Assembly: GCF_015565955.1 (NCBI RefSeq)
Contig: NZ_CP064760.1
Coordinates: 2,542,001-2,606,000 of the forward strand
Origin: Microbacterium schleiferi
GTDB lineage: Bacteria > Actinomycetota > Actinomycetes > Actinomycetales > Microbacteriaceae
Reading direction: 5' to 3'
DNA: 64,000 nucleotides
Below the pieces are notes generated by a model. That model did no database searches and was not told the DNA's origin. It worked only from the letters and a program-made list of their open reading frames with translations. The translations under genes were made by a program, and so were the position numbers. Position 1 is the stretch's first letter. Each line of letters opens with the position of its first letter. Shown piece by piece: positions 1 to 64,000 of this stretch.

Positions 1-1026
<1,026 letters not shown>

Positions 1027-1053
1027 CTACCGAGCGCCGGGAGGATGGACGAC

Positions 1054-1965
1054 GTGAGCTATCGGGACCTCGGACGCGAACTGTCCAACTGGGGTCGGTG
1101 GGGCACGGACGACGAGCTCGGAACACTCAACCTCGTGACCCCTGAGCGACGCATCGCCGCCGCGCGCAGCATCCGTCACGGCATCACGCTCGATCTGTCG
1201 CTGCCACTCGACGAGAACGGTCCCCAACGCGCGGTCGGCGCTCGCGGCAATCCCGTTCACGTGATGACACGGCTACCCGGCGCACCGGCGTTCCCCGGCG
1301 GCTTCCAGTACGTCGACGACGCCATGTTCCTCCACCTTCAGGCAGCGACGCAGGTAGATGCGCTGGCCCACGTCGCCTACGACGGGATGCTGTACAACGG
1401 AGTGACGCTGGACTCCATCACCGCGGCGGGTGCGTCGAGGCTGGGCGTGCAGAACCTTGCGGGGCATATCACCGGCAGGGGCGTACTCCTCGACATTCCG
1501 CGCTCGCAGCGACGGACCGCGCTCGATCCGCACGAGCCGATCACGAGTGAGGACCTCGAACGGGCTGAAGCATACGCGGGGGTGACGGTGGGTCCCGGAG
1601 ACCTGCTCCTGATCCGCACCGGCTGGCTCGCGACGTTCACGGACCGCCGCGACCGAGAGACGTTCTTTTCATCCGAGCCGGGGCTGGCGCTGGAGACCGC
1701 GCGCTGGCTTCACGAGCGGGACATCGCGTTCGTCGGCGCCGACACCTGGGGAGTGGAGGTCGCACCCTCGAGGTCCGGCGACACGATGCCGCTCCACTGT
1801 GTCCTTATCCGCGACCTGGGAATGCCGCTCGGAGAGATGTTCGTCCTCGACGAGCTCGGCACGATGGCGCACCGACTCGGCCGGGCAGAATTCCATCTAT
1901 CCTGCGCCACGTTGCAGGTAACGGGCGGAGTAGGTACGCCGGTGAGCCCGATCGTGACCTTCTGA
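1054..1965 (+). CDS. Cyclase family protein (kynurenine formamidase-like metal hydrolase)
   Basis: Belongs to the 'cyclase' (PF04199) superfamily of metal-dependent amide/ester hydrolases. The substrate cannot be read from sequence. The metal-site region reads ATQVDALAHVAYDG, the variant form of the HxGTHxDxxxH motif in which the first histidines are replaced, as seen in a large actinobacterial subgroup. Further conserved stretches are GDLLLIRTGW and FVGADTWGVE. About 303 residues from the GTG at 1054, which has GGGAGG 9 nt upstream. The ATG at 1045 touches that same Shine-Dalgarno sequence and is less likely. The gene is transcribed divergently from asd and converges on lysC with a 9-nt gap. 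It separates lysC from asd, which are normally adjacent in actinobacteria. Confidence 0.8.
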   Translation: MSYRDLGRELSNWGRWGTDDELGTLNLVTPERRIAAARSIRHGITLDLSLPLDENGPQRAVGARGNPVHVMTRLPGAPAFPGGFQYVDDAMFLHLQAATQVDALAHVAYDGMLYNGVTLDSITAAGASRLGVQNLAGHITGRGVLLDIPRSQRRTALDPHEPITSEDLERAEAYAGVTVGPGDLLLIRTGWLATFTDRRDRETFFSSEPGLALETARWLHERDIAFVGADTWGVEVAPSRSGDTMPLHCVLIRDLGMPLGEMFVLDELGTMAHRLGRAEFHLSCATLQVTGGVGTPVSPIVTF

Positions 1966-1974
1966 TCGAGCGCG

Positions 1975-2493
1975 CTAGCGGCCAGTGCCGGCGTAGACGG
2001 TGGCGGCGCTGTCGCCATCGAGCCCGTAGGCGGTGTGCACGACGCGGGCAGCCTCGGCGATATCGGAACCGCGGAGAACGACCGAGATTCGGATCTCGGA
2101 GGTCGAGATCATCTCGATGTTGATTCCGGAAACGCTCAGTGCCTCGAACAGCGTCGCTGAGACTCCGGAATGGGTCCGCATCCCGGCGCCAACCACCGAG
2201 AGCTTCCCGATCTGGTCGTCGTGAACGAGGCTCTCGAACCCGACCTCGCTCTGATCGGCAGCGAGCGCCTTCAGCGCCGGAGCGGCATCCTGCTTGGGAA
2301 GCGTGAAGGAAATGTCGGTGCGCCCGGTCGCGGCCGCCGACACGTTCTGCACGATCATGTCGACGTTCGCCCCCGACTTGGCGACGATCTTGAAGATCTC
2401 GGCGGCCTTACCGGGAACATCCGGAACGCCGATGACAGTGATCTTGGCCTGGCCGAGGTCGGTGGCAACCCCCGCGACGATGGGTTCTTCCAT
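1975..2493 (-). CDS. Aspartate kinase beta subunit from an internal start
   Basis: In the same frame as lysC, the ATG at 2493 (residue 257, [12 protein letters not shown]) is preceded by GGAGGGA with 6 nt spacing, a much better ribosome site than expected by chance inside a gene. Translation from here gives 172 residues containing only the two ACT domains. In C. glutamicum the lysC beta subunit also begins at MEE and is 172 residues, and the enzyme is an alpha2beta2 tetramer whose beta chains carry effector binding. The product is inferred by analogy and no separate promoter is claimed. Confidence 0.65.
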
Positions 2494-3261
2494 GGTGACT
2501 CCCTCCGGAGCATCGGGACGGGACTGACCCGGACCCAGGACGTAGGTGCCTTCGCTCGAGCTGAACGTCGAGCGGGCGTGGATGAGCACGCCGTGACGGC
2601 GCGCATATTCGACCGCGCGAATGTAGAGCACCTTCGCCCCGTTGGCCGCGAGCTCCAGCATCTCTTCGCTGGAGACGACATCGAGCTTGCGCGCCATCGG
2701 AACCACGCGCGGATCCGCGGTGAAGATGCCGTCCACGTCGCTGTAGATCTCGCAGACGTCTGCTTCGAGGGCGGCGGCGAGCGCAACGGCTGTCGTATCC
2801 GATCCGCCGCGGCCGAGGGTCGTGATGTCGCGGGTGTCGCGGTTGAAGCCCTGGAAGCCCGCAACGATGACGATCGCTCCCTCGTCGAGCGCCTCACGCA
2901 GTCGGATCGGTGTGACATCGACGATGCGGGCGGCGCCGTGCGTGGCATCCGTGATCATGCCCGCCTGGCTCCCCGTGAAGGAGCGCGCTTCGAATCCCAT
3001 CGACGAGATCGCCATCGCCAGCAGCGCCATCGAAATCCGTTCGCCGCTCGAGAGGAGCATGTCAAGTTCGCGCGGCGCGGGAATCGGTGCGACCTGGCTA
3101 GCGAGATCGAGAAGCTCGTCGGTCGTGTCGCCCATCGCGCTGACAGCGACGACGACGTCGTGGCCGGCGCGGCGGGTGTCGACGATCCGCTTGGCGACGC
3201 GCTTGATGCTCTCGGCGTCGGCAACCGACGATCCGCCGTACTTCTGGACGATCAGCGCCAC
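1975..3261 (-). CDS. lysC: Aspartate kinase (alpha subunit / full length)
   Basis: Phosphorylates L-aspartate with ATP, the first and feedback-regulated step of the lysine/threonine/methionine pathway. 428 residues. The catalytic domain opens with KYGGSSVA at residues 7-14 and contains GRGGSDTTA and [12 protein letters not shown]. Two C-terminal ACT domains follow, with VQNVS at about 304-308 and [15 protein letters not shown] near the end. S308 lies where feedback-resistance changes (S301) are known in Corynebacterium glutamicum LysC, so normal lysine/threonine inhibition is expected. The start is the GTG at 3261 with GGGAG 7 nt upstream; upstream in-frame codons lack a ribosome site. It contains an internal start for a beta subunit. 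The upstream gene is a divergent ThrE-type exporter. Confidence 0.96.
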
Positions 3262-3419
3262 ATGCAACTCCCGGGATGACAGGCTCGGATGCCGAACCCA
3301 GCGACCCATTCTACGGAGCCGCTCATGCCGACCACGCCATGAGCAGCGCACAGCGAACGCGCCGCCGCGCCCGCATAGGGTGGAGGGAGCCATCCGTGAC
3401 GATCTGGGAGCCTCTCGCC

Positions 3420-4813
3420 ATGCCACGCCGGCGCCGCCTACCGAATCCGTTCGGCCGATTGCTGCGCGCCCCCTCTGACCCGCATCCGGGCACCGAGGCG
3501 CTGCCGATCGTCGACGACGCGACCGCCGTGCGCATCCTCGACCTTGCCGTGCGCCTGGGCGAGACGATGCTGGTCACGGGAGCCCCGGCATCCGAAGTGA
3601 CCTTCGCAATCGTGCGCGCAGCCGAAGCGTTCGGGCTCCACCCCGTGCACATCGACGTCACCTACAACTCGATCACGGCGGCCTACCACCGCAGCGGCGA
3701 AGATCGACCGATCACCCTGCTGCGCGTCGTGCGAGCTGCAGCCCCCGACTACGAGAAGTTGCTGCGCCTGCAGGCCCTGTTGAGCGAGATCACGGCCGGA
3801 CTTCCGCTGACGGACGCCCGCGCCCGCCTCACCGAGATCAGACGCACGCCCTTCTCTCATCGACCGATCGTCGTCATCGCGGCGCAGGGCCTGCTCGCCG
3901 TCGGCGTCGCCGTCATGTTCGGCGGCAACCCCGTCGTGACGGTGCTCGCGTTCTTCGCCGCCGCCCTGGCCGCGCTCACGCAACTCGGCCTCTCTCGGGC
4001 GCGCGTGCCGTTCTTTTTCAGTCAGATCACCGCCGCGGCAGTCCTCACCCTGTTCGCCTCACTCGCCCCCGCCCTCGCGGCAACCGGGCTGCCGGGGGCC
4101 GCCGAGGCACGCCCCTCGGTCGTCGTCGCCTCGGCGATCGTCCTGATGCTCGCGGGGCTCACCGTCGTCGGCGCCGCCCAGGACGCGATCGACGGGTTCG
4201 CACTGACGGCCTCTGGACGCATCCTCGAGCTGATGACCCAGACCCTCGGCGTTGTCATCGGCATTCTGGTGGGACTCCAGGTCGCGAGCCTCGTGGGCCT
4301 CGCCGTCGATCCCCCAGCGAGGCCCTCCCCCTGGGCGCCGTCCCGCTGCAGTTCCTGGGAGCGGCACTGATCGCTGTCTCGGTCGCGGTCATCAACGGCT
4401 CGGGGATGCGGATCATCCTTGTCAGTGCGGCGCTGAGCGTGGCGGCGTGGACGGCCTACCTTCTCGCCACGCTCATCGGTCTGGACACCGCGGCAGCGAG
4501 CGGCGTCGGGGCCCTCGCGGGCAGCTTCATCGGAATCCTGCTGGCCTACCGGCTGCACGTGCCGTCGGTCGCCGTGACCGCGGCGGCCATCCTGCCGATG
4601 GTCCCCGGCGCCATGGTCTTCCGCGGCCTGCTCACGCTCGTGCAGTCGGGTGAGGACCCGGCTCACATGCTCATCGGCTTCGGAACTCTCGTGAACGCAG
4701 GGGTGATCGGTGTGGCCCTCGCCGTTGGCGCGTCACTGGGTATCTATCTCGGCCAACCGGTGCGGGCGACGCTCACCAGCGTCATGAACGCTCGCGCACG
4801 CTTCCGCCTCTGA
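3420..4813 (+). CDS. Threonine/serine exporter family protein (ThrE), frameshifted as read
   Basis: Membrane exporter of the ThrE family (DUF1212 N-terminal part plus ThrE_2 C-terminal part), which in C. glutamicum exports threonine and serine. The first frame (from ATG 3420, GGGAG 9 nt upstream) runs to 4370 and ends in an aberrant tail after VGLAVDP. The C-terminal membrane half continues in another frame to the TGA at 4811-4813. One extra C in the C5 run at 4311-4315 joins them as [19 protein letters not shown], giving 464 residues, the normal family size. The residue order shows a soluble N-terminal part and about ten hydrophobic helices. It is divergent from lysC by 158 bp, so it probably exports products of that pathway. 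The break is probably a sequencing error. Confidence 0.85.
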
Positions 4814-4842
4814 CTGCTCCCGTGCACGGCGCCGCCCCGGGC

Positions 4843-5436
4843 TCAGACCGAGCGGCGCCCCTCGAACGCACGGCCGAGCGTGACTTCGTCGGCGTACTCG
4901 AGGTCACCGCCGACCGGCAGACCCGAGGCGAGTCTGGTCACCGTGATCTGCAGAGTGTGCAACAGGCGTGACAGGTAGGTCGCGGTTGCCTCACCCTCGA
5001 GGTTGGGGTTGGTGGCGAGGATGACTTCCTGCACGGTGCCGTCGGCCAAGCGCTGCATGAGCGGAGCGATGCGCAGGTCGTCGGGGCCGATGCCCGCGAT
5101 GGGGCTGATCGCACCGCCGAGGACGTGGTACAGACCACGGAACTCACGGGTCCGCTCGATCGCCGAGACGTCCTTCGCATCCTCCACGACGCAGATCAGC
5201 GTCTGGTTGCGGCGGGGGTCGCGGCAGATTGCGCACCGATCCTGCTCCGACACGTTGCCGCAGATCTCGCAGAACCGAACCTTCTCGCGTACCTCGGCGA
5301 GCAGTTGCGAGAGTCGCGACACATCGAAAGTCGGGGTCTGCAGGATGTGGAAGGTGATCCGCTGCGCCGACTTGGGTCCGATCCCGGGAAGGCGACCGAA
5401 CTCGTCGATGAGGTCTTGGACGATGCCGTCGTACAT
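4843..5436 (-). CDS. recR: Recombination mediator RecR
   Basis: Works with RecF/RecO to load RecA on gapped DNA in recombinational repair. 197 residues, the normal length. The order is a helix-hairpin-helix ([11 protein letters not shown], 16-26), a C4 zinc finger (C56, C59, C68, C71), and a Toprim domain starting near residue 79 with the acidic residue in VVEDAKD and the [10 protein letters not shown] motif at 143-152. The start lies 2 nt after the dnaX stop, so it is translated as part of a dnaX-recR operon, the arrangement found in most bacteria. Confidence 0.97.
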
Positions 5437-5438
5437 GC

Positions 5439-7607
5439 TCAGCCGAACCTCGTGGCAGACGCGTGCGGTTCCTCACGGATGAATCGCGCCCCCAGCAGCT
5501 GCCGTACAACCGCCTCGCCGTAGCGCTGGGCCCCGTCGGGGGCACGCGCGATCCGCTGCGCGATGACCGGCGCCTGATCGGGAGCGACATCCAGATCCAT
5601 GGGCTCGGCGTCATCGTCGTCGGCTGGCGGCTCGTCGGCGGTGATGACTTCCCCCTCGCGGGGAGTCGGAAGATGTGCGCCGAAACCGGCCGGCGCATCT
5701 TCGGGTTCGTCGTCGACAGCGAGAGAGGGCGCGAGAACCGCGGTCGGAGCCTCGGATGACGGGATCGGGGCAACCGCCCAGTCCGTCACGGCGGGAGCCG
5801 CGGACGCGGCTGTCGTTCCCCCACGCGGCTGCGTACCTGCGCTACCGCGGGGCTGCGTACCTGCGCTCCCGCGGGGCTGTGCATCTGCGCTCCCGCGGGG
5901 CTGTGCATCTGCGCTCCCGCTCCCTGCAGCCGCGCCTCCGCGAGACTGGGGCGCGGGGGGTGGTCCGGCAGGACCCGATCCGCCGCCCGGTCCGTCGTCC
6001 GAGGGGTCCGCCGAGCCCGGGGCGCCAGACGCGGGGTCGTGCTTCGCGAGATACTTCACCCGGATCCCGAGAACCCGCTTGATCGCCGTGCGAAGATCCT
6101 CGCTCGGTCCGGCGCCGGCAAGAAGATGCTTGAACTTGGCGACGTCGGACGCGTTCGCAAAGGTGAGGGTTAGGACATCACCGGAGAAATCGGCAACTGT
6201 CGCGACCGACACCAGCAGCCACGACGAGCGGCTGATGCCCTCAAGCGCGGCGAGCACCGCGGCCCACCGCTCACGCACGAGATCGAGCGTCACGGGCTCG
6301 GTCGGCGGCTCGGGCACCGGCTCGGCAGCCGGAGCACTGGCCTCCGGGGCAGGAGCGGGAGTGCTCACGGCGGCGGGAGCCGGAGCAGCGGCGGGAGGCG
6401 TGGGAGCCGGAGTGGTCGCGGCAGCCGGACCGGGAGTGGTCGCAGCAGCCGTGGCGGCCGAAGCAGGAGCAGCAACGGCAACCGGCGCTCCGCTGGCAAC
6501 CGGCGCCGCGGGCTCCAGCGCGAGAACGCGCGCGCACATCAGCTCGAGCTGCAGTCGCGGTGACGTGGCTCCGGTCATCTCGTCGAGCGCGGCGACGACG
6601 ACATCCGCTGAGCGAGAGAGTCGCTGCGCGCCGAACCGGTCGGCCTGCGCGGCCATGCGCTGCAGGTCCTCGGGTGAGGCACCGCGCAAGACTGCCGCGG
6701 CACCGTCCCCGGTCGCGGCCACGACGATGAGATCGCGCAGGCGCTCGAGGAGATCATCGACGAACCGGCGTGGGTCCTGACCGGTCTGCACGACACGGTC
6801 CACAGCGGCGAACACGGCACCCGCGTCGGATGTCGCGAGGGCGTCGACGATCTCGTCGAGAAGCTCGGCGTGCGTGTACCCGAGAAGCGCAACAGCGCGC
6901 TCATAGGTGACAGCGCCCTCCGAGCCCGCGATGAGCTGATCGAGCAGCGACAGCGTGTCCCTCGGAGAACCGCCGCCGGCGCGCACAACCAGGGGCAGCA
7001 CGCCGGGGTCGACAACAACGCCCTCGCTCTCGCACAACGACCCGACGTATTCGAGCATCGCTGCCGGCGGCACCAGGCGGAACGGATAGTGGTGCGTCCG
7101 CGAACGGATCGTGCCGATGACCTTCTCGGGCTCGGTCGTCGCGAAGATGAACTTGACGTGATCGGGCGGCTCTTCGACGAGCTTGAGCAGCGCGTTGAAG
7201 CCCTGGGGCGTCACCATGTGCGCTTCGTCGAGGATGAAGATCTTGAACCGGTCGCGCGCGGGAGCGAAGACCGCACGCTCGCGCAGATCGCGCGCGTCAT
7301 CGACACCGTTGTGGCTGGCCGCGTCGATCTCGACGACATCCAACGACCCCCCGCCGCCGCGTCCGAGCTCGATGCAGCTTTCGCACTCGCCGCACGGCGT
7401 ATCCGTCGGTCCCTGGGCACAATTCAGGCACCGGGCGAGAATGCGCGCCGAGGTCGTCTTGCCGCACCCACGGGGTCCGGAGAACAGGTAGGCGTGCCCG
7501 ACGCGATCGCCCCGCAGCGCGGTCATGAGCGGCTCGGTGACCTGACTCTGCCCGATCATCTCGCCGAACGCCTCGGGGCGGTACCGGCGGTACAGGGCGG
7601 TGGTCAT
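5439..7607 (-). CDS. dnaX: DNA polymerase III subunit gamma/tau
   Basis: Clamp-loader motor and tau scaffold of the replicase. 722 residues. AAA+ module with Walker [10 protein letters not shown] (44-52), zinc cysteines C63, C72, C75 and C78, and DEAH at 127-130. The sensor stretch [12 protein letters not shown] has SRT where SRC is usual. A long Ala/Pro-rich linker (about residues 370-430) and a second linker with four tandem [12 protein letters not shown] units precede an acidic tail. No A-rich slippery site for the short gamma form is visible. The ATG at 7607 has no Shine-Dalgarno but lies exactly 6 nt after TAGGCT, so it is probably leaderless. Only 20 bp separate it from the GH65 gene. 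Downstream recR follows after 2 nt. Confidence 0.96.
5827..5922 (-). repeat. Four tandem 24-bp units inside dnaX
   Basis: Units begin at 5827, 5851, 5875 and 5899. They are nearly identical, and each encodes eight residues of the form PRGSADAQ or PRGSAGTQ in the DnaX linker. The length keeps the frame, so the copy number can vary without breaking the gene. The two upstream-encoded copies (5875-5922) match each other more closely than the other pair, which suggests recent duplication. Confidence 0.9.
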
Positions 7608-7613
7608 TCACCC

Positions 7614-7619
7614 AGCCTA
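7614..7619 (-). promoter_or_regulatory. -10 box of leaderless dnaX promoter
   Basis: TAGGCT on the minus strand is followed by exactly 6 nt and then the dnaX ATG at 7607, which would place transcription start at the A of the start codon. It sits in the 20-bp gap after the GH65 stop. No convincing -35 is visible, since that position is inside the upstream gene. Confidence 0.55.
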
Positions 7620-7627
7620 GAGCGTGG

Positions 7628-10170
7628 TCACGACATCGGGTCAGCGGCCTGCGGCAGCTGCTCGGGCACGTTCTCCGAGGCCTCAGGGGAACCCACGATC
7701 GGGATCGAGGTGGTGACAACCGGCACGGATGCCGACAGCAGCGACCCGTCGTCACGAGTGACGTCCGCGAACTGGCGAATCGAGGGACGTCCGGGAATCA
7801 CGGGGCCCTGATCGGCAAGCGGGATCATGAGCTCCTGCTCGGGGTCCACGACGTACCGAGCACCGCGCACGGCGAACTCGACGGCCTCGCCCGGGCCTGC
7901 GGCAACCCACATCCGATCCCGGCCAATCGTGACCTGGAGCCGGGTGCCCTTCCAGTGGAGAGTGAACGACAGCTCCGGCCAGTCGACGGGCAACCGCGGA
8001 TCGAACGTCAGCTCACCGAAATGGTCACGCATTCCGCCGAACCCGCTGACCAACGCCGTCCAGACACCACCGGCCGAGGCGACGTGAACGCCGTCCGAGG
8101 CGTTATGGTGCAGGTCGCCGAGGTCAACGTAGATCGACTCGAGGAAGTACTTCAGCGCGAGATCCTGGTAGCCGACCTCTGCGGCAAGGATCGACTGCAC
8201 GACGGCTGACAGCGTGGAGTCACCCGTCGTCAGCGGATCGTAGTACTCGAAGTCGGCGAGCTTCTCTTCGGTCGTGAAGTGATTGCCCTGCAGAAACAGC
8301 GCCAGCACGACATCCGCTTGCTTGAGCACCTGGTAGCGGTAGATCACGAGCGGGTGGAAGTGCAGCAGCAGTGGCCGCTGATCGGACGAGGTGTTCTCGA
8401 GGTCCCAGACTTCCTTCTCGAGGAAGACAGCATCCTGCGGATGGATGCCGAACGCATCGCTGAACGGGATGTTCATCGCCTCGGCAGCGGCCTCCCAGTC
8501 TTCGACCTCGTGCTCCCCAGACCGAGGCGATCCACCATGAGGCGGTACTCCTCCGGAGCGTCCAGGGCCATGTCCCGGAGGGTGTGAGCGGCAAAGCGCA
8601 GGTTGAACCGCGCCATGACGTTCGTGAAGAGGTTGTCGTTGACAACCGTGGTGTACTCGTCGGGGCCGGTGACCCCGTGGATGTGGAACGAACGCTCCGA
8701 GTCCACCTCGTTCTCACGCCAGAACCCGAGGCTCGCCCACATCCGGGCGGTCTCGACGGCGATGTCGACCCCCTCGCGGTAGAGGAACTCGGTGTCTCCG
8801 GAGGAGCGCACATACTTCGCCAGCGCAAAGCTCACGTCGGCATTGATGTGGTACTGCGCGGTACCGGCGGCGTAGTAGGCCGAGGCCTCTTCGCCGTTGA
8901 TCGTGCGCCACGGGAACAGCACCCCGGCCTCGTTGAGCTGCCGAGCCCTCCGTCGCGCCGCCGGAAGCATGAGGTACCGCATCCGCAGCGCGTTTCGCGC
9001 CCACTGCGGGGTTGTGTACGCGAGGAAGGGCAGGACGTAGATCTCGGTGTCCCAGAAGTAGTGACCTGAGTACCCCGATCCCGATACACCTTTGGCGGGA
9101 ACCCCGAGTCCGTCAGCGCGCGCGGCGGCCTGTGCCAGCTGGAACAGACACCAGTGCGTCGCCTGCTGCAGGTCTTCGTGCCCGCCGATGCGGACGTCCG
9201 AACGCTCCCAGAACGCATCGAGCCACTCACGCTGCCGCACGAAGAACGTATCGACACCCTCGGCTCGAGCCCGGTCGAGGGTCCGCCGACAACGGTCCAC
9301 GAGCTCGCGCGACGGAACGCCTCGCGAGGTGTGGTAGCTCACGAGCTTGGTGACCGTGACCGGCTTACCCGCTTTGGCCCGGACGCGGAACACGTTCTTG
9401 GCGATGTCGGGCTCGATGAGGGTGCGCGGGTCGTACTCGTTGTCGGTGTCGATGATGTGATCGGCCACGACCGCGATCGTCATCTCGGACGAGGTCGCCT
9501 TGTACGCGAGCGCGGACCGCATACCGTCCTGCCAGTACTCCTGAGGTTGCAGGACACGTTCGTTGATCCGCTCCGCGCGGCGCGGGTCGAACCCCGCCTT
9601 CTTGGGGGCCACCGGCGTGCCGCCGTAGACGTCTTCGCCATCTTGCCGGTTGATGATCTGGCAGCTGATCGTGACGGGAGCGTCGGAGTTGAGCACCGTG
9701 ACGGTCTGCCGCAGGATCGCGAGGTGCTTCTCTTCGAACGAGACGAGGCGCTCATCCTCGACGAGGACCTCCTTGCCCGACGGGGTGACCCAGTGGATGC
9801 GGCGACGCATGACGCCGTCGCGCATGTCGAGCACGCGCTCGTACTCGCGCACGTCGGCGATATCGAGCGAGAGCGGCTCGTCGTCGACGTAGACCCGCAT
9901 GATCTTGGCATCCGGGGCGTTGATGATGGTCTGGCCGACCTCGGCGAAGCCGAACGCCTGCTCGGCATGCCGAATCGGGAAGACCTCGTGGAAGCCGTTG
10001 ATGAAGGTGCCGTGCTCGTGCGCGTGCCGGCCTTCGGGATTGTTGCCACGCAGTCCGAGATAGCCGTTGCCGACGGCGAAGAGCGTCTCGGAGACACCGA
10101 CCTCGTCGTGCGAATAGCTCGTCTCGACAAGCCGCCACGGGTCGACGGGATAGCGGTCGCGATCGATCAC
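7628..10170 (-). CDS. Glycoside hydrolase family 65 protein (disaccharide phosphorylase type), frameshifted as read
   Basis: GH65 enzymes mostly phosphorolyse alpha-linked disaccharides (maltose, trehalose, kojibiose) to beta-glucose-1-phosphate and glucose. The motif GVTGPDEYTTVVNDN contains the general acid E505 (codon 8656-8658). The first frame runs from the GTG at 10170 to 8473 and the second to 7628. One extra base in the C4 run at 8515-8518 (G on the coding strand) joins them as LGLGEHEVEDWEAAAEA, giving 847 residues, a normal GH65 size. The GTG overlaps the stop of the beta-phosphoglucomutase gene (GTGA), matching the M. tuberculosis Rv3400-Rv3401 pair. The substrate is not determinable. 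The break is probably a sequencing error. Confidence 0.88.
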
Positions 10171-10952
10171 GCGGACTCCTCCTTTTCGGGCGCGGGAGCA
10201 GCGGTACGGATGCCGGCACCATCGCCGGCCAGGAACTCGTCGAGGTCAGCGACGACGACGTGCGCGCCTGCGTCTCGGAGAACCTCAGCCCCGACGCCGC
10301 GGTCGACGCCGACGACGAGGGCGAAGCCTCCCGCCGCCGCCGAACGCACTCCCGACAGGGCGTCTTCGACTGCCGCACTGGATGCAGGCTCGACGCCGAG
10401 CATCGCGGCGGCCTCGACGAACACGTCGGGGGCCGGTTTGGATGCCAGCCCGTCGCGCTCGGCGATGACGCCGTCCATGATCACCTCGAAACGGTCGATG
10501 ATCCCCGCGGCGGTGAGGACCTCCCGCGCGTTCTTGGAACTGGAGACCACGGCGATCCGGGTCCCGGCATCCCGCAGCACGTCAAGCAGTGCGAGCGAAC
10601 CCGGATAGGGCGCGATGCCTTCGCTGCGCAGCACGCTCTCGAAGACTGCGTTCTTGCGGTTGCCAATGCCGCACACGGTATCGAGCTCCGGCGCGTCAGT
10701 GGGCTCGCCCCAGGGAACCTCGACGTCGCGGCTCCACAGCAGGCTCGCGACGCCGTCGTAGCGCTTCTTGCCGTCGAGGTGCTCGAAGTAGTCGCGCTCG
10801 GTATATGCGGGCGTGATGTCCCACGCCGCGAAGAGCTTCTCGAACATCACCTGCCACGCGTGCATGTGCACTTCGGCGGTCGGGGTCAGCACCCCGTCCA
10901 GATCGAAGAGCACCGCATCGAAGGCGGTGAGATCGGGAAGAGCGTCGGCCAC
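10167..10952 (-). CDS. pgmB: Beta-phosphoglucomutase family HAD hydrolase
   Basis: Converts beta-glucose-1-phosphate to glucose-6-phosphate, the step that follows GH65 phosphorolysis. 261 residues of the HAD-IA fold. The nucleophile/acid pair is D17 and D19 in LFDLDGVLTPTAEVH, with motif II VVSSSKN, the KP lysine in LASKPAPD, and VEDALSGV as motif IV. The start is the GTG at 10952, with AGGAGG 6 nt upstream. Its stop overlaps the start of the GH65 gene, so the two are translationally coupled. Cap-domain residues alone do not exclude a general sugar-phosphate phosphatase; the partnership with GH65 makes the mutase role likely. Confidence 0.85.
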   Translation of the reverse strand: MADALPDLTAFDAVLFDLDGVLTPTAEVHMHAWQVMFEKLFAAWDITPAYTERDYFEHLDGKKRYDGVASLLWSRDVEVPWGEPTDAPELDTVCGIGNRKNAVFESVLRSEGIAPYPGSLALLDVLRDAGTRIAVVSSSKNAREVLTAAGIIDRFEVIMDGVIAERDGLASKPAPDVFVEAAAMLGVEPASSAAVEDALSGVRSAAAGGFALVVGVDRGVGAEVLRDAGAHVVVADLDEFLAGDGAGIRTAAPAPEKEESA

Positions 10953-11080
10953 AGGAAACCTCCTGGCGGGTGGGGGTGTCACAAGCGTTTGCACGAAGCG
11001 AGCGCGCAGGGTCGGGTACGGCTGACGCCGTGGTGCAAGCGTAGTAGTTCGGCCGTGCCCCAACGCTGGTTTGCGAGCGC

Positions 11081-12313
11081 TCAGCGCTGCGCAACGCCGA
11101 GAGTTTGCCGGGCGATCTCGAGTTCTTCATTCGTCGGCACCACGAGCACCGTCACGTCCGACGCATCGGTCGAGATGCGACGGATGCCACGTTCGCGCCG
11201 CTCATTGCGCTCGGGATCGATCTCGACCCCCGCAAAGCCGAGGGTCTCGAGGGCTGCCGCGCGAATCACGGGCGAATTCTCGCCGACACCGGCGGTGAAG
11301 GAGATGACGTCCACGCCGCCGAGCTGCGCGAGGTATGCCCCGGCATAGGTGCGCAGCCGGTGAATGTAGACATCGAACGCAAGCGTTGCCGCCTCATCGC
11401 CATCCTCGCGGCGCTGTTCGATGTCGCGCATATCGGAGGCTCCCGCGAGACCCAGCATTCCCGAGCGCTTGTTGAGCAGATCATCAAGATCGTCGATCGA
11501 GAGCCCCGCGCGCCGCGCGAGCTGAAACACGATGGCCGGGTCGACATCACCCGAACGGGTGCCCATGACAAGGCCCTCGAGGGGCGTGAGTCCCATGGAC
11601 GTGTCCACGGACCGACCACCCTCGATCGCCGCGGCGGAGGCGCCGTTTCCGAGGTGGAACACGATCTGTTTGAGCTCACCGAGCGGACGGCCCACGAAGG
11701 CGGCTGCCGCTTCGCTGACGAACTTGTGCGAGGTGCCGTGGAATCCGTACCGGCGCAGGCGGTGCTGTTCTGCAAGTTCCCTATCGATCGCGTAGGTGTA
11801 AGCAGCGGGGGCCAGCGTTTGGTGGAACGCGGTGTCGAAGACGGCAACGTGCGGAATCGTCTCGAACGCTTCCTGTGCGGCGCGGATGCCCTGCACGGCC
11901 CCCGGGTTGTGCAGGGGCGCGAGAAGCGACAGGTCCTCGATGTTGATGAGTACGAGCGGGGTGACCAGCGTCGGCTCGAAGAACCTCGCGCCACCGTGCA
12001 CGACACGGTGCCCCACGGCCACCGGCGGGTTGTTCTGCAGGGAAGGACCGTGTGCGGCGAAGGCGTCGAGCATCACCTGGAACCCGGCAGTGTGATCGGG
12101 AATCGGCAGGTCCCGCTCGGAGGTCGCGCTCACGAACGTCGGGGCGGGCTCATCCGGGGAGAACTCCGCTGCGGTGACGGTGTGACGAGAGTGGCCGCCC
12201 TCCTGGCCGATCCGTTCCACCAGACCCGACGCAAGCACCGCCTCATTGTCCATGTCGATCAACTGGTACTTGAACGACGAAGAGCCGCTGTTCACGACGA
12301 GGACAACGCTCAT
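11081..12313 (-). CDS. ackA: Acetate kinase
   Basis: Interconverts acetyl phosphate plus ADP and acetate plus ATP. 410 residues of the acetate/propionate kinase (ASKHA) family. Signature 1 VVNSGSSSFKYQL lies at 6-18. GFHGTSHKFVS carries the catalytic-region histidine, and FHLGNGAS and TAGVGENSP bind phosphate and nucleotide. The ATG at 12313 overlaps the pta stop (ATGA), so pta-ackA is one operon and together forms acetate with ATP gain or activates acetate. Confidence 0.97.
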   Translation of the reverse strand: MSVVLVVNSGSSSFKYQLIDMDNEAVLASGLVERIGQEGGHSRHTVTAAEFSPDEPAPTFVSATSERDLPIPDHTAGFQVMLDAFAAHGPSLQNNPPVAVGHRVVHGGARFFEPTLVTPLVLINIEDLSLLAPLHNPGAVQGIRAAQEAFETIPHVAVFDTAFHQTLAPAAYTYAIDRELAEQHRLRRYGFHGTSHKFVSEAAAAFVGRPLGELKQIVFHLGNGASAAAIEGGRSVDTSMGLTPLEGLVMGTRSGDVDPAIVFQLARRAGLSIDDLDDLLNKRSGMLGLAGASDMRDIEQRREDGDEAATLAFDVYIHRLRTYAGAYLAQLGGVDVISFTAGVGENSPVIRAAALETLGFAGVEIDPERNERRERGIRRISTDASDVTVLVVPTNEELEIARQTLGVAQR

Positions 12314-14493
12314 GCGGTGGTCCCTTCCTGTTCGCTGGATGCCGGAGCTGCGAGGTCCGCGTCAGCCTGGGCCTGAATCGCGGTGATCGCGATGGTGTTG
12401 ACGATGTCGTCGACGAGCGCGCCGCGCGACAGGTCGTTGATGGGCTTGTTGAGCCCCTGCAACACCGGCCCGATCGCGACGGCGCCCGCCGAGCGTTGCA
12501 CTGCCTTGTAGGTGTTGTTGCCGGTGTTGAGGTCGGGAAAGACGAACACTGTTGCTCGCCCGGCGACGCGCGAACCGGGCATCTTCGCCGCGGCAACTGC
12601 CGCATCCGCTGCAGCGTCGTACTGGATGGGGCCTTCCACGAGCAGTTCAGGCGCCCGGTCGCGAACGAACGCCGTGGCAGCGCGCACCTTCTCGACATCC
12701 GCCCCCGAGCCCGACTCCCCGGTGGAGTACGACAGCATCGCGACACGGGGGTCGATGCCGAACTGGGCAGCAGTCGCTGCGGAAGAGACGGCGATGTCGG
12801 CGAGTTGCTCGGCTGTCGGATCGGGGATCACGGCGCAGTCGCCGTAGACGAGCACCCGGTCGGCGAGCGCCATAAGGAACACGCTCGAAACGACAGAGAC
12901 CCCCGGCTTGGTCTTGATGATCTCGAACGCCGGACGGATGGTGTGCGCTGTCGTGTGAGCTGCGCCCGAGACCATGCCGTCAGCCAACCCGAGGTGGACC
13001 ATCAGGGTTCCGAAGTACGACACGTCCGTGACCGTGTCGGCTGCCTGATCGAGTGAGATCCCCTTGTGGGCCCGCAGGCGCGCGTATTCCTGCGCGAACT
13101 GCTCGACGTAGGTGGGATCGAAGGGGCTGATGATCTGCGCGGCTGACACGTCGACGCCGAGCTCGGCAGCTCGGGTGCGGATCTCACCCTCGTCGCCGAG
13201 GATCACGAGGTCGGCGATGCCGCGAGCCAGAACTGTCGCGGCGGCCCGGATGACGCGATCGTCGCTGCCCTCGGGAAGCACGATCCGCCGCCGATCCGAG
13301 CGCGAGCGCTCCACCAGCTGGTACTCGAACATCAGCGGGGTGACGACCGTCGAGCGGGCGAGACCGAGAGACCTGCTCAGCATCGCGGTATCGACGTACT
13401 GCTCGAACATCGCCAGCGCGGTGTCGTAGCGCCGCTGGGATGCCGCAGCGAAGCGCCCCCGTGTGTTGATCACTTTAACGGCGGTCTCGAAGGTGCCCTC
13501 GTCGGTCGCGATGATCGGCAGGTTGGAGGCAACGCCGTCCATGAGCCTGTCGATCTGCTCGGGCAGCGGGAACGGTCCGTTGAGCAGGATGCCCGAAATT
13601 GACGGGAACGTGCCCGAGGTGTGAGCGAGCAGCGTCGCCAAGAGAACCTCGGTGCGGTCGGCGGGGATCATCACGATGGCGCTCTCGCTCAGCCGCGGCA
13701 AGACGTTGACCATCGACATCCCCGCGATCACGACACCCAAGACCTCGCGCGAGAGGAGTTCCTCATCGCCCTTGATCAGCGTGCCGTCGATCGCCGCCAT
13801 GACCTCGCGCATCGTGGGGGCCACGAGGAACGTGTCTTCGGGAATGGCCCACACCGGGACGACCCCGTCGGACGTCACATGCTCGGGCTCACGCGCGTGG
13901 TCGATGACCCCGCGCACCGCCGCGGTGACGTCGTCGACGCGCTCCGGTTCGGCGCGATTGACGATCACCGCCAGCAGCCCTGCCCGCCCGTGCGCGAGCT
14001 CCGCCAGCGCGAGCGCGGTGATCTGCCCGATTTCCTCGGGGGTGCGCGCGGGCGAGGATCCGAGCTTCTCCGCCTCGCCGGATCGCCCGCTCATCACGAG
14101 CAGGACGGGCGCGCCGAGGTTCGCCGCGATCCGGGCGTTGTACCCGAGCTCTGCGGGAGAGCCGACATCCGTGTAGTCGCTTCCAATGATCACGACGGCA
14201 TCGCACTGCGCTTCGACGGCCTTGTACCGCTCCACGATCGTGCCGAGGGCCGCGTCGGGATCCGCACGCACCTCGTCGTAGGTCACCCCGATGCAGTCCT
14301 CGTACGGGAGGTCGACACCATCGTGCGCGAGAAGCATCTCGAGGACGTAGTCGGGTTCGACCGTCGAGCGGGCGATCGCTCGGAAGACACCAACGCGCGG
14401 TGTGGCGTGGCTCAGTGCATCGAGCACGCCGAGAGCGATGGTGGACTTGCCGGAGTGACCTTCTGCTGAGGTGATGAAGATGCTCTGCGCCAC
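12310..14493 (-). CDS. pta: Phosphate acetyltransferase
   Basis: Transfers acetyl between CoA and phosphate. 727 residues, the long form. A P-loop-like N-terminal domain (SAEGHSGKSTIALG), a DRTGG-type middle domain, and the C-terminal PTA catalytic domain from about residue 390 (RRRIVLPEGSDDRVIRAA; YSTGESGSGADVEKV; FPDLNTGNNTYKAVQR). The start is the GTG at 14493 with no Shine-Dalgarno. TAGGCT ends 6 nt upstream, so the mRNA is probably leaderless. The upstream neighbour on the same strand is the SRP RNA gene. It is translationally coupled to ackA. Confidence 0.96.
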   Translation of the reverse strand: MAQSIFITSAEGHSGKSTIALGVLDALSHATPRVGVFRAIARSTVEPDYVLEMLLAHDGVDLPYEDCIGVTYDEVRADPDAALGTIVERYKAVEAQCDAVVIIGSDYTDVGSPAELGYNARIAANLGAPVLLVMSGRSGEAEKLGSSPARTPEEIGQITALALAELAHGRAGLLAVIVNRAEPERVDDVTAAVRGVIDHAREPEHVTSDGVVPVWAIPEDTFLVAPTMREVMAAIDGTLIKGDEELLSREVLGVVIAGMSMVNVLPRLSESAIVMIPADRTEVLLATLLAHTSGTFPSISGILLNGPFPLPEQIDRLMDGVASNLPIIATDEGTFETAVKVINTRGRFAAASQRRYDTALAMFEQYVDTAMLSRSLGLARSTVVTPLMFEYQLVERSRSDRRRIVLPEGSDDRVIRAAATVLARGIADLVILGDEGEIRTRAAELGVDVSAAQIISPFDPTYVEQFAQEYARLRAHKGISLDQAADTVTDVSYFGTLMVHLGLADGMVSGAAHTTAHTIRPAFEIIKTKPGVSVVSSVFLMALADRVLVYGDCAVIPDPTAEQLADIAVSSAATAAQFGIDPRVAMLSYSTGESGSGADVEKVRAATAFVRDRAPELLVEGPIQYDAAADAAVAAAKMPGSRVAGRATVFVFPDLNTGNNTYKAVQRSAGAVAIGPVLQGLNKPINDLSRGALVDDIVNTIAITAIQAQADADLAAPASSEQEGTTA

Positions 14494-14499
14494 GACTTC

Positions 14500-14505
14500 A
14501 GCCTA
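14500..14505 (-). promoter_or_regulatory. -10 box of leaderless pta promoter
   Basis: TAGGCT on the minus strand, then 6 nt, then the GTG start of pta. It has the same geometry as the dnaX promoter and places the transcription start at the G of GTG. Confidence 0.55.
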
Positions 14506-14601
14506 GGCGCGTCCGCCGGGACCCCGCAGGGCACATCCCGGGGAAAACCCGTGGGCCCGGGGATGGTCGTGCCGCCGTCTCGCTGCGGTCGCGTGGGCAT
14601 G

Positions 14602-14699
14602 AAAAGACTCTCCGCGCACCCGGCAGAGCCTGGTTACCCTTGCTACGTTTCCGTCCTGGGGGAGTTGGCCTGGATGCCGCCGCGCGGAGAGCTGCCCCC
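14602..14699 (-). ncRNA. ffs: Signal recognition particle RNA, small (4.5S) type
   Basis: RNA component of the bacterial SRP, which binds Ffh and targets nascent membrane proteins. The minus strand carries the conserved SRP helix-8 core, with CAGGACGGAAACGTAGCAAGG including the GGAA loop. The ends pair as CTCTCCGCGC (14682-14691 as read on plus) with GCGCGGAGAG (14608-14617), followed by TCTTTTC as a termination signal. The length is about 97 nt and exact ends are estimated. A TAGACT -10 box lies at 14700-14705. The gene fills most of the 345-bp space between pta and the MoxR gene; the rest (14706-14838) holds only promoter-like sequence for the divergent genes. Confidence 0.85.
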
Positions 14700-14838
14700 A
14701 GTCTACCCATTCGCCCGGCGGGGATTCGCGGCTTCCTCCCAGAGCCGCACCCACTCGGCCAAGGTTACGATTGTGCAACGACCGACGATGCGCCGTGTAT
14801 CCGACGAGGCGGCGCGCGCACAGGCGGAGGGGGTCGGC

Positions 14839-15864
14839 ATGACCGAGAGCGTCATCAGCGAGGACCGGGCTACCGCACAGGCCCCACACGCACCAACACC
14901 TCTGGCTGTGGAGCGCTTCGCCGAGATCACCGACGCGGTTCTGGGCGCGATCACCTCCGTCATCGATGGCAAGCCCGACGCGGCACGCAGTGCACTCATC
15001 TGCCTCCTGGCAGAGGGGCACCTCCTCATCGAAGACGTCCCCGGCGTCGGAAAGACGATGCTCGCGCGGGCCCTCGCAGCATCCATCGACGCCGCGGTGC
15101 GCCGCATCCAATTCACCCCCGACCTCCTTCCCGGCGACGTCACCGGTGTCTCGGCGTTCAACCCCGTCGAGCGCGAATTCGAGTTCAAGCCCGGCGCCGT
15201 CTTCGCGAACATCGTCATCGCCGACGAGATCAACCGCTCCTCCCCCAAGACCCAGTCCGCGCTGCTGGAGGCGATGGAAGAGCGGCAGGTGACCGTCGAC
15301 GGGCACACGCACCTCGTCCCGCATCCGTTCTTGGTCGTGGCAACCCAGAACCCGTTGGAGATGGAGGGGACCTACGCGCTGCCGGAAGCCCAGCGCGACA
15401 GGTTCACGATGAGAATCTCGATGGGCTATCCGGATGCGCGCGCCGAGACACTGATGCTTCGCCAGCGCGAGACGGTCAACCCGCTCGAGTCGGTGCGACC
15501 AGTGGTCACCACCCACGAGGTGGCCGATCTGATCGTGACGGCTCGACACGTCCACGTGGCGCCGGCGATCGAGGAGTACACGGTCTCTCTTGCCCAGGCG
15601 ACCCGCAGCCACTCCGACCTGAAGCTCGGCGCAAGCCCGCGAGCGACACTGCAATTGGTGCGTGCCGCCAAGGTCGCGGCAGCTCTGGAGGGGCGCTCCT
15701 TCGTCATTCCCGATGACATCACCGGACTCTTGCACCCCGTGTTCGCCCATCGCCTGATCGCGACCCGGGCGGCAGGCGGCGCCCATCACGGCGAGGCAGC
15801 CGTGGCAGCCGCCCTCGACCAGATAGCGGCCAACGCCCGGGTCCCCCTCGCCTCCCGGCGGTGA
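14839..15864 (+). CDS. MoxR family AAA+ ATPase
   Basis: MoxR ATPases act as chaperone-like motors for the maturation of partner complexes and are nearly always encoded with DUF58 and transglutaminase proteins, as here. 341 residues. Walker A PGVGKT at 68-73, Walker B IVIADEINR at 125-133, the sensor in VVATQNPLEMEGTY, and an AAA lid domain at the C-terminus. The ATG at 14839 has GGAGGGGG 5 nt upstream. In-frame codons further upstream run through the SRP RNA gene and are rejected. The DUF58 gene begins 1 nt after its stop. Confidence 0.92.
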   Translation: MTESVISEDRATAQAPHAPTPLAVERFAEITDAVLGAITSVIDGKPDAARSALICLLAEGHLLIEDVPGVGKTMLARALAASIDAAVRRIQFTPDLLPGDVTGVSAFNPVEREFEFKPGAVFANIVIADEINRSSPKTQSALLEAMEERQVTVDGHTHLVPHPFLVVATQNPLEMEGTYALPEAQRDRFTMRISMGYPDARAETLMLRQRETVNPLESVRPVVTTHEVADLIVTARHVHVAPAIEEYTVSLAQATRSHSDLKLGASPRATLQLVRAAKVAAALEGRSFVIPDDITGLLHPVFAHRLIATRAAGGAHHGEAAVAAALDQIAANARVPLASRR

Positions 15865-15865
15865 C

Positions 15866-17086
15866 ATGCGCAGGTGGCCATTCACGCTTCGGGGCACCGG
15901 CGCCCTGACGCTCGCCATCGCCTCGTTCGTGATCGCGGGCGAGACGGGAGTCGTCGAGCTGATGTTCTTCGGCGTCCTCATGGCGGTCCTGGTCGCCGCC
16001 AGTCTCGCGTCGCTGTGGTTCCGCGGGGCGCCGACCGCGACGCCGCGAAGAGTCGTGCCCGACGTCTCGACAGCGGGCAAACCCACGACAGTGACAGTCA
16101 CGCTGCGACCGCCGTCGCGGATGCTGGGCAGGTCGGGACAGTGGCGCGAGGACGCCGACGCGGTGTTCATCGGCGAACTCGAGGGCGACCTGTCCTGGAA
16201 CGGCGCTGATCGTGCCGCGACGGTCACCTACAGCGTGATACCCAGCACACGGGGCATCTACTCCCTGGGTCCGTTGCGGGTCGTCACCGAGGACCCGTTC
16301 GGACTTGCCCGTCGCGCGGTCCGCGTGCTCGATGCGGTCCCGGTGCGGGTCGCGCCTGCGCAGGTCGAGGTTCCGGCACTGCGGGCGATGACCGCGACCG
16401 CCGGCGGCGCGATCCACGCCACCCACACGCAGCGGGGGCACGGCGTCGACAATCTGCTGGCCCGCCCGTACCAGGCCGGAGACTCGATGCGCCGCATCCA
16501 TTGGCGTGCTTCTGCTCATCATGACGGGCTCATGGTTCGCCAGGAAGAGAACGAAGCGGCCCCGGATGCCGTCGTCGTCATCGACCTGGACCAGGCACGC
16601 TGGGGCGAGGGAGCCGCGACGGCGCCCGGGCAGGACCCCGCCTTCGAGGCAGCCGTCGCGACCACCGTCTCGGCTGTCGCGCAGCTTTCGCACGACGGCT
16701 ATACGGTCAGCGTGCTCGATAGCGACGGCACACCCCTGCACGAGCCGATTGAGCCGGGCGAGAGAGCGCTCCTGGATGCGTTCGCCGCGCACTGCGCCAC
16801 GATCGTCGCGGGGGCTGGGCACAGCATCCATGACCTGCCGCGCGCTTTCGCTCGTGTCGGAAGCGGTCCGATCGTGATGATCACCGGCACCGTGTCGGAG
16901 GCCGACGTCGCTGCTCTCGCTCCCCTCGGCGCGCACACGACGCTGCCGGTTCTGCTGGCCACGGATGCCAGCCCGGAAGCCTTCGATCGGGCGGCGGAGT
17001 TGGGGTGGCGTGTTCAGGCCGTCCGCGTCGGACCGGAGATGCCCGGCTGGTGGGACGATGCGCGCGATCAGGGTGTCGCGCGATGA
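15866..17086 (+). CDS. DUF58 domain-containing membrane-anchored protein
   Basis: 406 residues. Two N-terminal membrane segments (about residues 9-50) are followed by a soluble region. The DUF58 signature is in PYQAGDSMRRIHWRASAHHD, and a von Willebrand A-like C-terminal half begins at VVVIDLD. It is probably the substrate or partner of the MoxR ATPase. Its ATGA overlap with the transglutaminase gene and 1-nt gap after moxR show one operon. The biochemical role is not established for the family. Confidence 0.88.
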   Translation: MRRWPFTLRGTGALTLAIASFVIAGETGVVELMFFGVLMAVLVAASLASLWFRGAPTATPRRVVPDVSTAGKPTTVTVTLRPPSRMLGRSGQWREDADAVFIGELEGDLSWNGADRAATVTYSVIPSTRGIYSLGPLRVVTEDPFGLARRAVRVLDAVPVRVAPAQVEVPALRAMTATAGGAIHATHTQRGHGVDNLLARPYQAGDSMRRIHWRASAHHDGLMVRQEENEAAPDAVVVIDLDQARWGEGAATAPGQDPAFEAAVATTVSAVAQLSHDGYTVSVLDSDGTPLHEPIEPGERALLDAFAAHCATIVAGAGHSIHDLPRAFARVGSGPIVMITGTVSEADVAALAPLGAHTTLPVLLATDASPEAFDRAAELGWRVQAVRVGPEMPGWWDDARDQGVAR

Positions 17087-19395
17087 GCTGGTCGACGCGA
17101 GGGCGGGCTGCCCAGAGAACCCGTCGCCGAGGAGCGCGAAGCGGACGCGCCGATGCGCTACTGACCGTCGGCGTCATGATCGGAATCATCGCGGCGCTTC
17201 TGCCGGTCACGCGCGTCGTTTCGCCCGGCGCGTGGGTCTGGGGCACGCTCGGGCTGTCGGCGGCAATCATGGTGACAGGATTCCTGCTGCGCCGCACCCG
17301 GATGTCGGCCATCGGCATCAGTGCCATCGAGCTGGCGCTCACGGTCGGTGTGGTCACTGTCGTGTTCTTGCGCGACACCGCACTGTGGGGAGTCCTCCCG
17401 GTCTTTGCGAGCGTCGATCAGGCAGCGAACCTGGTCGTCACAGCATCCGAGGAGATCTTTTACAGCGCGGCCCCCATGGTGCCCACCCCGGCGTTGAGTT
17501 TCATGATCGTGGGAGCGGCGGGTCTGTTCACGATTGCCGTTGACCACATCGCGCTCACAGCACGGATGCCGCTGCTGGCCGGTGTTGCCCTCTTCACCGT
17601 GTCGCTCATTCCCGCGCTTGCCGTTCCCAGTGCCGTCAATCTGTGGTCATTCGGGCTGCTCGCGGCGGCGATCCTGTTGTTGCTTCGCGCCGAAACCCGG
17701 GGCCGGGAGCCGCGGGTCGGGCGAGCCAGCGGCGCCTCCGCCGTCGCTGCGGGGATCGGCGCGCTCGCGCTGATTGCGACCCTGATCATCACACCCTCGC
17801 TCCCCCAACCGGCGCCTCGGGTCGCCTCGGGAAGCGGCACCGCGGGGATCGATGCGTCGCTGTCGCTCGGTCAGGATCTGCGCCGCCCCGAGCAGATCGA
17901 GGTGCTGCGGATGCGCTCGAGCGCGCCCCTGCCCCCGTACCTGCGGGTCGCGACCCTCAGCGAGTTCACGGGCGCCGTGTGGCAACCCGATCGCACGTGG
18001 GCACTCCCGCTGGACAGCGGCGGGGTGTTCGGCGATGTCGAGACAACTCCGGGTATCGAGGTGGCCGACTATCTCACCACGGTGGAGATCACCGACCTCT
18101 CGTCATCCTGGCTGCCCGTGCCTTTCCCGGCTGTGGGAGTGGACGGCCTGTCGGGATCGTGGAACGCGATGCCGTTGAACCGGACGGTCGTGGGTGAGAA
18201 CGGCGCGACGCAGGGACAGTCGTACGTCGTTGAGACCAGCGTCCCCGAGCCGACGCTCGACCAGATCCGTGGCGCGGATGCCAACCCCAACCGGGTCCGG
18301 GACACGGCATCCGCCCTGCCCGAGAATCTGCCCGAGATCATCGCCAGCACTGCCGAAGAGATCACGGCAGGAACCACGAACGACTATGACGCGCTCATCG
18401 CCCTGCAGTCCTGGTTCCGAGGATCGGACTTCCGCTACTCCCTGGACGCTCCCGTCGAGCAGGGGTTCGACGGCTCGGGCGCGGATGCTGTCGCCGCCTT
18501 CCTCGAGGTGAAGTCCGGGTACTGCGTGCACTATGCCTCGGCGTTCGCGCTGATGGCGCGGACTCTCGACATGCCCTCCCGGATCGTGGTGGGCTACCTG
18601 CCGGGCGTGAACACCAGCACCGTCGTCGAGGGGCAGACCGTGCGCTCGGTGCTCAGCGGTCAGCTTCACGCGTGGCCCGAGGTGTACTTCGACGGGATCG
18701 GTTGGGTGGCGTTCGAACCCACCAACAGTCTCGGCACTGCCACGCGATTCGGCTCGGCCACGGATACGGCAGAGAATGACGCGACTGATCCCACCCCGAC
18801 CGCCACGTCTGCTCCCTCGGCGACGCCGCAGCCCACGCGGTCGGCGCCTACCGACAATCTCGACACCTCGGATGCCTCGGCGGCCCTCCCCGCGCAGCGC
18901 AACCTCGTCGCGCTCGGGTGGGGAGCCGTCGCGGTGGGGCTGCTCGCTCTGCTGGCGGCGCCCGGTATCGTCGCGGAGCTGCGGCGTCGGCGGCTTCTCG
19001 CGGCGGCGGCAGCAGGCGATTCGGTCGCGGCGTGGACCGTCGTTCGCGACACGGCGGTCGATCTCGGCATCCGTGTCTCGGGGAGTGACACGCCACGCAT
19101 GCTCGGCGAGCGGCTGGTCCGGGAACACGATGTCGACGCGGACGCGATGAATCTCGTGGTGTCGGCGATCGAACGTGCCTCGTATGCTCCCGCGGGGGTC
19201 GGCGTGGTGGCTCGCACGTCGGAGACAGCGGTCGGTACCGCTGCTGACCCTGCCGGGTCAGAGTCTCGCGAGCTCGCTACCGCGGCCCGCGACACCCGAA
19301 CTCAGCTGATGCTCGCAGCGACGCCGGGACGCCGCTCGCTCGCCCTGATTGCGCCCCGTTCGCTGGTGTTCGGCCTCGTCGTCAGACAGAGATAG
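17083..19395 (+). CDS. TgpA-type transglutaminase-like membrane protein (DUF3488 + transglutaminase core)
   Basis: 770 residues. About six N-terminal membrane helices (residues 25-240), an extracytoplasmic region, then a transglutaminase-like core with C481 in SGYCVHYASA and H529 in LHAWPEVYFDG. A Thr/Pro-rich linker, one more membrane helix (about 605-630) and a cytoplasmic tail with a DUF4129-like region follow. The third catalytic acid is probably in AFEPTN, which has E where D is usual. The ATG at 17083 overlaps the DUF58 stop. It is the last gene of the MoxR-DUF58-TgpA operon, which probably remodels extracytoplasmic proteins or the envelope; the substrate is unknown. Confidence 0.88.
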   Translation: MSWSTRGRAAQRTRRRGARSGRADALLTVGVMIGIIAALLPVTRVVSPGAWVWGTLGLSAAIMVTGFLLRRTRMSAIGISAIELALTVGVVTVVFLRDTALWGVLPVFASVDQAANLVVTASEEIFYSAAPMVPTPALSFMIVGAAGLFTIAVDHIALTARMPLLAGVALFTVSLIPALAVPSAVNLWSFGLLAAAILLLLRAETRGREPRVGRASGASAVAAGIGALALIATLIITPSLPQPAPRVASGSGTAGIDASLSLGQDLRRPEQIEVLRMRSSAPLPPYLRVATLSEFTGAVWQPDRTWALPLDSGGVFGDVETTPGIEVADYLTTVEITDLSSSWLPVPFPAVGVDGLSGSWNAMPLNRTVVGENGATQGQSYVVETSVPEPTLDQIRGADANPNRVRDTASALPENLPEIIASTAEEITAGTTNDYDALIALQSWFRGSDFRYSLDAPVEQGFDGSGADAVAAFLEVKSGYCVHYASAFALMARTLDMPSRIVVGYLPGVNTSTVVEGQTVRSVLSGQLHAWPEVYFDGIGWVAFEPTNSLGTATRFGSATDTAENDATDPTPTATSAPSATPQPTRSAPTDNLDTSDASAALPAQRNLVALGWGAVAVGLLALLAAPGIVAELRRRRLLAAAAAGDSVAAWTVVRDTAVDLGIRVSGSDTPRMLGERLVREHDVDADAMNLVVSAIERASYAPAGVGVVARTSETAVGTAADPAGSESRELATAARDTRTQLMLAATPGRRSLALIAPRSLVFGLVVRQR

Positions 19396-19431
19396 CGAAC
19401 GCGGCGCCACGGCGGCCGAGGGAACCCTACG

Positions 19432-19482
19432 AAAAGGTCCTGAGCCGCGGCCCGCCCGTAGGCGGTGTCGCGACTCAGGACC
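19432..19482 (-). terminator. Intrinsic terminator after tRNA-Ser
   Basis: On the minus strand a 9-bp stem (GGTCCTGAG with CTCAGGACC, 19474-19482 and 19436-19444) encloses a GC-rich loop and is followed by TTTTC. It starts 1 nt after the tRNA CCA end. Confidence 0.85.
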
Positions 19483-19483
19483 A

Positions 19484-19573
19484 TGGCGGTGACGGTGGGA
19501 TTTGAACCCACGGTGCGCTTGCACGCACACACGACTTCCAATCGTGCTCCTTAGGCCGCTCAGACACGTCACC
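19484..19573 (-). tRNA. tRNA-Ser (anticodon GGA)
   Basis: 90 nt including an encoded CCA (19484-19486). The acceptor ends GGTGACG/CGTCACC pair. The anticodon stem-loop CACGA-TTGGAAG-TCGTG places GGA at 19537-19539, reading UCC and UCU codons. A long variable arm typical of tRNA-Ser is present, and the T arm contains GGTTCAAATCC. A -10-like TACGAT lies at 19588-19593 on the same strand. No sign of an integrated element using its 3' end. Confidence 0.96.
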
Positions 19574-19698
19574 AGAACAGCCTGTCCATCGTACCCGATG
19601 CCCTTCTCCCGCCCAGACCAGCACAGACGCGAGGGACGTGTAACGGTTCGCCCCTCCGCGGACATGAACGACGTGTTGGGACCAAGATAGGAGCACCG

Positions 19699-20463
19699 AT
19701 GAAGACCGTGTCCGAAACCGACCTTCTCGACGCCTTGCGCGCAGCGGACCCTGCGGCACAGGTCACGCTGACAGGCGCCGATGCGACAGCAGCCGTTCAC
19801 CGGTCCCGCCCAGGGCGGCCGGAACGTCGCCGACGGCTGATCTGGGCGACGGCCCTCGCCGCCGTCGCCGTCGTCGGGATTCCCGTTGGAGCGGTCGCTA
19901 TGGGGCTATCCGCGCGTACTGGCTGGTTTGGATCGCCCAATCCCGGCGATGACCGCGGGACCGTCGTAAGCACTGAGTCTGACGACACGGAGTGGCTCGA
20001 CCTGGGCGCCGACGACCTCCCAGACGTCGTCGCCTCGCTCTATCCCGCGTGGCTACCACTCGCGCCCGGCGTCAGCGCGGACGCGCTCACTGCTCGCGTT
20101 ACCGACACCATGGCGCAACAAAATGCACTCGCTCAAGAGACCCTGGTCCGCCGCACCTACGAATACCTGGCCTACCGGGACTGGATCGGAGCGTGGATCA
20201 CCGCTTACGACACCGGAGACACCGCGGGACAGGCCAAGGCTGCCGCCGTCCTCACAGATGCCGCCGGCTGGCCCGCGATGGTCGAGACCGACGGCGGCGG
20301 CGTCACTGACATCATGCGGGCCTTCGCGGAGCGGATCGCCGCGGGAGACGCCGAAGCCGCGCAGGCTCTCGCCCAGATCGAGAACGCTCCCGGATGGGAC
20401 GGCAACGACCGCTCCGCGCTCGGGGATGAGATCTACAACACCGTCCTCGGAGAGAACAAGTGA
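19699..20463 (+). CDS. Single-span membrane protein paired with an ECF sigma factor (putative anti-sigma)
   Basis: 254 residues, no family recognised with certainty. A short N-terminal cytoplasmic part (SETDLLDALRAADPA) precedes one hydrophobic helix (about residues 48-70) after an Arg-rich stretch. A polar, Asp/Ala-rich outer domain with no cysteines follows. AGGAG lies 5 nt before the ATG. The next gene, an ECF sigma factor, starts in a GTGA overlap, so the two are made together. Topology and coupling fit an anti-sigma factor or sensory partner, but no ASD/zinc motif is seen. The upstream 125 bp holds GTAACG at 19640-19645, a possible ECF-type -35 element. Confidence 0.7.
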   Translation: MKTVSETDLLDALRAADPAAQVTLTGADATAAVHRSRPGRPERRRRLIWATALAAVAVVGIPVGAVAMGLSARTGWFGSPNPGDDRGTVVSTESDDTEWLDLGADDLPDVVASLYPAWLPLAPGVSADALTARVTDTMAQQNALAQETLVRRTYEYLAYRDWIGAWITAYDTGDTAGQAKAAAVLTDAAGWPAMVETDGGGVTDIMRAFAERIAAGDAEAAQALAQIENAPGWDGNDRSALGDEIYNTVLGENK

Positions 20464-21035
20464 GCTCCGCAGACGCCATCACCGGCAGCATCCCCGCATC
20501 GGCCGATAATCTCCCGGCCACCGTGTTCGAAGCGACCGCACACAACGCTGACCGTGCCTTCGAAGCGGCGATCACCCCGCTCGTTCCCCTCCTACTGCGC
20601 TACTTCACGCGCCGCGTCACACCCGCCGACGACGCAGCCGACTGCACGTCGGAAACGCTTCTGGCCCTGTGGCGCCACCGCTCACGGCTGCCACAGTCCG
20701 AGGAAGAACGCCGCGCGTGGGCTTACGGGATCGCCCGAAAGGTGCTCGCCAACCACCAGCGTGGCCGCGTCCGACGCGCAATCGCAGACGATGCACTTCG
20801 CGCCGCGGCAGCCGTACCGGTTGCCCCCGTGCCCGATGAAGCCTTCACGGCCGCGGAGGCACTCACTCTGCTCACACCGCGTGACCAGGAACTGGTGCGC
20901 CTCGTCGTGTGGGAGGAACTCTCCGTCGCGGATGCCGGCCGAGCGCTCGGCATCCGCCCGGGAACAGCACGAACCCGCTACTCACGGGCACTCAGCCGGC
21001 TCCGCGAGACATACGCGATCCTCGACCAGTCCTGA
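20460..21035 (+). CDS. ECF-type RNA polymerase sigma factor
   Basis: 191 residues. Region 2 covers about residues 40-80 (LLRYFTRRVTPADDAADCTSETLLALW). Region 4 has the helix-turn-helix ELSVADAGRALGIRPGTART at about 150-170. It directs RNA polymerase to a small stress or envelope regulon; the target promoter is not identified. The GTG start overlaps the stop of the preceding membrane protein. The order partner-then-sigma is the reverse of the usual sigma-then-anti-sigma order. Confidence 0.88.
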   Translation: MSSADAITGSIPASADNLPATVFEATAHNADRAFEAAITPLVPLLLRYFTRRVTPADDAADCTSETLLALWRHRSRLPQSEEERRAWAYGIARKVLANHQRGRVRRAIADDALRAAAAVPVAPVPDEAFTAAEALTLLTPRDQELVRLVVWEELSVADAGRALGIRPGTARTRYSRALSRLRETYAILDQS

Positions 21036-21064
21036 CCGTCTCGCCCGCGCCACGTGGCAAGAAC

Positions 21065-21328
21065 CTAGGACTCCGACCTGATCCGCTCTGGCTGGTTGCC
21101 GCTCGTCGTGGAGTTGGTCCGACGCCCCGCAGTCAGCCAGAGCGCGGGGCCGACGACCGGAACGAAGAGGATCAGGAGGGCCCAGAGCAGCAGCAGTCCG
21201 GCCGGCAGCCGCCCGGCGGAGCGGACAAGCGCAATCAGCGCCACGACTGTCAGCGCGAGGGCAACGGCCGCGATCGCCGACCACGCGATGTCATATGCGG
21301 CGGGGAGGAGCGGATTGTGCGCGGCCAT
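21065..21328 (-). CDS. Small PLDc_N-domain membrane protein
   Basis: 87 residues with two membrane helices separated by a short loop (AYDIAWSAIAAVALALTVVA and LPAGLLLLWALLILFVPVVG). The second ends in PVVGPALWLTAGRR, the mark of the phospholipase D-like N-terminal domain (PLDc_N, PF13396), which also occurs alone in many actinobacterial proteins of unknown role. The ATG at 21328 has no ribosome site but TAGGTT lies 6 nt upstream (21335-21340), so it is probably leaderless. Confidence 0.8.
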   Translation of the reverse strand: MAAHNPLLPAAYDIAWSAIAAVALALTVVALIALVRSAGRLPAGLLLLWALLILFVPVVGPALWLTAGRRTNSTTSGNQPERIRSES

Positions 21329-21353
21329 GCCTCGAACCTAGCCCGTTCCCGCG

Positions 21354-21761
21354 TCAGCGCTGCGCGTCGCGCGGCGGATTGTGCATGAACTCGATGCGGA
21401 TGCCGTTGGCGTCCTCGACGAAGGATGCGTAGTAGCGGTCGGTGAACCGTGGATAGGTCTTCGGGTCGCGCACGGGCGTCCAGCCGGCGCCGACTGCGAT
21501 CTCGTGGAGGCGGTCGACCTCGTCTCGGGAGGCCACCGCAAACGCCAGATGCTGCCAGCCGACCCGGCCGTGGCGGTGCGGACCCGTACCGGGCTCGCGC
21601 GCCGGGTAGAAGATGAGCTCGGACTCGCCCGGGCACGTCCAGAACACGATGCTGTCGGCATCCGATCGGGTGTACCCGAGCGCGAGCAGCACGGGCTCGA
21701 ACTGGCTCGCCGCGGCGGGGACATCGTCGACAGTCAGGGCGATGTGGTCAAGCAGCGGCAT
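21354..21761 (-). CDS. VOC family protein (glyoxalase/dioxygenase fold)
   Basis: 135 residues with two beta-alpha-beta-beta-beta units of the vicinal oxygen chelate fold. Possible metal residues are the H in LDHIALTVDD, the H in WQHLAFAV, and the E in IRIEFMHNPP. The reaction is unknown. The ATG at 21761 has GGGAGG 7 nt upstream, and the gene starts 2 nt after the DUF2200 gene, so the two form an operon. Confidence 0.85.
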   Translation of the reverse strand: MPLLDHIALTVDDVPAAASQFEPVLLALGYTRSDADSIVFWTCPGESELIFYPAREPGTGPHRHGRVGWQHLAFAVASRDEVDRLHEIAVGAGWTPVRDPKTYPRFTDRYYASFVEDANGIRIEFMHNPPRDAQR

Positions 21762-21763
21762 GA

Positions 21764-22108
21764 TCACGCCTCCCGGAGGATCTTCGACATCGCCTTGCCC
21801 TTGGCGAGTTCGTCGATGAGCTTGTCGAGGTATCGGATCTTCTGCATCAACGGATCCTCGATCTCTTCGACACGCACACCGCACACGACGCCGGTGATCG
21901 CCGAGACACGAGGGTTGAGCTCGGCATCCGCAAAGAACTCCTCGAACGTCGTCTGCTCGTCGCGGTGGCGCTCCAGCTCGCCCTCGTCGAAGCCGGTGAG
22001 CCACTCGATGATCTCGTCGACCTCCGCCTTCGTGCGTCCTTTGCGTTCGGCCTTCGCGACATAGAGGGGGTAGACCGAGGCGAAACTCGTCGTGAAGATG
22101 CGGTGCAT
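21764..22108 (-). CDS. DUF2200 family protein
   Basis: 114 residues with the typical family opening [20 protein letters not shown] and the conserved [12 protein letters not shown] and [20 protein letters not shown]. The function is unknown; homologues are common small cytosolic proteins. The ATG at 22108 lies exactly 6 nt after TACGAT (22115-22120 on the minus strand), consistent with a leaderless transcript that also carries the VOC gene. Confidence 0.85.
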
Positions 22109-22129
22109 GGTCAGATCGTAGACGCTCGG

Positions 22130-23217
22130 CTACCGGCGTCCCGAGGAGAAGACGACGGGAACGCCGAGCCATTCCCCGAGGTCGCGAATCTCTGCATCCA
22201 CCATCTCCCGCTCCTCGTCGTCGAACGGGATCAGTTCATGGACCGCCGCCACGACGAGGCTCTCCTTCTTCTTGTCGAGCTCGGCATCCAGCAGACCGGC
22301 AAAGCGGTCACCGATGAGAATCGGATACACGAAGTAGCCGTAGATGCGCTGCGCCTTCGGCTTGAACTGTTCGAGGATGAACTCGAAGTCGAACAGTTCC
22401 ACAAGCCGCGGCCGGTCGGTGAGCATCCGGTCGTAGGGGTTGAGGATCGCGACCCGACCCCCGGATCGTCATCGAGCGCGGCGAGCGCCTCAGGATCGAC
22501 GCGCCACCTCCATGCACTGCCCTCCACCTCGGCAGATTCGCCGACGGTTCCGACGGGCGTCCACGACGACTTCTGCCGCGCAATCCCCGCTGCTTGCAGG
22601 CGTCGCTCCTGAAGACGGAGTTCGGCTTCCTCGACCGACACGACGCCAGCATCCTTGCCGTACAGCCGCTCCCCGAGATCCCAGACCCGCAGTCTGCCCT
22701 CGCGACCGACAACGGCCACCTCGCCCAGAACACCGAGCAGTTCCAGCATCCGCGGTACCTGATTCGAGCCGTACCAGCCGCTTTCGGTGCCGCGCTGCAC
22801 GACGCTGGTGTCGGGGATCGCGGATGCCAGCAGCGGCCCCTCCGCGCGAAGTCGCGCGATGACATCACGACGGAACGCGTCGTTCGCGGCAAGGTACTCG
22901 CGCGAGGCGGCCCGCAGCTGTCGCGCACGCATCAGGGGGACCATGTGCGGCATGAGGCTCGAGGCGTAGAAGTGGCCGTCGAACTCAAACAGCGTCCGAT
23001 CGTCTTCGACCGCCTTCTTCAGCTGGCCGGGTTCGTAGCCCCACCCGATGCGAGACCAGAACGCCGCCTGTTCGGCGGTTGTGATCGTCGCTGTCGGATC
23101 GATCTTGATACTGCCGAGCTGCTCGGCGACTTCGACGACATCGCCTGGACGGTCGGCATCCAGCAACTGGGCACGCACCGCGATCCGGCGCGCCTCGTCC
23201 CGACTGAGGCGATGCAT
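22130..23217 (-). CDS. AlkZ/YcaQ-like winged-helix protein (HTH_42), frameshifted as read
   Basis: Family PF06224 includes the DNA glycosylases AlkZ and YcaQ that unhook interstrand crosslinks and remove bulky alkyl adducts. The first frame runs from ATG 23217 to about 22460. The second ends at 22130 with the family C-terminus (LVELFDFEFILEQFKPKAQR). One extra base in the C5 run at 22458-22462 joins them through DDPGGRVAILNPYDRML, giving 362 residues. Residues 38-40 are KID, at the place where AlkZ and YcaQ carry the catalytic QxQ or QxD, so activity is uncertain. TACGCT sits 6 nt before the ATG (23224-23229), indicating a leaderless start. The break is probably a sequencing error. Confidence 0.83.
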
Positions 23218-23308
23218 GTCGCGAGCGTACTCCGCGCCGCCGACATCATCGTCCCTCGTCACGATCGCGAGCACCGCCCTCCTCGGGGGCACGAGCGCCG
23301 CGGCGGGC

Positions 23309-23725
23309 TCAGTGAGCGCCGAGAACCATGTACTTCTCCGGCGAGCGCACGCCCTCGAATCCGAACTGCGCGTACAGACCATGAGCGTCAGCTGTGGCAA
23401 GCATCACCCGGCGCACGCCGAGCGGTTCGACATCTGCGACCACGCCGGCCATGAGCGTCTTTCCGACACCGCTGCCTCGGACCTCGGGAGAGACGAACAC
23501 ATCGCACAACCAGGCAAAGGTTGCGCCATCCGTCACGATCCGCGCGTATCCCAGCTGCGCACCGGTCTCGGTGTCGTAGACGCCGTAGTTGCGAGAGTTA
23601 TCGATCGCGACATCCTGCTGCTCGCGCGTGCGGCCCCGGGCCCAGTACGACAGGTCGCTCAGCCAGTGGTGAACCGTGACCCGATCAACTCGACGGGGAT
23701 CGGCGGAGAACTCGTAGGTGGACAC
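23309..23725 (-). CDS. GNAT family N-acetyltransferase
   Basis: 138 residues. The acetyl-CoA motif A reads VFVSPEVRGSGVGKTLM, followed by LYAQFGFEGV. It resembles single-domain GNAT proteins with a C-terminal SPEKYM end. The substrate is unknown. The GTG at 23725 has GGGGAG 9 nt upstream; GAGAAT also lies 6 nt upstream, so a leaderless start cannot be excluded. It starts about 70 bp after the transporter gene to its right on the same strand. Confidence 0.85.
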   Translation of the reverse strand: MSTYEFSADPRRVDRVTVHHWLSDLSYWARGRTREQQDVAIDNSRNYGVYDTETGAQLGYARIVTDGATFAWLCDVFVSPEVRGSGVGKTLMAGVVADVEPLGVRRVMLATADAHGLYAQFGFEGVRSPEKYMVLGAH

Positions 23726-23793
23726 GGGGATATTCTCCCCGAACCCGCCTCGCGGATGAGCCCGGGCCGCACCGCCCGCCGGGCGGATCTGCG

Positions 23794-24714
23794 TCAGTGC
23801 GCAGCCTCGGGCTCGCGCTGAGCCCGCGCGAGCAACCGAACACCCCAGATCGCGCCTGCCCCGGCGATCGCGAAGACGACGAAGCTCCACGCGGGCGCTC
23901 CCGCTGCCTCATTCAGCAGCAGGATGCCGAGAGCCACGGCGACGCACGGATCGACCACGGTGAGCCCGGCCACGACTGTCTGCGGGTTGTTGTTGGTGTG
24001 AGCGGTCTGCACGAAGTAGATGGAGAGCGCACCGGCCACGCCGATACCGACGACGCAGGCGATCGTGAGGAGATTGGTGTTGTCCAGACCCAGGTTGTCG
24101 GAGTGCAACGCCGTCTGGATGCGTAGCAGCACCGTCTTGCCCAGCGTCGCCACGAATGCGGCATACAGGCCACCCAAGAGCACGTAGGCGAATGCCGGCG
24201 TGCCGCGGCGCCGTGTGAACAGCAATCCGACGAAGGTGACCAGCAGCACCGAGAGCAGGACGATCAGAACGGCGATCAACTCGCGGTCACTGATCGCTTT
24301 CTGCACGCTCACGGAAGCGGCGACCGAAACGAAGACGGTCAGGCTTCCCACACAGAGCACGATCGCGAGGATCTCGCGGAGGTTCGGCGCCTGGCGGGTG
24401 ACGATCGCCGTGAGGATCGACGCAAAGACGAGCGCCACCACGCCGACCGGTTGCACCACGATGAGCGGCGCAAACGCGAGGGCTGCCAGCTGCGCGAGGA
24501 TCGCCACGCCGAACACGACCGACCCCGCAAGCCAGACGGGGGTGCGTAGCAACGAGAGAATCTGCGAGACCCCGAGCCCGGCTTGGTGCGCCTGCGGGCG
24601 GGAGGCGACGCCGCGGGCTTGGAGAAAGTTGCCGACGGTGAGCAGGGCAGCCGAGACCACCGCGAGGGCGATACCGATGACGGGGAAGGACTCGAGGGTC
24701 GTCGACGTGTTCAC
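23794..24714 (-). CDS. DMT/NIPA-like membrane transporter
   Basis: 306 residues with nine or ten hydrophobic helices. The opening VSAALLTVGNFLQARGV resembles NIPA-type proteins of the drug/metabolite transporter superfamily, some of which move magnesium. VQPVGVVALVFA and a second-half repeat (ALSIYFVQTAHTNNNPQTVV) support the fold. The substrate is unknown. The start is a GTG at 24714 with GGGGGAG 4-5 nt upstream. Confidence 0.78.
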   Translation of the reverse strand: MNTSTTLESFPVIGIALAVVSAALLTVGNFLQARGVASRPQAHQAGLGVSQILSLLRTPVWLAGSVVFGVAILAQLAALAFAPLIVVQPVGVVALVFASILTAIVTRQAPNLREILAIVLCVGSLTVFVSVAASVSVQKAISDRELIAVLIVLLSVLLVTFVGLLFTRRRGTPAFAYVLLGGLYAAFVATLGKTVLLRIQTALHSDNLGLDNTNLLTIACVVGIGVAGALSIYFVQTAHTNNNPQTVVAGLTVVDPCVAVALGILLLNEAAGAPAWSFVVFAIAGAGAIWGVRLLARAQREPEAAH

Positions 24715-24810
24715 GAGTCTCCCCCTCTCGGCTGTCCGCGGCGCACGCCGCGTGGCTCCCGTTCGCCCACAGTATTACGCCACTGGCGGCGAACGGCATT
24801 CCGGCGGCCG

Positions 24811-25409
24811 TCAGCGCACGGCCGATTCTTCTCGCAGAGCGCTCGCAACAGCCTCGCCGTGCTCCATGCGAGCCCGGCCTGCCCACCCCAGCAGCCACAC
24901 CATCAACACCAGCTCACCGACGAAGGTCGCCATTGCCACGGAGAGCCCGAGTTCGACGGCGAGCGCCGTCAGCGTCCCGTCGATGACGTATCCAAGTCCG
25001 GCGATGCCGACCAGCACCCCGATCCACCGGGGAATCGCTCCCCGACGAATGCGGTGGCTCCCACGAGAACGAGGTGAACCCCGAACACGAACAGTCCGAG
25101 CTGCCAGATGGCCGCGAAAAGTGCCTCGTCAGAGGCACTCACGAGAATGCCAGCGGCTGCCACGAGCACGGCCGCATAGGTGATGCGCAGGACCACCGCG
25201 GTCCAGGCAAGGAGCGCACCCGCTCCTGAGAGGAAGGGATAGAGCCCGAGCGCGATGACGACGTCGAGTATCGCGACGACGGTGAAGATGAGCGCGGCGA
25301 TGCCGAGCGCACCGGCGGGAAGCGCTGCCCCGGCAGCCATCGGCCCGAGCACCGTCATCATCGCCAGAGCGACACCAACCACCAGCGCGGTTCTTCGTTG
25401 AGTGGACAT
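24811..25409 (-). CDS. DUF4386-like membrane protein, frameshifted as read
   Basis: Small integral membrane protein of about six helices, similar to DUF4386 proteins; the function is unknown. The first frame starts at ATG 25409 (AAGGAG, 5 nt spacing) and loses the reading at ATAFVGE. Adding one base to the C4 run at 25040-25043 gives FVGGAIPRWIGVLVGIAG and continues to the stop at 24811, 199 residues in all. It is divergent from a TetR gene. The shared intergenic region carries a long palindrome, so this gene is the probable target of the regulator. The break is probably a sequencing error. Confidence 0.75.
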
Positions 25410-25426
25410 GAGATCTCCTTGTGTTC

Positions 25427-25461
25427 GTACGTTGTACCGTACAGCGTACAGTACAACGTAC
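25427..25461. promoter_or_regulatory. Palindromic operator between DUF4386 and TetR genes
   Basis: Perfect inverted repeat of 11-bp arms, GTACGTTGTAC and GTACAACGTAC, with a 13-bp centre that itself contains GTAC-rich symmetry. The minus-strand TATAGT (25460-25465) is a likely -10 for the DUF4386 gene. On the plus strand TAGACT at 25480-25485 ends 6 nt before the TetR GTG. Location and symmetry fit TetR autoregulation. Confidence 0.75.
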
Positions 25462-25491
25462 TATAGCGACCATGCGGCGTAGACTGCCCGC

Positions 25492-26169
25492 GTGACGTCT
25501 CCCCCCGCCCGCGCGCCGCGTAACACTCTCAGCCGCGATCGCATCATCGCCGCCGCGAAGAAGATCGCGGATGACGAGGGGCTCGATGCGGTCACGATCC
25601 GTCGCATCGCCGCAGAGCTCGGCGTCAAAGCGATGGCCGTGTACCACCACGTCACAAACAAAGACGAGATCCTCGACGAGCTGATCGATCTGGTCTTCAG
25701 CGAGGTTGAGGCTCCGGCAATCTCCGGGCCATGGCGAGACGAGCTGGCGCGCCGGTGCCGGTCGATGCGGGAGGCCCTCCGCCGCCACCCCTGGGCCGTC
25801 GGCCTCATGGAGACGAGGGGAACCCCGGGCCCCGCGAATCTCGCCGGGCACGAAGCCGTTCTCGGCGTGCTGCGCGCAGCAGGCTTCTCCATCCCAGCGA
25901 CCGCCCATGCGTTCGCCATCCTCGATGCGTTCGTCTACGGGTTCGTCCTCCAGGAGACCATGCTCGACATCGTCGAGATCACCGAGATCGCCCCAGATTT
26001 CGCCGCCGCCATCAACCCCGCGCTCTTTCCACACCTCGCGGAAATAACCACGCAGCATGTCATGTCCGACGGCTACCGCTTCGCCGACTCTTTCGAGGTT
26101 GGCCTCACCCTCACCCTCGACGGCATCGGCCGCCTCCTCGACCCCGGGGAACTCGCAGCGCCCGCGTGA
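25492..26169 (+). CDS. TetR/AcrR family transcriptional regulator
   Basis: 225 residues. N-terminal helix-turn-helix TIRRIAAELGVKAMAVYHHV at about 36-55, then a TetR_C-type ligand domain (about 90-215) similar to tetracycline-repressor-class C-termini. It probably represses itself and the divergent DUF4386 membrane protein through the palindrome in the gap; the ligand is unknown. The GTG at 25492 lacks a Shine-Dalgarno but lies exactly 6 nt after TAGACT, indicating a leaderless mRNA. Confidence 0.9.
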   Translation: MTSPPARAPRNTLSRDRIIAAAKKIADDEGLDAVTIRRIAAELGVKAMAVYHHVTNKDEILDELIDLVFSEVEAPAISGPWRDELARRCRSMREALRRHPWAVGLMETRGTPGPANLAGHEAVLGVLRAAGFSIPATAHAFAILDAFVYGFVLQETMLDIVEITEIAPDFAAAINPALFPHLAEITTQHVMSDGYRFADSFEVGLTLTLDGIGRLLDPGELAAPA

Positions 26170-26210
26170 GTTCGCTGCCGTACGCGCCCGGGTCGGCCCT
26201 CCTCAGCGCT

Positions 26211-26240
26211 GTCGACCATTTATACCCCCAGGGGTATCAT
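26211..26240 (+). promoter_or_regulatory. Leaderless promoter with embedded CsoR/CstR-type operator
   Basis: The -10 TATCAT (26235-26240) ends 6 nt before the ATG at 26247, and a weak -35 TCGACC lies at 26212-26217. Between and overlapping them is ATACCCCCAGGGGTAT (26222-26237), with 7-bp arms ATACCCC/GGGGTAT around CA. This G/C-tract inverted repeat is the form bound by CsoR/CstR/RcnR-family repressors (copper, persulfide or nickel sensing). No such regulator gene is in the window. Confidence 0.6.
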
Positions 26241-26246
26241 GAGAGC

Positions 26247-27310
26247 ATGAATACCCCGTCCGGCAGTCCTCTCGCGACACTGCACCCCGCGTGGGGTGCG
26301 GTTCTGATGACCCTCTCCGGGGCATCCCTCCTGGCCCTGCGGGACCCCCTCGCAGCAACGGATGTCGATACCGCAGCGGGTCTCGTTCTCTTGGTGCTCG
26401 CCGAACTCGTCGGCGCCGGACTGACGGTGGCCTCGCTGGCGCGACTGGCGCGGCATCCGGCGGCATTTCGCGCCGACCTCGACAACCCGGGTATCGGAGC
26501 GATGATCGCGTCGTGGCCGGCGGGGCTCATGGTTCTCGCGCTCGCGGCCCTCGAGGCGGGGACGTCCGGTGCCGCCGACGGGACCACGGCGCTCGTCACG
26601 GCGATGATCCTCTTCGTCCCGGGCCTGCTGGGCACTCTCGCGCTCGGGTACATGTTCTACTCGCGGGTGATCGGTATCGCTGACGTTCCGCTTCCCGCCA
26701 TGTCGGGCAACTGGTTCGTCCCCGTCGTGCCCCTGGTGCTGGTGCCGAGCATTCTCGTGCGCGCGCTCGCGTTGGGCTTGGGAGGCGACCCCGCGCAGTG
26801 GACCTTCGCAGCACTGGCCGGATGGGGAATCGGCTTCGGGCTCTTCCTGCTCCTGGCGGCGATCATCGGCAGCCGTCTGCTGCTTGCCGCCCCGCCGCCA
26901 CCGCATCTCGCGCCGAGCTGGTGGGTGTGGCTCGCGCCACTGGGAGCCGGCGGGCTCGGCGTCATCGCCCTGGCCCGCATGGGATCCTCCGTGGAGGCAG
27001 TCTCGGGCTTGGCCGCGGTCGCAGTCCCCTGGCGAGCATCATGTGGGCGTTCGCCGCCTGGTGGATGCTGCTGGCGATCCGTGTGCTCTTCCGGGAGCGC
27101 CGGAGTCTGCACTTTCACATCGGCTGGTGGGGCTTCGGATTCCCGACCGCGGCCTTCGCGACCCTCACCCTGGAAGTCGGCCGGCTCTGGGCGATCGCGT
27201 GGCTCACACCGGTCGTCATCGCACTGTGGATTGCGCTCCTGCTCCTGATCGTCTGGCTCGCGTACAAGACGGTCCGCGGTGCCGTCGACGGCTCGTTATG
27301 GCGACGCTGA
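26247..27310 (+). CDS. TDT/SLAC1-family anion transporter, frameshifted as read
   Basis: Tellurite-resistance/dicarboxylate transporter fold with ten helices; the superfamily includes TehA, plant SLAC1 and the yeast sulfite pump Ssu1. The first frame runs from ATG 26247 to SGLAAVAVP. One extra C in the C4 run at 27026-27029 continues as LASIMWAFAAWWMLL to the stop at 27310, giving 354 residues. Family features include HPAWGAVLMTLSG near the N-terminus and HIGWWGFGFPTAAFA near the C-terminus. The substrate is not fixed by sequence. The operator just upstream suggests a link to copper or reactive sulfur. It ends directly against the convergent ABC gene. The break is probably a sequencing error. 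Confidence 0.85.
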
Positions 27311-28025
27311 TCACTCGGATGCCGCGGCCTGCGGATGTGGCATCCGCGCGGTGAGCACGCCGTCGTGGATCTCGAGCACCCGGTCGGCGCGCGCCACGAT
27401 CGACGGGTCGTGAGTCGAAAGCAGGACCGCGACACCGTCCTCGTGCGCGATCGAGACGATGAGTTCGATCATCGCCTCGGCCGTGTGTGAATCGAGCTGA
27501 CCCGTCGGTTCGTCGGCCAGCAGCACTCGCGGGGATGCCGCCAAAGCTCGCGCGATCGCGACGCGCTGGCGCTGCCCACCGGAGAGCTCTGCCGGGCGCT
27601 GGCTGGCGTGTCCGTCCAGACCCACCCGCTCGAGCAGCATCCGTACCCGCTCGTCACGAACGAGAGGCTCGGCACGCGCGATCCGCAGCGGAATCTCCAC
27701 GTTCTCGGCGGCGGTGAGTGCGTCAAGCAGACCGAACGACTGAAAGATGAAGGCGACGTCCTCGCGCCTCAGGCGGTCGAGTTCGCGCTCCGAGGCATCC
27801 GTGATGACGACGTCTCCGACCCGCGCGGAACCACTCGAGGCCGCCTCGATGCCGCCGAGCACGTGCAAGAGAGTGGTCTTTCCCGCACCCGAGGGGCCGA
27901 TGAGCACGACCAGCTCTCCCGGATAGAGCTTCAAAGACGCATCCACAAGCGCATGGACGTCGCCGGCAGGGGTGACATGGGTCACCGAGAGATCGGATGC
28001 GGTCACGACGGCATCCGCGAAGCGC

Positions 28026-28033
<8 letters not shown>
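27311..28033 (-). CDS. ABC transporter ATP-binding protein (MacB/LolD type)
   Basis: 240 residues. Walker A GPSGAGKTT, Q-loop FIFQSFGLLD, signature LSGGQRQR, Walker B VLLADEPTGQLD and the H-loop THDPS are all intact. It powers FtsX-like permeases that extrude or release lipid-linked molecules rather than importing solutes. It overlaps the preceding ATPase gene by 8 nt and is the last gene of a four-gene exporter operon. It shares the boundary at 27310/27311 with the convergent TDT gene. Confidence 0.92.
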
Positions 28034-28952
<919 letters not shown>

Positions 28953-28953
28953 G

Positions 28954-31584
28954 TCAGTCCTCCCCTGTTCTCAGTACTGCCGCCATCGAGGTGGCGCGGG
29001 CTCCCAGCACACCGCCGACGACAGCGAGGGCCAGAGCGGCCAGCACGATCGCGACGAGCGTAGCGCTCAAGACGGGATCGACGAAGAGCGAGGGCTGGTC
29101 ACCGCCACCGGTGAAGGGCCGCAGATCGATCGAGAACACGATCAGGAGGGGCAGCAGGATGCCGAGAACGCCTCCTCCCACCAGCGCAGTGACTCCCAGC
29201 GGAACGAAATCCCACGCCACGATGCCGCGCGTCGCGCGCCGACTCATCCCCATCGTGCGCAGCAGCGCGATGACCCGGGACCGCGCGTCGCGAGTCACCC
29301 CGGCCACCAGGAGGAGAGCCACCGCCGAGAGCGCGATGGCGATGACGACGGCGCTCAGCAACGCGATCCGCAACGCCGTGACCGCCGGCGAGCTGCGGAT
29401 CTCGTCGGTCGACGCATCCAGCAGACTCACCGAGTACGCGCCGTCGATGATCTGGCCGATGCGCTCGACCACGGGGGCAGCGTCCGAGCCGGGCGCGAGG
29501 TCGATCAAGACTGTCCGAGGAAAGAACCCCTTGCCGGTGAGCGAGGTGTAGGCGTCTGCTCCGACGACGACGAACTCCGGGGAAACCGTCAGACCCAGGA
29601 TCTGCTCGAGGGGTTCTGCACCGACGGCGGGAGTACCCGCGATGTCGCTCACCGTACCGCCCAGCTGCACCTCCAACGACGTCGACGGGACGACATCCAG
29701 GGGCAATGCCGCGTCGGCGATGCCCGCGGGAAAGGCTCCGACCATCCCCTGCTGGACGGCGGAGAGGGCCGTCGGATCGGTCGCGATCACCTCAGCGGTG
29801 ATCCGCCCACCGGGTCCCACGACGGGGAGGTAGTCGCCCCGCAGCAGACCCGCGACCGCTGCAACGCCCTCGATCCCGCGGATCTCGTCGAGCCGATCGG
29901 CATCTACGTAGGGGCCGGAGATCTGGATGTCTGCCCCGACCGCGCGCTGGGCGGCCACCACCGCTCCCCGGTCGACGGTGGCGAGGACGATCGACGAGAA
30001 GACCGCGATCGCGACAGCGACCAGCATCGCGAGTACCGCCGCCGTGCCTGCGACGGGCTCTCGCACGGCGCGGGCAGCGCCCACGAGGCCTGTCACCCCG
30101 CGGCGACGCCGCTGCAGGCGCAACGCGAGGGCGAGGGGGATCGGATGCAGCCGCACGACCACCAGCGCGAGCGCCACGGTCAGAAGCAGCGGCGCCGCCA
30201 CAGCGAGAGGGTCCAGAGTTCCCTCACCGGCGCCGCGCACCAGCAAGACGGTCACGGCGACGGCGGCGAGCACGACGACGAGGATCTGCGTCGCCGCCAT
30301 CGACAGGCTCCGACGCCGATGGTCGAGATCCTCCCGGCGCACGGCCAGAAGATCGCGCGGCAGCGCGAGGGCGAGCGCGGCAGCCGGGACCGTGCCCGCG
30401 AGAACGGCAACCAGAACGGGGAGCCAACCGGCATCCGCGGGTGTGACCGCCACGCCAACCGCCGCGGCGATCACGCTCACGGGGACGCCGAGGAGGAGAC
30501 CCTCGAGAGCGAGCAGGCGGCGCAACTGCGCTGACGGCGTACCTCGGGCCGAGAGCAGCGCCAACTGCGGACGGCGTCGACGAACCATGAGTGCTGCGGC
30601 GAGAACTTCGAGCGAGAAGGCGACCACGATCGGGCCCACCGCGGCCACAGTCAGGATCGCGCGCGTGGCCTCGGTGCGCCCGACAGCGACACCGAGCGCG
30701 GTCACCAGGCCGGACTCGAGCGAGACGCGAACGCTCCCGGCGGGGTCCAGCGAGAGTGGCGAGGTGACGATCGCGCGCATCGCGGGAAGCACCTGCGCGA
30801 CATCGAGGCCCTCGGGGGCCGCCCCGTCGACGGGATACCACGCGACGATCGTCCCGGGCGGGTCGAGAACCTCCCAGGTGGCGGGGTTCACCCACGCCGC
30901 CGAGGTTGCGACCGGCCGCCGGTTCCCGTCGTCGAAGACGGATGCCGTGAGCGCGGTCGGCAGATGCAGCCAGCGCGGATCATCCGGCTCGGTCGGGCGA
31001 ACGATCGCCGTCAGTTGGACCTCAACGACGTCGGTCGCCGTGATCGAGCGGCGTTGCCCGAGCGGCCACTCCATGGTGGCCGCGGCATCTTCGGTCAGCG
31101 CGATCCCGATCGGCCCGGAACCCGACCACTCACGCGGCCATGTTCCGCCGACGATCTCCAGATGCTCTTGCGCGTCGGGTTCGACCAGAAGCTGGATGTC
31201 GGTGTCGGGCGAGGTGGGCGGCAACGCCTCGGGCGCAACCCGCAACGGGACGGTGTAGACAGCGACCTGTCCCTCACCGACGAGACCGTGGACGAGCGGC
31301 GGCCACTGCTCACGGGCAGTCGCCAGCGCTCGCTCGAGACCGCTCACGCCTCCGTCGGGGATGAACGTCGACACCACCGATCCCGTCAGATCCCGCGTCG
31401 TCGGGGCGAGCTGACCCGCCTGGTGCGCGACCTCTTCCCGAGTGACCTGCACGAGCAGTCGTGGACTGGCTGACACGAGCAAGGCCGTCATCGCTGCGAG
31501 CACGATGATGACGGTCGCCGCACCACGGGGCACGCCGAAGCGCCGCCGCAGCAGGCGGAGAAGCGAGACACGATCAGGCGACAT
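28954..31584 (-). CDS. FtsX-like ABC permease, large
   Basis: 876 residues. An N-terminal helix (about 20-45), a large outer domain, a first FtsX helix set near 315-470, a second outer segment, and C-terminal FtsX helices (about 690-870) ending RATSMAAVLRTGED. This is the duplicated-domain layout of MacB-like exporter permeases. It partners with the two downstream ATPases and the upstream permease. The substrate is unknown; such systems often export peptides or lipoproteins. It starts 3 nt after the previous gene. Confidence 0.88.
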   Translation of the reverse strand: MSPDRVSLLRLLRRRFGVPRGAATVIIVLAAMTALLVSASPRLLVQVTREEVAHQAGQLAPTTRDLTGSVVSTFIPDGGVSGLERALATAREQWPPLVHGLVGEGQVAVYTVPLRVAPEALPPTSPDTDIQLLVEPDAQEHLEIVGGTWPREWSGSGPIGIALTEDAAATMEWPLGQRRSITATDVVEVQLTAIVRPTEPDDPRWLHLPTALTASVFDDGNRRPVATSAAWVNPATWEVLDPPGTIVAWYPVDGAAPEGLDVAQVLPAMRAIVTSPLSLDPAGSVRVSLESGLVTALGVAVGRTEATRAILTVAAVGPIVVAFSLEVLAAALMVRRRRPQLALLSARGTPSAQLRRLLALEGLLLGVPVSVIAAAVGVAVTPADAGWLPVLVAVLAGTVPAAALALALPRDLLAVRREDLDHRRRSLSMAATQILVVVLAAVAVTVLLVRGAGEGTLDPLAVAAPLLLTVALALVVVRLHPIPLALALRLQRRRRGVTGLVGAARAVREPVAGTAAVLAMLVAVAIAVFSSIVLATVDRGAVVAAQRAVGADIQISGPYVDADRLDEIRGIEGVAAVAGLLRGDYLPVVGPGGRITAEVIATDPTALSAVQQGMVGAFPAGIADAALPLDVVPSTSLEVQLGGTVSDIAGTPAVGAEPLEQILGLTVSPEFVVVGADAYTSLTGKGFFPRTVLIDLAPGSDAAPVVERIGQIIDGAYSVSLLDASTDEIRSSPAVTALRIALLSAVVIAIALSAVALLLVAGVTRDARSRVIALLRTMGMSRRATRGIVAWDFVPLGVTALVGGGVLGILLPLLIVFSIDLRPFTGGGDQPSLFVDPVLSATLVAIVLAALALAVVGGVLGARATSMAAVLRTGED

Positions 31585-31587
31585 CCC

Positions 31588-33464
31588 TCACTCGTCCTCT
31601 CGGACCAGCCGCGCCAGAGCTCGCGGAAGACGCACGGACCACGCCACCACGAGCCCGCCGATCAGCAACACAGCCAGAAGGGCCAGGAGGAGAGGGACGT
31701 CGGCGTGGATGCCCACCGGGTAGGCGCCGGGGAGCTCGCCGGATGCCCACCTGACGGCAGGCGGGACGATCACCACCGCCGTGACCGCTCCCCCGACGAT
31801 CCCGGCAACAAAGCCAACGACGAGCGCCGTCGTGTTCTCGACGGCCACCGTCCTGGTCGCGGTGCGGCGCCCCGCCCCCACGAGCGCAAGCAGCGCTGCC
31901 TCCCGCGCCTCCGTGCCGCTGACGCCTGCGCGCAGCATGAGAAGTATCAGCGCGATGAGGACGGACCCGATCGCCGAGACCTGCAGGGTTGTTCCCTGCG
32001 CGACGCGGTCTGCGGCGATCGCCGGGTCTGGGGTGAGTACCACGACCTGCGGGTAGTCCCGTTCGATCAGAGCAGCGGAGGCGCCGGAGGCGCCGGGGTC
32101 GTCGGAGGTGAGCCAGACCTGGTTGGGCTCGACCGGTTCCCCCGACACGACAGCCAGCCGCGCGAGGTCTACAAGGAAACCCGGGAGCCGGGTGTGCCCG
32201 GGATAACGGGGACCACGCCAGCGATCACCAGGTCTGCCGTGAGCGAGGGCGAGGAGGCATCCAGCGCCACAGTGTCGCCTTCCCGGAGCCCGAGGTCGTC
32301 GGCGACGTCTTGCGACACGAGAGCGGGAATCCGACCTGGATCGGACCGTCGACTGAGGAGTTCGGACCACGCGTCGGGCTCGACGACACCGGGGATCTCT
32401 GTCATCACCGCAGGCATGTTCTGCGACTCCAGCGCCAGGATCGGAACACGGTCACGGTCCGAACGCGTGGAGGGCATGCTGGCGACCAGTTGGCGGGCTT
32501 CCATCGCCGCGCCGGCGTGAGCCGCGGCAACAAGGGCGGAGGGCGGGACATCGGCGGGGATGGTCACGACGCGAAGGTCCGCGCCGACCCGCAACGACTC
32601 CGGACCCTCTCCCAGACCGTCAGCACTCGAGGTGTACGAGGCTGCCACGACACTCATTCCCACGGCAATGGCGACAGCGATCATCGAGGCTGCGGAGGGC
32701 CCGGGCCGGCGGGAGAGCCGCCGCAATGCCGTCACGACCACAAGGCCCCGGGCCCGGGCAGCGGAACGGCTCAGCGCCCGAAGCGCGGCAAGAGCGAGGA
32801 CTGTCGATGCTGCGGCGACCGTCAGCAGGAGCAGCGCAGGGGCGAGGAACGAGATCGGATCAAGACCGAACGTCAGAAGTCGCCACGTTGCCACGCCCGT
32901 GATGACGGCACCGACAATGATCGCGGCCACGGAGACCGCCATGACCCTGGTCGACGCACCCTCGCGCGCGGCGAGCACACCGGCGGCGCCCGAGGTGACG
33001 ACGACAATCACCGCAACACCCGCGGCCGCCACGGTCATCGGCGGAGCCGCCGCCATCAGCGTCCCCAGGGACGCGGCGACCCCGGCTGCGCCGGCAAGGC
33101 CAGCCACTGTCGCGATGAGGGCGGTCTCGATCACCGCCATCGTCACCAGCCGGCGCGGCGCCATGCCACGAGCCAGAAGCAGCCTCGTCTCGCCGGTGCG
33201 GGACCGCGTCACCTCGGCTGCCGAGACCACCGCGGCCACCGCGACAGCAAGCGCGAGCAACCCGACCGCGACGGCGGCAATCCCGGCTGACCCGTCGCTG
33301 GCCAGCCCGTCAGCTGCCGAACGTGCGGCCCGAGCGGCATCCACCGTGGTCGCCGCAGTGACCAGACCGCCTGATACCGCGGCGAAGACCGCCATCGCGA
33401 CAAGCGGCGCGCGCGCCGCCGAGGCCCGGCGCAGGGCGAAACGGATGCCTCCGCTCACGTGCAC
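31588..33464 (-). CDS. FtsX-like ABC permease, frameshifted as read
   Basis: First gene of the exporter operon. The first frame (GTG 33464 or the in-frame GTG 33458, with GGAG upstream) covers five or six helices and an outer domain to GVVPVIPGTPG. The second covers LPGFLVDLARL to the stop at 31588, with four helices. One extra base within 32180-32192 (two CCGGG runs) joins them, 625 residues. TAGAGT at 33483-33488 on the minus strand is a likely -10. It belongs to the FtsX/MacB permease superfamily and probably pairs with the 876-residue permease as a heterodimer. The break is probably a sequencing error. Confidence 0.82.
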
Positions 33465-33812
33465 CTGCTCCGCATTCTGGCACTCTAGCCGAGCACGCGC
33501 GGGGCATAGGTCTGGCCTGGCAGCGCGATGTCAGTCACCCGTCAGCGCACGGTTCGCGACCCGAAATGTCGCGGAATTGCGCACCCCCACGACCCCGAGT
33601 CGATCGCCGTGACCTCCGTTTCGCTGGCCGAGGACGAGCTAGAGATGTCGCTGACGGCACCGGCTTCGGCATCCGGCGCGCGTGGTCATGCCGGACCCGT
33701 GAACGGCTGTGTCGACTGAACCGTCAGCTTCCCGTCAGGTTCGGTGAGCTCGGGCGGTCAGGTCGACCAGATCGACTGGTGGCTATCGCATCCGCTCGCC
33801 CGGAAGGCCCCC
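33465..33812 (+). promoter_or_regulatory. Divergent intergenic region with CCGTCAG direct repeats
   Basis: 348 bp between the FtsX exporter and the MMPL operon, with no gene seen. Near the MMPL side, CCGTCAG occurs at 33721-33727 and 33732-33738, start to start 11 bp, and a variant CGGTCAG lies at 33755-33761. Another CCCGTCAG starts at 33538. Tandem repeats about one helical turn apart are typical of OmpR/PhoB-type response-regulator sites, and such a regulator is encoded two genes downstream. The regulatory role is inferred. Confidence 0.4.
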
Positions 33813-36571
33813 ATGTCACTCGCCCTTCACCGGCTCGGCCACCTGGTCGCTCGCCATCGCCTGCTCGTCATCATCGGCTGGCTGGTCGTCATTCTCGCTC
33901 TGCTCGGGGCCAGCCGCGTCGCCGGAACCGCCTACGCCGACAACTTCTCCGTTCCCGGCACCGAGTCTCAGGTTGGGCAGACCGTCCTGGAGGAACGCTT
34001 CGGCTCGACTGCAGCGGGCGCGAGCGCGCAGCTGCTCTTCCGGACGGACTCCGGGTCCATCGAGGATGCCGGAGCCACGGCGGTCATCGAAGACACCCTG
34101 GCCGAGATCGAGGCGATCCCCGGCGTGGCAAACGTCAGCAGCATGGACCGCCTGCAGATCGACGAGAACGGCGATGCGGCGCTGGCCAGCGTGCAGTTCG
34201 AGGACGAGAAACCCAGCGACGAAGCGCTGGATGCCGTGTATGAGACAGCCATTGTCGACGAAGCCGGCGTGACCTCGACCATCGGAGGATCGGCCTACGG
34301 CGAAGGTAACCCGAGATGGCGCACCTGTCCGAGGTCATCGGCATCGCGGTCGCGCTTCTGGTTCTGTTCGTGACGTTCGGATCGTTCCTGGCTGCCGGGA
34401 TGCCGATCCTCGCCGCCATCGCAGGGGTGGGGGCGACGATCAGCGTCCTGGGCCTGGCGTCCCACGTCGCTGACATATCGACGGCGACCCCGTCCTTTTC
34501 GACGATGCTGGGTCTTGCCGTCGCGATCGACTACTCCCTGTTCATCCTGTCGCGACATCGGCAGGAACTGGCAGCCGGCCTGGAGCCGCGCGAGGCGATG
34601 TCCCGCGCGCTGGGAACGGCGGGCGGCGCCGTCGTGTTCGCAGGGCTGACGGTGATCATCTCGCTCCTCGGGCTCTCGGTGGTCGGAATTCCCGTTCTCA
34701 CCGTCATGGCCTTCGGCGGGTCGCTCGCGGTGACCACAGCTGTGCTCGTCGCCCTGACGCTGCTGCCGGCAATCGCCTTGCTCGCCGGCACGCGACTGAC
34801 ACCCCGCCCTCGCCGTGCTCGGCGACGTGCCGCGTCCCCGGCGCCCGACAGCCGAAACTCCCTCTCGAGCCGGTGGTTGCGGCTGGTCACACGTGTGCCC
34901 GCGTTGACGGTCGTGATCGTGGTTCTCGGTGTCGGCGCGCTCGCGATCCCCGCCGCCCAGATGACGCTCGCCCTGCCGGATGCCAGCACCAAGCCGGTCG
35001 GCACCAACAGCCGTGACCACTTCGATGCTGTTGCTGAAACGTTCGGCCCCGGCTGGAACGCCCCGCTGCTGGTGACCGTCGACATCCTGGAGTCCGCCAA
35101 TCCCGTCGAGACGATGGACGACCTGTCAGCAGCGGTCGCGGAGATCCCGGGTGTTGCGGCGGTACCGCTCGCATCGCCCAACGAGGGAGCCGACACGGGC
35201 CTGCTGCGCGTCATTCCCGAGGGAGGGCAGAACGATCCGGCTACGACGGAGCTCGTCCATGAGTTGCGCGAGCGCGCTCCCGACCTGGAGGAGCAGTACG
35301 GGGTCAGCGACATCCGGGTGACCGGAACCACGGCCATCAACATCGACACCTCGGAGCGCCTGGCAGCCGCCCTGCTGCCGTTCGCCCTCACCGTCGCGGG
35401 GCTGTCGATCGTGCTGCTGATGATCGTCTTCCGCTCGATCTGGGTGCCGATCAAGGCCACGGCCGGCTTCCTCCTGTCGGTCGGAGCCGCGTTCGGAGCA
35501 ATCGTGGCGGTCTTCCAGTGGGGGTGGTTTCCCGCCGTGCTCGGCGATGCCCTCCCGGGGCCGTTGGTGAGCTTCCTGCCGATCCTGGTGATGGGCGTCT
35601 TGTTCGGCCTGGCGATGGACTACGAGATGTTCCTGGTGAGCCGGATGCGGGAGGACTTCAGCCAGGGCCATGATGCCCGTGGCGCCGTCATGAGCGGGTT
35701 CCGGCACTCCGCCCCCGTGGTGACGGCGGCGGCGCTGATCATGATCGCGGTGTTCGTCGCGTTCATCCCCGCCGGCAGCGCGACGATCAAACCGATCGCC
35801 TTCGGCCTGGCCGTCGGTGTGTTCGTCGACGCGTTCCTCGTCCGGATGACGCTGGTGCCCGCCGTCATGACGTTGCTCGGCGACCGCGCCTGGTGGATCC
35901 CCGCCTGGCTGGAGCGGATACTGCCAGCCGTCGACATCGAGGGTGACGCTCTCGGACGTCAGGTTGCGCTAGACGAGAGCGGGCGCAGCACCCTTGCCAT
36001 CAGCGCGCATGATCTCGTTGTCGAACCCGGAGCGGCTCCTCTCAGCCTCGCGATCGGCACCGCCGAGGTGGTGAGCGTCCCCGTTCCCGGCGGTATCGAC
36101 GAGATGACGCTCGCGCATGTTCTCGCCGGCAGAACCCGTCCGGTCTCGGGAACACTCGCCGTGAACGGTCAGGTGCTGCCTGAGCGCGCCGAGGCCGTTC
36201 GTCGCGTGACGGCGATCGTCACGGCCGACGACGTGAGCCCCAGCGATGGGGCGGTAGCCGACTACCTCGCCGCGACGCTCGAGACGGTCGGAGGACGACG
36301 ACAAGATCGCGCTGCGCGCCTGGCTCGCGCCGTGAGCCTTGCGCCCGCAGCCGACGCGCCGATCGCGCGCCTCGATCTGGCCGCTCGGCGACAGCTCGCG
36401 GCCGCCGTCGCCCTAGCCTGCGGCGCACAGATCGTCTTCCTTCCCGGGTGCGATGACCGAGGTCTCGCCGAGACCCTCCGCAGCGCGGGCGCCACGGTCG
36501 TCATGTTCACCGTCGCGCCCGCAGCCCTGACAGCATCCGCCCCCCTCGCCTCGATCGGAGCCCCCGCATGA
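33813..36571 (+). CDS. MMPL family transporter with fused ABC-ATPase-like domain, frameshifted as read
   Basis: RND-superfamily lipid/small-molecule exporter. The first frame runs from ATG 33813 (GGAAGG, 6 nt spacing) to GSAYGEGN. One extra C in the C3 run at 34310-34312 continues as PEMAHLSEVIGIAVALLV, 919 residues. Both RND helix motifs are present (GLAVAIDYSLFILSRHR and GLAMDYEMFLVSRMRED), with two outer porter domains. After the last helix, about residues 715-919 look like an ABC ATPase (LAHVLAGRTRPVSGTLAVNG; RQLAAAVALACGAQIVFLPG) but the Walker A position reads PGGIDEMT. It overlaps the next gene by ATGA. The break is probably a sequencing error. Confidence 0.87.
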
Positions 36572-38474
36572 GCGCGTCACGCCCCGCGCCCTCACCCTGT
36601 TTCTCATCGCCGCTCTGGTCATTCCGTTGGGAGCTGCCGCGCTCCTGAGCTGGAGTGTCACCGACCGCGCGGATCGCGTGGGAGAGGTTCCGGTGGCGAT
36701 CGTCAACGACGACGAGATCGTCACCGGCGACACCCCTATGGCCGCGGGGCGGGCACTCTCGAGCGCACTCGTGCATCCGGAGGATGACACGTTCGGACTC
36801 GGCTGGACGCTCACGAGCGCCGAGGATGCCGCGGACGGCCTCGCCGCGGGCGAGTACTACGCGGTCCTGACCATCCCCGAGGACTTCTCGCAGTCCGTAC
36901 TCTCGGTGGGCACCGACGCGCCGACCAGCGCCGAGGTCACCCTCGAGACCAACCCGGCGGCATCGGCGGTGGGGGCGCTGGCGGCAGAGGCTGTCACGCT
37001 GGCGGCGACCCAGACGCTGGGAGAACAGGTCACTGACGCCTTCGTCACCCAAACGATCGCGGGTATGAACAGCATTTCTCAGTCGCTGACCGACGCCGCC
37101 GACGGCGCCGAACAGCTCGCCTCCGGGGCGGGGCAGCTTGCCGACGGTACGGCAACGCTCGCCGACTCCAGCGCGCAACTGGCGAGCGGTCTGTCGCAGG
37201 CGGCCACCGGTACTCAGAGCCTTGCGACAGGAACACAACAGACGGCGTCGGCATCGTCGACTCTCGCATCCTCCGCAGGACAGCTAGCAGGCGGAGCCTC
37301 CCAGCTGGCCTCCGGCTCGAGCAGCGTCAGCGCGGCGGCATCGGGAGTGGCCGGGGGCAGTCAGCAGCTCTCGTCGAGTCTCGCCAGTCTTGCCGCGACC
37401 TGCCCAGCCGTGTCGAGTTCCCCCCAGTTCTGCGCCTCGCTGTCGGCGAGCGCGCAGGCAGCGGCGACCCTTGCGAGCTCTGCCACGCAGACCGCGGGCG
37501 GCGCCGCGACCGCCGCGAGCGCTGCTGCATCCCTCGCGTCGGGAGCCTCGCAGCTTGCCGCGGGGACGGCCCAGCTCGCCGGTGGCGCAGCCCAGGTCGC
37601 AGACGGGGCAGCGCAAGCCGCAGCTGGTGTCTCATCGGCAGCGTCCGGAGCCTCTCAGCTGGCCGGCGGGGCCGACACTCTCGCGGGGGCGGCGACAGAA
37701 CTGGCCGGTGGAACCGAGAGCCTGGCCGACGGTCTCGCCGAGGGCGCAGCCCAGGTGCCGGTGACCTCCGACGAGGATGCCGAGACTCTGGCCTCGGTCG
37801 TGACCACCCCCGTCACTGTCGCCACAGACGCGACGAGTTCGGCAGACGGATGGCTCGCCGCGACCATCGCCGCGCTCGTCCTGTGGCTCGGGTCGCTTGC
37901 CACCCTCGTTGCCGGCCGACGCGTGTACTCGCGCGCATCCCTGGATTCCCCGGCCTCCACCGGCAGGCTGTCTTGGCTGCTCCTTCGTCCCCGGCTGGCG
38001 ATCGCGGGCATCCAAGCTCTCGTAACAGTGGGCGTGATCGGGATGTTCGGGCTCCCGCTCACTGCCGCGGTCGGCTTCACGGGCGTGGCACTTCTGGCCG
38101 CCGGATGCTTCACCCTGCTGGCCTCCGCACTCGACGGAGCCTGGGGACGGTGGGGACTCGTCGGATTCGGCATCCTCACGGCCGCTCAAGCTGCCAGCTC
38201 CGCGGTGCTCCCGCTGCAGACCGCTCCGCCGGTCTTCGGGACACTGAACCAGCTGCTTCCCGGCACCGCGTTCACGTCGCTCGCGGCAAGCCTCGCTGGC
38301 GACCCCGACGGGTCTTCGGCACTCGGCGCCATCACGGTGCTGCTGGTGTGGAGCGTCCTGGGCGCCGTGGGCGTGAGGTGGGGCATCCGTCGCCGGCGTG
38401 CCCTCACCGGGAGCCGCCGGAGTGCCATCACGGTGGCCGGTGGGGCTGTTGCCGCGCAGCCCGTGGCAGGATGA
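36568..38474 (+). CDS. YhgE/Pip-type membrane protein, frameshifted near start
   Basis: The YhgE/Pip family (phage-infection-protein-like, ABC-2 permease fold) is often found with MMPL exporters. ATG 36568 overlaps the MMPL stop. One extra C in the C4 run at 36582-36585 gives MSASRPRALTLFLIAALV and then the long frame to 38474, 635 residues. It has an N-terminal helix and an outer domain. A long Ala/Ser/Gly repeat region (about 37080-37770) of QLASGAxQLADG-like units is interrupted by a cysteine pair in CPAVSSSPQFC. Five C-terminal helices follow. The repeats probably form a long coiled outer stalk. The break is probably a sequencing error. Confidence 0.86.
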
Positions 38475-38478
38475 CGGC

Positions 38479-39174
38479 ATGAGCGCCCGCATCCTCGTGG
38501 TCGATGACGACGACGAGATCCGTGCGATGTTGGACTCGACGCTGCGATTCAGCGGCTTCGAGGTCACCCAGGCCTCCACCGGGGCCGACGCGATCGCCGC
38601 CCTCGCCGCCGCGCCTCCCGACGTCGTGGTGCTCGATGTCATGATGCCGGGCGTCGACGGGTTCGAGGTCGTGCAGCTGATCCGCCGACGAGACGCGACC
38701 CTTCCCGTCCTGTTTCTCTCGGCCCGTGATGCTGTGGAAGACCGCGTGCGAGGGTTGCGGCTGGGTGGTGACGACTACGTCACCAAACCCTTCAGCGCCG
38801 TCGAGGTCGTGGCACGCATCGAGACGCTCCTACGCCGCGCTGCGCCGACCGAAGCACCGAGCGACGACGCCGCCATCCGGGTCGCCGATGTCGTGCTCGA
38901 TGAACAGCGCCATCTGGTCGAGCGCGGTGGAACGCGCATCGACCTCTCGCCGACGGAATTCCGGTTGCTCCGGATGCTGATGGACAACGCCGACCACGTC
39001 CTGTCCAAGAGCCAGATCCTGCGGGAAGTGTGGCTCTACGACTTCGGCGGTGAAGCGAACGTCGTCGAGCGGTTCATCTCGAGCCTGCGGCGCAAGCTCG
39101 ATGCCCACGGCGATCCGCTGATCGAGACGGTGCGCGGCTTCGGCTACGTCCTGCGCACGGATGCCGGTCGCTGA
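38479..39174 (+). CDS. OmpR/PhoB-family response regulator
   Basis: 231 residues. Receiver domain with the acidic pocket DDDD at 9-12, phospho-acceptor D53 in VVLDVMMPG and the lysine in YVTKPF. The winged-helix DNA-binding domain (about 135-230) ends in VRGFGYVLR. ATG 38479 has AGGA about 8 nt upstream. It is the third gene of the MMPL-YhgE-regulator-kinase cluster and probably controls that exporter. Confidence 0.93.
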   Translation: MSARILVVDDDDEIRAMLDSTLRFSGFEVTQASTGADAIAALAAAPPDVVVLDVMMPGVDGFEVVQLIRRRDATLPVLFLSARDAVEDRVRGLRLGGDDYVTKPFSAVEVVARIETLLRRAAPTEAPSDDAAIRVADVVLDEQRHLVERGGTRIDLSPTEFRLLRMLMDNADHVLSKSQILREVWLYDFGGEANVVERFISSLRRKLDAHGDPLIETVRGFGYVLRTDAGR

Positions 39175-40552
39175 CGTGCGATCACTCCAGGCGCGACTGA
39201 CCCTCACTCTTGCCGCCGTCATGGTGGCTGTCGTGCTGGGCGGCGCGACAATTCTCTCGCTCGCGATCTTCCCGCTGCTGGGTCAGCAAGACCTCAGCCA
39301 ACTGGAGAACACGGCGCAGCGGTTGACAGCCGGTCTGGACGCGACCGGCGGTGCCGTCACCTCCGACGAGAATATTCAGCGCATTGCGGCGGACGCGATC
39401 GGCGTCATCTTGAGCAACGACACCGGTATCCTCGCCGCTGCCGGCATCCCCGATGAGGACGTCGCCACGGTCCTCGCTCGCGCTGAGGACTCTCCGACCG
39501 ACATCGACGGTCGATACCTCGCCGAGACGATCGACACGTCGGGGCTCTCGCTGACATTCAGCGCAGACGGGACCGAGGTTCCGGTGACCTCGGCAGTGCT
39601 CGTGGTGCGCACCGCCGATCGCGAGGCCAACGGCGTCCTGCTGATCACGGCGCTATCGGTGACCGCGGTTGCCACGACGATCATCCTCATCATCGCGGCG
39701 GCCCTTGTCGTGGGGCGCGGACTTCGCCCGCTCACGGCGATGGCCGAGCACGCCGAACGCATCGCCGAGGGCGACCGCACCCTGCGCCTTCCGGTTGAGA
39801 GCAGCGGGGATCCGGCGATCGCACGCATGGCGAGCACCGTGAACCTGGCCTTCGACGTGCAAGAGGACGCCGAAAACCGCATGCGCTCGTTCGTCGCCGA
39901 TGCCTCGCACGAGCTGCGCACGCCGCTGACCACCGCGAGCGGCTGGGTCGAGCTGTACTTGCGAGGCGGTCTGACCGACCCCGAGGCGCTCGCGGAGGCG
40001 ATGGCGCGCGTGGAACGACAGCTGGGGCGCATGAGACTCCTCACCGACGAACTGTCTCTGCTCGCGCGCACCGACGCAGGTCGGCCCCTCGAGAATGCGC
40101 CAGTCGATCTAGCGGCGGTCGCCGCCGAAGTCGTGTCCGATGCCCGCGTGCTGCATCCCGAGCGACGACTCACCGTCCAAACTGACGGTCCCGCGGTGGT
40201 GCTCGGCGACGAGCCACGCCTGACACAGGTCGCGCGCAACCTCGTCGGGAATGCGTTGCAGCACACACCTCCGGATGCCGACGTCACCGTCAGCATCCGA
40301 TCGAGCGACGGTCGCGTCATCCTGCGCGTGCACGACACCGGCCCGGGTATTCCGTCCGAGCAGCTGCCGCGCGTGTTCGAACGTTTCTGGCGCGGCGACA
40401 GCTCCCGCCATTCCGCGGGCTCAGGCCTCGGGCTCGCGATCGCTCATGCCCTGGTGAGCGCGCACGGCGGCATCCTGCGGGTGACGAGCACGCCGGGTCA
40501 GGGCACGACGTTCGAAGCGAGTCTTCCCGCGCTGGACGTTCAGCCGGCCTGA
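39161..40552 (+). CDS. Sensor histidine kinase
   Basis: 463 residues. Two membrane helices (about 15-40 and 155-180) flank an outer sensor domain. Then come a HAMP domain, the HisKA box with H250 in [13 protein letters not shown], and the HATPase_c domain ([27 protein letters not shown]). It phosphorylates the response regulator just upstream, which it overlaps by 14 nt if the ATG at 39161 is used; the GTG at 39176 is an alternative. The last 13 nt overlap the convergent gnd gene. Confidence 0.93.
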
Positions 40553-41598
40553 TCGGACTTGCGGGCGCCGGCCTCCAGCACATCCCCGGTCGGGAGCTCG
40601 TGGTGTCCACCGAACTGCAGGCGCATCGCCGACAGCAGCTGGTTGGCGTAGTGATCCTCGTCCCGGGACGCGAACCGCTCGAACAGTGCGGCGGCAAGCA
40701 CGGGAGCCGGAACCCCCGTGTCGACAGCAGCCTTGACGGTCCAGCGACCTTCTCCCGAGTCGGAGACCCGACCGGCAAGCCCATCCAGCGTGGGGTTCTC
40801 TTCGAGGGCGGCAGCCGTCAGGTCGAGCAGCCACGACGAGATCACCGATCCACGGCGCCACAACTCCGCGACCTTGGGTGTGTCGATCGTGAACTGATAG
40901 AACTCCGGCTCTTCCAGCGGTGCGATCTCAGCGGAGTGCTCGGCTTCGCGCACGCCCGCGTCGGCGTTCTTGAGAATGTTCATGCCTTCCGCGAGCGCGG
41001 CCATGATTCCGTACTCAATGCCGTTGTGCACCATCTTGACGAAGTGGCCGGCACCCGACGGACCGCAGTGCAGGTATCCGAGCTCCTCGGGGGCGAAGTC
41101 GCCGGTGCGTCCCGGCGTGCGCTCGATGTCGCCCTTGCCCGGCGCGATGGTCTTGAGGATCGGCTCGATGCGGTCGAACGCCTCGTTCGGACCACCGACC
41201 ATGAGGCAGTAGCCGCGCTCGAGACCGAAGACACCGCCGCTGGTCCCGGCATCCACGTAATGGATGCCCTTCGGCTTGAGCTTCGCCGCACGACGCACGT
41301 CGTCGCGGTAGTTGGAGTTGCCACCATCGATGATGATGTCGCCGGGCTCGAGCACCTCGGCGACCTGGTCGACGACCTGGCCGGTCAGACCTGCGGGGAT
41401 CATGAGCCAGATCGCGCGCGGCGCCTCCAGCTTGCTGGCCATGTCGGCGAAAGACGAGGCGCCGGTGGCGCCTTCGCCGGCGAGGGCGGTGACGGCATCC
41501 GGGTTCACGTCGTAGACGACGCACTCATGTCCGTCATTCATCAGGCGGCGCACGATGTTCGCGCCCATTCGTCCAAGTCCGACCATTCCGAGCTGCAT
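40540..41598 (-). CDS. gnd: 6-phosphogluconate dehydrogenase (decarboxylating), short type
   Basis: Oxidises 6-phosphogluconate to ribulose-5-phosphate and CO2 in the pentose phosphate pathway. 352 residues, the shorter GntZ/YqeC-like class rather than the 470-residue form. The Rossmann motif [11 protein letters not shown] lies at 5-15, the substrate motif is [12 protein letters not shown], and the catalytic lysine is in [16 protein letters not shown]. The short class often prefers NAD, but I cannot assign the cofactor with certainty. The upstream stretch has TTAGGA, usable as a Shine-Dalgarno 8 nt before the ATG. Confidence 0.92.
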
Positions 41599-41687
41599 GT
41601 TCGATTCCTAACCTTGTCGGTGTCGAGCGGCGCTGGTATCAGCGAGAAGAGACTCACTCGCAGTCTAGAGAGCCATATGATGACCGC

Positions 41688-42314
41688 GTGAGTGAAGATT
41701 CCTCCGTGCCGCGACGACGACGTGACTGGCTGGACATCATGGCGGTGTTCGTTCTCTCGATCACCGCGGTACTCACCGCGTGGTGCGGGTTCGAAGCCTC
41801 CAAGTGGGGAGGCGAGATGTCGATCGCGTTCAGCCAGGCATCCAGCGCTCGCGTGCAAGCGACCAGCGCTGAAGGCGAGGCCCGCGATGCGCGCCAGTTC
41901 GACCTCAGCGTGTACGCCGAGTGGGTGCGGGCAACCTACAACGGCGAGCAGGATCTCGCCGAGTACATCCAGGAGCGGTTCACCCCGGAGTTCACCATCG
42001 CGTTCGACGCGTGGACTGCAGGGGGCCGCGTCGAAGCCGGTCCGTTCGCCGTGCCAGAGTATGTTCCCCCAGGCACGGTCGAGGCTGCGGAATTGACCGA
42101 ACGCGCCGATGCCAAGTTCCAGGAGGCGCTGACCAACAACCAGCGCGGCGACAACTACTCGCTCCTCACGGTGCTGTTCGCCCTCGTCCTCTTCCTCACC
42201 GCAATGTCCCAGCGCGACCTCGCGCCGTGGGCGCGACGGTTCCTGCTGATCGGAGCGACGGCCCTCGGCGCCGTCGGGGTCGTCATCCTCTCGACCTTCC
42301 CGATCCGGATCTGA
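41688..42314 (+). CDS. DUF4337-like membrane protein
   Basis: 208 residues. One N-terminal helix (about 17-35), a charged, mostly helical middle part rich in Ala/Glu, and two C-terminal helices (about 160-205). The layout resembles DUF4337 proteins, whose function is unknown. The start is a GTG at 41688 without a ribosome site but exactly 6 nt after TATGAT (41676-41681), a strong leaderless promoter match. It is divergent from gnd. Confidence 0.75.
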   Translation: MSEDSSVPRRRRDWLDIMAVFVLSITAVLTAWCGFEASKWGGEMSIAFSQASSARVQATSAEGEARDARQFDLSVYAEWVRATYNGEQDLAEYIQERFTPEFTIAFDAWTAGGRVEAGPFAVPEYVPPGTVEAAELTERADAKFQEALTNNQRGDNYSLLTVLFALVLFLTAMSQRDLAPWARRFLLIGATALGAVGVVILSTFPIRI

Positions 42315-42342
42315 CCGCCGGCGACGATCCGCCCGGGTGCAT

Positions 42343-43338
42343 CTAGCGGATCACGTAGTCGGCCTCGGTTTGGACCCGGACTGAGACGCCGACGAAATCG
42401 GGCAGCCCGTCCAGCGCCGTCGCGAGATCCCCCGTGTCGGGGATGTTCCCGTCATCGGTGACGACGTCGATCGTCGCGTTCACGCCCACCCAATGGACCC
42501 CGGTGACGGATGCCGACGAATCGGAACTCACCCAGTCCTGCGCCGCGTCCCGAATCGTCAGCCCCCAGGAGGTCAACGCGAAGGACACTGCGGTGTTGAA
42601 CGCCAGCGGAATGACGACGATGACGGCGGCGATTCCGACGATGACGTAGGCGCGGCGGCGACGTGCCGTCGGCAGCGAGCTCGGTTCGCGGGCGTACCCG
42701 GCGAGGGTGAACACGATGCTGCCCGCGATGATCAGTGCCACGACATTGGAGAGGAAGAGCCAGAGGGCGCCCATCGCCTCATCCCACTCGCCCACACCGG
42801 CGCACACGCCGACGACCCCCAGCGGCGGGACGAGCGAAATCGCGATCGCGACACCGGGAAGCACCGTGCTCAGGTCGCGCCGCGACATCGCGAAAGCCCC
42901 GGCGGTTCCCGTCGCCAGGGCTGCCGCGAGGTCGAGCAACCCCGGCGATGTCCGTCCGGTGATCTGGGAGTTGCTCTGCAACGCGGTCGGATCAGCGACG
43001 AAGACGGCGAACATCGCACCGATCGCGATCACGACGACCACGCCGATCACGACCCATAGCAGCGAGGTCACCACGAGTCGCAGTTGGCCGACGACGATCC
43101 CGAGCGCGATCCCGAGGATGGGGGTCGCCAACGGCGCAATGATCATCGCCCCGATCACGGTGGCCGTCGAGTCTCCGAGGACGCCCGCCGCGGCGATGAT
43201 CGCCGAGAGGACGAGCATGATCAGGAACGCGGAACGCTTGCGTCCCACCTCACCCGCGCCGAGGTTCAACGCATCGTGGAGCTCGTCGGGCGTCAGTCGC
43301 TGCGACGGGGGGATGAGCGCTTCGGTCAGGCGCGACAC
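42343..43338 (-). CDS. DUF389 domain-containing membrane protein
   Basis: About 331 residues. A short N-terminal region (LTPDELHDALNLGAGEVGRK) precedes eight or nine helices including the DUF389 signature STATVIGAMIIAPLATPILG. A small C-terminal soluble domain ends TEADYVIR. The function is unknown. The GTG at 43338 is chosen because longer in-frame starts overlap the preceding gene by up to 85 nt. It lies 5 nt after that gene's stop, so it is probably coupled. Confidence 0.85.
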   Translation of the reverse strand: MSRLTEALIPPSQRLTPDELHDALNLGAGEVGRKRSAFLIMLVLSAIIAAAGVLGDSTATVIGAMIIAPLATPILGIALGIVVGQLRLVVTSLLWVVIGVVVVIAIGAMFAVFVADPTALQSNSQITGRTSPGLLDLAAALATGTAGAFAMSRRDLSTVLPGVAIAISLVPPLGVVGVCAGVGEWDEAMGALWLFLSNVVALIIAGSIVFTLAGYAREPSSLPTARRRRAYVIVGIAAVIVVIPLAFNTAVSFALTSWGLTIRDAAQDWVSSDSSASVTGVHWVGVNATIDVVTDDGNIPDTGDLATALDGLPDFVGVSVRVQTEADYVIR

Positions 43339-43343
43339 GGCAC

Positions 43344-43694
43344 TCAGCGGAAGAAGCTGTTCGCGCGGGACGTGAACAACAGCAGCAGACCGATCAGCGG
43401 CAGCACCGCCGAACCGATCGCTGACCACAGCTGTGCCGGCTCCGTGATCATGAGGTAGACCGACCCCGCGATGTTCAAGACGAAGACGATCGCCGTCAGG
43501 ATGCGCGCGCCGTTGCTCCCGCCGAACAGCCCCAGGCTCACCAGAATCGTGATGAATCCGATGAGCATCGCCACGATTCCCAGGGTGATCTCTCCGCCGA
43601 TCATCAGGAGAACTCCCGCGATGATCTGCAGCGCACCCGTGATCCAGGCGATGATCGCTACCAGGGTGACTCCGAAAGGTCGTCTACCTGCCAT
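43344..43694 (-). CDS. Small four-helix membrane protein
   Basis: 116 residues, four hydrophobic helices, ending LLFTSRANSFFR. It resembles small DUF4383/DUF7144-like actinobacterial membrane proteins, but I do not assign a family firmly. ATG 43694 has GGAGG with 4 nt spacing and is preferred over the upstream in-frame ATG at 43721. It is followed closely by the DUF389 gene. Confidence 0.75.
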   Translation of the reverse strand: MAGRRPFGVTLVAIIAWITGALQIIAGVLLMIGGEITLGIVAMLIGFITILVSLGLFGGSNGARILTAIVFVLNIAGSVYLMITEPAQLWSAIGSAVLPLIGLLLLFTSRANSFFR

Positions 43695-43765
43695 GTTCCC
43701 TCCCCAGCGCGACGGCCGCACGGCGCGGCATCCGTCCCGTCGGCATCACTGTAGCGGGCGCGACG

Positions 43766-44992
43766 CTACGCGAGGAGGGTCTCTCCGATGAAGCCGCCCT
43801 CCGCGCATCCCGGGGGCACCGCGAAGACCGCCGAACCGATCGGGATGGTCCACTCGTTGAGCAGGTCCAACTCGTCGAGTCGGCGCTGCATCGGCACGAA
43901 CTGCTCATCGACGTCAGCTTGGAAGGCGGCGAAAATGAGGCCCGAGTCCGACAGGTCGCCACCCGTCGGAGCATCGTCGTAGTTATACGGACGACGCAGG
44001 ATGCGCTCCCGCGGATTCTCGCTGCGGGCACGGCGGATGTGAGAGAACTCCGGGATCACCGGGAAACCGAGAGCGTTGCGTGCGTCGAAGTCCGGGTCGT
44101 CAGTCTCCTGGGTTCCCGTGAGCGGCGCTCCGTTGTCCAGTGTGCGGCCGACCGATTGCTCACGACCCGAGCGATCGAGTTTGTCCCACGTATCGAGGGT
44201 CATCCGGATGCGCCGAACCACCATCCCGGTGCCGCCGGCGAGCCAACCGTCCGAGCTCCAGACGACCTCATCGAAGTCGACTGTTCCTGCCTCGGGGTTG
44301 ACGGTGCCGTCGACCTGCCCGAAGAGGTTCCGCATGCTGCGCTCGGGATAGGCGCCCGCGGAGCGCCGGAAGCCCTGCTGCACCCACCGCACCGTCGTGA
44401 ACGAGCGCGAGTCCTTGAGCAGCATCCGCGTCGCATGGGCGACGACGAGCGGGTCATCGGCGGCGATCTGGATCAGCAGGTCGCCCCCCGTGTACGCGGG
44501 GTCGAGCCTGTCGATGGAGAACGCGGGGAGGGGCTTCAGCCAGCTCGGTCCGACGCCACCTGCGCGCGCGACGAACTGCGGCCCGAAGCCGAACGTGACA
44601 GTGAGCCGGGCCTTGGCGATCGCGAGCTCGGGCTCCGAGTCAGCGAGCGCCGGCTCGCCGCGGGTCAGACGGGCGGCGTCGTCGGTGAGGACCTTCATCA
44701 TGCGCCGTTGACCCTCGCGCTGCACCTCGGGCAGCAGGTCGAGAGCGACGAATGTCCCGTAAGTCTGAGCTGCCGTGTCGATGCCGGCCTGGTGGATGCC
44801 GTAGAAGGGGACGATCTCCGCCCCGTCCAGCGGGGTGGACCCGGATGCCACGGGAGCAGCATCCTTCTCGGCGGTGAGGGCGAGGTCGATGCCGATCGCT
44901 GCGGCCGCGCCGACGCCGGCGACAGCTCCTCCTACGAGGAACTGTCGCCGGGTCGACCCGGGGCGATCGGAACGATTCCGATCAGCGGTCAT
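43766..44992 (-). CDS. Tat-exported DyP-type haem peroxidase
   Basis: Dye-decolourising peroxidase, exported folded with its haem. 408 residues. The twin-arginine signal is TRRQFLVGGAVAG at about 14-26. The DyP motif GQVDG carries distal D228, and the proximal haem ligand is probably H318 in EFSHIRRA. An arginine follows in RRARSENPRERILRRPYNY. Related proteins are EfeB and Streptomyces DtpA. It is the last gene of a CopC-PCuAC-DyP run; the ATG overlaps the PCuAC stop (TAATG). In Streptomyces lividans a Sco/ECuC/DtpA set links copper trafficking to such a peroxidase, so a similar role is inferred. Confidence 0.92.
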   Translation of the reverse strand: MTADRNRSDRPGSTRRQFLVGGAVAGVGAAAAIGIDLALTAEKDAAPVASGSTPLDGAEIVPFYGIHQAGIDTAAQTYGTFVALDLLPEVQREGQRRMMKVLTDDAARLTRGEPALADSEPELAIAKARLTVTFGFGPQFVARAGGVGPSWLKPLPAFSIDRLDPAYTGGDLLIQIAADDPLVVAHATRMLLKDSRSFTTVRWVQQGFRRSAGAYPERSMRNLFGQVDGTVNPEAGTVDFDEVVWSSDGWLAGGTGMVVRRIRMTLDTWDKLDRSGREQSVGRTLDNGAPLTGTQETDDPDFDARNALGFPVIPEFSHIRRARSENPRERILRRPYNYDDAPTGGDLSDSGLIFAAFQADVDEQFVPMQRRLDELDLLNEWTIPIGSAVFAVPPGCAEGGFIGETLLA

Positions 44993-45546
44993 TACTGGTC
45001 GTCGCCGCCCATGTCCATGCCGGAATGGTCGTCGCCCATGTCCATGCCACCGTCGTTGTAGTTCTCGTCAGCGCCGGTGAAGTCCTTCACAGGAGCCGTG
45101 AACTCCATCGTCGAGCCGTCCTCGAACGTGACGGTGAACGTCGCCTCGTCGCCCGCGACGAGAGGCGCCGTGAGGTCCATGAGCATGAAGTGGTAGCCAC
45201 CGGGCTCGAGCGTCAGGCTGCCACCGGCGGGCACGACGAAACCGCCGTCCTTTTCTTGCATGACCATGCTGCCGCTGCCGTCGTCCACGACTTCGTGCAG
45301 TTCCATCATCGAGGAAGCGTCCGAGGTGATCGAGACGATCGTTGCGTCGGAGTCGCCGTCGTTCTCGAGCTCTCCAAAAGCTGCCGACATGCCGCTGTCG
45401 GCTGCCTTGACCCAGGCATCGGTGATCGTGACGGAGTCCGCTTCAGCGGCGGTCGTCGTGCTGGTGTCCGTGGACGCACAGCCGGCGAGTCCGAGAGCGG
45501 CGGCGACCAGCAGGACGCCGAATCGGGTGGAAATACGGGTGTTCAC
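44992..45546 (-). CDS. Periplasmic-type copper chaperone PCu(A)C lipoprotein
   Basis: 184 residues. A lipoprotein signal with lipobox LAGC puts the lipidated cysteine at C23. The copper site follows the family pattern H(M)X10MX21HXM, with ELHEVVDDGSGSMVM and later GYHFMLM. The C-terminal tail is Met/Asp/His-rich (GGMDMGDDHSGMDMGGDD), a second likely copper-binding segment. Such proteins deliver copper to terminal oxidases or other cuproproteins. The GTG start has AAGGGA 5-6 nt upstream. It lies between copC and the DyP peroxidase. Confidence 0.92.
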   Translation of the reverse strand: MNTRISTRFGVLLVAAALGLAGCASTDTSTTTAAEADSVTITDAWVKAADSGMSAAFGELENDGDSDATIVSITSDASSMMELHEVVDDGSGSMVMQEKDGGFVVPAGGSLTLEPGGYHFMLMDLTAPLVAGDEATFTVTFEDGSTMEFTAPVKDFTGADENYNDGGMDMGDDHSGMDMGGDDQ

Positions 45547-45557
45547 AGGTGTCCCTT

Positions 45558-46211
45558 TCAGGGCTTCGGGGGCTCCTCATCGGAGCCCCGGCGGGCGCGC
45601 CGAGCGCGACCGCGAAGGAAGAAGAGAACCAGCGCGAATAGGGCGAGCGCTGACGCTGCCCCGATCGCGCCGATCAGAACGACGCGCGGGATGCCGCCGT
45701 CCTCTGCCGCTGACTCGTGCGGCAGGGTGGTCGCTTCGTCCGAAGGACCACCGGTGGTCTGATCTGCTGTCGGCGTGGATGAACTCACCGCGGTCGGAGT
45801 CGCCGTCGGCGTCGACACCGCTGCCGGGTCATCCACCGTGAAGGGGATGAGACCGGAGATCGGATGCCCGTCCGACGAGACGACCCGCCAGCGCACTTCG
45901 TATGCCCCGTTCGGCATCCCCTCGGCGAGGGGAACCGTCAGGGTGTCGAAGTCGATCTGGATGTCGCCCGCGACCCAGTCGTTCTCGTCAGCATCCGCAA
46001 CGATCACCGCCGCACCGATCTGCATGATCTCGGCTGAGAACGTGAGTTCGACCGCGGTGGGGGCCGTTGCAAGCTGCTCGTTCTGCTGCGGAGAGCTCGC
46101 GACGAGTTCGTCGTGCGCCCAGGCGGGTGCGGCGACGAGCGACAGGGCGACGGTGGCAACCGCGACCGAGGCCGCGAGAGCCCCGGCGCGCGCGCGGAGA
46201 GACAACGACAT
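45558..46211 (-). CDS. CopC/YcnJ-type copper-binding protein with C-terminal anchor
   Basis: 217 residues. The signal peptide ends PAWA, so the mature chain begins with H33 (HDELVASSP), as required for the CopC Cu(II) site. The other ligands fit D114 and H116 in SSDGHPISG. A Ser/Thr/Pro linker and one C-terminal helix (about 180-202) followed by an Arg-rich tail anchor it. ATG 46211 has AAAGG 9 nt upstream. No full CopD permease follows; the gene upstream encodes a His-containing membrane protein that could act with it. Confidence 0.92.
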   Translation of the reverse strand: MSLSLRARAGALAASVAVATVALSLVAAPAWAHDELVASSPQQNEQLATAPTAVELTFSAEIMQIGAAVIVADADENDWVAGDIQIDFDTLTVPLAEGMPNGAYEVRWRVVSSDGHPISGLIPFTVDDPAAVSTPTATPTAVSSSTPTADQTTGGPSDEATTLPHESAAEDGGIPRVVLIGAIGAASALALFALVLFFLRGRARRARRGSDEEPPKP

Positions 46212-46288
46212 GGAAACGCCTTTCGTGAGTGAACGTCGATACGCCTCCCCCGGCGCCGACCGGCAGCCGCGGGAGTCGAGACAGAGAG

Positions 46289-46897
46289 TCAGACCACGAA
46301 AGACAGGGGCGGCCCACGCCTGCGCACGAACGTGGCAACGCGAGCGGAACGGATCGGTGCGGCGCAAGCCGAGACGAGGCCCGGTCGCCCCGCGACAGCG
46401 GGCAGCGTGATGTCGCCCGTGAGGATGCGACGGCGCACCCAGGAGAGGATCTCGCGGGCCAAGACCCCGAGACGGATGACGAGTCGTTCGCCTCGGTACA
46501 GCACGGCAACCGTCAGTGCAGCGGCGACGAGGTGAGCGAGCCACATGGACAGGTCTGCGGCGACGACCACCGTGTTGGTCGACAGGTCGAGACCGGGAAG
46601 ACCGTGAACGTGCCCCGTCGCCGTTGTCGCTCCGGCCGCTCCCGTGTCGGCGCCGAGCACGAACAGCAGATGGAACAGCAGCTGGCTCACCAGCACCGCG
46701 GCACTCAGTCGGACCAGCGAGAGCGCGCGACCCACGAGAACCGTGCACACGGCAAGCGAGAGCACCCACGGCACGGCAATCCCGAGCCACTGGGGCATCG
46801 CCCCGCCCGCCGCCACATGCGAGAACAGGGCGACGAACGTCGCGATCGATGCGGCAACTGACGCGCGGATGACGCGGGTCGCTCGCGATCGGGACAT
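46289..46897 (-). CDS. Histidine-containing membrane protein next to copC
   Basis: 202 residues, about five helices. Histidines lie at helix ends and in a loop (LFSHVAAGG, LLFHLLFVLG, GHVHGLPG, MWLAHLVAA), which suggests metal or haem contact. I do not recognise a named family. It is adjacent to copC on the same strand, so a copper role is inferred. ATG 46897 lacks a good ribosome site; GACAAT lies 6 nt upstream and may be a leaderless -10. Confidence 0.65.
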   Translation of the reverse strand: MSRSRATRVIRASVAASIATFVALFSHVAAGGAMPQWLGIAVPWVLSLAVCTVLVGRALSLVRLSAAVLVSQLLFHLLFVLGADTGAAGATTATGHVHGLPGLDLSTNTVVVAADLSMWLAHLVAAALTVAVLYRGERLVIRLGVLAREILSWVRRRILTGDITLPAVAGRPGLVSACAAPIRSARVATFVRRRGPPLSFVV

Positions 46898-46986
46898 GGA
46901 CCCATTGTCGCAAACATCGACGCGTCGCCCGCGCATGGGACCTTATTCCCGGTTAGGCGGCCCGCTCGCCGACCCATAATCCTGCT

Positions 46987-47630
46987 ATGACCCGCGTCAC
47001 CTACAGTGCGATCTCGAGCTTCTCCCGCGTGCGCATCCTGTTCCTGTTGCAGGAGCGGCCCGAACGCACCGTCACCGAACTGTGTGAGGCGACAGGCCTG
47101 CACGCGAACACCATCCGCGAGCACCTTCAGCGTCTCGTGGACGGCGGGTATGTCGTCGCTGAGACCGAGCATCGCACAACCCGGGGCCGCCCGCGGGTGC
47201 TCTATTCGGCAGCAACGGGTCGGGACCGCGACTCGACCAGCTCTGTCGCCCGCCACAAGGCGGCGGCCGCCGCCCGGCGCGGGGATCTCATGCGTCGCGT
47301 GATGCCATGGACCGATGTCGACGATCTGCCGACGGATGCCGTTCATCAGCTCGACGCACTGGTGGAGGACCTCGGGGATGCCGGATTCGAGCCGATCGTC
47401 GACGAGTCGACGCTCACCGTGGACCTGTCGCCGTGCCCCCACGCGTCAGCGAGCGCTCGCGACCGCGAAACCCTGTGCGCGGTGCATCTGGGTTTGATGG
47501 ACGGGGTGCTCTCTCAGGCCGGGGGCCGTTGCGGGTCGACGGCATGGCAGCGTCGCGGAATCCGGAGCGGTGCGTGGTCAAACTCCTGCCCCGGCGGGCC
47601 TCGGTGCTGGCTGCGCTCGCTGCGAGCTGA
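46987..47630 (+). CDS. ArsR/SufR-like winged-helix regulator with conserved cysteines, frameshifted as read
   Basis: The N-terminal winged helix (VTELCEATGLHANTIREHLQ, about 29-48, and a GRPRVLYS wing) is followed by a C-terminal domain with C150, C164 and, after frame correction, C196 (spacing x13 and x31). The frame breaks in the G5 run at 47521-47525. One extra G gives SQAGGPLRVDGMAASRNPE and a stop at 47628-47630, 214 residues. SufR-type regulators use cysteines in this region to bind an iron-sulfur cluster. CATAAT (46975-46980) ends 6 nt before the ATG, so it is probably leaderless. It is divergent from the copper genes. The break is probably a sequencing error. Confidence 0.75.
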
Positions 47631-47683
47631 CGGCGCCCCCGCCGCGCTGTGAAAGGTCGCGGCACGCGCGATAGCGTGGCCGA

Positions 47684-49557
47684 GTGACCGATCCCCGACG
47701 GATGCAGCGCATCATCGTCATCGCGCTCTCGTCCGCCCTCGCAACCGTCTCCCTCGCCAGCCTGTCCGCGCTCTCGCCGGAACCCGCCGCAGCTGCCTGC
47801 ACACCACCGCCTGCTGCCGCCGTGGTGGACGCGCTCGATATCGATGAGTTGCACGCCCGTGGACTGACCGGTGCCGGTGTGAAGATCGGCGTGATCTCGA
47901 CCTCCTTCGACAACGCCACCACGCCGCAGCCGACGACGGAGTCGCAAGATATCGCCGCGGGGGCGCTTCCCGGTCCGGGAAACCCCTGCGGGTGGGAGCG
48001 TCCCGTCACCGTCCTCAGCGACAACTCCCCCAACGATGATGAGGGGCGCGCGATGCTGCAGATCGTGCACGCCATCGCACCCGCGGCCGAGCTGTACTTC
48101 GCAACCGCAGACGTCACCGAGAGCGCCACCGTCTCCTCTGATCAGTCCATAGCCGACGCGATCGACTCCATGATTGCGGCAGGTGTCGACATCATCGTCG
48201 ACGACATGATGGAGGTCTACGACACCGCCTTCTCCGAGGGTCTGTCGGCGGCAGCAGCTCGCCGCGCAAGCGAGGCGGGCATCGCGTACGTCGTCCTGGC
48301 CGGCAATCTGGGATTCGTCGGGGCGAGCACTGTCGATACCAGCCCCGCACCGAGCGGCGGATACCAGATCGCCAGCTACACAAGCACCGCGTTTCGCGGG
48401 GCTCCGTGCCCAGCGGAGATCATCGCCGACGCTGCTCCGATGCCCGTGGAGTGCCACGACTTCGACCCGGGGCCTGGCGTCGATACGACGCAGAGCTACA
48501 CGCTGGAGGTGCAGAGCGATCGGTCTCCCGAGCTGTACGCGCTCGTCGAATGGGGGACCAGCCGTACAACCTGTCGAACACGCTGTACGGTGCGTTCACG
48601 GATGCCTCGACCGGCGCGCTCACGGACCTTCTGATTCCCGGCACGACAGAAGCTGCGGGCGCACCCCTCTCGACCGGGACCGTGTTCGGCGCACTCGGCT
48701 ACACCGGACCGCCCGCAGCGATCTACCCGGGCCGGGACCTGCTGATCGTGCGCGAAGCCGACACAGCGCTGACCGGTGATCTGCCGATCCGCTTCGAGTT
48801 CTGGTCCAACAACAGTCCCCGTGTCGTCGCCGCCGCCGAGTGGTTCACCTCCACGACGACCGACACGTTCGGGAGCACCATTGTCGGCCGCTCGGCCAAC
48901 CCGAGCTCCATCACGATCGCGGCACGACCGCTGTTCCCGGCCCTGGATGTCATCTGTCCCCCGCTGGATCCGAGCGTCTTCGGCCTCGAGTGCTTCAGCT
49001 CCACGGGCCCGCAGACTCGCTACTGGGGTGCGCTGAACCTCGCCCAGGTGCCGCCTGCTCCCCTGCCGGCACCCGAGACCCGCGTGGGGCCGACGATCAC
49101 GGCGTACGACGGCATCCCCACGACCTTCTTCGGTATGGACGTCGGTGGCCAGTGGCTCTTCTACGGCACCTCTGCTGCGACGCCAACCGCAGGCGGCGTG
49201 TTGGCCCTCGGAATGCAGGCGGCGCCGGACGCGCGCGTCGGAGACCTGGTGGCTGCCCTGCAGGAAACGGCGAGCGATCGGGCCGCACCCATGCCGTGGA
49301 ACGGTGTGACACGCGCGTCCGCTGCCGGCGCCGGGTTCATCGCACCGGTCGCCTTCATCGATGCCGTACATCCCGCTCCCGCACCGACACCCGAGCCCAC
49401 GGCGGCGGCCGGCGGCGCTACCCTCGCCGAGGGTGGGGCAGAGAGCCCGGCCCCCATCGCCGTCGCCGCGTCGGTCATTGTCGGCGCCGGGCTGCTTCTC
49501 CTGCTGCGGCGCCGCCGCTCGGCATCATCGCTCCAGCATGAGGAGCAGCCACAGTGA
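47684..49557 (+). CDS. Secreted, membrane-anchored subtilase-like protein, frameshifted as read
   Basis: Signal peptide at about residues 8-37, a subtilisin-fold domain, and a C-terminal helix (about 592-610) with a basic tail. The nucleophile region FYGTSAATPTAGG is normal (S497). The first-acid region reads GVISTSFDN, with S72 where Asp is usual. Where the His helix is expected, DDEGRAMLQIVHAIAPAA has D119/E120. This may be a sedolisin-like or altered triad, or an inactive protein. The frame breaks in the G5 run at 48552-48556. One extra G gives VEWGDQPYNLSNTLYG and 624 residues. It starts about 50 bp after the cysteine regulator. The break is probably a sequencing error. Confidence 0.78.
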
Positions 49558-49663
49558 TCGCCGGCCGAGCGAGGGCTGCGATGACGGACCAAGGTCCCGC
49601 GCGAGTACCGCGACCGCCGCGGTACCGTGATGAGCGCCAAGCAGGTGGAGTGGCGGACGTCAT

Positions 49664-49691
49664 TTGACAATGCCGAACCCGAGGCTGTTAT
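49664..49691 (+). promoter_or_regulatory. Probable cydAB promoter
   Basis: TTGACA (49664-49669) and TGTTAT (49686-49691) with a 16-bp spacer, giving a leader of about 80 nt before cydA. The rest of the 219-bp gap after the subtilase gene shows only short weak hairpins. I see no clear Rex palindrome. Confidence 0.5.
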
Positions 49692-49776
49692 TCACGGCCT
49701 CAACTTTCACCCCGACTGATGGGGCCGAGAGTAGCGTGACCACCAGTAGACAACCTCGATGTGGGGGGAAATGATC

Positions 49777-51219
49777 ATGGATCTGCTCGATCCGCTGCTG
49801 CTAGCCCGTTGGCAGTTCGGCCTCACGACGCTGTACCACTTCCTGTTCGTGCCACTGACGCTCGGCATGTCGGTCACCGTCGCCATCTTCCAGACCGTCT
49901 GGTATCGCACCGGCGATGTGAAGTGGCTGCACCTGACGCGGTTCTTCGGGAAGATCTTCCTGATCAACTTCGCGATGGGCGTGGTCACCGGCATCGTGCA
50001 GGAGTTCCAGTTCGGTATGAACTGGTCGTCCTACTCGCGGTTCGTCGGCGACGTCTTCGGAGCACCCCTCGCCTTCGAAGGGCTCATGGCCTTCTTCTTC
50101 GAAGCGACCTTCATCGGCCTCTGGATCTTCGGCTGGGACAAGCTCCCGAAGGGGTTGCATCTGGCATCCATCTGGATCGCCTCGATCGGCGCGCTCCTGT
50201 CGGCCTACATCATCATCGCGGCCAACGCGTTCATGCAGAACCCGGTCGGCTACCAGATGGCCGAAGACGGCAGTCGCGCCGAGATGAACGACTTCCTTGC
50301 GGTGGTAACGAACCCGATCGCCTTGGCGGCGTTCCCACATACGATCTTCGCGGCCTTCATGTTCTCGTCGGGCGTCGTGATCGCGGCAGCAGCCTGGCAC
50401 ATGGCTCGCAAGCGCAACATCGAGATGATGCGCCCCGCCCTGAAGTTCGGTCTGTGGGGCATGATCATCGCGTTCGCCGGCACGTTCCTCGCCGGTGACC
50501 AGCTGGGTCTGGTGATGGTCAGCACCCAGCCGATGAAGATGGCTGCCGCGGAGGCGCTCTACAACTCGGCGTGCGGTGCTAACGCGTCCTTCTCGATTTT
50601 CTCGATCGGAACGCCCGACGGCACGGGCGAGATCTGGTCGATCCGCGTCCCCTATCTCCTGTCGCTGCTGTCGACCCATACTCTCGACGGATGCGTCGAA
50701 GGCATCAACGACCTCAACGCGCAGTATGCAGCGCAGTGGCCGGACCTTGCCGCGCAGGTCGACGGCGTCTTCAACCCGGTGCTGTGGATCACCTACTGGT
50801 CCTTCCGCTGGATGATGGGCCTGGGCTTCCTCGCGACCTTCATTGCGATCGTCGGCCTGTGGCTGACCCGCAAGAACGCCAAGCGCGATGTGCCCCGGTG
50901 GGCCTGGAGCGTCGCGATCTGGACCGCACCGATCGCGCTGGTGGCCTCGCTCGTGGGCTGGGTGTTCACCGAGATGGGGCGTCAGCCGTGGATCGTGTTC
51001 AGCCTCATGCTGACCGAGGATGGCGTCTCACCGAGCGTCCCCGGCTGGTCGGTGCTGATCTCGCTGGTCGCCTTCACCGCGATCTACGCCTCCCTCGCGG
51101 TCGTTGAGTTCGGCCTCATCCTCAAGACCGTGCACAAGGGGCCAGACCCACTCCCCGAGCCCGGCAGCACGGATGCCGAGCCGACCTCCCGCGAAGACAC
51201 CCCGACGACGGTCTACTAG
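49777..51219 (+). CDS. cydA: Cytochrome bd ubiquinol/menaquinol oxidase subunit I
   Basis: Haem-carrying subunit of the high-affinity terminal oxidase that reduces O2 to water with quinol. 480 residues and nine helices, with the short Q-loop form typical of Gram-positives. It opens MDLLDPLLLARWQFG; H21 in TLYHFLF matches the N-terminal haem b595 ligand region. GRQPWIVF lies near the C-terminus. The ATG at 49777 is chosen over 49771 because GGGGGGAA lies 6 nt upstream. cydB follows after 12 nt. The assembly exporter cydDC lies 3 kb downstream, beyond mod genes. Confidence 0.97.
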   Translation: MDLLDPLLLARWQFGLTTLYHFLFVPLTLGMSVTVAIFQTVWYRTGDVKWLHLTRFFGKIFLINFAMGVVTGIVQEFQFGMNWSSYSRFVGDVFGAPLAFEGLMAFFFEATFIGLWIFGWDKLPKGLHLASIWIASIGALLSAYIIIAANAFMQNPVGYQMAEDGSRAEMNDFLAVVTNPIALAAFPHTIFAAFMFSSGVVIAAAAWHMARKRNIEMMRPALKFGLWGMIIAFAGTFLAGDQLGLVMVSTQPMKMAAAEALYNSACGANASFSIFSIGTPDGTGEIWSIRVPYLLSLLSTHTLDGCVEGINDLNAQYAAQWPDLAAQVDGVFNPVLWITYWSFRWMMGLGFLATFIAIVGLWLTRKNAKRDVPRWAWSVAIWTAPIALVASLVGWVFTEMGRQPWIVFSLMLTEDGVSPSVPGWSVLISLVAFTAIYASLAVVEFGLILKTVHKGPDPLPEPGSTDAEPTSREDTPTTVY

Positions 51220-51231
51220 GAGCTGATCATC

Positions 51232-52263
51232 ATGGATCTCGCATACCTCTGGTTCTGGATCGTCGGAGTCCTGTTCGTCGGCTACTTCGTTCTCGACGGC
51301 TTCGACTTCGGCGTGGGAATGTCGCTGCCCTTCCTCGGCAAGGATGAGGTCGGCAAGCGTCAGATCATCAACACGATCGGTCCCGTCTGGGACTTCAACG
51401 AGACATGGCTGATCGTCGCCGGCGCGTGCCTGTTCGCTGCCTACCCCGAGTGGTACGCCTCGCTGTTCAGCGGCTTCTACCTCGCGCTGCTGCTGATCCT
51501 GCTCGCCCTCATCCTGCGCGGCGTTTCGTTCGAGTACCGCCACCAGCGCGAGGGTCTGCGCTGGAAGAAGGGCTTCGACACGATGATCGTCATCGGGTCG
51601 GTGCTCCCCGCGCTGCTGTGGGGCGTGGCCGTCGCGAACCTCGTCCAGGGCGTGCCGCTGGATGAGAACCACGAGTACACCGGGTCGCTGCTCACGCTGC
51701 TCAACCCCTACGGGCTGCTCGGCGGAATCACGCTCGTCCTGGTCTTGTTCCTGCACGGCCTGTACTTCATCGGACTCAAGACCGACGGTCAGGTACACGA
51801 GGATGCCAAGCGCCTCGCGACCCGGGTCGGGTTCATCACCGTCGTGGTCGCTGCCGCGTTCCTGATCTGGACGATCTTCATCGCCGCCGCCCACGAGGCT
51901 CCGCTCCTGCCGTTCGTCATCGCGGCAGCAGCTCTCGCGGCCGTCGCCCTCCTGCTGTCGATGTTCTTCCACGTGAAGGAGCGCGAAGGGTGGGCGTTCA
52001 CGGCGGGGATCTTCACCGTCGCTCTCGCGGTGCTGACGCTGTGGATGTCGATGTTCCCGAACGTCATGCGCTCGTCGACGGATGTCGCGTTCAGCCTGAC
52101 GATCGAGAACGCCTCGAGCACCGACTACACCCTCACGATCATGTCGTGGGCAGCGCTCATCTTCCTCCCCCTCGTCCTCGCCTACCAGGGTTGGACCTAC
52201 TGGGTCTTCCGCAAGCGCGTCACCCGGTCACGGATCGAGAAGGCCGAACTCGTCAATCACTGA
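51232..52263 (+). CDS. cydB: Cytochrome bd oxidase subunit II
   Basis: 343 residues, eight or nine helices. The conserved opening is WFWIVGVLFVGYFVLDGFDF, with GPVWDFNETWLI and an acidic residue pattern of the proton path. It forms the membrane heterodimer with CydA. AGGAG lies 9 nt before the ATG. It ends at a strong bidirectional terminator. Confidence 0.97.
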   Translation: MDLAYLWFWIVGVLFVGYFVLDGFDFGVGMSLPFLGKDEVGKRQIINTIGPVWDFNETWLIVAGACLFAAYPEWYASLFSGFYLALLLILLALILRGVSFEYRHQREGLRWKKGFDTMIVIGSVLPALLWGVAVANLVQGVPLDENHEYTGSLLTLLNPYGLLGGITLVLVLFLHGLYFIGLKTDGQVHEDAKRLATRVGFITVVVAAAFLIWTIFIAAAHEAPLLPFVIAAAALAAVALLLSMFFHVKEREGWAFTAGIFTVALAVLTLWMSMFPNVMRSSTDVAFSLTIENASSTDYTLTIMSWAALIFLPLVLAYQGWTYWVFRKRVTRSRIEKAELVNH

Positions 52264-52273
52264 GCGTGTCAGA

Positions 52274-52312
52274 CACGGTACCCGGCGGGCACTGAGCCCG
52301 CCGGGTACCGTG
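52274..52312. terminator. Bidirectional intrinsic terminator between cydB and modC
   Basis: Perfect 17-bp stem (52274-52290 with 52296-52312) and a 5-nt ACTGA loop, followed by TTTAT on the plus strand. The minus strand has only a weaker T tract. It serves both convergent operons. Confidence 0.9.
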
Positions 52313-52313
52313 T

Positions 52314-53084
52314 TTATCCGTCCTCGCTGACCTGCCCGGCGATCCGCACGTGGCCTGCCAGCGCTTCCGCAAACGGCGTGGCCGGGTGGCGCAGCACATC
52401 ACGGACCGCGCCCTGCTGCGCCACCCGCCCCCGTTCGAGGACGAGAAGGCGATCGGCCACGGCGACGGCATCCACGGGGTCGTGAGTGATGACGACGGCG
52501 GTGCTGCGCAGGTGGTCGGCCAGCAGCATCCGGATCTCCGCCGCCGTCTGCAGGTCCAGTGAGGTCAGCGGCTCATCCAGCAACACGAGACGCGGGTCCA
52601 CCGCGAGCGCCCGAGCCAGCGCCACGCGCTGTTGTTGACCGCCGGACAGGTGCGCGGGCATCCGTTCTGCGAACCCGGCCAGCCCGACCCGGTCGAGCCA
52701 CTCCTCGGCGACGCGTTCAGCCTCGAGGCGGGAGGCGCCGCGGGCGCGGGGTCCGAACGCGACATTCTCGCGTGCGCTCAGGTGCGGGAAGAGGCGGGCA
52801 TCCTGGCCGAGAAGCATGACGCCGCGATCCATCGGCGCCACGTGGATGCCTCGTCTCGGACGGATGCCGCCCGCGGGGGCATCCGAGAGAACAGTGCCGT
52901 CGAGCTCGATGCGTCCGGCATCCAGACGGAGGAACCCGGCGAGCGCCGCCAACAGCGTGGACTTGCCCGCACCGCTCGGCCCCATCACCGCAACGCGCTC
53001 GCCGGACGCCAGGTCGAGGTCGATGTCGAGGTCGAAGGTCGCGGAGCGGACAACCCGCATCTGTGCTGACAGTGCCGCCGTCAT
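52314..53084 (-). CDS. modC: Molybdate ABC transporter ATP-binding protein
   Basis: 256 residues. Walker A GPSGAGKST, signature LSGGQQQR, Walker B LVLLDEPLTSLD and ITHDPVD. It is shorter than E. coli ModC because it lacks the C-terminal TOBE/Mop domain. That function may be served by the separate TOBE regulator at the other end of the operon. The ATG at 53084 overlaps the modB stop (ATGA), which fixes the start. Confidence 0.92.
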   Translation of the reverse strand: MTAALSAQMRVVRSATFDLDIDLDLASGERVAVMGPSGAGKSTLLAALAGFLRLDAGRIELDGTVLSDAPAGGIRPRRGIHVAPMDRGVMLLGQDARLFPHLSARENVAFGPRARGASRLEAERVAEEWLDRVGLAGFAERMPAHLSGGQQQRVALARALAVDPRLVLLDEPLTSLDLQTAAEIRMLLADHLRSTAVVITHDPVDAVAVADRLLVLERGRVAQQGAVRDVLRHPATPFAEALAGHVRIAGQVSEDG

Positions 53085-53899
53085 CCGGGAACCCCCCGCC
53101 TCGGTCCCTCGGCGCGCCAGCCACGGACAAGCAGCAAAATAGCCAGCGCGGCGACCAACAGCAGGAGCGAGAGGGCAACGGCAGTTCCTTGCGTGACGCC
53201 GGCTCCGTTGAAGGCGGTGTAGATGGCCAGCGGCATCGTCTGGGTCACTCCCGGTGCGTTGCCCGCGAACAGCGCCGTCGCGCCGAACTCGCCGATCGCG
53301 CGCGCGAAACTCAGCACGACGCCGGCGATCAGCCCCGGGGCTGCGAGCGGGAGCGTCACGCGCCGCAGGATCAGCCAACGCCGGGCGCCGAGCCCCGCAG
53401 CGACCTCTTCGAGATCGGTGCCCGTGGCCCGGAGGGAACCCTCCACGGCAAGAACCAGAAACGGCAGCGCGACGAAGGTCTGGGCCATGACGACCGCTGT
53501 CGTCGTGAACGGCAGCGTGAGCCCGGCTTCGGCGAGCAGACCCCCCGCCCATCCGCGTCGCCCGAACAGAAAGAGCAGCGCCACTCCCCCCACCATCGGG
53601 GGAAGCACCAGCGGCACCGTGACAAGCGCTCGCAGCACGGCAGCGGTCCGTGGCGCCGACCGAGCGATCAGCAGCGCCAGTGGCACACCCAGAAGAACGC
53701 ACAGTCCGGTCGCGGCAAGACCGGTTCCGAGTGACAGCACGAGAGCCTGCACGGCCTGCGGCGAGGAGATGTCGACCCAGAAGGTGTCCCACTGCACTCG
53801 GGCGATCAGCGCCAGCAGCGGTACGACGAGAAACGCCAGTCCGAGCAGCGCCGGAACGAGGAGCGAGCGCGGCAGGAGCGTCCCGGGGCGCGGGCTCAC
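53081..53899 (-). CDS. modB: Molybdate ABC transporter permease
   Basis: 272 residues, five or six helices, with the EAA-type loop EEVAAGLGARRWLILRRVTL. LPPMVGGVALLFLFG is typical of ModB. The GTG at 53899 overlaps the modA stop (GTGA). It forms the channel for molybdate bound by ModA and is driven by ModC. Confidence 0.93.
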   Translation of the reverse strand: MSPRPGTLLPRSLLVPALLGLAFLVVPLLALIARVQWDTFWVDISSPQAVQALVLSLGTGLAATGLCVLLGVPLALLIARSAPRTAAVLRALVTVPLVLPPMVGGVALLFLFGRRGWAGGLLAEAGLTLPFTTTAVVMAQTFVALPFLVLAVEGSLRATGTDLEEVAAGLGARRWLILRRVTLPLAAPGLIAGVVLSFARAIGEFGATALFAGNAPGVTQTMPLAIYTAFNGAGVTQGTAVALSLLLLVAALAILLLVRGWRAEGPRRGVPG

Positions 53900-54702
53900 G
53901 GCGCTCCGAACCCGAAGGATGCGAGCACGTCCTGCCCGTCGGGCCCCCGCACATAGGAGATGAACGCTGCCGCCGCCGCGGGCGTGGTAGCCGAACGCAG
54001 CGCGGCAATGGGGTAGAGGTTGACCACGAGCGCTGCACCCTCGGGCACGATCGATTCGACATCGGCACGGCCCGCGACATCCGTTCGGTACACCAGACCG
54101 GCGTCGGCTTCCCCGGCGGCGACCTTCGTGAGCACGGCCGCGACGTTCTGCTCCAGGCTCGCGGGAGTGACCGCGACGCCCGCGCCCGTGAGGAGCTTCT
54201 GCGACGCGGACCCGCACGGCACCTCCGGCGCACACAGCACGACAGAAAGATCCGGATCGGCGAGGTCCGCGAGACGCGACACCCCCGCAGGGTTGCCGGC
54301 CGGGACGACGATCACAAGCGTGTTGGAGGCGAACAGCTGCGGCGTCTCGGCGAGCCCGGCATCCACCACCGTGGCCATCGTCGATTCGTTCGCAGCCGCG
54401 AAGACGTCCACCGGCGCGCCCTCGATGATCTGCGTGGCCAGGGTCGACGAACCGTCATAGGTGATGGGCCGGACGTCGACGTCGGGGTAGGAGGCCTCGA
54501 AGCCCACGGCGATCTCATCGAAGGCCGCTTTCAGCGACGCAGCGGCGAAGATCGTCACCTCTCCCGATACGGCCGGAGCCGAGGCACCGGTCACCGCTGT
54601 GCTGGGCGAGGCGTCGGTGGCACCGGCTGAGCATCCGGCGAGGGACAGGGCGAGGGCGGATGCGGCGACGAGAACGACGCGGGGCACGGCGGCGCGCATC
54701 AC
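53896..54702 (-). CDS. modA: Molybdate-binding lipoprotein
   Basis: 268 residues. Lipobox LAGC with lipid cysteine C24. The substrate-binding fold opens VTIFAAASLKAAFDEI, with the conserved SS/T pocket in YDGSSTLATQI. A later segment is GLVYRTDVAG. It captures molybdate or tungstate outside the membrane for ModBC. It starts 3 nt after the regulator gene, so the four genes form one operon. Confidence 0.94.
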   Translation of the reverse strand: MMRAAVPRVVLVAASALALSLAGCSAGATDASPSTAVTGASAPAVSGEVTIFAAASLKAAFDEIAVGFEASYPDVDVRPITYDGSSTLATQIIEGAPVDVFAAANESTMATVVDAGLAETPQLFASNTLVIVVPAGNPAGVSRLADLADPDLSVVLCAPEVPCGSASQKLLTGAGVAVTPASLEQNVAAVLTKVAAGEADAGLVYRTDVAGRADVESIVPEGAALVVNLYPIAALRSATTPAAAAAFISYVRGPDGQDVLASFGFGAP

Positions 54703-54705
54703 CGA

Positions 54706-55098
54706 TCAGTCCTTCGGAGCTTCGACGATGACGGTGGTCGCCTTGATGACCGCGGCGGCAAGAGAACCGACCTGCAGGTCCAGGTCGCGCACGGCCTCGG
54801 CCGACATCAGGGAGACAACGCGGTGCGGGCCGGACTGGATGTCGACCTGGGCCATGACGCCGTCGACCTGCACGCGCGTGACCAGACCGACGAAGCGATT
54901 GCGCGCGCTCGAGAGCACGTCAGCGGCGTCTGACCCCTGTTGCGCGCGCTCCACGGCACGCTGGGCGAGCGCGTCGCCGGGTATCTCTGCCGGTGAGGCT
55001 CCGGTCGTCGCGAGCAGGCCGGCCTCGATCCATCGCCGGACGGTGTCGTCACTGACGCCGAGCAGTCGGGCGGCATCCGCAATGCGATAGGTGCGCAT
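54706..55098 (-). CDS. ModE-like regulator: MerR-type helix-turn-helix plus TOBE domain
   Basis: 130 residues. The N-terminal helix-turn-helix RIADAARLLGVSDDTVRRWI (5-24) is of the excisionase/MerR type. One TOBE (Mop) domain covers about 65-128 (ARNRFVGLVTRVQVDGVMAQV), which binds molybdate oligomerically. It probably senses molybdate and controls this operon. TAAAGT (55105-55110, minus strand) ends 6 nt before the ATG, so the mRNA appears leaderless. Confidence 0.88.
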   Translation of the reverse strand: MRTYRIADAARLLGVSDDTVRRWIEAGLLATTGASPAEIPGDALAQRAVERAQQGSDAADVLSSARNRFVGLVTRVQVDGVMAQVDIQSGPHRVVSLMSAEAVRDLDLQVGSLAAAVIKATTVIVEAPKD

Positions 55099-55104
55099 GC
55101 TCGA

Positions 55105-55126
55105 ACTTTAGCATCCGCATATGCGG
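55105..55126 (-). promoter_or_regulatory. mod operon promoter with palindrome
   Basis: A leaderless -10 TAAAGT at 55105-55110 adjoins the perfect 12-bp palindrome CCGCATATGCGG (55115-55126) just upstream, inside the expected -10/-35 spacer. It is a plausible operator for the ModE-like protein encoded next to it. Confidence 0.45.
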
Positions 55127-55269
55127 TCATTATCGATCGTGTGTTCCGCTCAAGCGGATGCGTATCCGCCTTTCCCCCGCTGATGCGTCGAAGTCTGACA
55201 CCCACGGACCGGGACCTTTGGCACGGTTCGCCGGGGCGTCGCCCTGCGGAAATGAGGCAGACTCGATTC

Positions 55270-56934
55270 ATGCCCGCCGAGCAGGATCGACCCGCGCGTC
55301 GGGGACCTGTCGATCCGCGCCTCCTGCGCTACGCGCGGAGCTCCCGCGGCTTCTTCGCTCTCATTGCCGCCGTCGGCCTCGCCCAAACGCTGACCATCAT
55401 CGCGTTCGCCTGGTTCCTCACGACCGGGATCGTCGGCGCAATCGACGGACGATCGCTCAACGAACTCGCCCCGACACTGGCGGCGCTCGGCGCCACCATC
55501 GCCGTTCGAGCTGTGCTGATCTGGGCACGCGAGGCAGCTGCTTCCCGAGCAGCAGCCCGCGTCGAGAGCGAGCTGCGTGAGAACCTCGTGGGCGCCGTCG
55601 GCACGCTCGGCCCGGAGTGGATTTCCACCCGGAACACGGCGCAGCTCGCCGTTACCGCCGGCCGCGGACTGGAAGCGCTGGATGCCTACTTCGGCCGCTA
55701 CCTGCCCCAGCTGGTCCTCACCGCGATCGCGACACCGATCCTCGTGGCGATCATGTGGTGGCAGGACTGGTTGAGCGGCCTCATCGTGCTGCTGACCCTC
55801 CCCCTCATCCCGATCTTCATGGTGCTGATCGGGCTGGCCACCCGCGCCGTGCAGCAGCGGCAGTGGAGAACCCTCGGTCAGCTCGCCGCGCGCTTCAGCG
55901 ACACGGTGCAAGGACTCTCAACACTCAAAGTCTTCGGACGCCAGCACCGCGCCGCCGACTCGATCGAGAGCGTCACGACGCGCTATCGGCGCGAGACCAT
56001 GAAAGTCCTGCGCGTCTCTTTCCTCTCTGGCTTCATGCTCGAGTTCCTCGCCTCGATCGCCGTCGCGATCGTGGCCGTCACGATCGGGTTCCGACTCCTC
56101 GACGGTTCCCTGGCTCTCACGGTGGGTCTGTTCGTTCTGCTCCTCGCGCCCGAGGCCTACCTCCCCCTGCGCCAGGTCGGAGTCCAGTTCCATGCGGCAG
56201 CCGAAGGGGTAGCCGCAACCGAAGACATCTTCGCGGTGCTGGATGCCGCGGCATCCGCTCCGAAGCCTGCAACGCCCACGGCGGTGTCACGAGGGTCCGG
56301 CGCACGGCTTGTTGCCCGCGAGCTCCGCGTGCGGCGCGGGGACAGTGTCCTGCCGCCCGTTTCGTTTGAACTCGAACCGGGCCGGGTCATCCTCCTGGAA
56401 GGACCGAGCGGCGCGGGCAAGTCCAGCATCCTGGCCGCACTGCGCGGCGCTGCCCCCTTCGAGGGGTCGGCGACGATCCACGGCGCAGATGTCCGAGGGA
56501 TCTCATCAGCGAGCTGGCTTGCATGGGCGGGGCAGAGCGCGGGTCTCATCTCGGGCACGGTAGCCGACAACGTTGCGCTGGGAGACGCGAACCCCGACGC
56601 GGCACTGATCGAAGCATCCCTGCGTCTGGCGTGTGCCGATGAGATCACCCCGACTCGCGAACTGGGAACACAGGGGGCGGGACTCTCGGGCGGCCAGGCG
56701 CAGCGCGTCGCGGTGGCGCGCGCGTTCTACCGTCATCTGCGCGGACAGGCCACGGTCATCGCTCTCGACGAACCGAGCGCCGCCCTGGATGCCGAGACCG
56801 AAGCGCGACTGTGGGCGTCAGTGCGAAAGGTCGCCGACGACGGCGCCGGGGTCATCCTGGTCTCCCATCGCGAGAGCGCCCGGCAGATCGCCGACGAGGT
56901 CGTGGCTCTCCGGGCGAGCGAGGTGATGGCATGA
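55270..56934 (+). CDS. cydD: Cysteine/glutathione-type ABC exporter subunit for cytochrome bd assembly
   Basis: Half of the CydDC exporter needed for haem insertion into cytochrome bd. 554 residues. Six-helix ABC transmembrane domain (about 20-310), then the ATPase with GPSGAGKSS, LSGGQAQR, VIALDEPSAALD and SHRES. The ATG at 55270 follows CAGACT by exactly 6 nt, so it may be leaderless; the in-frame ATG at 55252 has no better site. cydC overlaps its stop. Confidence 0.93.
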   Translation: MPAEQDRPARRGPVDPRLLRYARSSRGFFALIAAVGLAQTLTIIAFAWFLTTGIVGAIDGRSLNELAPTLAALGATIAVRAVLIWAREAAASRAAARVESELRENLVGAVGTLGPEWISTRNTAQLAVTAGRGLEALDAYFGRYLPQLVLTAIATPILVAIMWWQDWLSGLIVLLTLPLIPIFMVLIGLATRAVQQRQWRTLGQLAARFSDTVQGLSTLKVFGRQHRAADSIESVTTRYRRETMKVLRVSFLSGFMLEFLASIAVAIVAVTIGFRLLDGSLALTVGLFVLLLAPEAYLPLRQVGVQFHAAAEGVAATEDIFAVLDAAASAPKPATPTAVSRGSGARLVARELRVRRGDSVLPPVSFELEPGRVILLEGPSGAGKSSILAALRGAAPFEGSATIHGADVRGISSASWLAWAGQSAGLISGTVADNVALGDANPDAALIEASLRLACADEITPTRELGTQGAGLSGGQAQRVAVARAFYRHLRGQATVIALDEPSAALDAETEARLWASVRKVADDGAGVILVSHRESARQIADEVVALRASEVMA

Positions 56935-58592
56935 CCACGGCGCGCGAGGTCCTCCGCGGCGCAATGCCGCCGGTGCGCCGGTTCTGGCCGGGCGCGGCAT
57001 CCGCCTTCATCTCCGAGGCATCAGCGGTGGGTCTCCTTGCGACGAGCGCCTGGCTGATCGTACGGTCCAGCGAGATGGTGCCGGTGCTCTATATCTCTGT
57101 CGCCGTCGTGGGCGTGCGCTTCTTCGCGCTGACGCGATCGGTCTTCCGCTATCTCGACCGGCTCGCCGGCCACGATGCTGCCCTGCGCCAGCTCGCCGCC
57201 ACCCGCACCGACATGGTCCGCCGACTCATCCCGCTCGCACCCGACGGACTCACGCGCACCAAGCGCGGATCGGTCCTCGGCGCCCTCGTGGACGACGTCG
57301 ACGACCTCCAGAATCTGCCCCTGCGGGTCGTGCAGCCCCTCGTCGCATCAGCGACCGTGGCCCTGGCCGCCGTGATCCTCGTGACGATCATCTCGTGGCC
57401 CGCGGGGCTGACACTGCTTGCCTCCCTCGTCGTCGCCGCCCTCGTCGCCGTCGGCTGGGGCTGGGCGGCCGGAGCCCGAGCCGAGCGCGCGATCGCGCCA
57501 CTGCGGTCCCGGCTCGCCGATGCCCTCCTCGACCACCTCGGCAGCCTCGACGTCCTCCTGGCCTATGGCGCCGAGGAGGCCAGCAGAACCCGGATCCGCG
57601 AGGCTGACCGGACGCTGCGCCGGGCAGTGGTCCGCAGGGCAGGGGCTCAGGCCGGGGCCGCGGGAATCATCTCCCTGCTCGCCGGGGCCGCCTCGCTCGC
57701 CGCGATCCTCGTCACTGCTCCGTCTGCGGCGGCAGGAACCCTCACGGGCCCCGACCTCGCGGTCGCGGCGCTCGTTCCCATGGCGGTGTTCGAGGTCTTC
57801 GCCGCGATCCCCCTGGCGGCCGCCTCCTGGCGCCAGGTGCACGCCTCGGCCCAGCGCATCGCTGAGGCCCTTCCCGCCGAGCCGCCGGCGGGGATCGTTC
57901 GGGACGAGCCGGCCGCGACCGGGGTCGCCCCGGCGCTCGGCGACGGTATCGTCCTGCGCGATCTGTCCGCCACGTGGCCGCACACTGACAGCGCGGCGCT
58001 GCGGGAGGTCACCCTGGAGATCCGTCCCGGCGAGAGGCTGCTGGTCGTCGGTTCGTCCGGCGCGGGAAAGTCGACCCTCGCGCATGCGCTGGTGCGCTTC
58101 CTCGACAGCGCCGGTGAGTACCGCATCGGGCAGACTGACGCGCACGGCATCGCCTCCGACGACCTGCGCAGAACTGTCGGATTGTGCGAGCAGGACCCCA
58201 TGCTGTTCGACGAGAACATCCGGCAGAACCTGCTGTTCGCGCGCGAGGATGCCACGGATGCCGACCTTGAGGCCGCACTCGAACGCGTTGGCCTGGGACC
58301 GTGGCTGCGTGAACGCGGCGGCCTGGATGCGCGCGTGGGCGAGCGCGGCCAGCTGGTCTCCGGTGGTCAGGCGCAGCGCATCGCCCTCGCTCGCGCCCTG
58401 CTGCATCGGTTCCCCGTGCTCGTCCTCGATGAGCCCACAGCCGGTGTGGATCCCGCGGCATCCGATGCGCTGCTCACCGACCTGCTCTCCGCCGTCGAGC
58501 CGCACCAGTGCGTCGTGCTGATTTCCCACGTCACCGTGCCCGACGGGTTGGTCGACCGCGTCGTGCGCCTCGAACGCGGCGCCCTGGTCTAG
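56931..58592 (+). CDS. cydC: ABC exporter subunit for cytochrome bd assembly
   Basis: 553 residues, partner of CydD. Transmembrane domain with VVGVRFFALTRSVFRYLDRL typical of CydC. The ATPase has GSSGAGKST, CEQDPMLFDENIRQNL, VSGGQAQR and VLVLDEPTAGVD. The ATG overlaps the cydD stop (ATGA). The last 4 nt overlap the convergent oxidoreductase gene. Confidence 0.93.
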   Translation: MTTAREVLRGAMPPVRRFWPGAASAFISEASAVGLLATSAWLIVRSSEMVPVLYISVAVVGVRFFALTRSVFRYLDRLAGHDAALRQLAATRTDMVRRLIPLAPDGLTRTKRGSVLGALVDDVDDLQNLPLRVVQPLVASATVALAAVILVTIISWPAGLTLLASLVVAALVAVGWGWAAGARAERAIAPLRSRLADALLDHLGSLDVLLAYGAEEASRTRIREADRTLRRAVVRRAGAQAGAAGIISLLAGAASLAAILVTAPSAAAGTLTGPDLAVAALVPMAVFEVFAAIPLAAASWRQVHASAQRIAEALPAEPPAGIVRDEPAATGVAPALGDGIVLRDLSATWPHTDSAALREVTLEIRPGERLLVVGSSGAGKSTLAHALVRFLDSAGEYRIGQTDAHGIASDDLRRTVGLCEQDPMLFDENIRQNLLFAREDATDADLEAALERVGLGPWLRERGGLDARVGERGQLVSGGQAQRIALARALLHRFPVLVLDEPTAGVDPAASDALLTDLLSAVEPHQCVVLISHVTVPDGLVDRVVRLERGALV

Positions 58593-60141
58593 GCGGTCGC
58601 GGGTTCCGCGTCGTCTGCGAAGGTCTCGGCGGTCGCGGCGATTCGATTGGCCATTCCGCTGAAGATGAACCCGTGGAAGGGCAGCACCGCGAACCAGTAA
58701 AGGCGTCCGGCCAACCCGTGCGGGAAGAACACGGCCCGCTGCTCGTACCGCGATCCGGTCTCGGTCGGGGTAGCCCGCAACTCGAGCCAGGCAAGACCCG
58801 GCACCTTCATCTCTGCCCGCAGACGCAGGAAGCTGCCATGCTCGATCGCTTCGACGCGCCAGAAGTCGAGTGCGTCCCCGGCCGAGAGCCGGCCCTTGCT
58901 CCGGCGCCCGCGTTGAAGCCCCACGCCACCGACGATCCGGTCCATCCAGCCGCGAACCGCCCACAGCAACGGCGACGAGTACCAGCCGTTCTGGCCGCCG
59001 ATGCCCTCGATGACCCGCCACAGCGCGGATGCCGGAGCGGACGTTGTCGCGGAACGCGCGTCCACGAACACGACCTGCCCTGCCCAGTCCGGGTCGCTCG
59101 GTAATGGACTCGAGGGCACATCGAGAATCTCGGTGTCGGCCCAGCTCGTCTCGACGGTGTCGTCCTTCTCGCGGCTGAGGGCCAGCGCTACCGCATCCCG
59201 ATACCGCATGAGCCCGTCCTCGGGCGGGGAATGAGGTCGTCGACCTCCCATGACCGCACGACACAGTCCACCTGCAGCGACTCGACCAGGGGGCGCGCGA
59301 TCGCTGCCGGGATCGGGGTGACGAGGTTGACCCAGAGCGAGGCGAGGCGCGGCGTGAGCACCGGCAAGGCGGCGATCGCTCGTTGCCGGAGCCCCGCGAC
59401 AACCGCGTACCCGTTCATCATCTGCCCGTACCGCAGCACGTCCGGACCACCGATGTCGACGGCCGTGGTGACCGTCGCCGGCACATGCGCGGCACCGAGC
59501 AGGTAGTGCAGCACGTCGCGCACCGCGATCGGCTGGATCCGGTTCCGCACCCACTTGGGCGCCGGCATGTACGGCAGAACATCGGTGAGGTGCCGCACCA
59601 TCTCGAACGACGCGGAACCCGATCCGATGACGACACCGGCCTGCAGGACGAGGGTCGGCACACCCGAGTCCAGCAGAATGCGCCCGACCTCGACGCGACT
59701 GCGAAGGTGCGGCGACAGCGGGGCGTCATCCGGGTGGAGCCCGCCGAGATACACGATGCGAGCCACGGATGCCTCCGCTGCGGCGTGAGCCACCGTGGTG
59801 GCGACGTCGCGGTCGGTCTGTTCGAAGGCGCGACCGGACATCATCGAGTGGATGAGGTAGTAGAGCACATCGACGTCGCGCACCGCATCCGAGACGGCAT
59901 CCGGGTCCTTCGCGTCGCCGGCGACAACCTCGACACGGTCTCCCCAGGCGAAGGCGGCGACGCGCTCCGGATGCCGGGCGAGGACGCGCACGCGGTATCC
60001 CGCGCTCAGCAACCGCGGCACGAGGCGTCCGCCGAGGTACCCGGTGGCGCCGAGCACGAGCGCTCGCGGCTTCTCGCCGCCCGTACGCGGCTGTGCGACG
60101 AGAGCGGGTTCGCGTCCCGTGGGAGCGGTGAGGTCATCCAC
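58589..60141 (-). CDS. NAD(P)-binding oxidoreductase with DUF2867 domain, frameshifted as read
   Basis: The N-terminal half is an atypical short-chain dehydrogenase/NmrA-like fold (LVLGATGYLGGRLVPRLLSA), and the C-terminal half is DUF2867 (WRVEAIEHGSFLRLRAEMKV). The frame breaks in the G4 run at 59226-59229. One extra base gives DLIPPPEDGLMRYRDAVAL and 517 residues, the size of the full two-domain family. The substrate is unknown. The GTG at 60141 lies exactly 6 nt after TAGCCT (60148-60153), indicating a leaderless start. The break is probably a sequencing error. Confidence 0.83.
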
Positions 60142-60150
60142 ACCGGCAGG

Positions 60151-60783
60151 CTATCCCGGCCCTGAGCTCGCCGGGCCGTTGAGCGACATTCCGAAGGCCT
60201 GGACGCCCTCGTGCGAGGGGAGCCGCACGAATCCGAGGCGATCGTAGAACGCGAGCGCCGCCGCGTTGGACGCGTCGGCGACCAGATGCATGCCCGATAC
60301 CCCCTGCGCGCGAAGCAGCTCGATGAGCGTGTCGATCAGGCGCCGCCCCCACCCCTGTCCCTGCAGCTGCGGCAGCAGATCGATGTGCAGATGCGCGGGA
60401 TAGGTGTCCCCGTAGGGCTCGGCGCCTGCACGCCGACTCGAGGCGTAGCGAAGGATGCCGGCTGTCCGCGGTGCACGGGGATCGACACTGTCAGCCTCAA
60501 CAGACCACCGTGCGGCGCGCTCGGGCCACCAGGCCGTGCTGAACCACTCCTCGAAAGACCGAGTGTCGGGTGCGCAGACCACGTAGCCAGCCGGCGACCC
60601 GTCGGCGTCGACGACGAAGGCGTAGCGGGGGTGTCGCACGAGGTACGGGCGAAGAAACACCGCGGGCCAGATCTCGTCGTCAATGAGCAGGCCGGTGGCG
60701 TCGCGTCCGGCATCCGCGGTCCGAATACACACCGACGCGAGCGCCGACTCATCCTCGTCGCGAAAAGGTCGTATCTGGGCCAC
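60151..60783 (-). CDS. GNAT family N-acetyltransferase
   Basis: 210 residues. Acetyl-CoA motif QLQGQGWGRRLIDTLIELL, then the conserved ALAFYDRLGFVRL near the C-terminus. It resembles GNAT proteins related to N-acetylglucosaminidase-associated acetyltransferases, but the substrate is unknown. The GTG at 60783 lies 6 nt after TACGAT (60790-60795), so it is probably leaderless. It ends just before the oxidoreductase start, whose promoter box overlaps its last codon. Confidence 0.86.
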   Translation of the reverse strand: MAQIRPFRDEDESALASVCIRTADAGRDATGLLIDDEIWPAVFLRPYLVRHPRYAFVVDADGSPAGYVVCAPDTRSFEEWFSTAWWPERAARWSVEADSVDPRAPRTAGILRYASSRRAGAEPYGDTYPAHLHIDLLPQLQGQGWGRRLIDTLIELLRAQGVSGMHLVADASNAAALAFYDRLGFVRLPSHEGVQAFGMSLNGPASSGPG

Positions 60784-60839
60784 GCACCGATCGTAGACGC
60801 GGGCTGGCCGATCGGCGATGAGGCTGCGAGGATGATCGC

Positions 60840-61430
60840 GTGAGGGACGAACACGTGCCGATGACCGCGGGCGGAGCCGCGAAGGTCCCGCACCGCGTCG
60901 CCAGACCCCTGCGTGATCTGCTTCGCGCCCTGCTCGCCCCGCTCACACGCACGCGACTCTTCCGCCGCGCTGGGCCACGCATCCTCCCCCCTGTCGAGCG
61001 GGTCTTCGCCGCCCTGAGCGGCGGCCGGCTCCAACTCAGCGCGGTGCTCGTGCCGTCGCTCGTGCTTCACACGACCGGAGCCAAGAGCGGCCTGGCCCGC
61101 GACGTCCCCCTGATGTACACCCCCGACGGGCAGGGACGCGCGATCGTCGCGGGGACCAACTTCGCCGGCGAGCGCCACCCGGCGTGGACGACGAATCTCT
61201 TGGCGCATCCAGATGCCGCCATCACGGTGCGGGGGAACCGGATGCTGGTCCATGCGACGGTCATCGCCGAGGACGAGCGCGACGCCGTGTGGGCGCGCAT
61301 CGAGTCGCAATGGCCTGGCTACCGCGCCTACGAGCGCGAGTCCCACCGCACGGTGCGGTTGTTTCGCCTGCAGCCGGTGCGCGCGCACTCGTCCGCGGCG
61401 GCGAATACCGATCGTCCCCCTACGGCGTAA
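60840..61430 (+). CDS. Deazaflavin (F420)-dependent nitroreductase family protein
   Basis: 196 residues of the DUF385/Ddn-like split-barrel family. The conserved core includes VLHTTGAKSGLARDVPL, VAGTNFAGERHPAWTTNLLA and AITVRGNRML. Members use F420 to reduce quinones or nitro compounds at the membrane. The GTG at 60840 has GAGGA about 7 nt upstream. The last 11 nt overlap the convergent efflux gene. Confidence 0.88.
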   Translation: MRDEHVPMTAGGAAKVPHRVARPLRDLLRALLAPLTRTRLFRRAGPRILPPVERVFAALSGGRLQLSAVLVPSLVLHTTGAKSGLARDVPLMYTPDGQGRAIVAGTNFAGERHPAWTTNLLAHPDAAITVRGNRMLVHATVIAEDERDAVWARIESQWPGYRAYERESHRTVRLFRLQPVRAHSSAAANTDRPPTA

Positions 61431-62799
61431 GTGCCTGCACGGTGCGTGGCCGCACGATCAGCCACAGCGCGAGAACGGCGATGACGCCGCATCCGACCAT
61501 CACCGAGGCCATCGTGGTGGCCGTGATGCCGGCGCTGGCAGAGAGCCATCCGACGAGGGGTGAGACCGCGCCGGCGACACCGAAGTTGACAGCGCCGAGG
61601 ATGGATGCCGCCGTTCCCGCCGCCTTGCCGTGACGGTCGAGGGCGAGCACCTGCACGCACGGGAAGCCGAATCCGACCGAGGTGATGAACAGGAACAGGG
61701 GAACCATCGTCCCCCACAGACCGAGTCCCATGCTGTCGGCGACGACGATCCCGGTACCGAACACCACGGTGCCGGCCGTCGAGAACGCGAGAACCCACTG
61801 GGGGCCGAACCGGGCGGCGAGCCGCGACGCGGTCTGCACACCGAAGACGATGCCGAGGGAGTTGACAGCGAACAGCAGACCGTAGGCCTGCGGATCGAAC
61901 CCGTAGCCGTCCTGGAACAGGAACGGCGAGGCTGAGAGGTAGGAGAACAGTCCGCTGAAGTTCATCCCGCCGATCACGAGAACGCCGAGGAAGACACGGT
62001 CGCTGAGCACCGAGCGGTAGCGCTGCCAGGTCGTCGTGCTGCCGCGGTCGTGGCGGCGCGCGGGCGGGAGTGTCTCGGGGATGAGGAAGACGGTGCTGGC
62101 GAGCATCACGATGCCGTAGACGGCCAGGACGACGAAGATCCCCTGCCAGGGCATGACGATCAGGAGCGCCGACCCGATCAGCGGCGCGATGACGGGGGCG
62201 ACGCCGCTCACCAGCGCGAGGCGGCTGAGCATGACGACGAGCCGCTTGCCGCCGAACAGGTCGCGCACGATCGCCATGGCGACGACGCCACCGGCAGCAG
62301 CCCCGACCCCCATGAAGAACCGAGCGGCGCCGAGCGTGACGAGTGTCGGCGCCAGTGCCGCTGCGGCGCTGGCCAGCACGTGCAGCGCCGTCACGGCGAT
62401 CAACGGCATCCGGCGGCCGACCTTGTCGCTGAGGGGACCCACGACAAGCTGCCCGACCGCGAATCCGATCATCGTTCCCGTAAGGGTGAGCTGAATAGCC
62501 GCCGAGGTCGTTTGGAAGTCCGCCTCGAGCACCGGGAACGCCGGAAGGTAGAGGTCGATCGTGAACGGGCCGAGCGCCGTAAGCGCACCGAGCAAGATGA
62601 TGTACAGCACGCGGCGGCGCGCGGGCAGGGCATCGCCCGGGTGCAGCATGACCGGCGCGGTGGCCGGGTTGGGTCCGAGGGTCCGGATCGCGCCGGTCGC
62701 GGTGCGAAGTCGCACCGATCCCGTCGAGGTCGTGCTGTCGGGCCGATCGGCAGCGGAATCCGCTGCGGACGTGGCGGGGATGGAGGCAGTGTCGAGCAC
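61420..62799 (-). CDS. Bcr/CflA family multidrug efflux MFS transporter
   Basis: 459 residues from a GTG; the ATG at 62649 would give 409, closer to the family mean. Twelve helices. Motif A region GPLSDKVGRRMPL and the opening TALGPFTIDLYLPAFPVL are typical of Bcr/CflA drug:proton antiporters. The 5' region holds a likely -10 and a 14-bp palindrome. No regulator is adjacent. Confidence 0.88.
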   Translation of the reverse strand: MLDTASIPATSAADSAADRPDSTTSTGSVRLRTATGAIRTLGPNPATAPVMLHPGDALPARRRVLYIILLGALTALGPFTIDLYLPAFPVLEADFQTTSAAIQLTLTGTMIGFAVGQLVVGPLSDKVGRRMPLIAVTALHVLASAAAALAPTLVTLGAARFFMGVGAAAGGVVAMAIVRDLFGGKRLVVMLSRLALVSGVAPVIAPLIGSALLIVMPWQGIFVVLAVYGIVMLASTVFLIPETLPPARRHDRGSTTTWQRYRSVLSDRVFLGVLVIGGMNFSGLFSYLSASPFLFQDGYGFDPQAYGLLFAVNSLGIVFGVQTASRLAARFGPQWVLAFSTAGTVVFGTGIVVADSMGLGLWGTMVPLFLFITSVGFGFPCVQVLALDRHGKAAGTAASILGAVNFGVAGAVSPLVGWLSASAGITATTMASVMVGCGVIAVLALWLIVRPRTVQALTP

Positions 62800-62867
62800 G
62801 GGTTCCGTTCAGGGGGAGTCGAAAGAGGAGGATTCTCGGCGCTCGGGGATCGACACCCCGATCGGCG

Positions 62868-62892
62868 TCGAATCGATTCGACCTCCATGATA
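62868..62892 (-). promoter_or_regulatory. Promoter -10 and palindrome upstream of efflux gene
   Basis: TATCAT on the minus strand (62887-62892) is followed at the expected start of transcription by the perfect 14-bp palindrome TCGAATCGATTCGA (62868-62881). It is a likely repressor site for the Bcr/CflA gene; the cognate regulator is not seen. Confidence 0.5.
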
Positions 62893-62921
62893 TCCGATGC
62901 TCGCCCAGGGACGGACGACAA

Positions 62922-62953
62922 CGAAGGGGCGCCCCTCCCGGGACGCCCCTTCG
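62922..62953 (-). terminator. Intrinsic terminator after sugar permease gene
   Basis: 10-bp stem, CGAAGGGGCG (62922-62931) with CGCCCCTTCG (62944-62953), and a 12-nt loop, located 17 nt past the permease stop. The T tract is poor, as is common in high-GC genomes. Confidence 0.7.
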
Positions 62954-62970
62954 AGCTGGTGCTCTCGCGA

Positions 62971-63957
62971 TCAGCCCTTCGTGGAGCCTGCGAGCAGACC
63001 CCGGACGAAGTAGCGCTGGAGCGAGAAGAACACGATCAGCGGAACGATGATCGCAACGAACGCACCTGCTGTGAGCAGCTGCCACTCGTTGCCACGCGTT
63101 CCCGTGATCTCCGCCAGCAGCTTCGTGATCGGCGCGACCGGCCCGTCAGCGAAGATCAACGCGACGAGCAGGTCGTTCCACACCCACAGGAACTGGAAGA
63201 TCGCGAACGATGCCAGCGCCGGCATCGTCAGCGGCAGGACGATCCGGAAGAAGATCTGTCCGCGTGACGCGCCATCCACCCGCGCCGCCTCGATGATGTC
63301 AGCGGGAATCTGCGACATGAAGTTGTGCAGCAGATAGATCGCCAGCGGCAACGCGAACATCGAGTGCGCGATCCACACCTGCGCATATCCGCCGGCAGCT
63401 CCCAGTGGTCCCGTGATCTGAACCCCGAAGATGTTGAGCCCACGAGAGAACGAGCTCAGCAGCGGGATCAACGCCATCTGGATCGGGACGATCTGCAGCG
63501 CGAACACGAAGATGAACAGCCAGTCCCGGCCCTTGAAGTCGATCCACGAGAACGCGTAGGCAGCGAACGCCGCGAGGGTCAACGGCACGATCGTGGCCGG
63601 GATGGTGATGGCGATCGAGTTGATGAACGCCTCGGCCATCGTGAGCTGGGTATTGCCCGCCTGCAGGACCTGGATGTAGTTCTCCAGCGTTACCTGCGGG
63701 TCGGCGAAGAACGTCCACCAGCCAGTGGTCTTGATCTGCTGTTCCGGGCGGAACGACGAGATGAACAGGCCGAAGGTCGGGATCGTCCACGCGAGCGCGA
63801 TGATGATCGACGCGACCGTCGCCCACGGCTTCGAGAGCACCCGACGGACGCGCCCCGCCCGGCGGGAACCGCCGCCTTGGCTGCGGCGCATCCCCCGCTC
63901 GAGTTCTTCTTCGGTCTCCTTGTCCAGCGGGAGATCGACCGGCATGACCTCACTCAT
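62971..63957 (-). CDS. Carbohydrate ABC transporter permease (MalG/CUT1 type)
   Basis: 328 residues. A charged N-terminal tail and six helices. The ATPase-coupling EAA loop is EAARVDGASRGQIFFRIVLP, and the C-terminus is QRYFVRGLLAGSTKG, typical of CUT1 inner-membrane subunits. It imports a mono- or oligosaccharide not identifiable here. The ATG overlaps the stop of a gene entering from the right, expected to be the second permease. Confidence 0.92.
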   Translation of the reverse strand: MSEVMPVDLPLDKETEEELERGMRRSQGGGSRRAGRVRRVLSKPWATVASIIIALAWTIPTFGLFISSFRPEQQIKTTGWWTFFADPQVTLENYIQVLQAGNTQLTMAEAFINSIAITIPATIVPLTLAAFAAYAFSWIDFKGRDWLFIFVFALQIVPIQMALIPLLSSFSRGLNIFGVQITGPLGAAGGYAQVWIAHSMFALPLAIYLLHNFMSQIPADIIEAARVDGASRGQIFFRIVLPLTMPALASFAIFQFLWVWNDLLVALIFADGPVAPITKLLAEITGTRGNEWQLLTAGAFVAIIVPLIVFFSLQRYFVRGLLAGSTKG

Positions 63958-64000
63958 CGGATCGCCCCCTTCCGGCGATCAGCGCACGCAAGCGCGCCGG
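63954..64000 (-). CDS. 3' end of upstream gene, probably partner sugar permease
   Basis: Only the last 15 or so codons are present, ending RRKGAIR and a TGA that overlaps the next ATG (ATGA). The basic C-terminal tail and coupling fit a MalF-type permease, but this is inferred from context. Confidence 0.4.
   Translation of the reverse strand, partial: GALACADRRKGAIR

Follow-up and report, generated by a model that had tools for sequence, protein, structure and literature searches.

Eleven genes in the window, the whole 64-kb stretch of DNA that was analysed (G000:C1:2,542,001-2,606,000, within one contig of 3,296,665 bases), were each found to be one base short relative to intact relatives. 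Judged from the sequence, these breaks are very probably errors of the assembly consensus and not biology. Because the same type of break splits indispensable genes elsewhere in the genome, they are almost certainly losses of sequencing or assembly. The lengths of short G/C runs were very probably under-counted during read calling and merging, the likeliest setting being a long-read assembly that was insufficiently polished (we infer both the technology and the lack of polishing). Single bases would then have been lost at some 12 to 17 positions in every 100 kb, and the organism's own DNA would be intact.

Protein and DNA matches indicated that the genome (G000) was Microbacterium-like, and the GC content was 0.66-0.70. 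The window protein encoded at 49759-51219, cytochrome bd subunit I by family, had its best relatives mostly in Microbacterium, with identity of up to 81%, and the DNA identity of its gene to genus mates reached 80%. The completeness of G000 was 95.31%, compared with 99-100% in 15 single-contig genus mates. In the one-genome-per-species set searched, G000 represents its species. The same-genome sample consisted of 20 stretches of 20 kb across G000 (400 kb). The relatives' sample (721 kb) consisted of 5 genus mates, 80 kb each, and 15 Microbacterium loci, together 321,375 bases; 17 loci were labelled Microbacterium, and the short L006 and L008 were excluded. The genus-wide profile comparison covered 58 other genus members.

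The eleven same-strand frame changes listed by the first-pass annotation, each one base short against intact relatives, were confirmed at 11 of 11 sites (Table 1). Intact open reading frames (ORFs) or proteins of relatives revealed the frame change at 10 of them, and that of the YhgE gene was shown by the position of its start codon. Intact ORFs and proteins crossed the sites, with one relative for GH65, and with the subtilase and YhgE as the weakest cases. Family assignments used the window pieces themselves or unbroken relatives. YhgE and cysteine regulator (here the ArsR/MarR-like regulator) are names taken from the first-pass annotation, with no family match behind them.

Table 1. Genes of the window that carry a frame change, with the result of the gene-model scan at each site.
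Gene	Span	Strand	Frame change	Scan
ThrE-type threonine/serine exporter	3276-4813	+	about 4311-4340	called
GH65 glycoside hydrolase/phosphorylase	7628-10170	-	about 8509-8518	called
AlkZ-like DNA glycosylase	22130-23274	-	about 22450-22471	called
DUF4386 membrane protein	24811-25409	-	about 25029-25041	not called
TDT/SLAC1-family transporter	26168-27310	+	about 27005-27029	called
FtsX-like ABC permease	31588-33464	-	about 32181-32211	called
MMPL-family transporter	33813-36571	+	about 34298-34313	called
Gene called YhgE in the first-pass annotation	36568-38474	+	between start codon and about 36585	not called
ArsR/MarR-like regulator	46987-47630	+	about 47521-47526, near C terminus	not called
Subtilase-like protein	47684-49557	+	about 48553-48556	called
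NAD(P)-binding/DUF2867 oxidoreductase	58589-60141	-	about 59203-59227	not called

The site in the ThrE-type exporter, at about 4313, was crossed in two frames by 11 of 11 fetched relatives, and PF06738 and PF12821 were found on its two pieces. For the MMPL transporter (PF03176), all 11 loci and all 8 proteins, chosen from 120 listed, crossed at about 34311. One of these 8, an unbroken MMPL protein of 918 aa (P0005) from a contig of 13,194 bases, matched the two window pieces at 99.4% and 99.9% identity. The DUF4386 protein (PF14329) also had an unbroken counterpart, P0001, which was 95% and 97% identical on the two sides of the break. Three of its four fetched proteins crossed the site and the fourth stopped short of it; no DUF4386 relatives were found among the 58 other genus members. 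Of 8 TDT proteins chosen from 103, 7 crossed at about 27027, the eighth having only its C-terminal half within the coordinate filter; PF03595 was found on P0127, and the genus search gave one distant match. All 6 relatives of the AlkZ-like protein showed the frame change at about 22455, and PF06224, which bears out this label, was matched on an intact relative, the window's own piece having no family match. The FtsX site (PF02687) was crossed in six rows from four genomes, and the remaining fetched loci gave no row. For the oxidoreductase, the ORFs of relatives formed two clusters of 4 at about 59219, all with the same net change, and PF13460 and PF11066 lay on separate pieces in the window and together on one intact relative. 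The regulator matched HTH_5, and a C-terminal motif that was in frame in 11 of 11 relatives fell in the next frame.

The GH65 site, at about 8515, was covered by a single relative with 80% and 77% identity on either side, and PF03632 was matched on the two pieces at profile positions 3-208 and 229-371. For the subtilase, at about 48554, the 4 loci were all paralogues of genome G007, with 27-31% identity in the C half; both halves were matched in two frames, and PF00082 was found on the second piece. The start codon of YhgE, which overlaps the MMPL stop, and the body of the gene are in different frames; this MMPL overlap is also where two relatives begin, and ABC2_membrane_3 was found on an intact relative. 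It is unlikely that a few of the eleven sites are real frameshifts of the strain amid assembly errors; the best candidates would be YhgE and the subtilase.

Frame changes were also called with a gene model of codon frequencies, in which a frame change in either direction, stop readthrough and gene overlap were each penalised. The window scan, run blind to the list of eleven sites, called missing-base events at 4311, 8516, 22454, 27027, 32194, 34311 and 48554, recovering 7 of the 11 sites and missing DUF4386, YhgE, the regulator and the oxidoreductase. No stop event was called in the window, and an extra-base call at 36557, which joins MMPL to YhgE at their junction, was considered false. The model predicted 59 window genes, some of them tiny, and 36 had at least one relative covering half or more. 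Among these predicted genes, two-frame matches beyond the listed genes were found for cydD only, in 1 of 40 relatives. Other two-frame pairs, for example near 14788, 51132-51269, 53099, 54695 and 56748, mostly with 1-3 relatives each, were judged collectively and set aside as probable antisense ORFs or gene junctions. A few further breaks close to gene ends may escape the two-frame count, because it was blind to the regulator and oxidoreductase breaks, which are split or near an end in the model.

Several other features of the window were observed. Three consecutive long ORFs (437, 406 and 796 aa) at 14551-19395 had no NCBIfam match at E 1e-20, and the first of them (437 aa) overlaps an SRP RNA on the opposite strand (14600-14696). 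A tRNA-Arg (ccg) at 62654-62722 was called by ARAGORN only, without a call from Rfam, and lies within a predicted gene of the opposite strand (61428-62799); the call is perhaps false. The ArsR/MarR-like regulator (46987-47652) lies a few kb upstream of the genes for cytochrome bd subunit I and a CydD-type exporter (49759-58592). The MMPL gene and the gene that follows it (33813-38474) are likewise adjacent in genus members G076 and G078.

The direction of the events differed between G000 and its relatives. At the standard penalty of -11.5, and after removal of events no more than 60 bases from the end of a stretch (which reduced 53, 10 and 0 to 50, 5 and 0), the 400-kb G000 sample contained 50 missing-base events, 5 extra-base events and no stop, compared with 7, 8 and 1 in the 721 kb of relatives. 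The missing-base rate per 100 kb was 12.5 in the G000 sample, 10.9 in the window and 1.0 in the relatives. The extra-base rate was 1.25 in the G000 sample versus 1.1 in the relatives; extra-base events in G000 are background. At the laxest penalty, the missing:extra ratio was 61:11 (with 3 stops) in the G000 sample versus 12:32 in the relatives (Fisher p 6e-10). The contrast fades as the penalty tightens, with p values of 0.0005 at -11.5, 0.005 at the next stricter penalty (44:5 versus 4:5) and 0.035 at the strictest, -18 (37:3 versus 4:3), which speaks against under-calling. With the relatives' codon table, the G000 sample gave 47:6. The 7-11 breaks in the 64-kb window and the sample rate of 12.5 per 100 kb would extrapolate to some 400 to 570 breaks genome-wide, and by this extrapolation the window's eleven would be a local sample of some hundreds.

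True pseudogenes, produced by lineage gene loss through frameshift or by a burst of slippage mutation, would account for breaks that are present in the sequence and for relatives that are intact. This origin is highly improbable, given that conservation persists on both sides of the breaks, that rpoC and EF-G are split, and that in-frame stops were 0 at the standard penalty (3 over the 400 kb when it was laxest). The mixture of insertions, deletions and stops that marks pseudogenes was not seen in the 400-kb G000 sample. The earlier argument that a uniform direction is not typical of decay held, with extra-base events at the background rate only and no stops at the standard penalty.

Broken genes elsewhere in the genome included essential ones. 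The genome sample had 50 broken-gene calls. Families were sought on 40 pieces, which touched 35 of these calls, and several pieces had no family match. In G000, rpoC was present only as three abutting matches, one after another in different frames, at model positions 2-47, 46-434 and 433-1146; its frame changes lie near 384,190 and 385,600 of G000:C1. Among the 58 other genus members, 49 had one full-length rpoC match, 7 had partial matches, which came from assemblies in 30 to 650 contigs, and no match was found in 2. Similarly, EF-G was found in three abutting pieces (5-83, 83-237 and 237-690), with frame changes near 394,245 and 394,722 of G000:C1, compared with one piece (5-690) in 52 of the 58; among the matches listed, the other EF-G matches of G000 covered the N-terminal part only. 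Cells cannot live without RNA polymerase beta-prime or EF-G, so the organism itself does not carry these breaks. Nothing found separates the window's eleven from the rpoC and EF-G breaks. Broken-gene calls also fell on rpoB and cysS, for each of which one piece was identified.

Programmed ribosomal frameshifting could restore the products, and several of the sites are indeed short runs of equal bases. It would be needed in some hundreds of genes, including the three-piece rpoC and EF-G, and intact relatives carry the same genes in a single frame with no shift. No conserved shift site was seen in the orthologues, which are open in one frame, and recoding of this kind is hardly credible as the cause.

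Abutting pieces were also found for PglX of BREX-2 (90-706 and 709-1172) and for a deferrochelatase (6-144 and 144-419). In L114 (G000:C1:1660001-1680000), PglX and PglY of BREX-2 (10482-17318) were both called broken by missing-base events. The same was observed for the mycofactocin genes MftD and MftF (12281-15643) in L105 (G000:C1:220001-240000). Two deferrochelatase/peroxidase genes were found in G000, at 43766-44992 of the window and at 6267-7552 of L110, and the L110 copy is broken by a missing base.

G/C runs were examined at 57 missing-base events, 7 from the window and 50 from the genome sample. A G/C run of at least 3 bases lay within 6 bases of 44 of the 57, compared with 17.4 expected at random positions, and a run of at least 4 was found at 26 of the 57, compared with 4.2 expected (p 1.3e-16). 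The homopolymer setting given in the first-pass annotation was thus borne out as an enrichment near short G/C runs and did not extend to every break, since 13 of the 57 had no G/C run of at least 3 within 6 bases, which counts against under-calling. The G/C run-length spectrum of the whole G000 sample showed no clear difference from that of the relatives. The nearness of the sites to G/C runs would also suit phase-variable tracts sequenced in their off state. With 3 to 5 bases, the runs at the sites are short for phase variation, the change goes in a single direction and essential genes are affected, so that a phase-variable origin has next to no probability.

Systematic under-calling, the reading put forward in the first-pass annotation, is supported by losses in one direction far above the relatives' rate, by a similar rate across the genome with essential genes among those split, by the association with G/C runs and by intact relatives.

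Comparable errors have been described. The parts of the Kastor paper (PMC12007338) that deal with its long-read assembly of Pss508 report that indels made up 69% of errors and were mostly false deletions, which most frequently followed a stretch of four to five identical bases. As in G000, run-linked false deletions of single bases broke genes that are intact in relatives, and the errors were detectable through relatives. Most errors in that account came after A/T runs despite a GC content of 59%, which speaks against under-calling at G/C runs. G000, with 68% GC and with G/C runs examined, differs in this respect, and for Pss508 the reads were at hand. The part of the Homopolish paper (PMC8011154) drawn on here likewise concerns systematic errors that survive polishing and are exposed by homologous sequences; Homopolish treats nanopore errors, whereas G000 was judged from the assembled sequence alone. 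No paper was found that joined a complete nanopore genome of Microbacterium with frameshifted pseudogenes.

The significance of the finding is one of data hygiene and curation only. By extrapolation, some hundreds of G000 genes are probably split wrongly, and a truncated TDT product of 333 aa (P0125), whose contig is as long as that of G000, is already in a protein collection. With PglX and PglY split, defence-system finders may score the BREX-2 system as defective. Claims of gene absence or of pseudogenes from G000, including those on BREX-2 PglX and PglY, are not trustworthy until the genome is polished.
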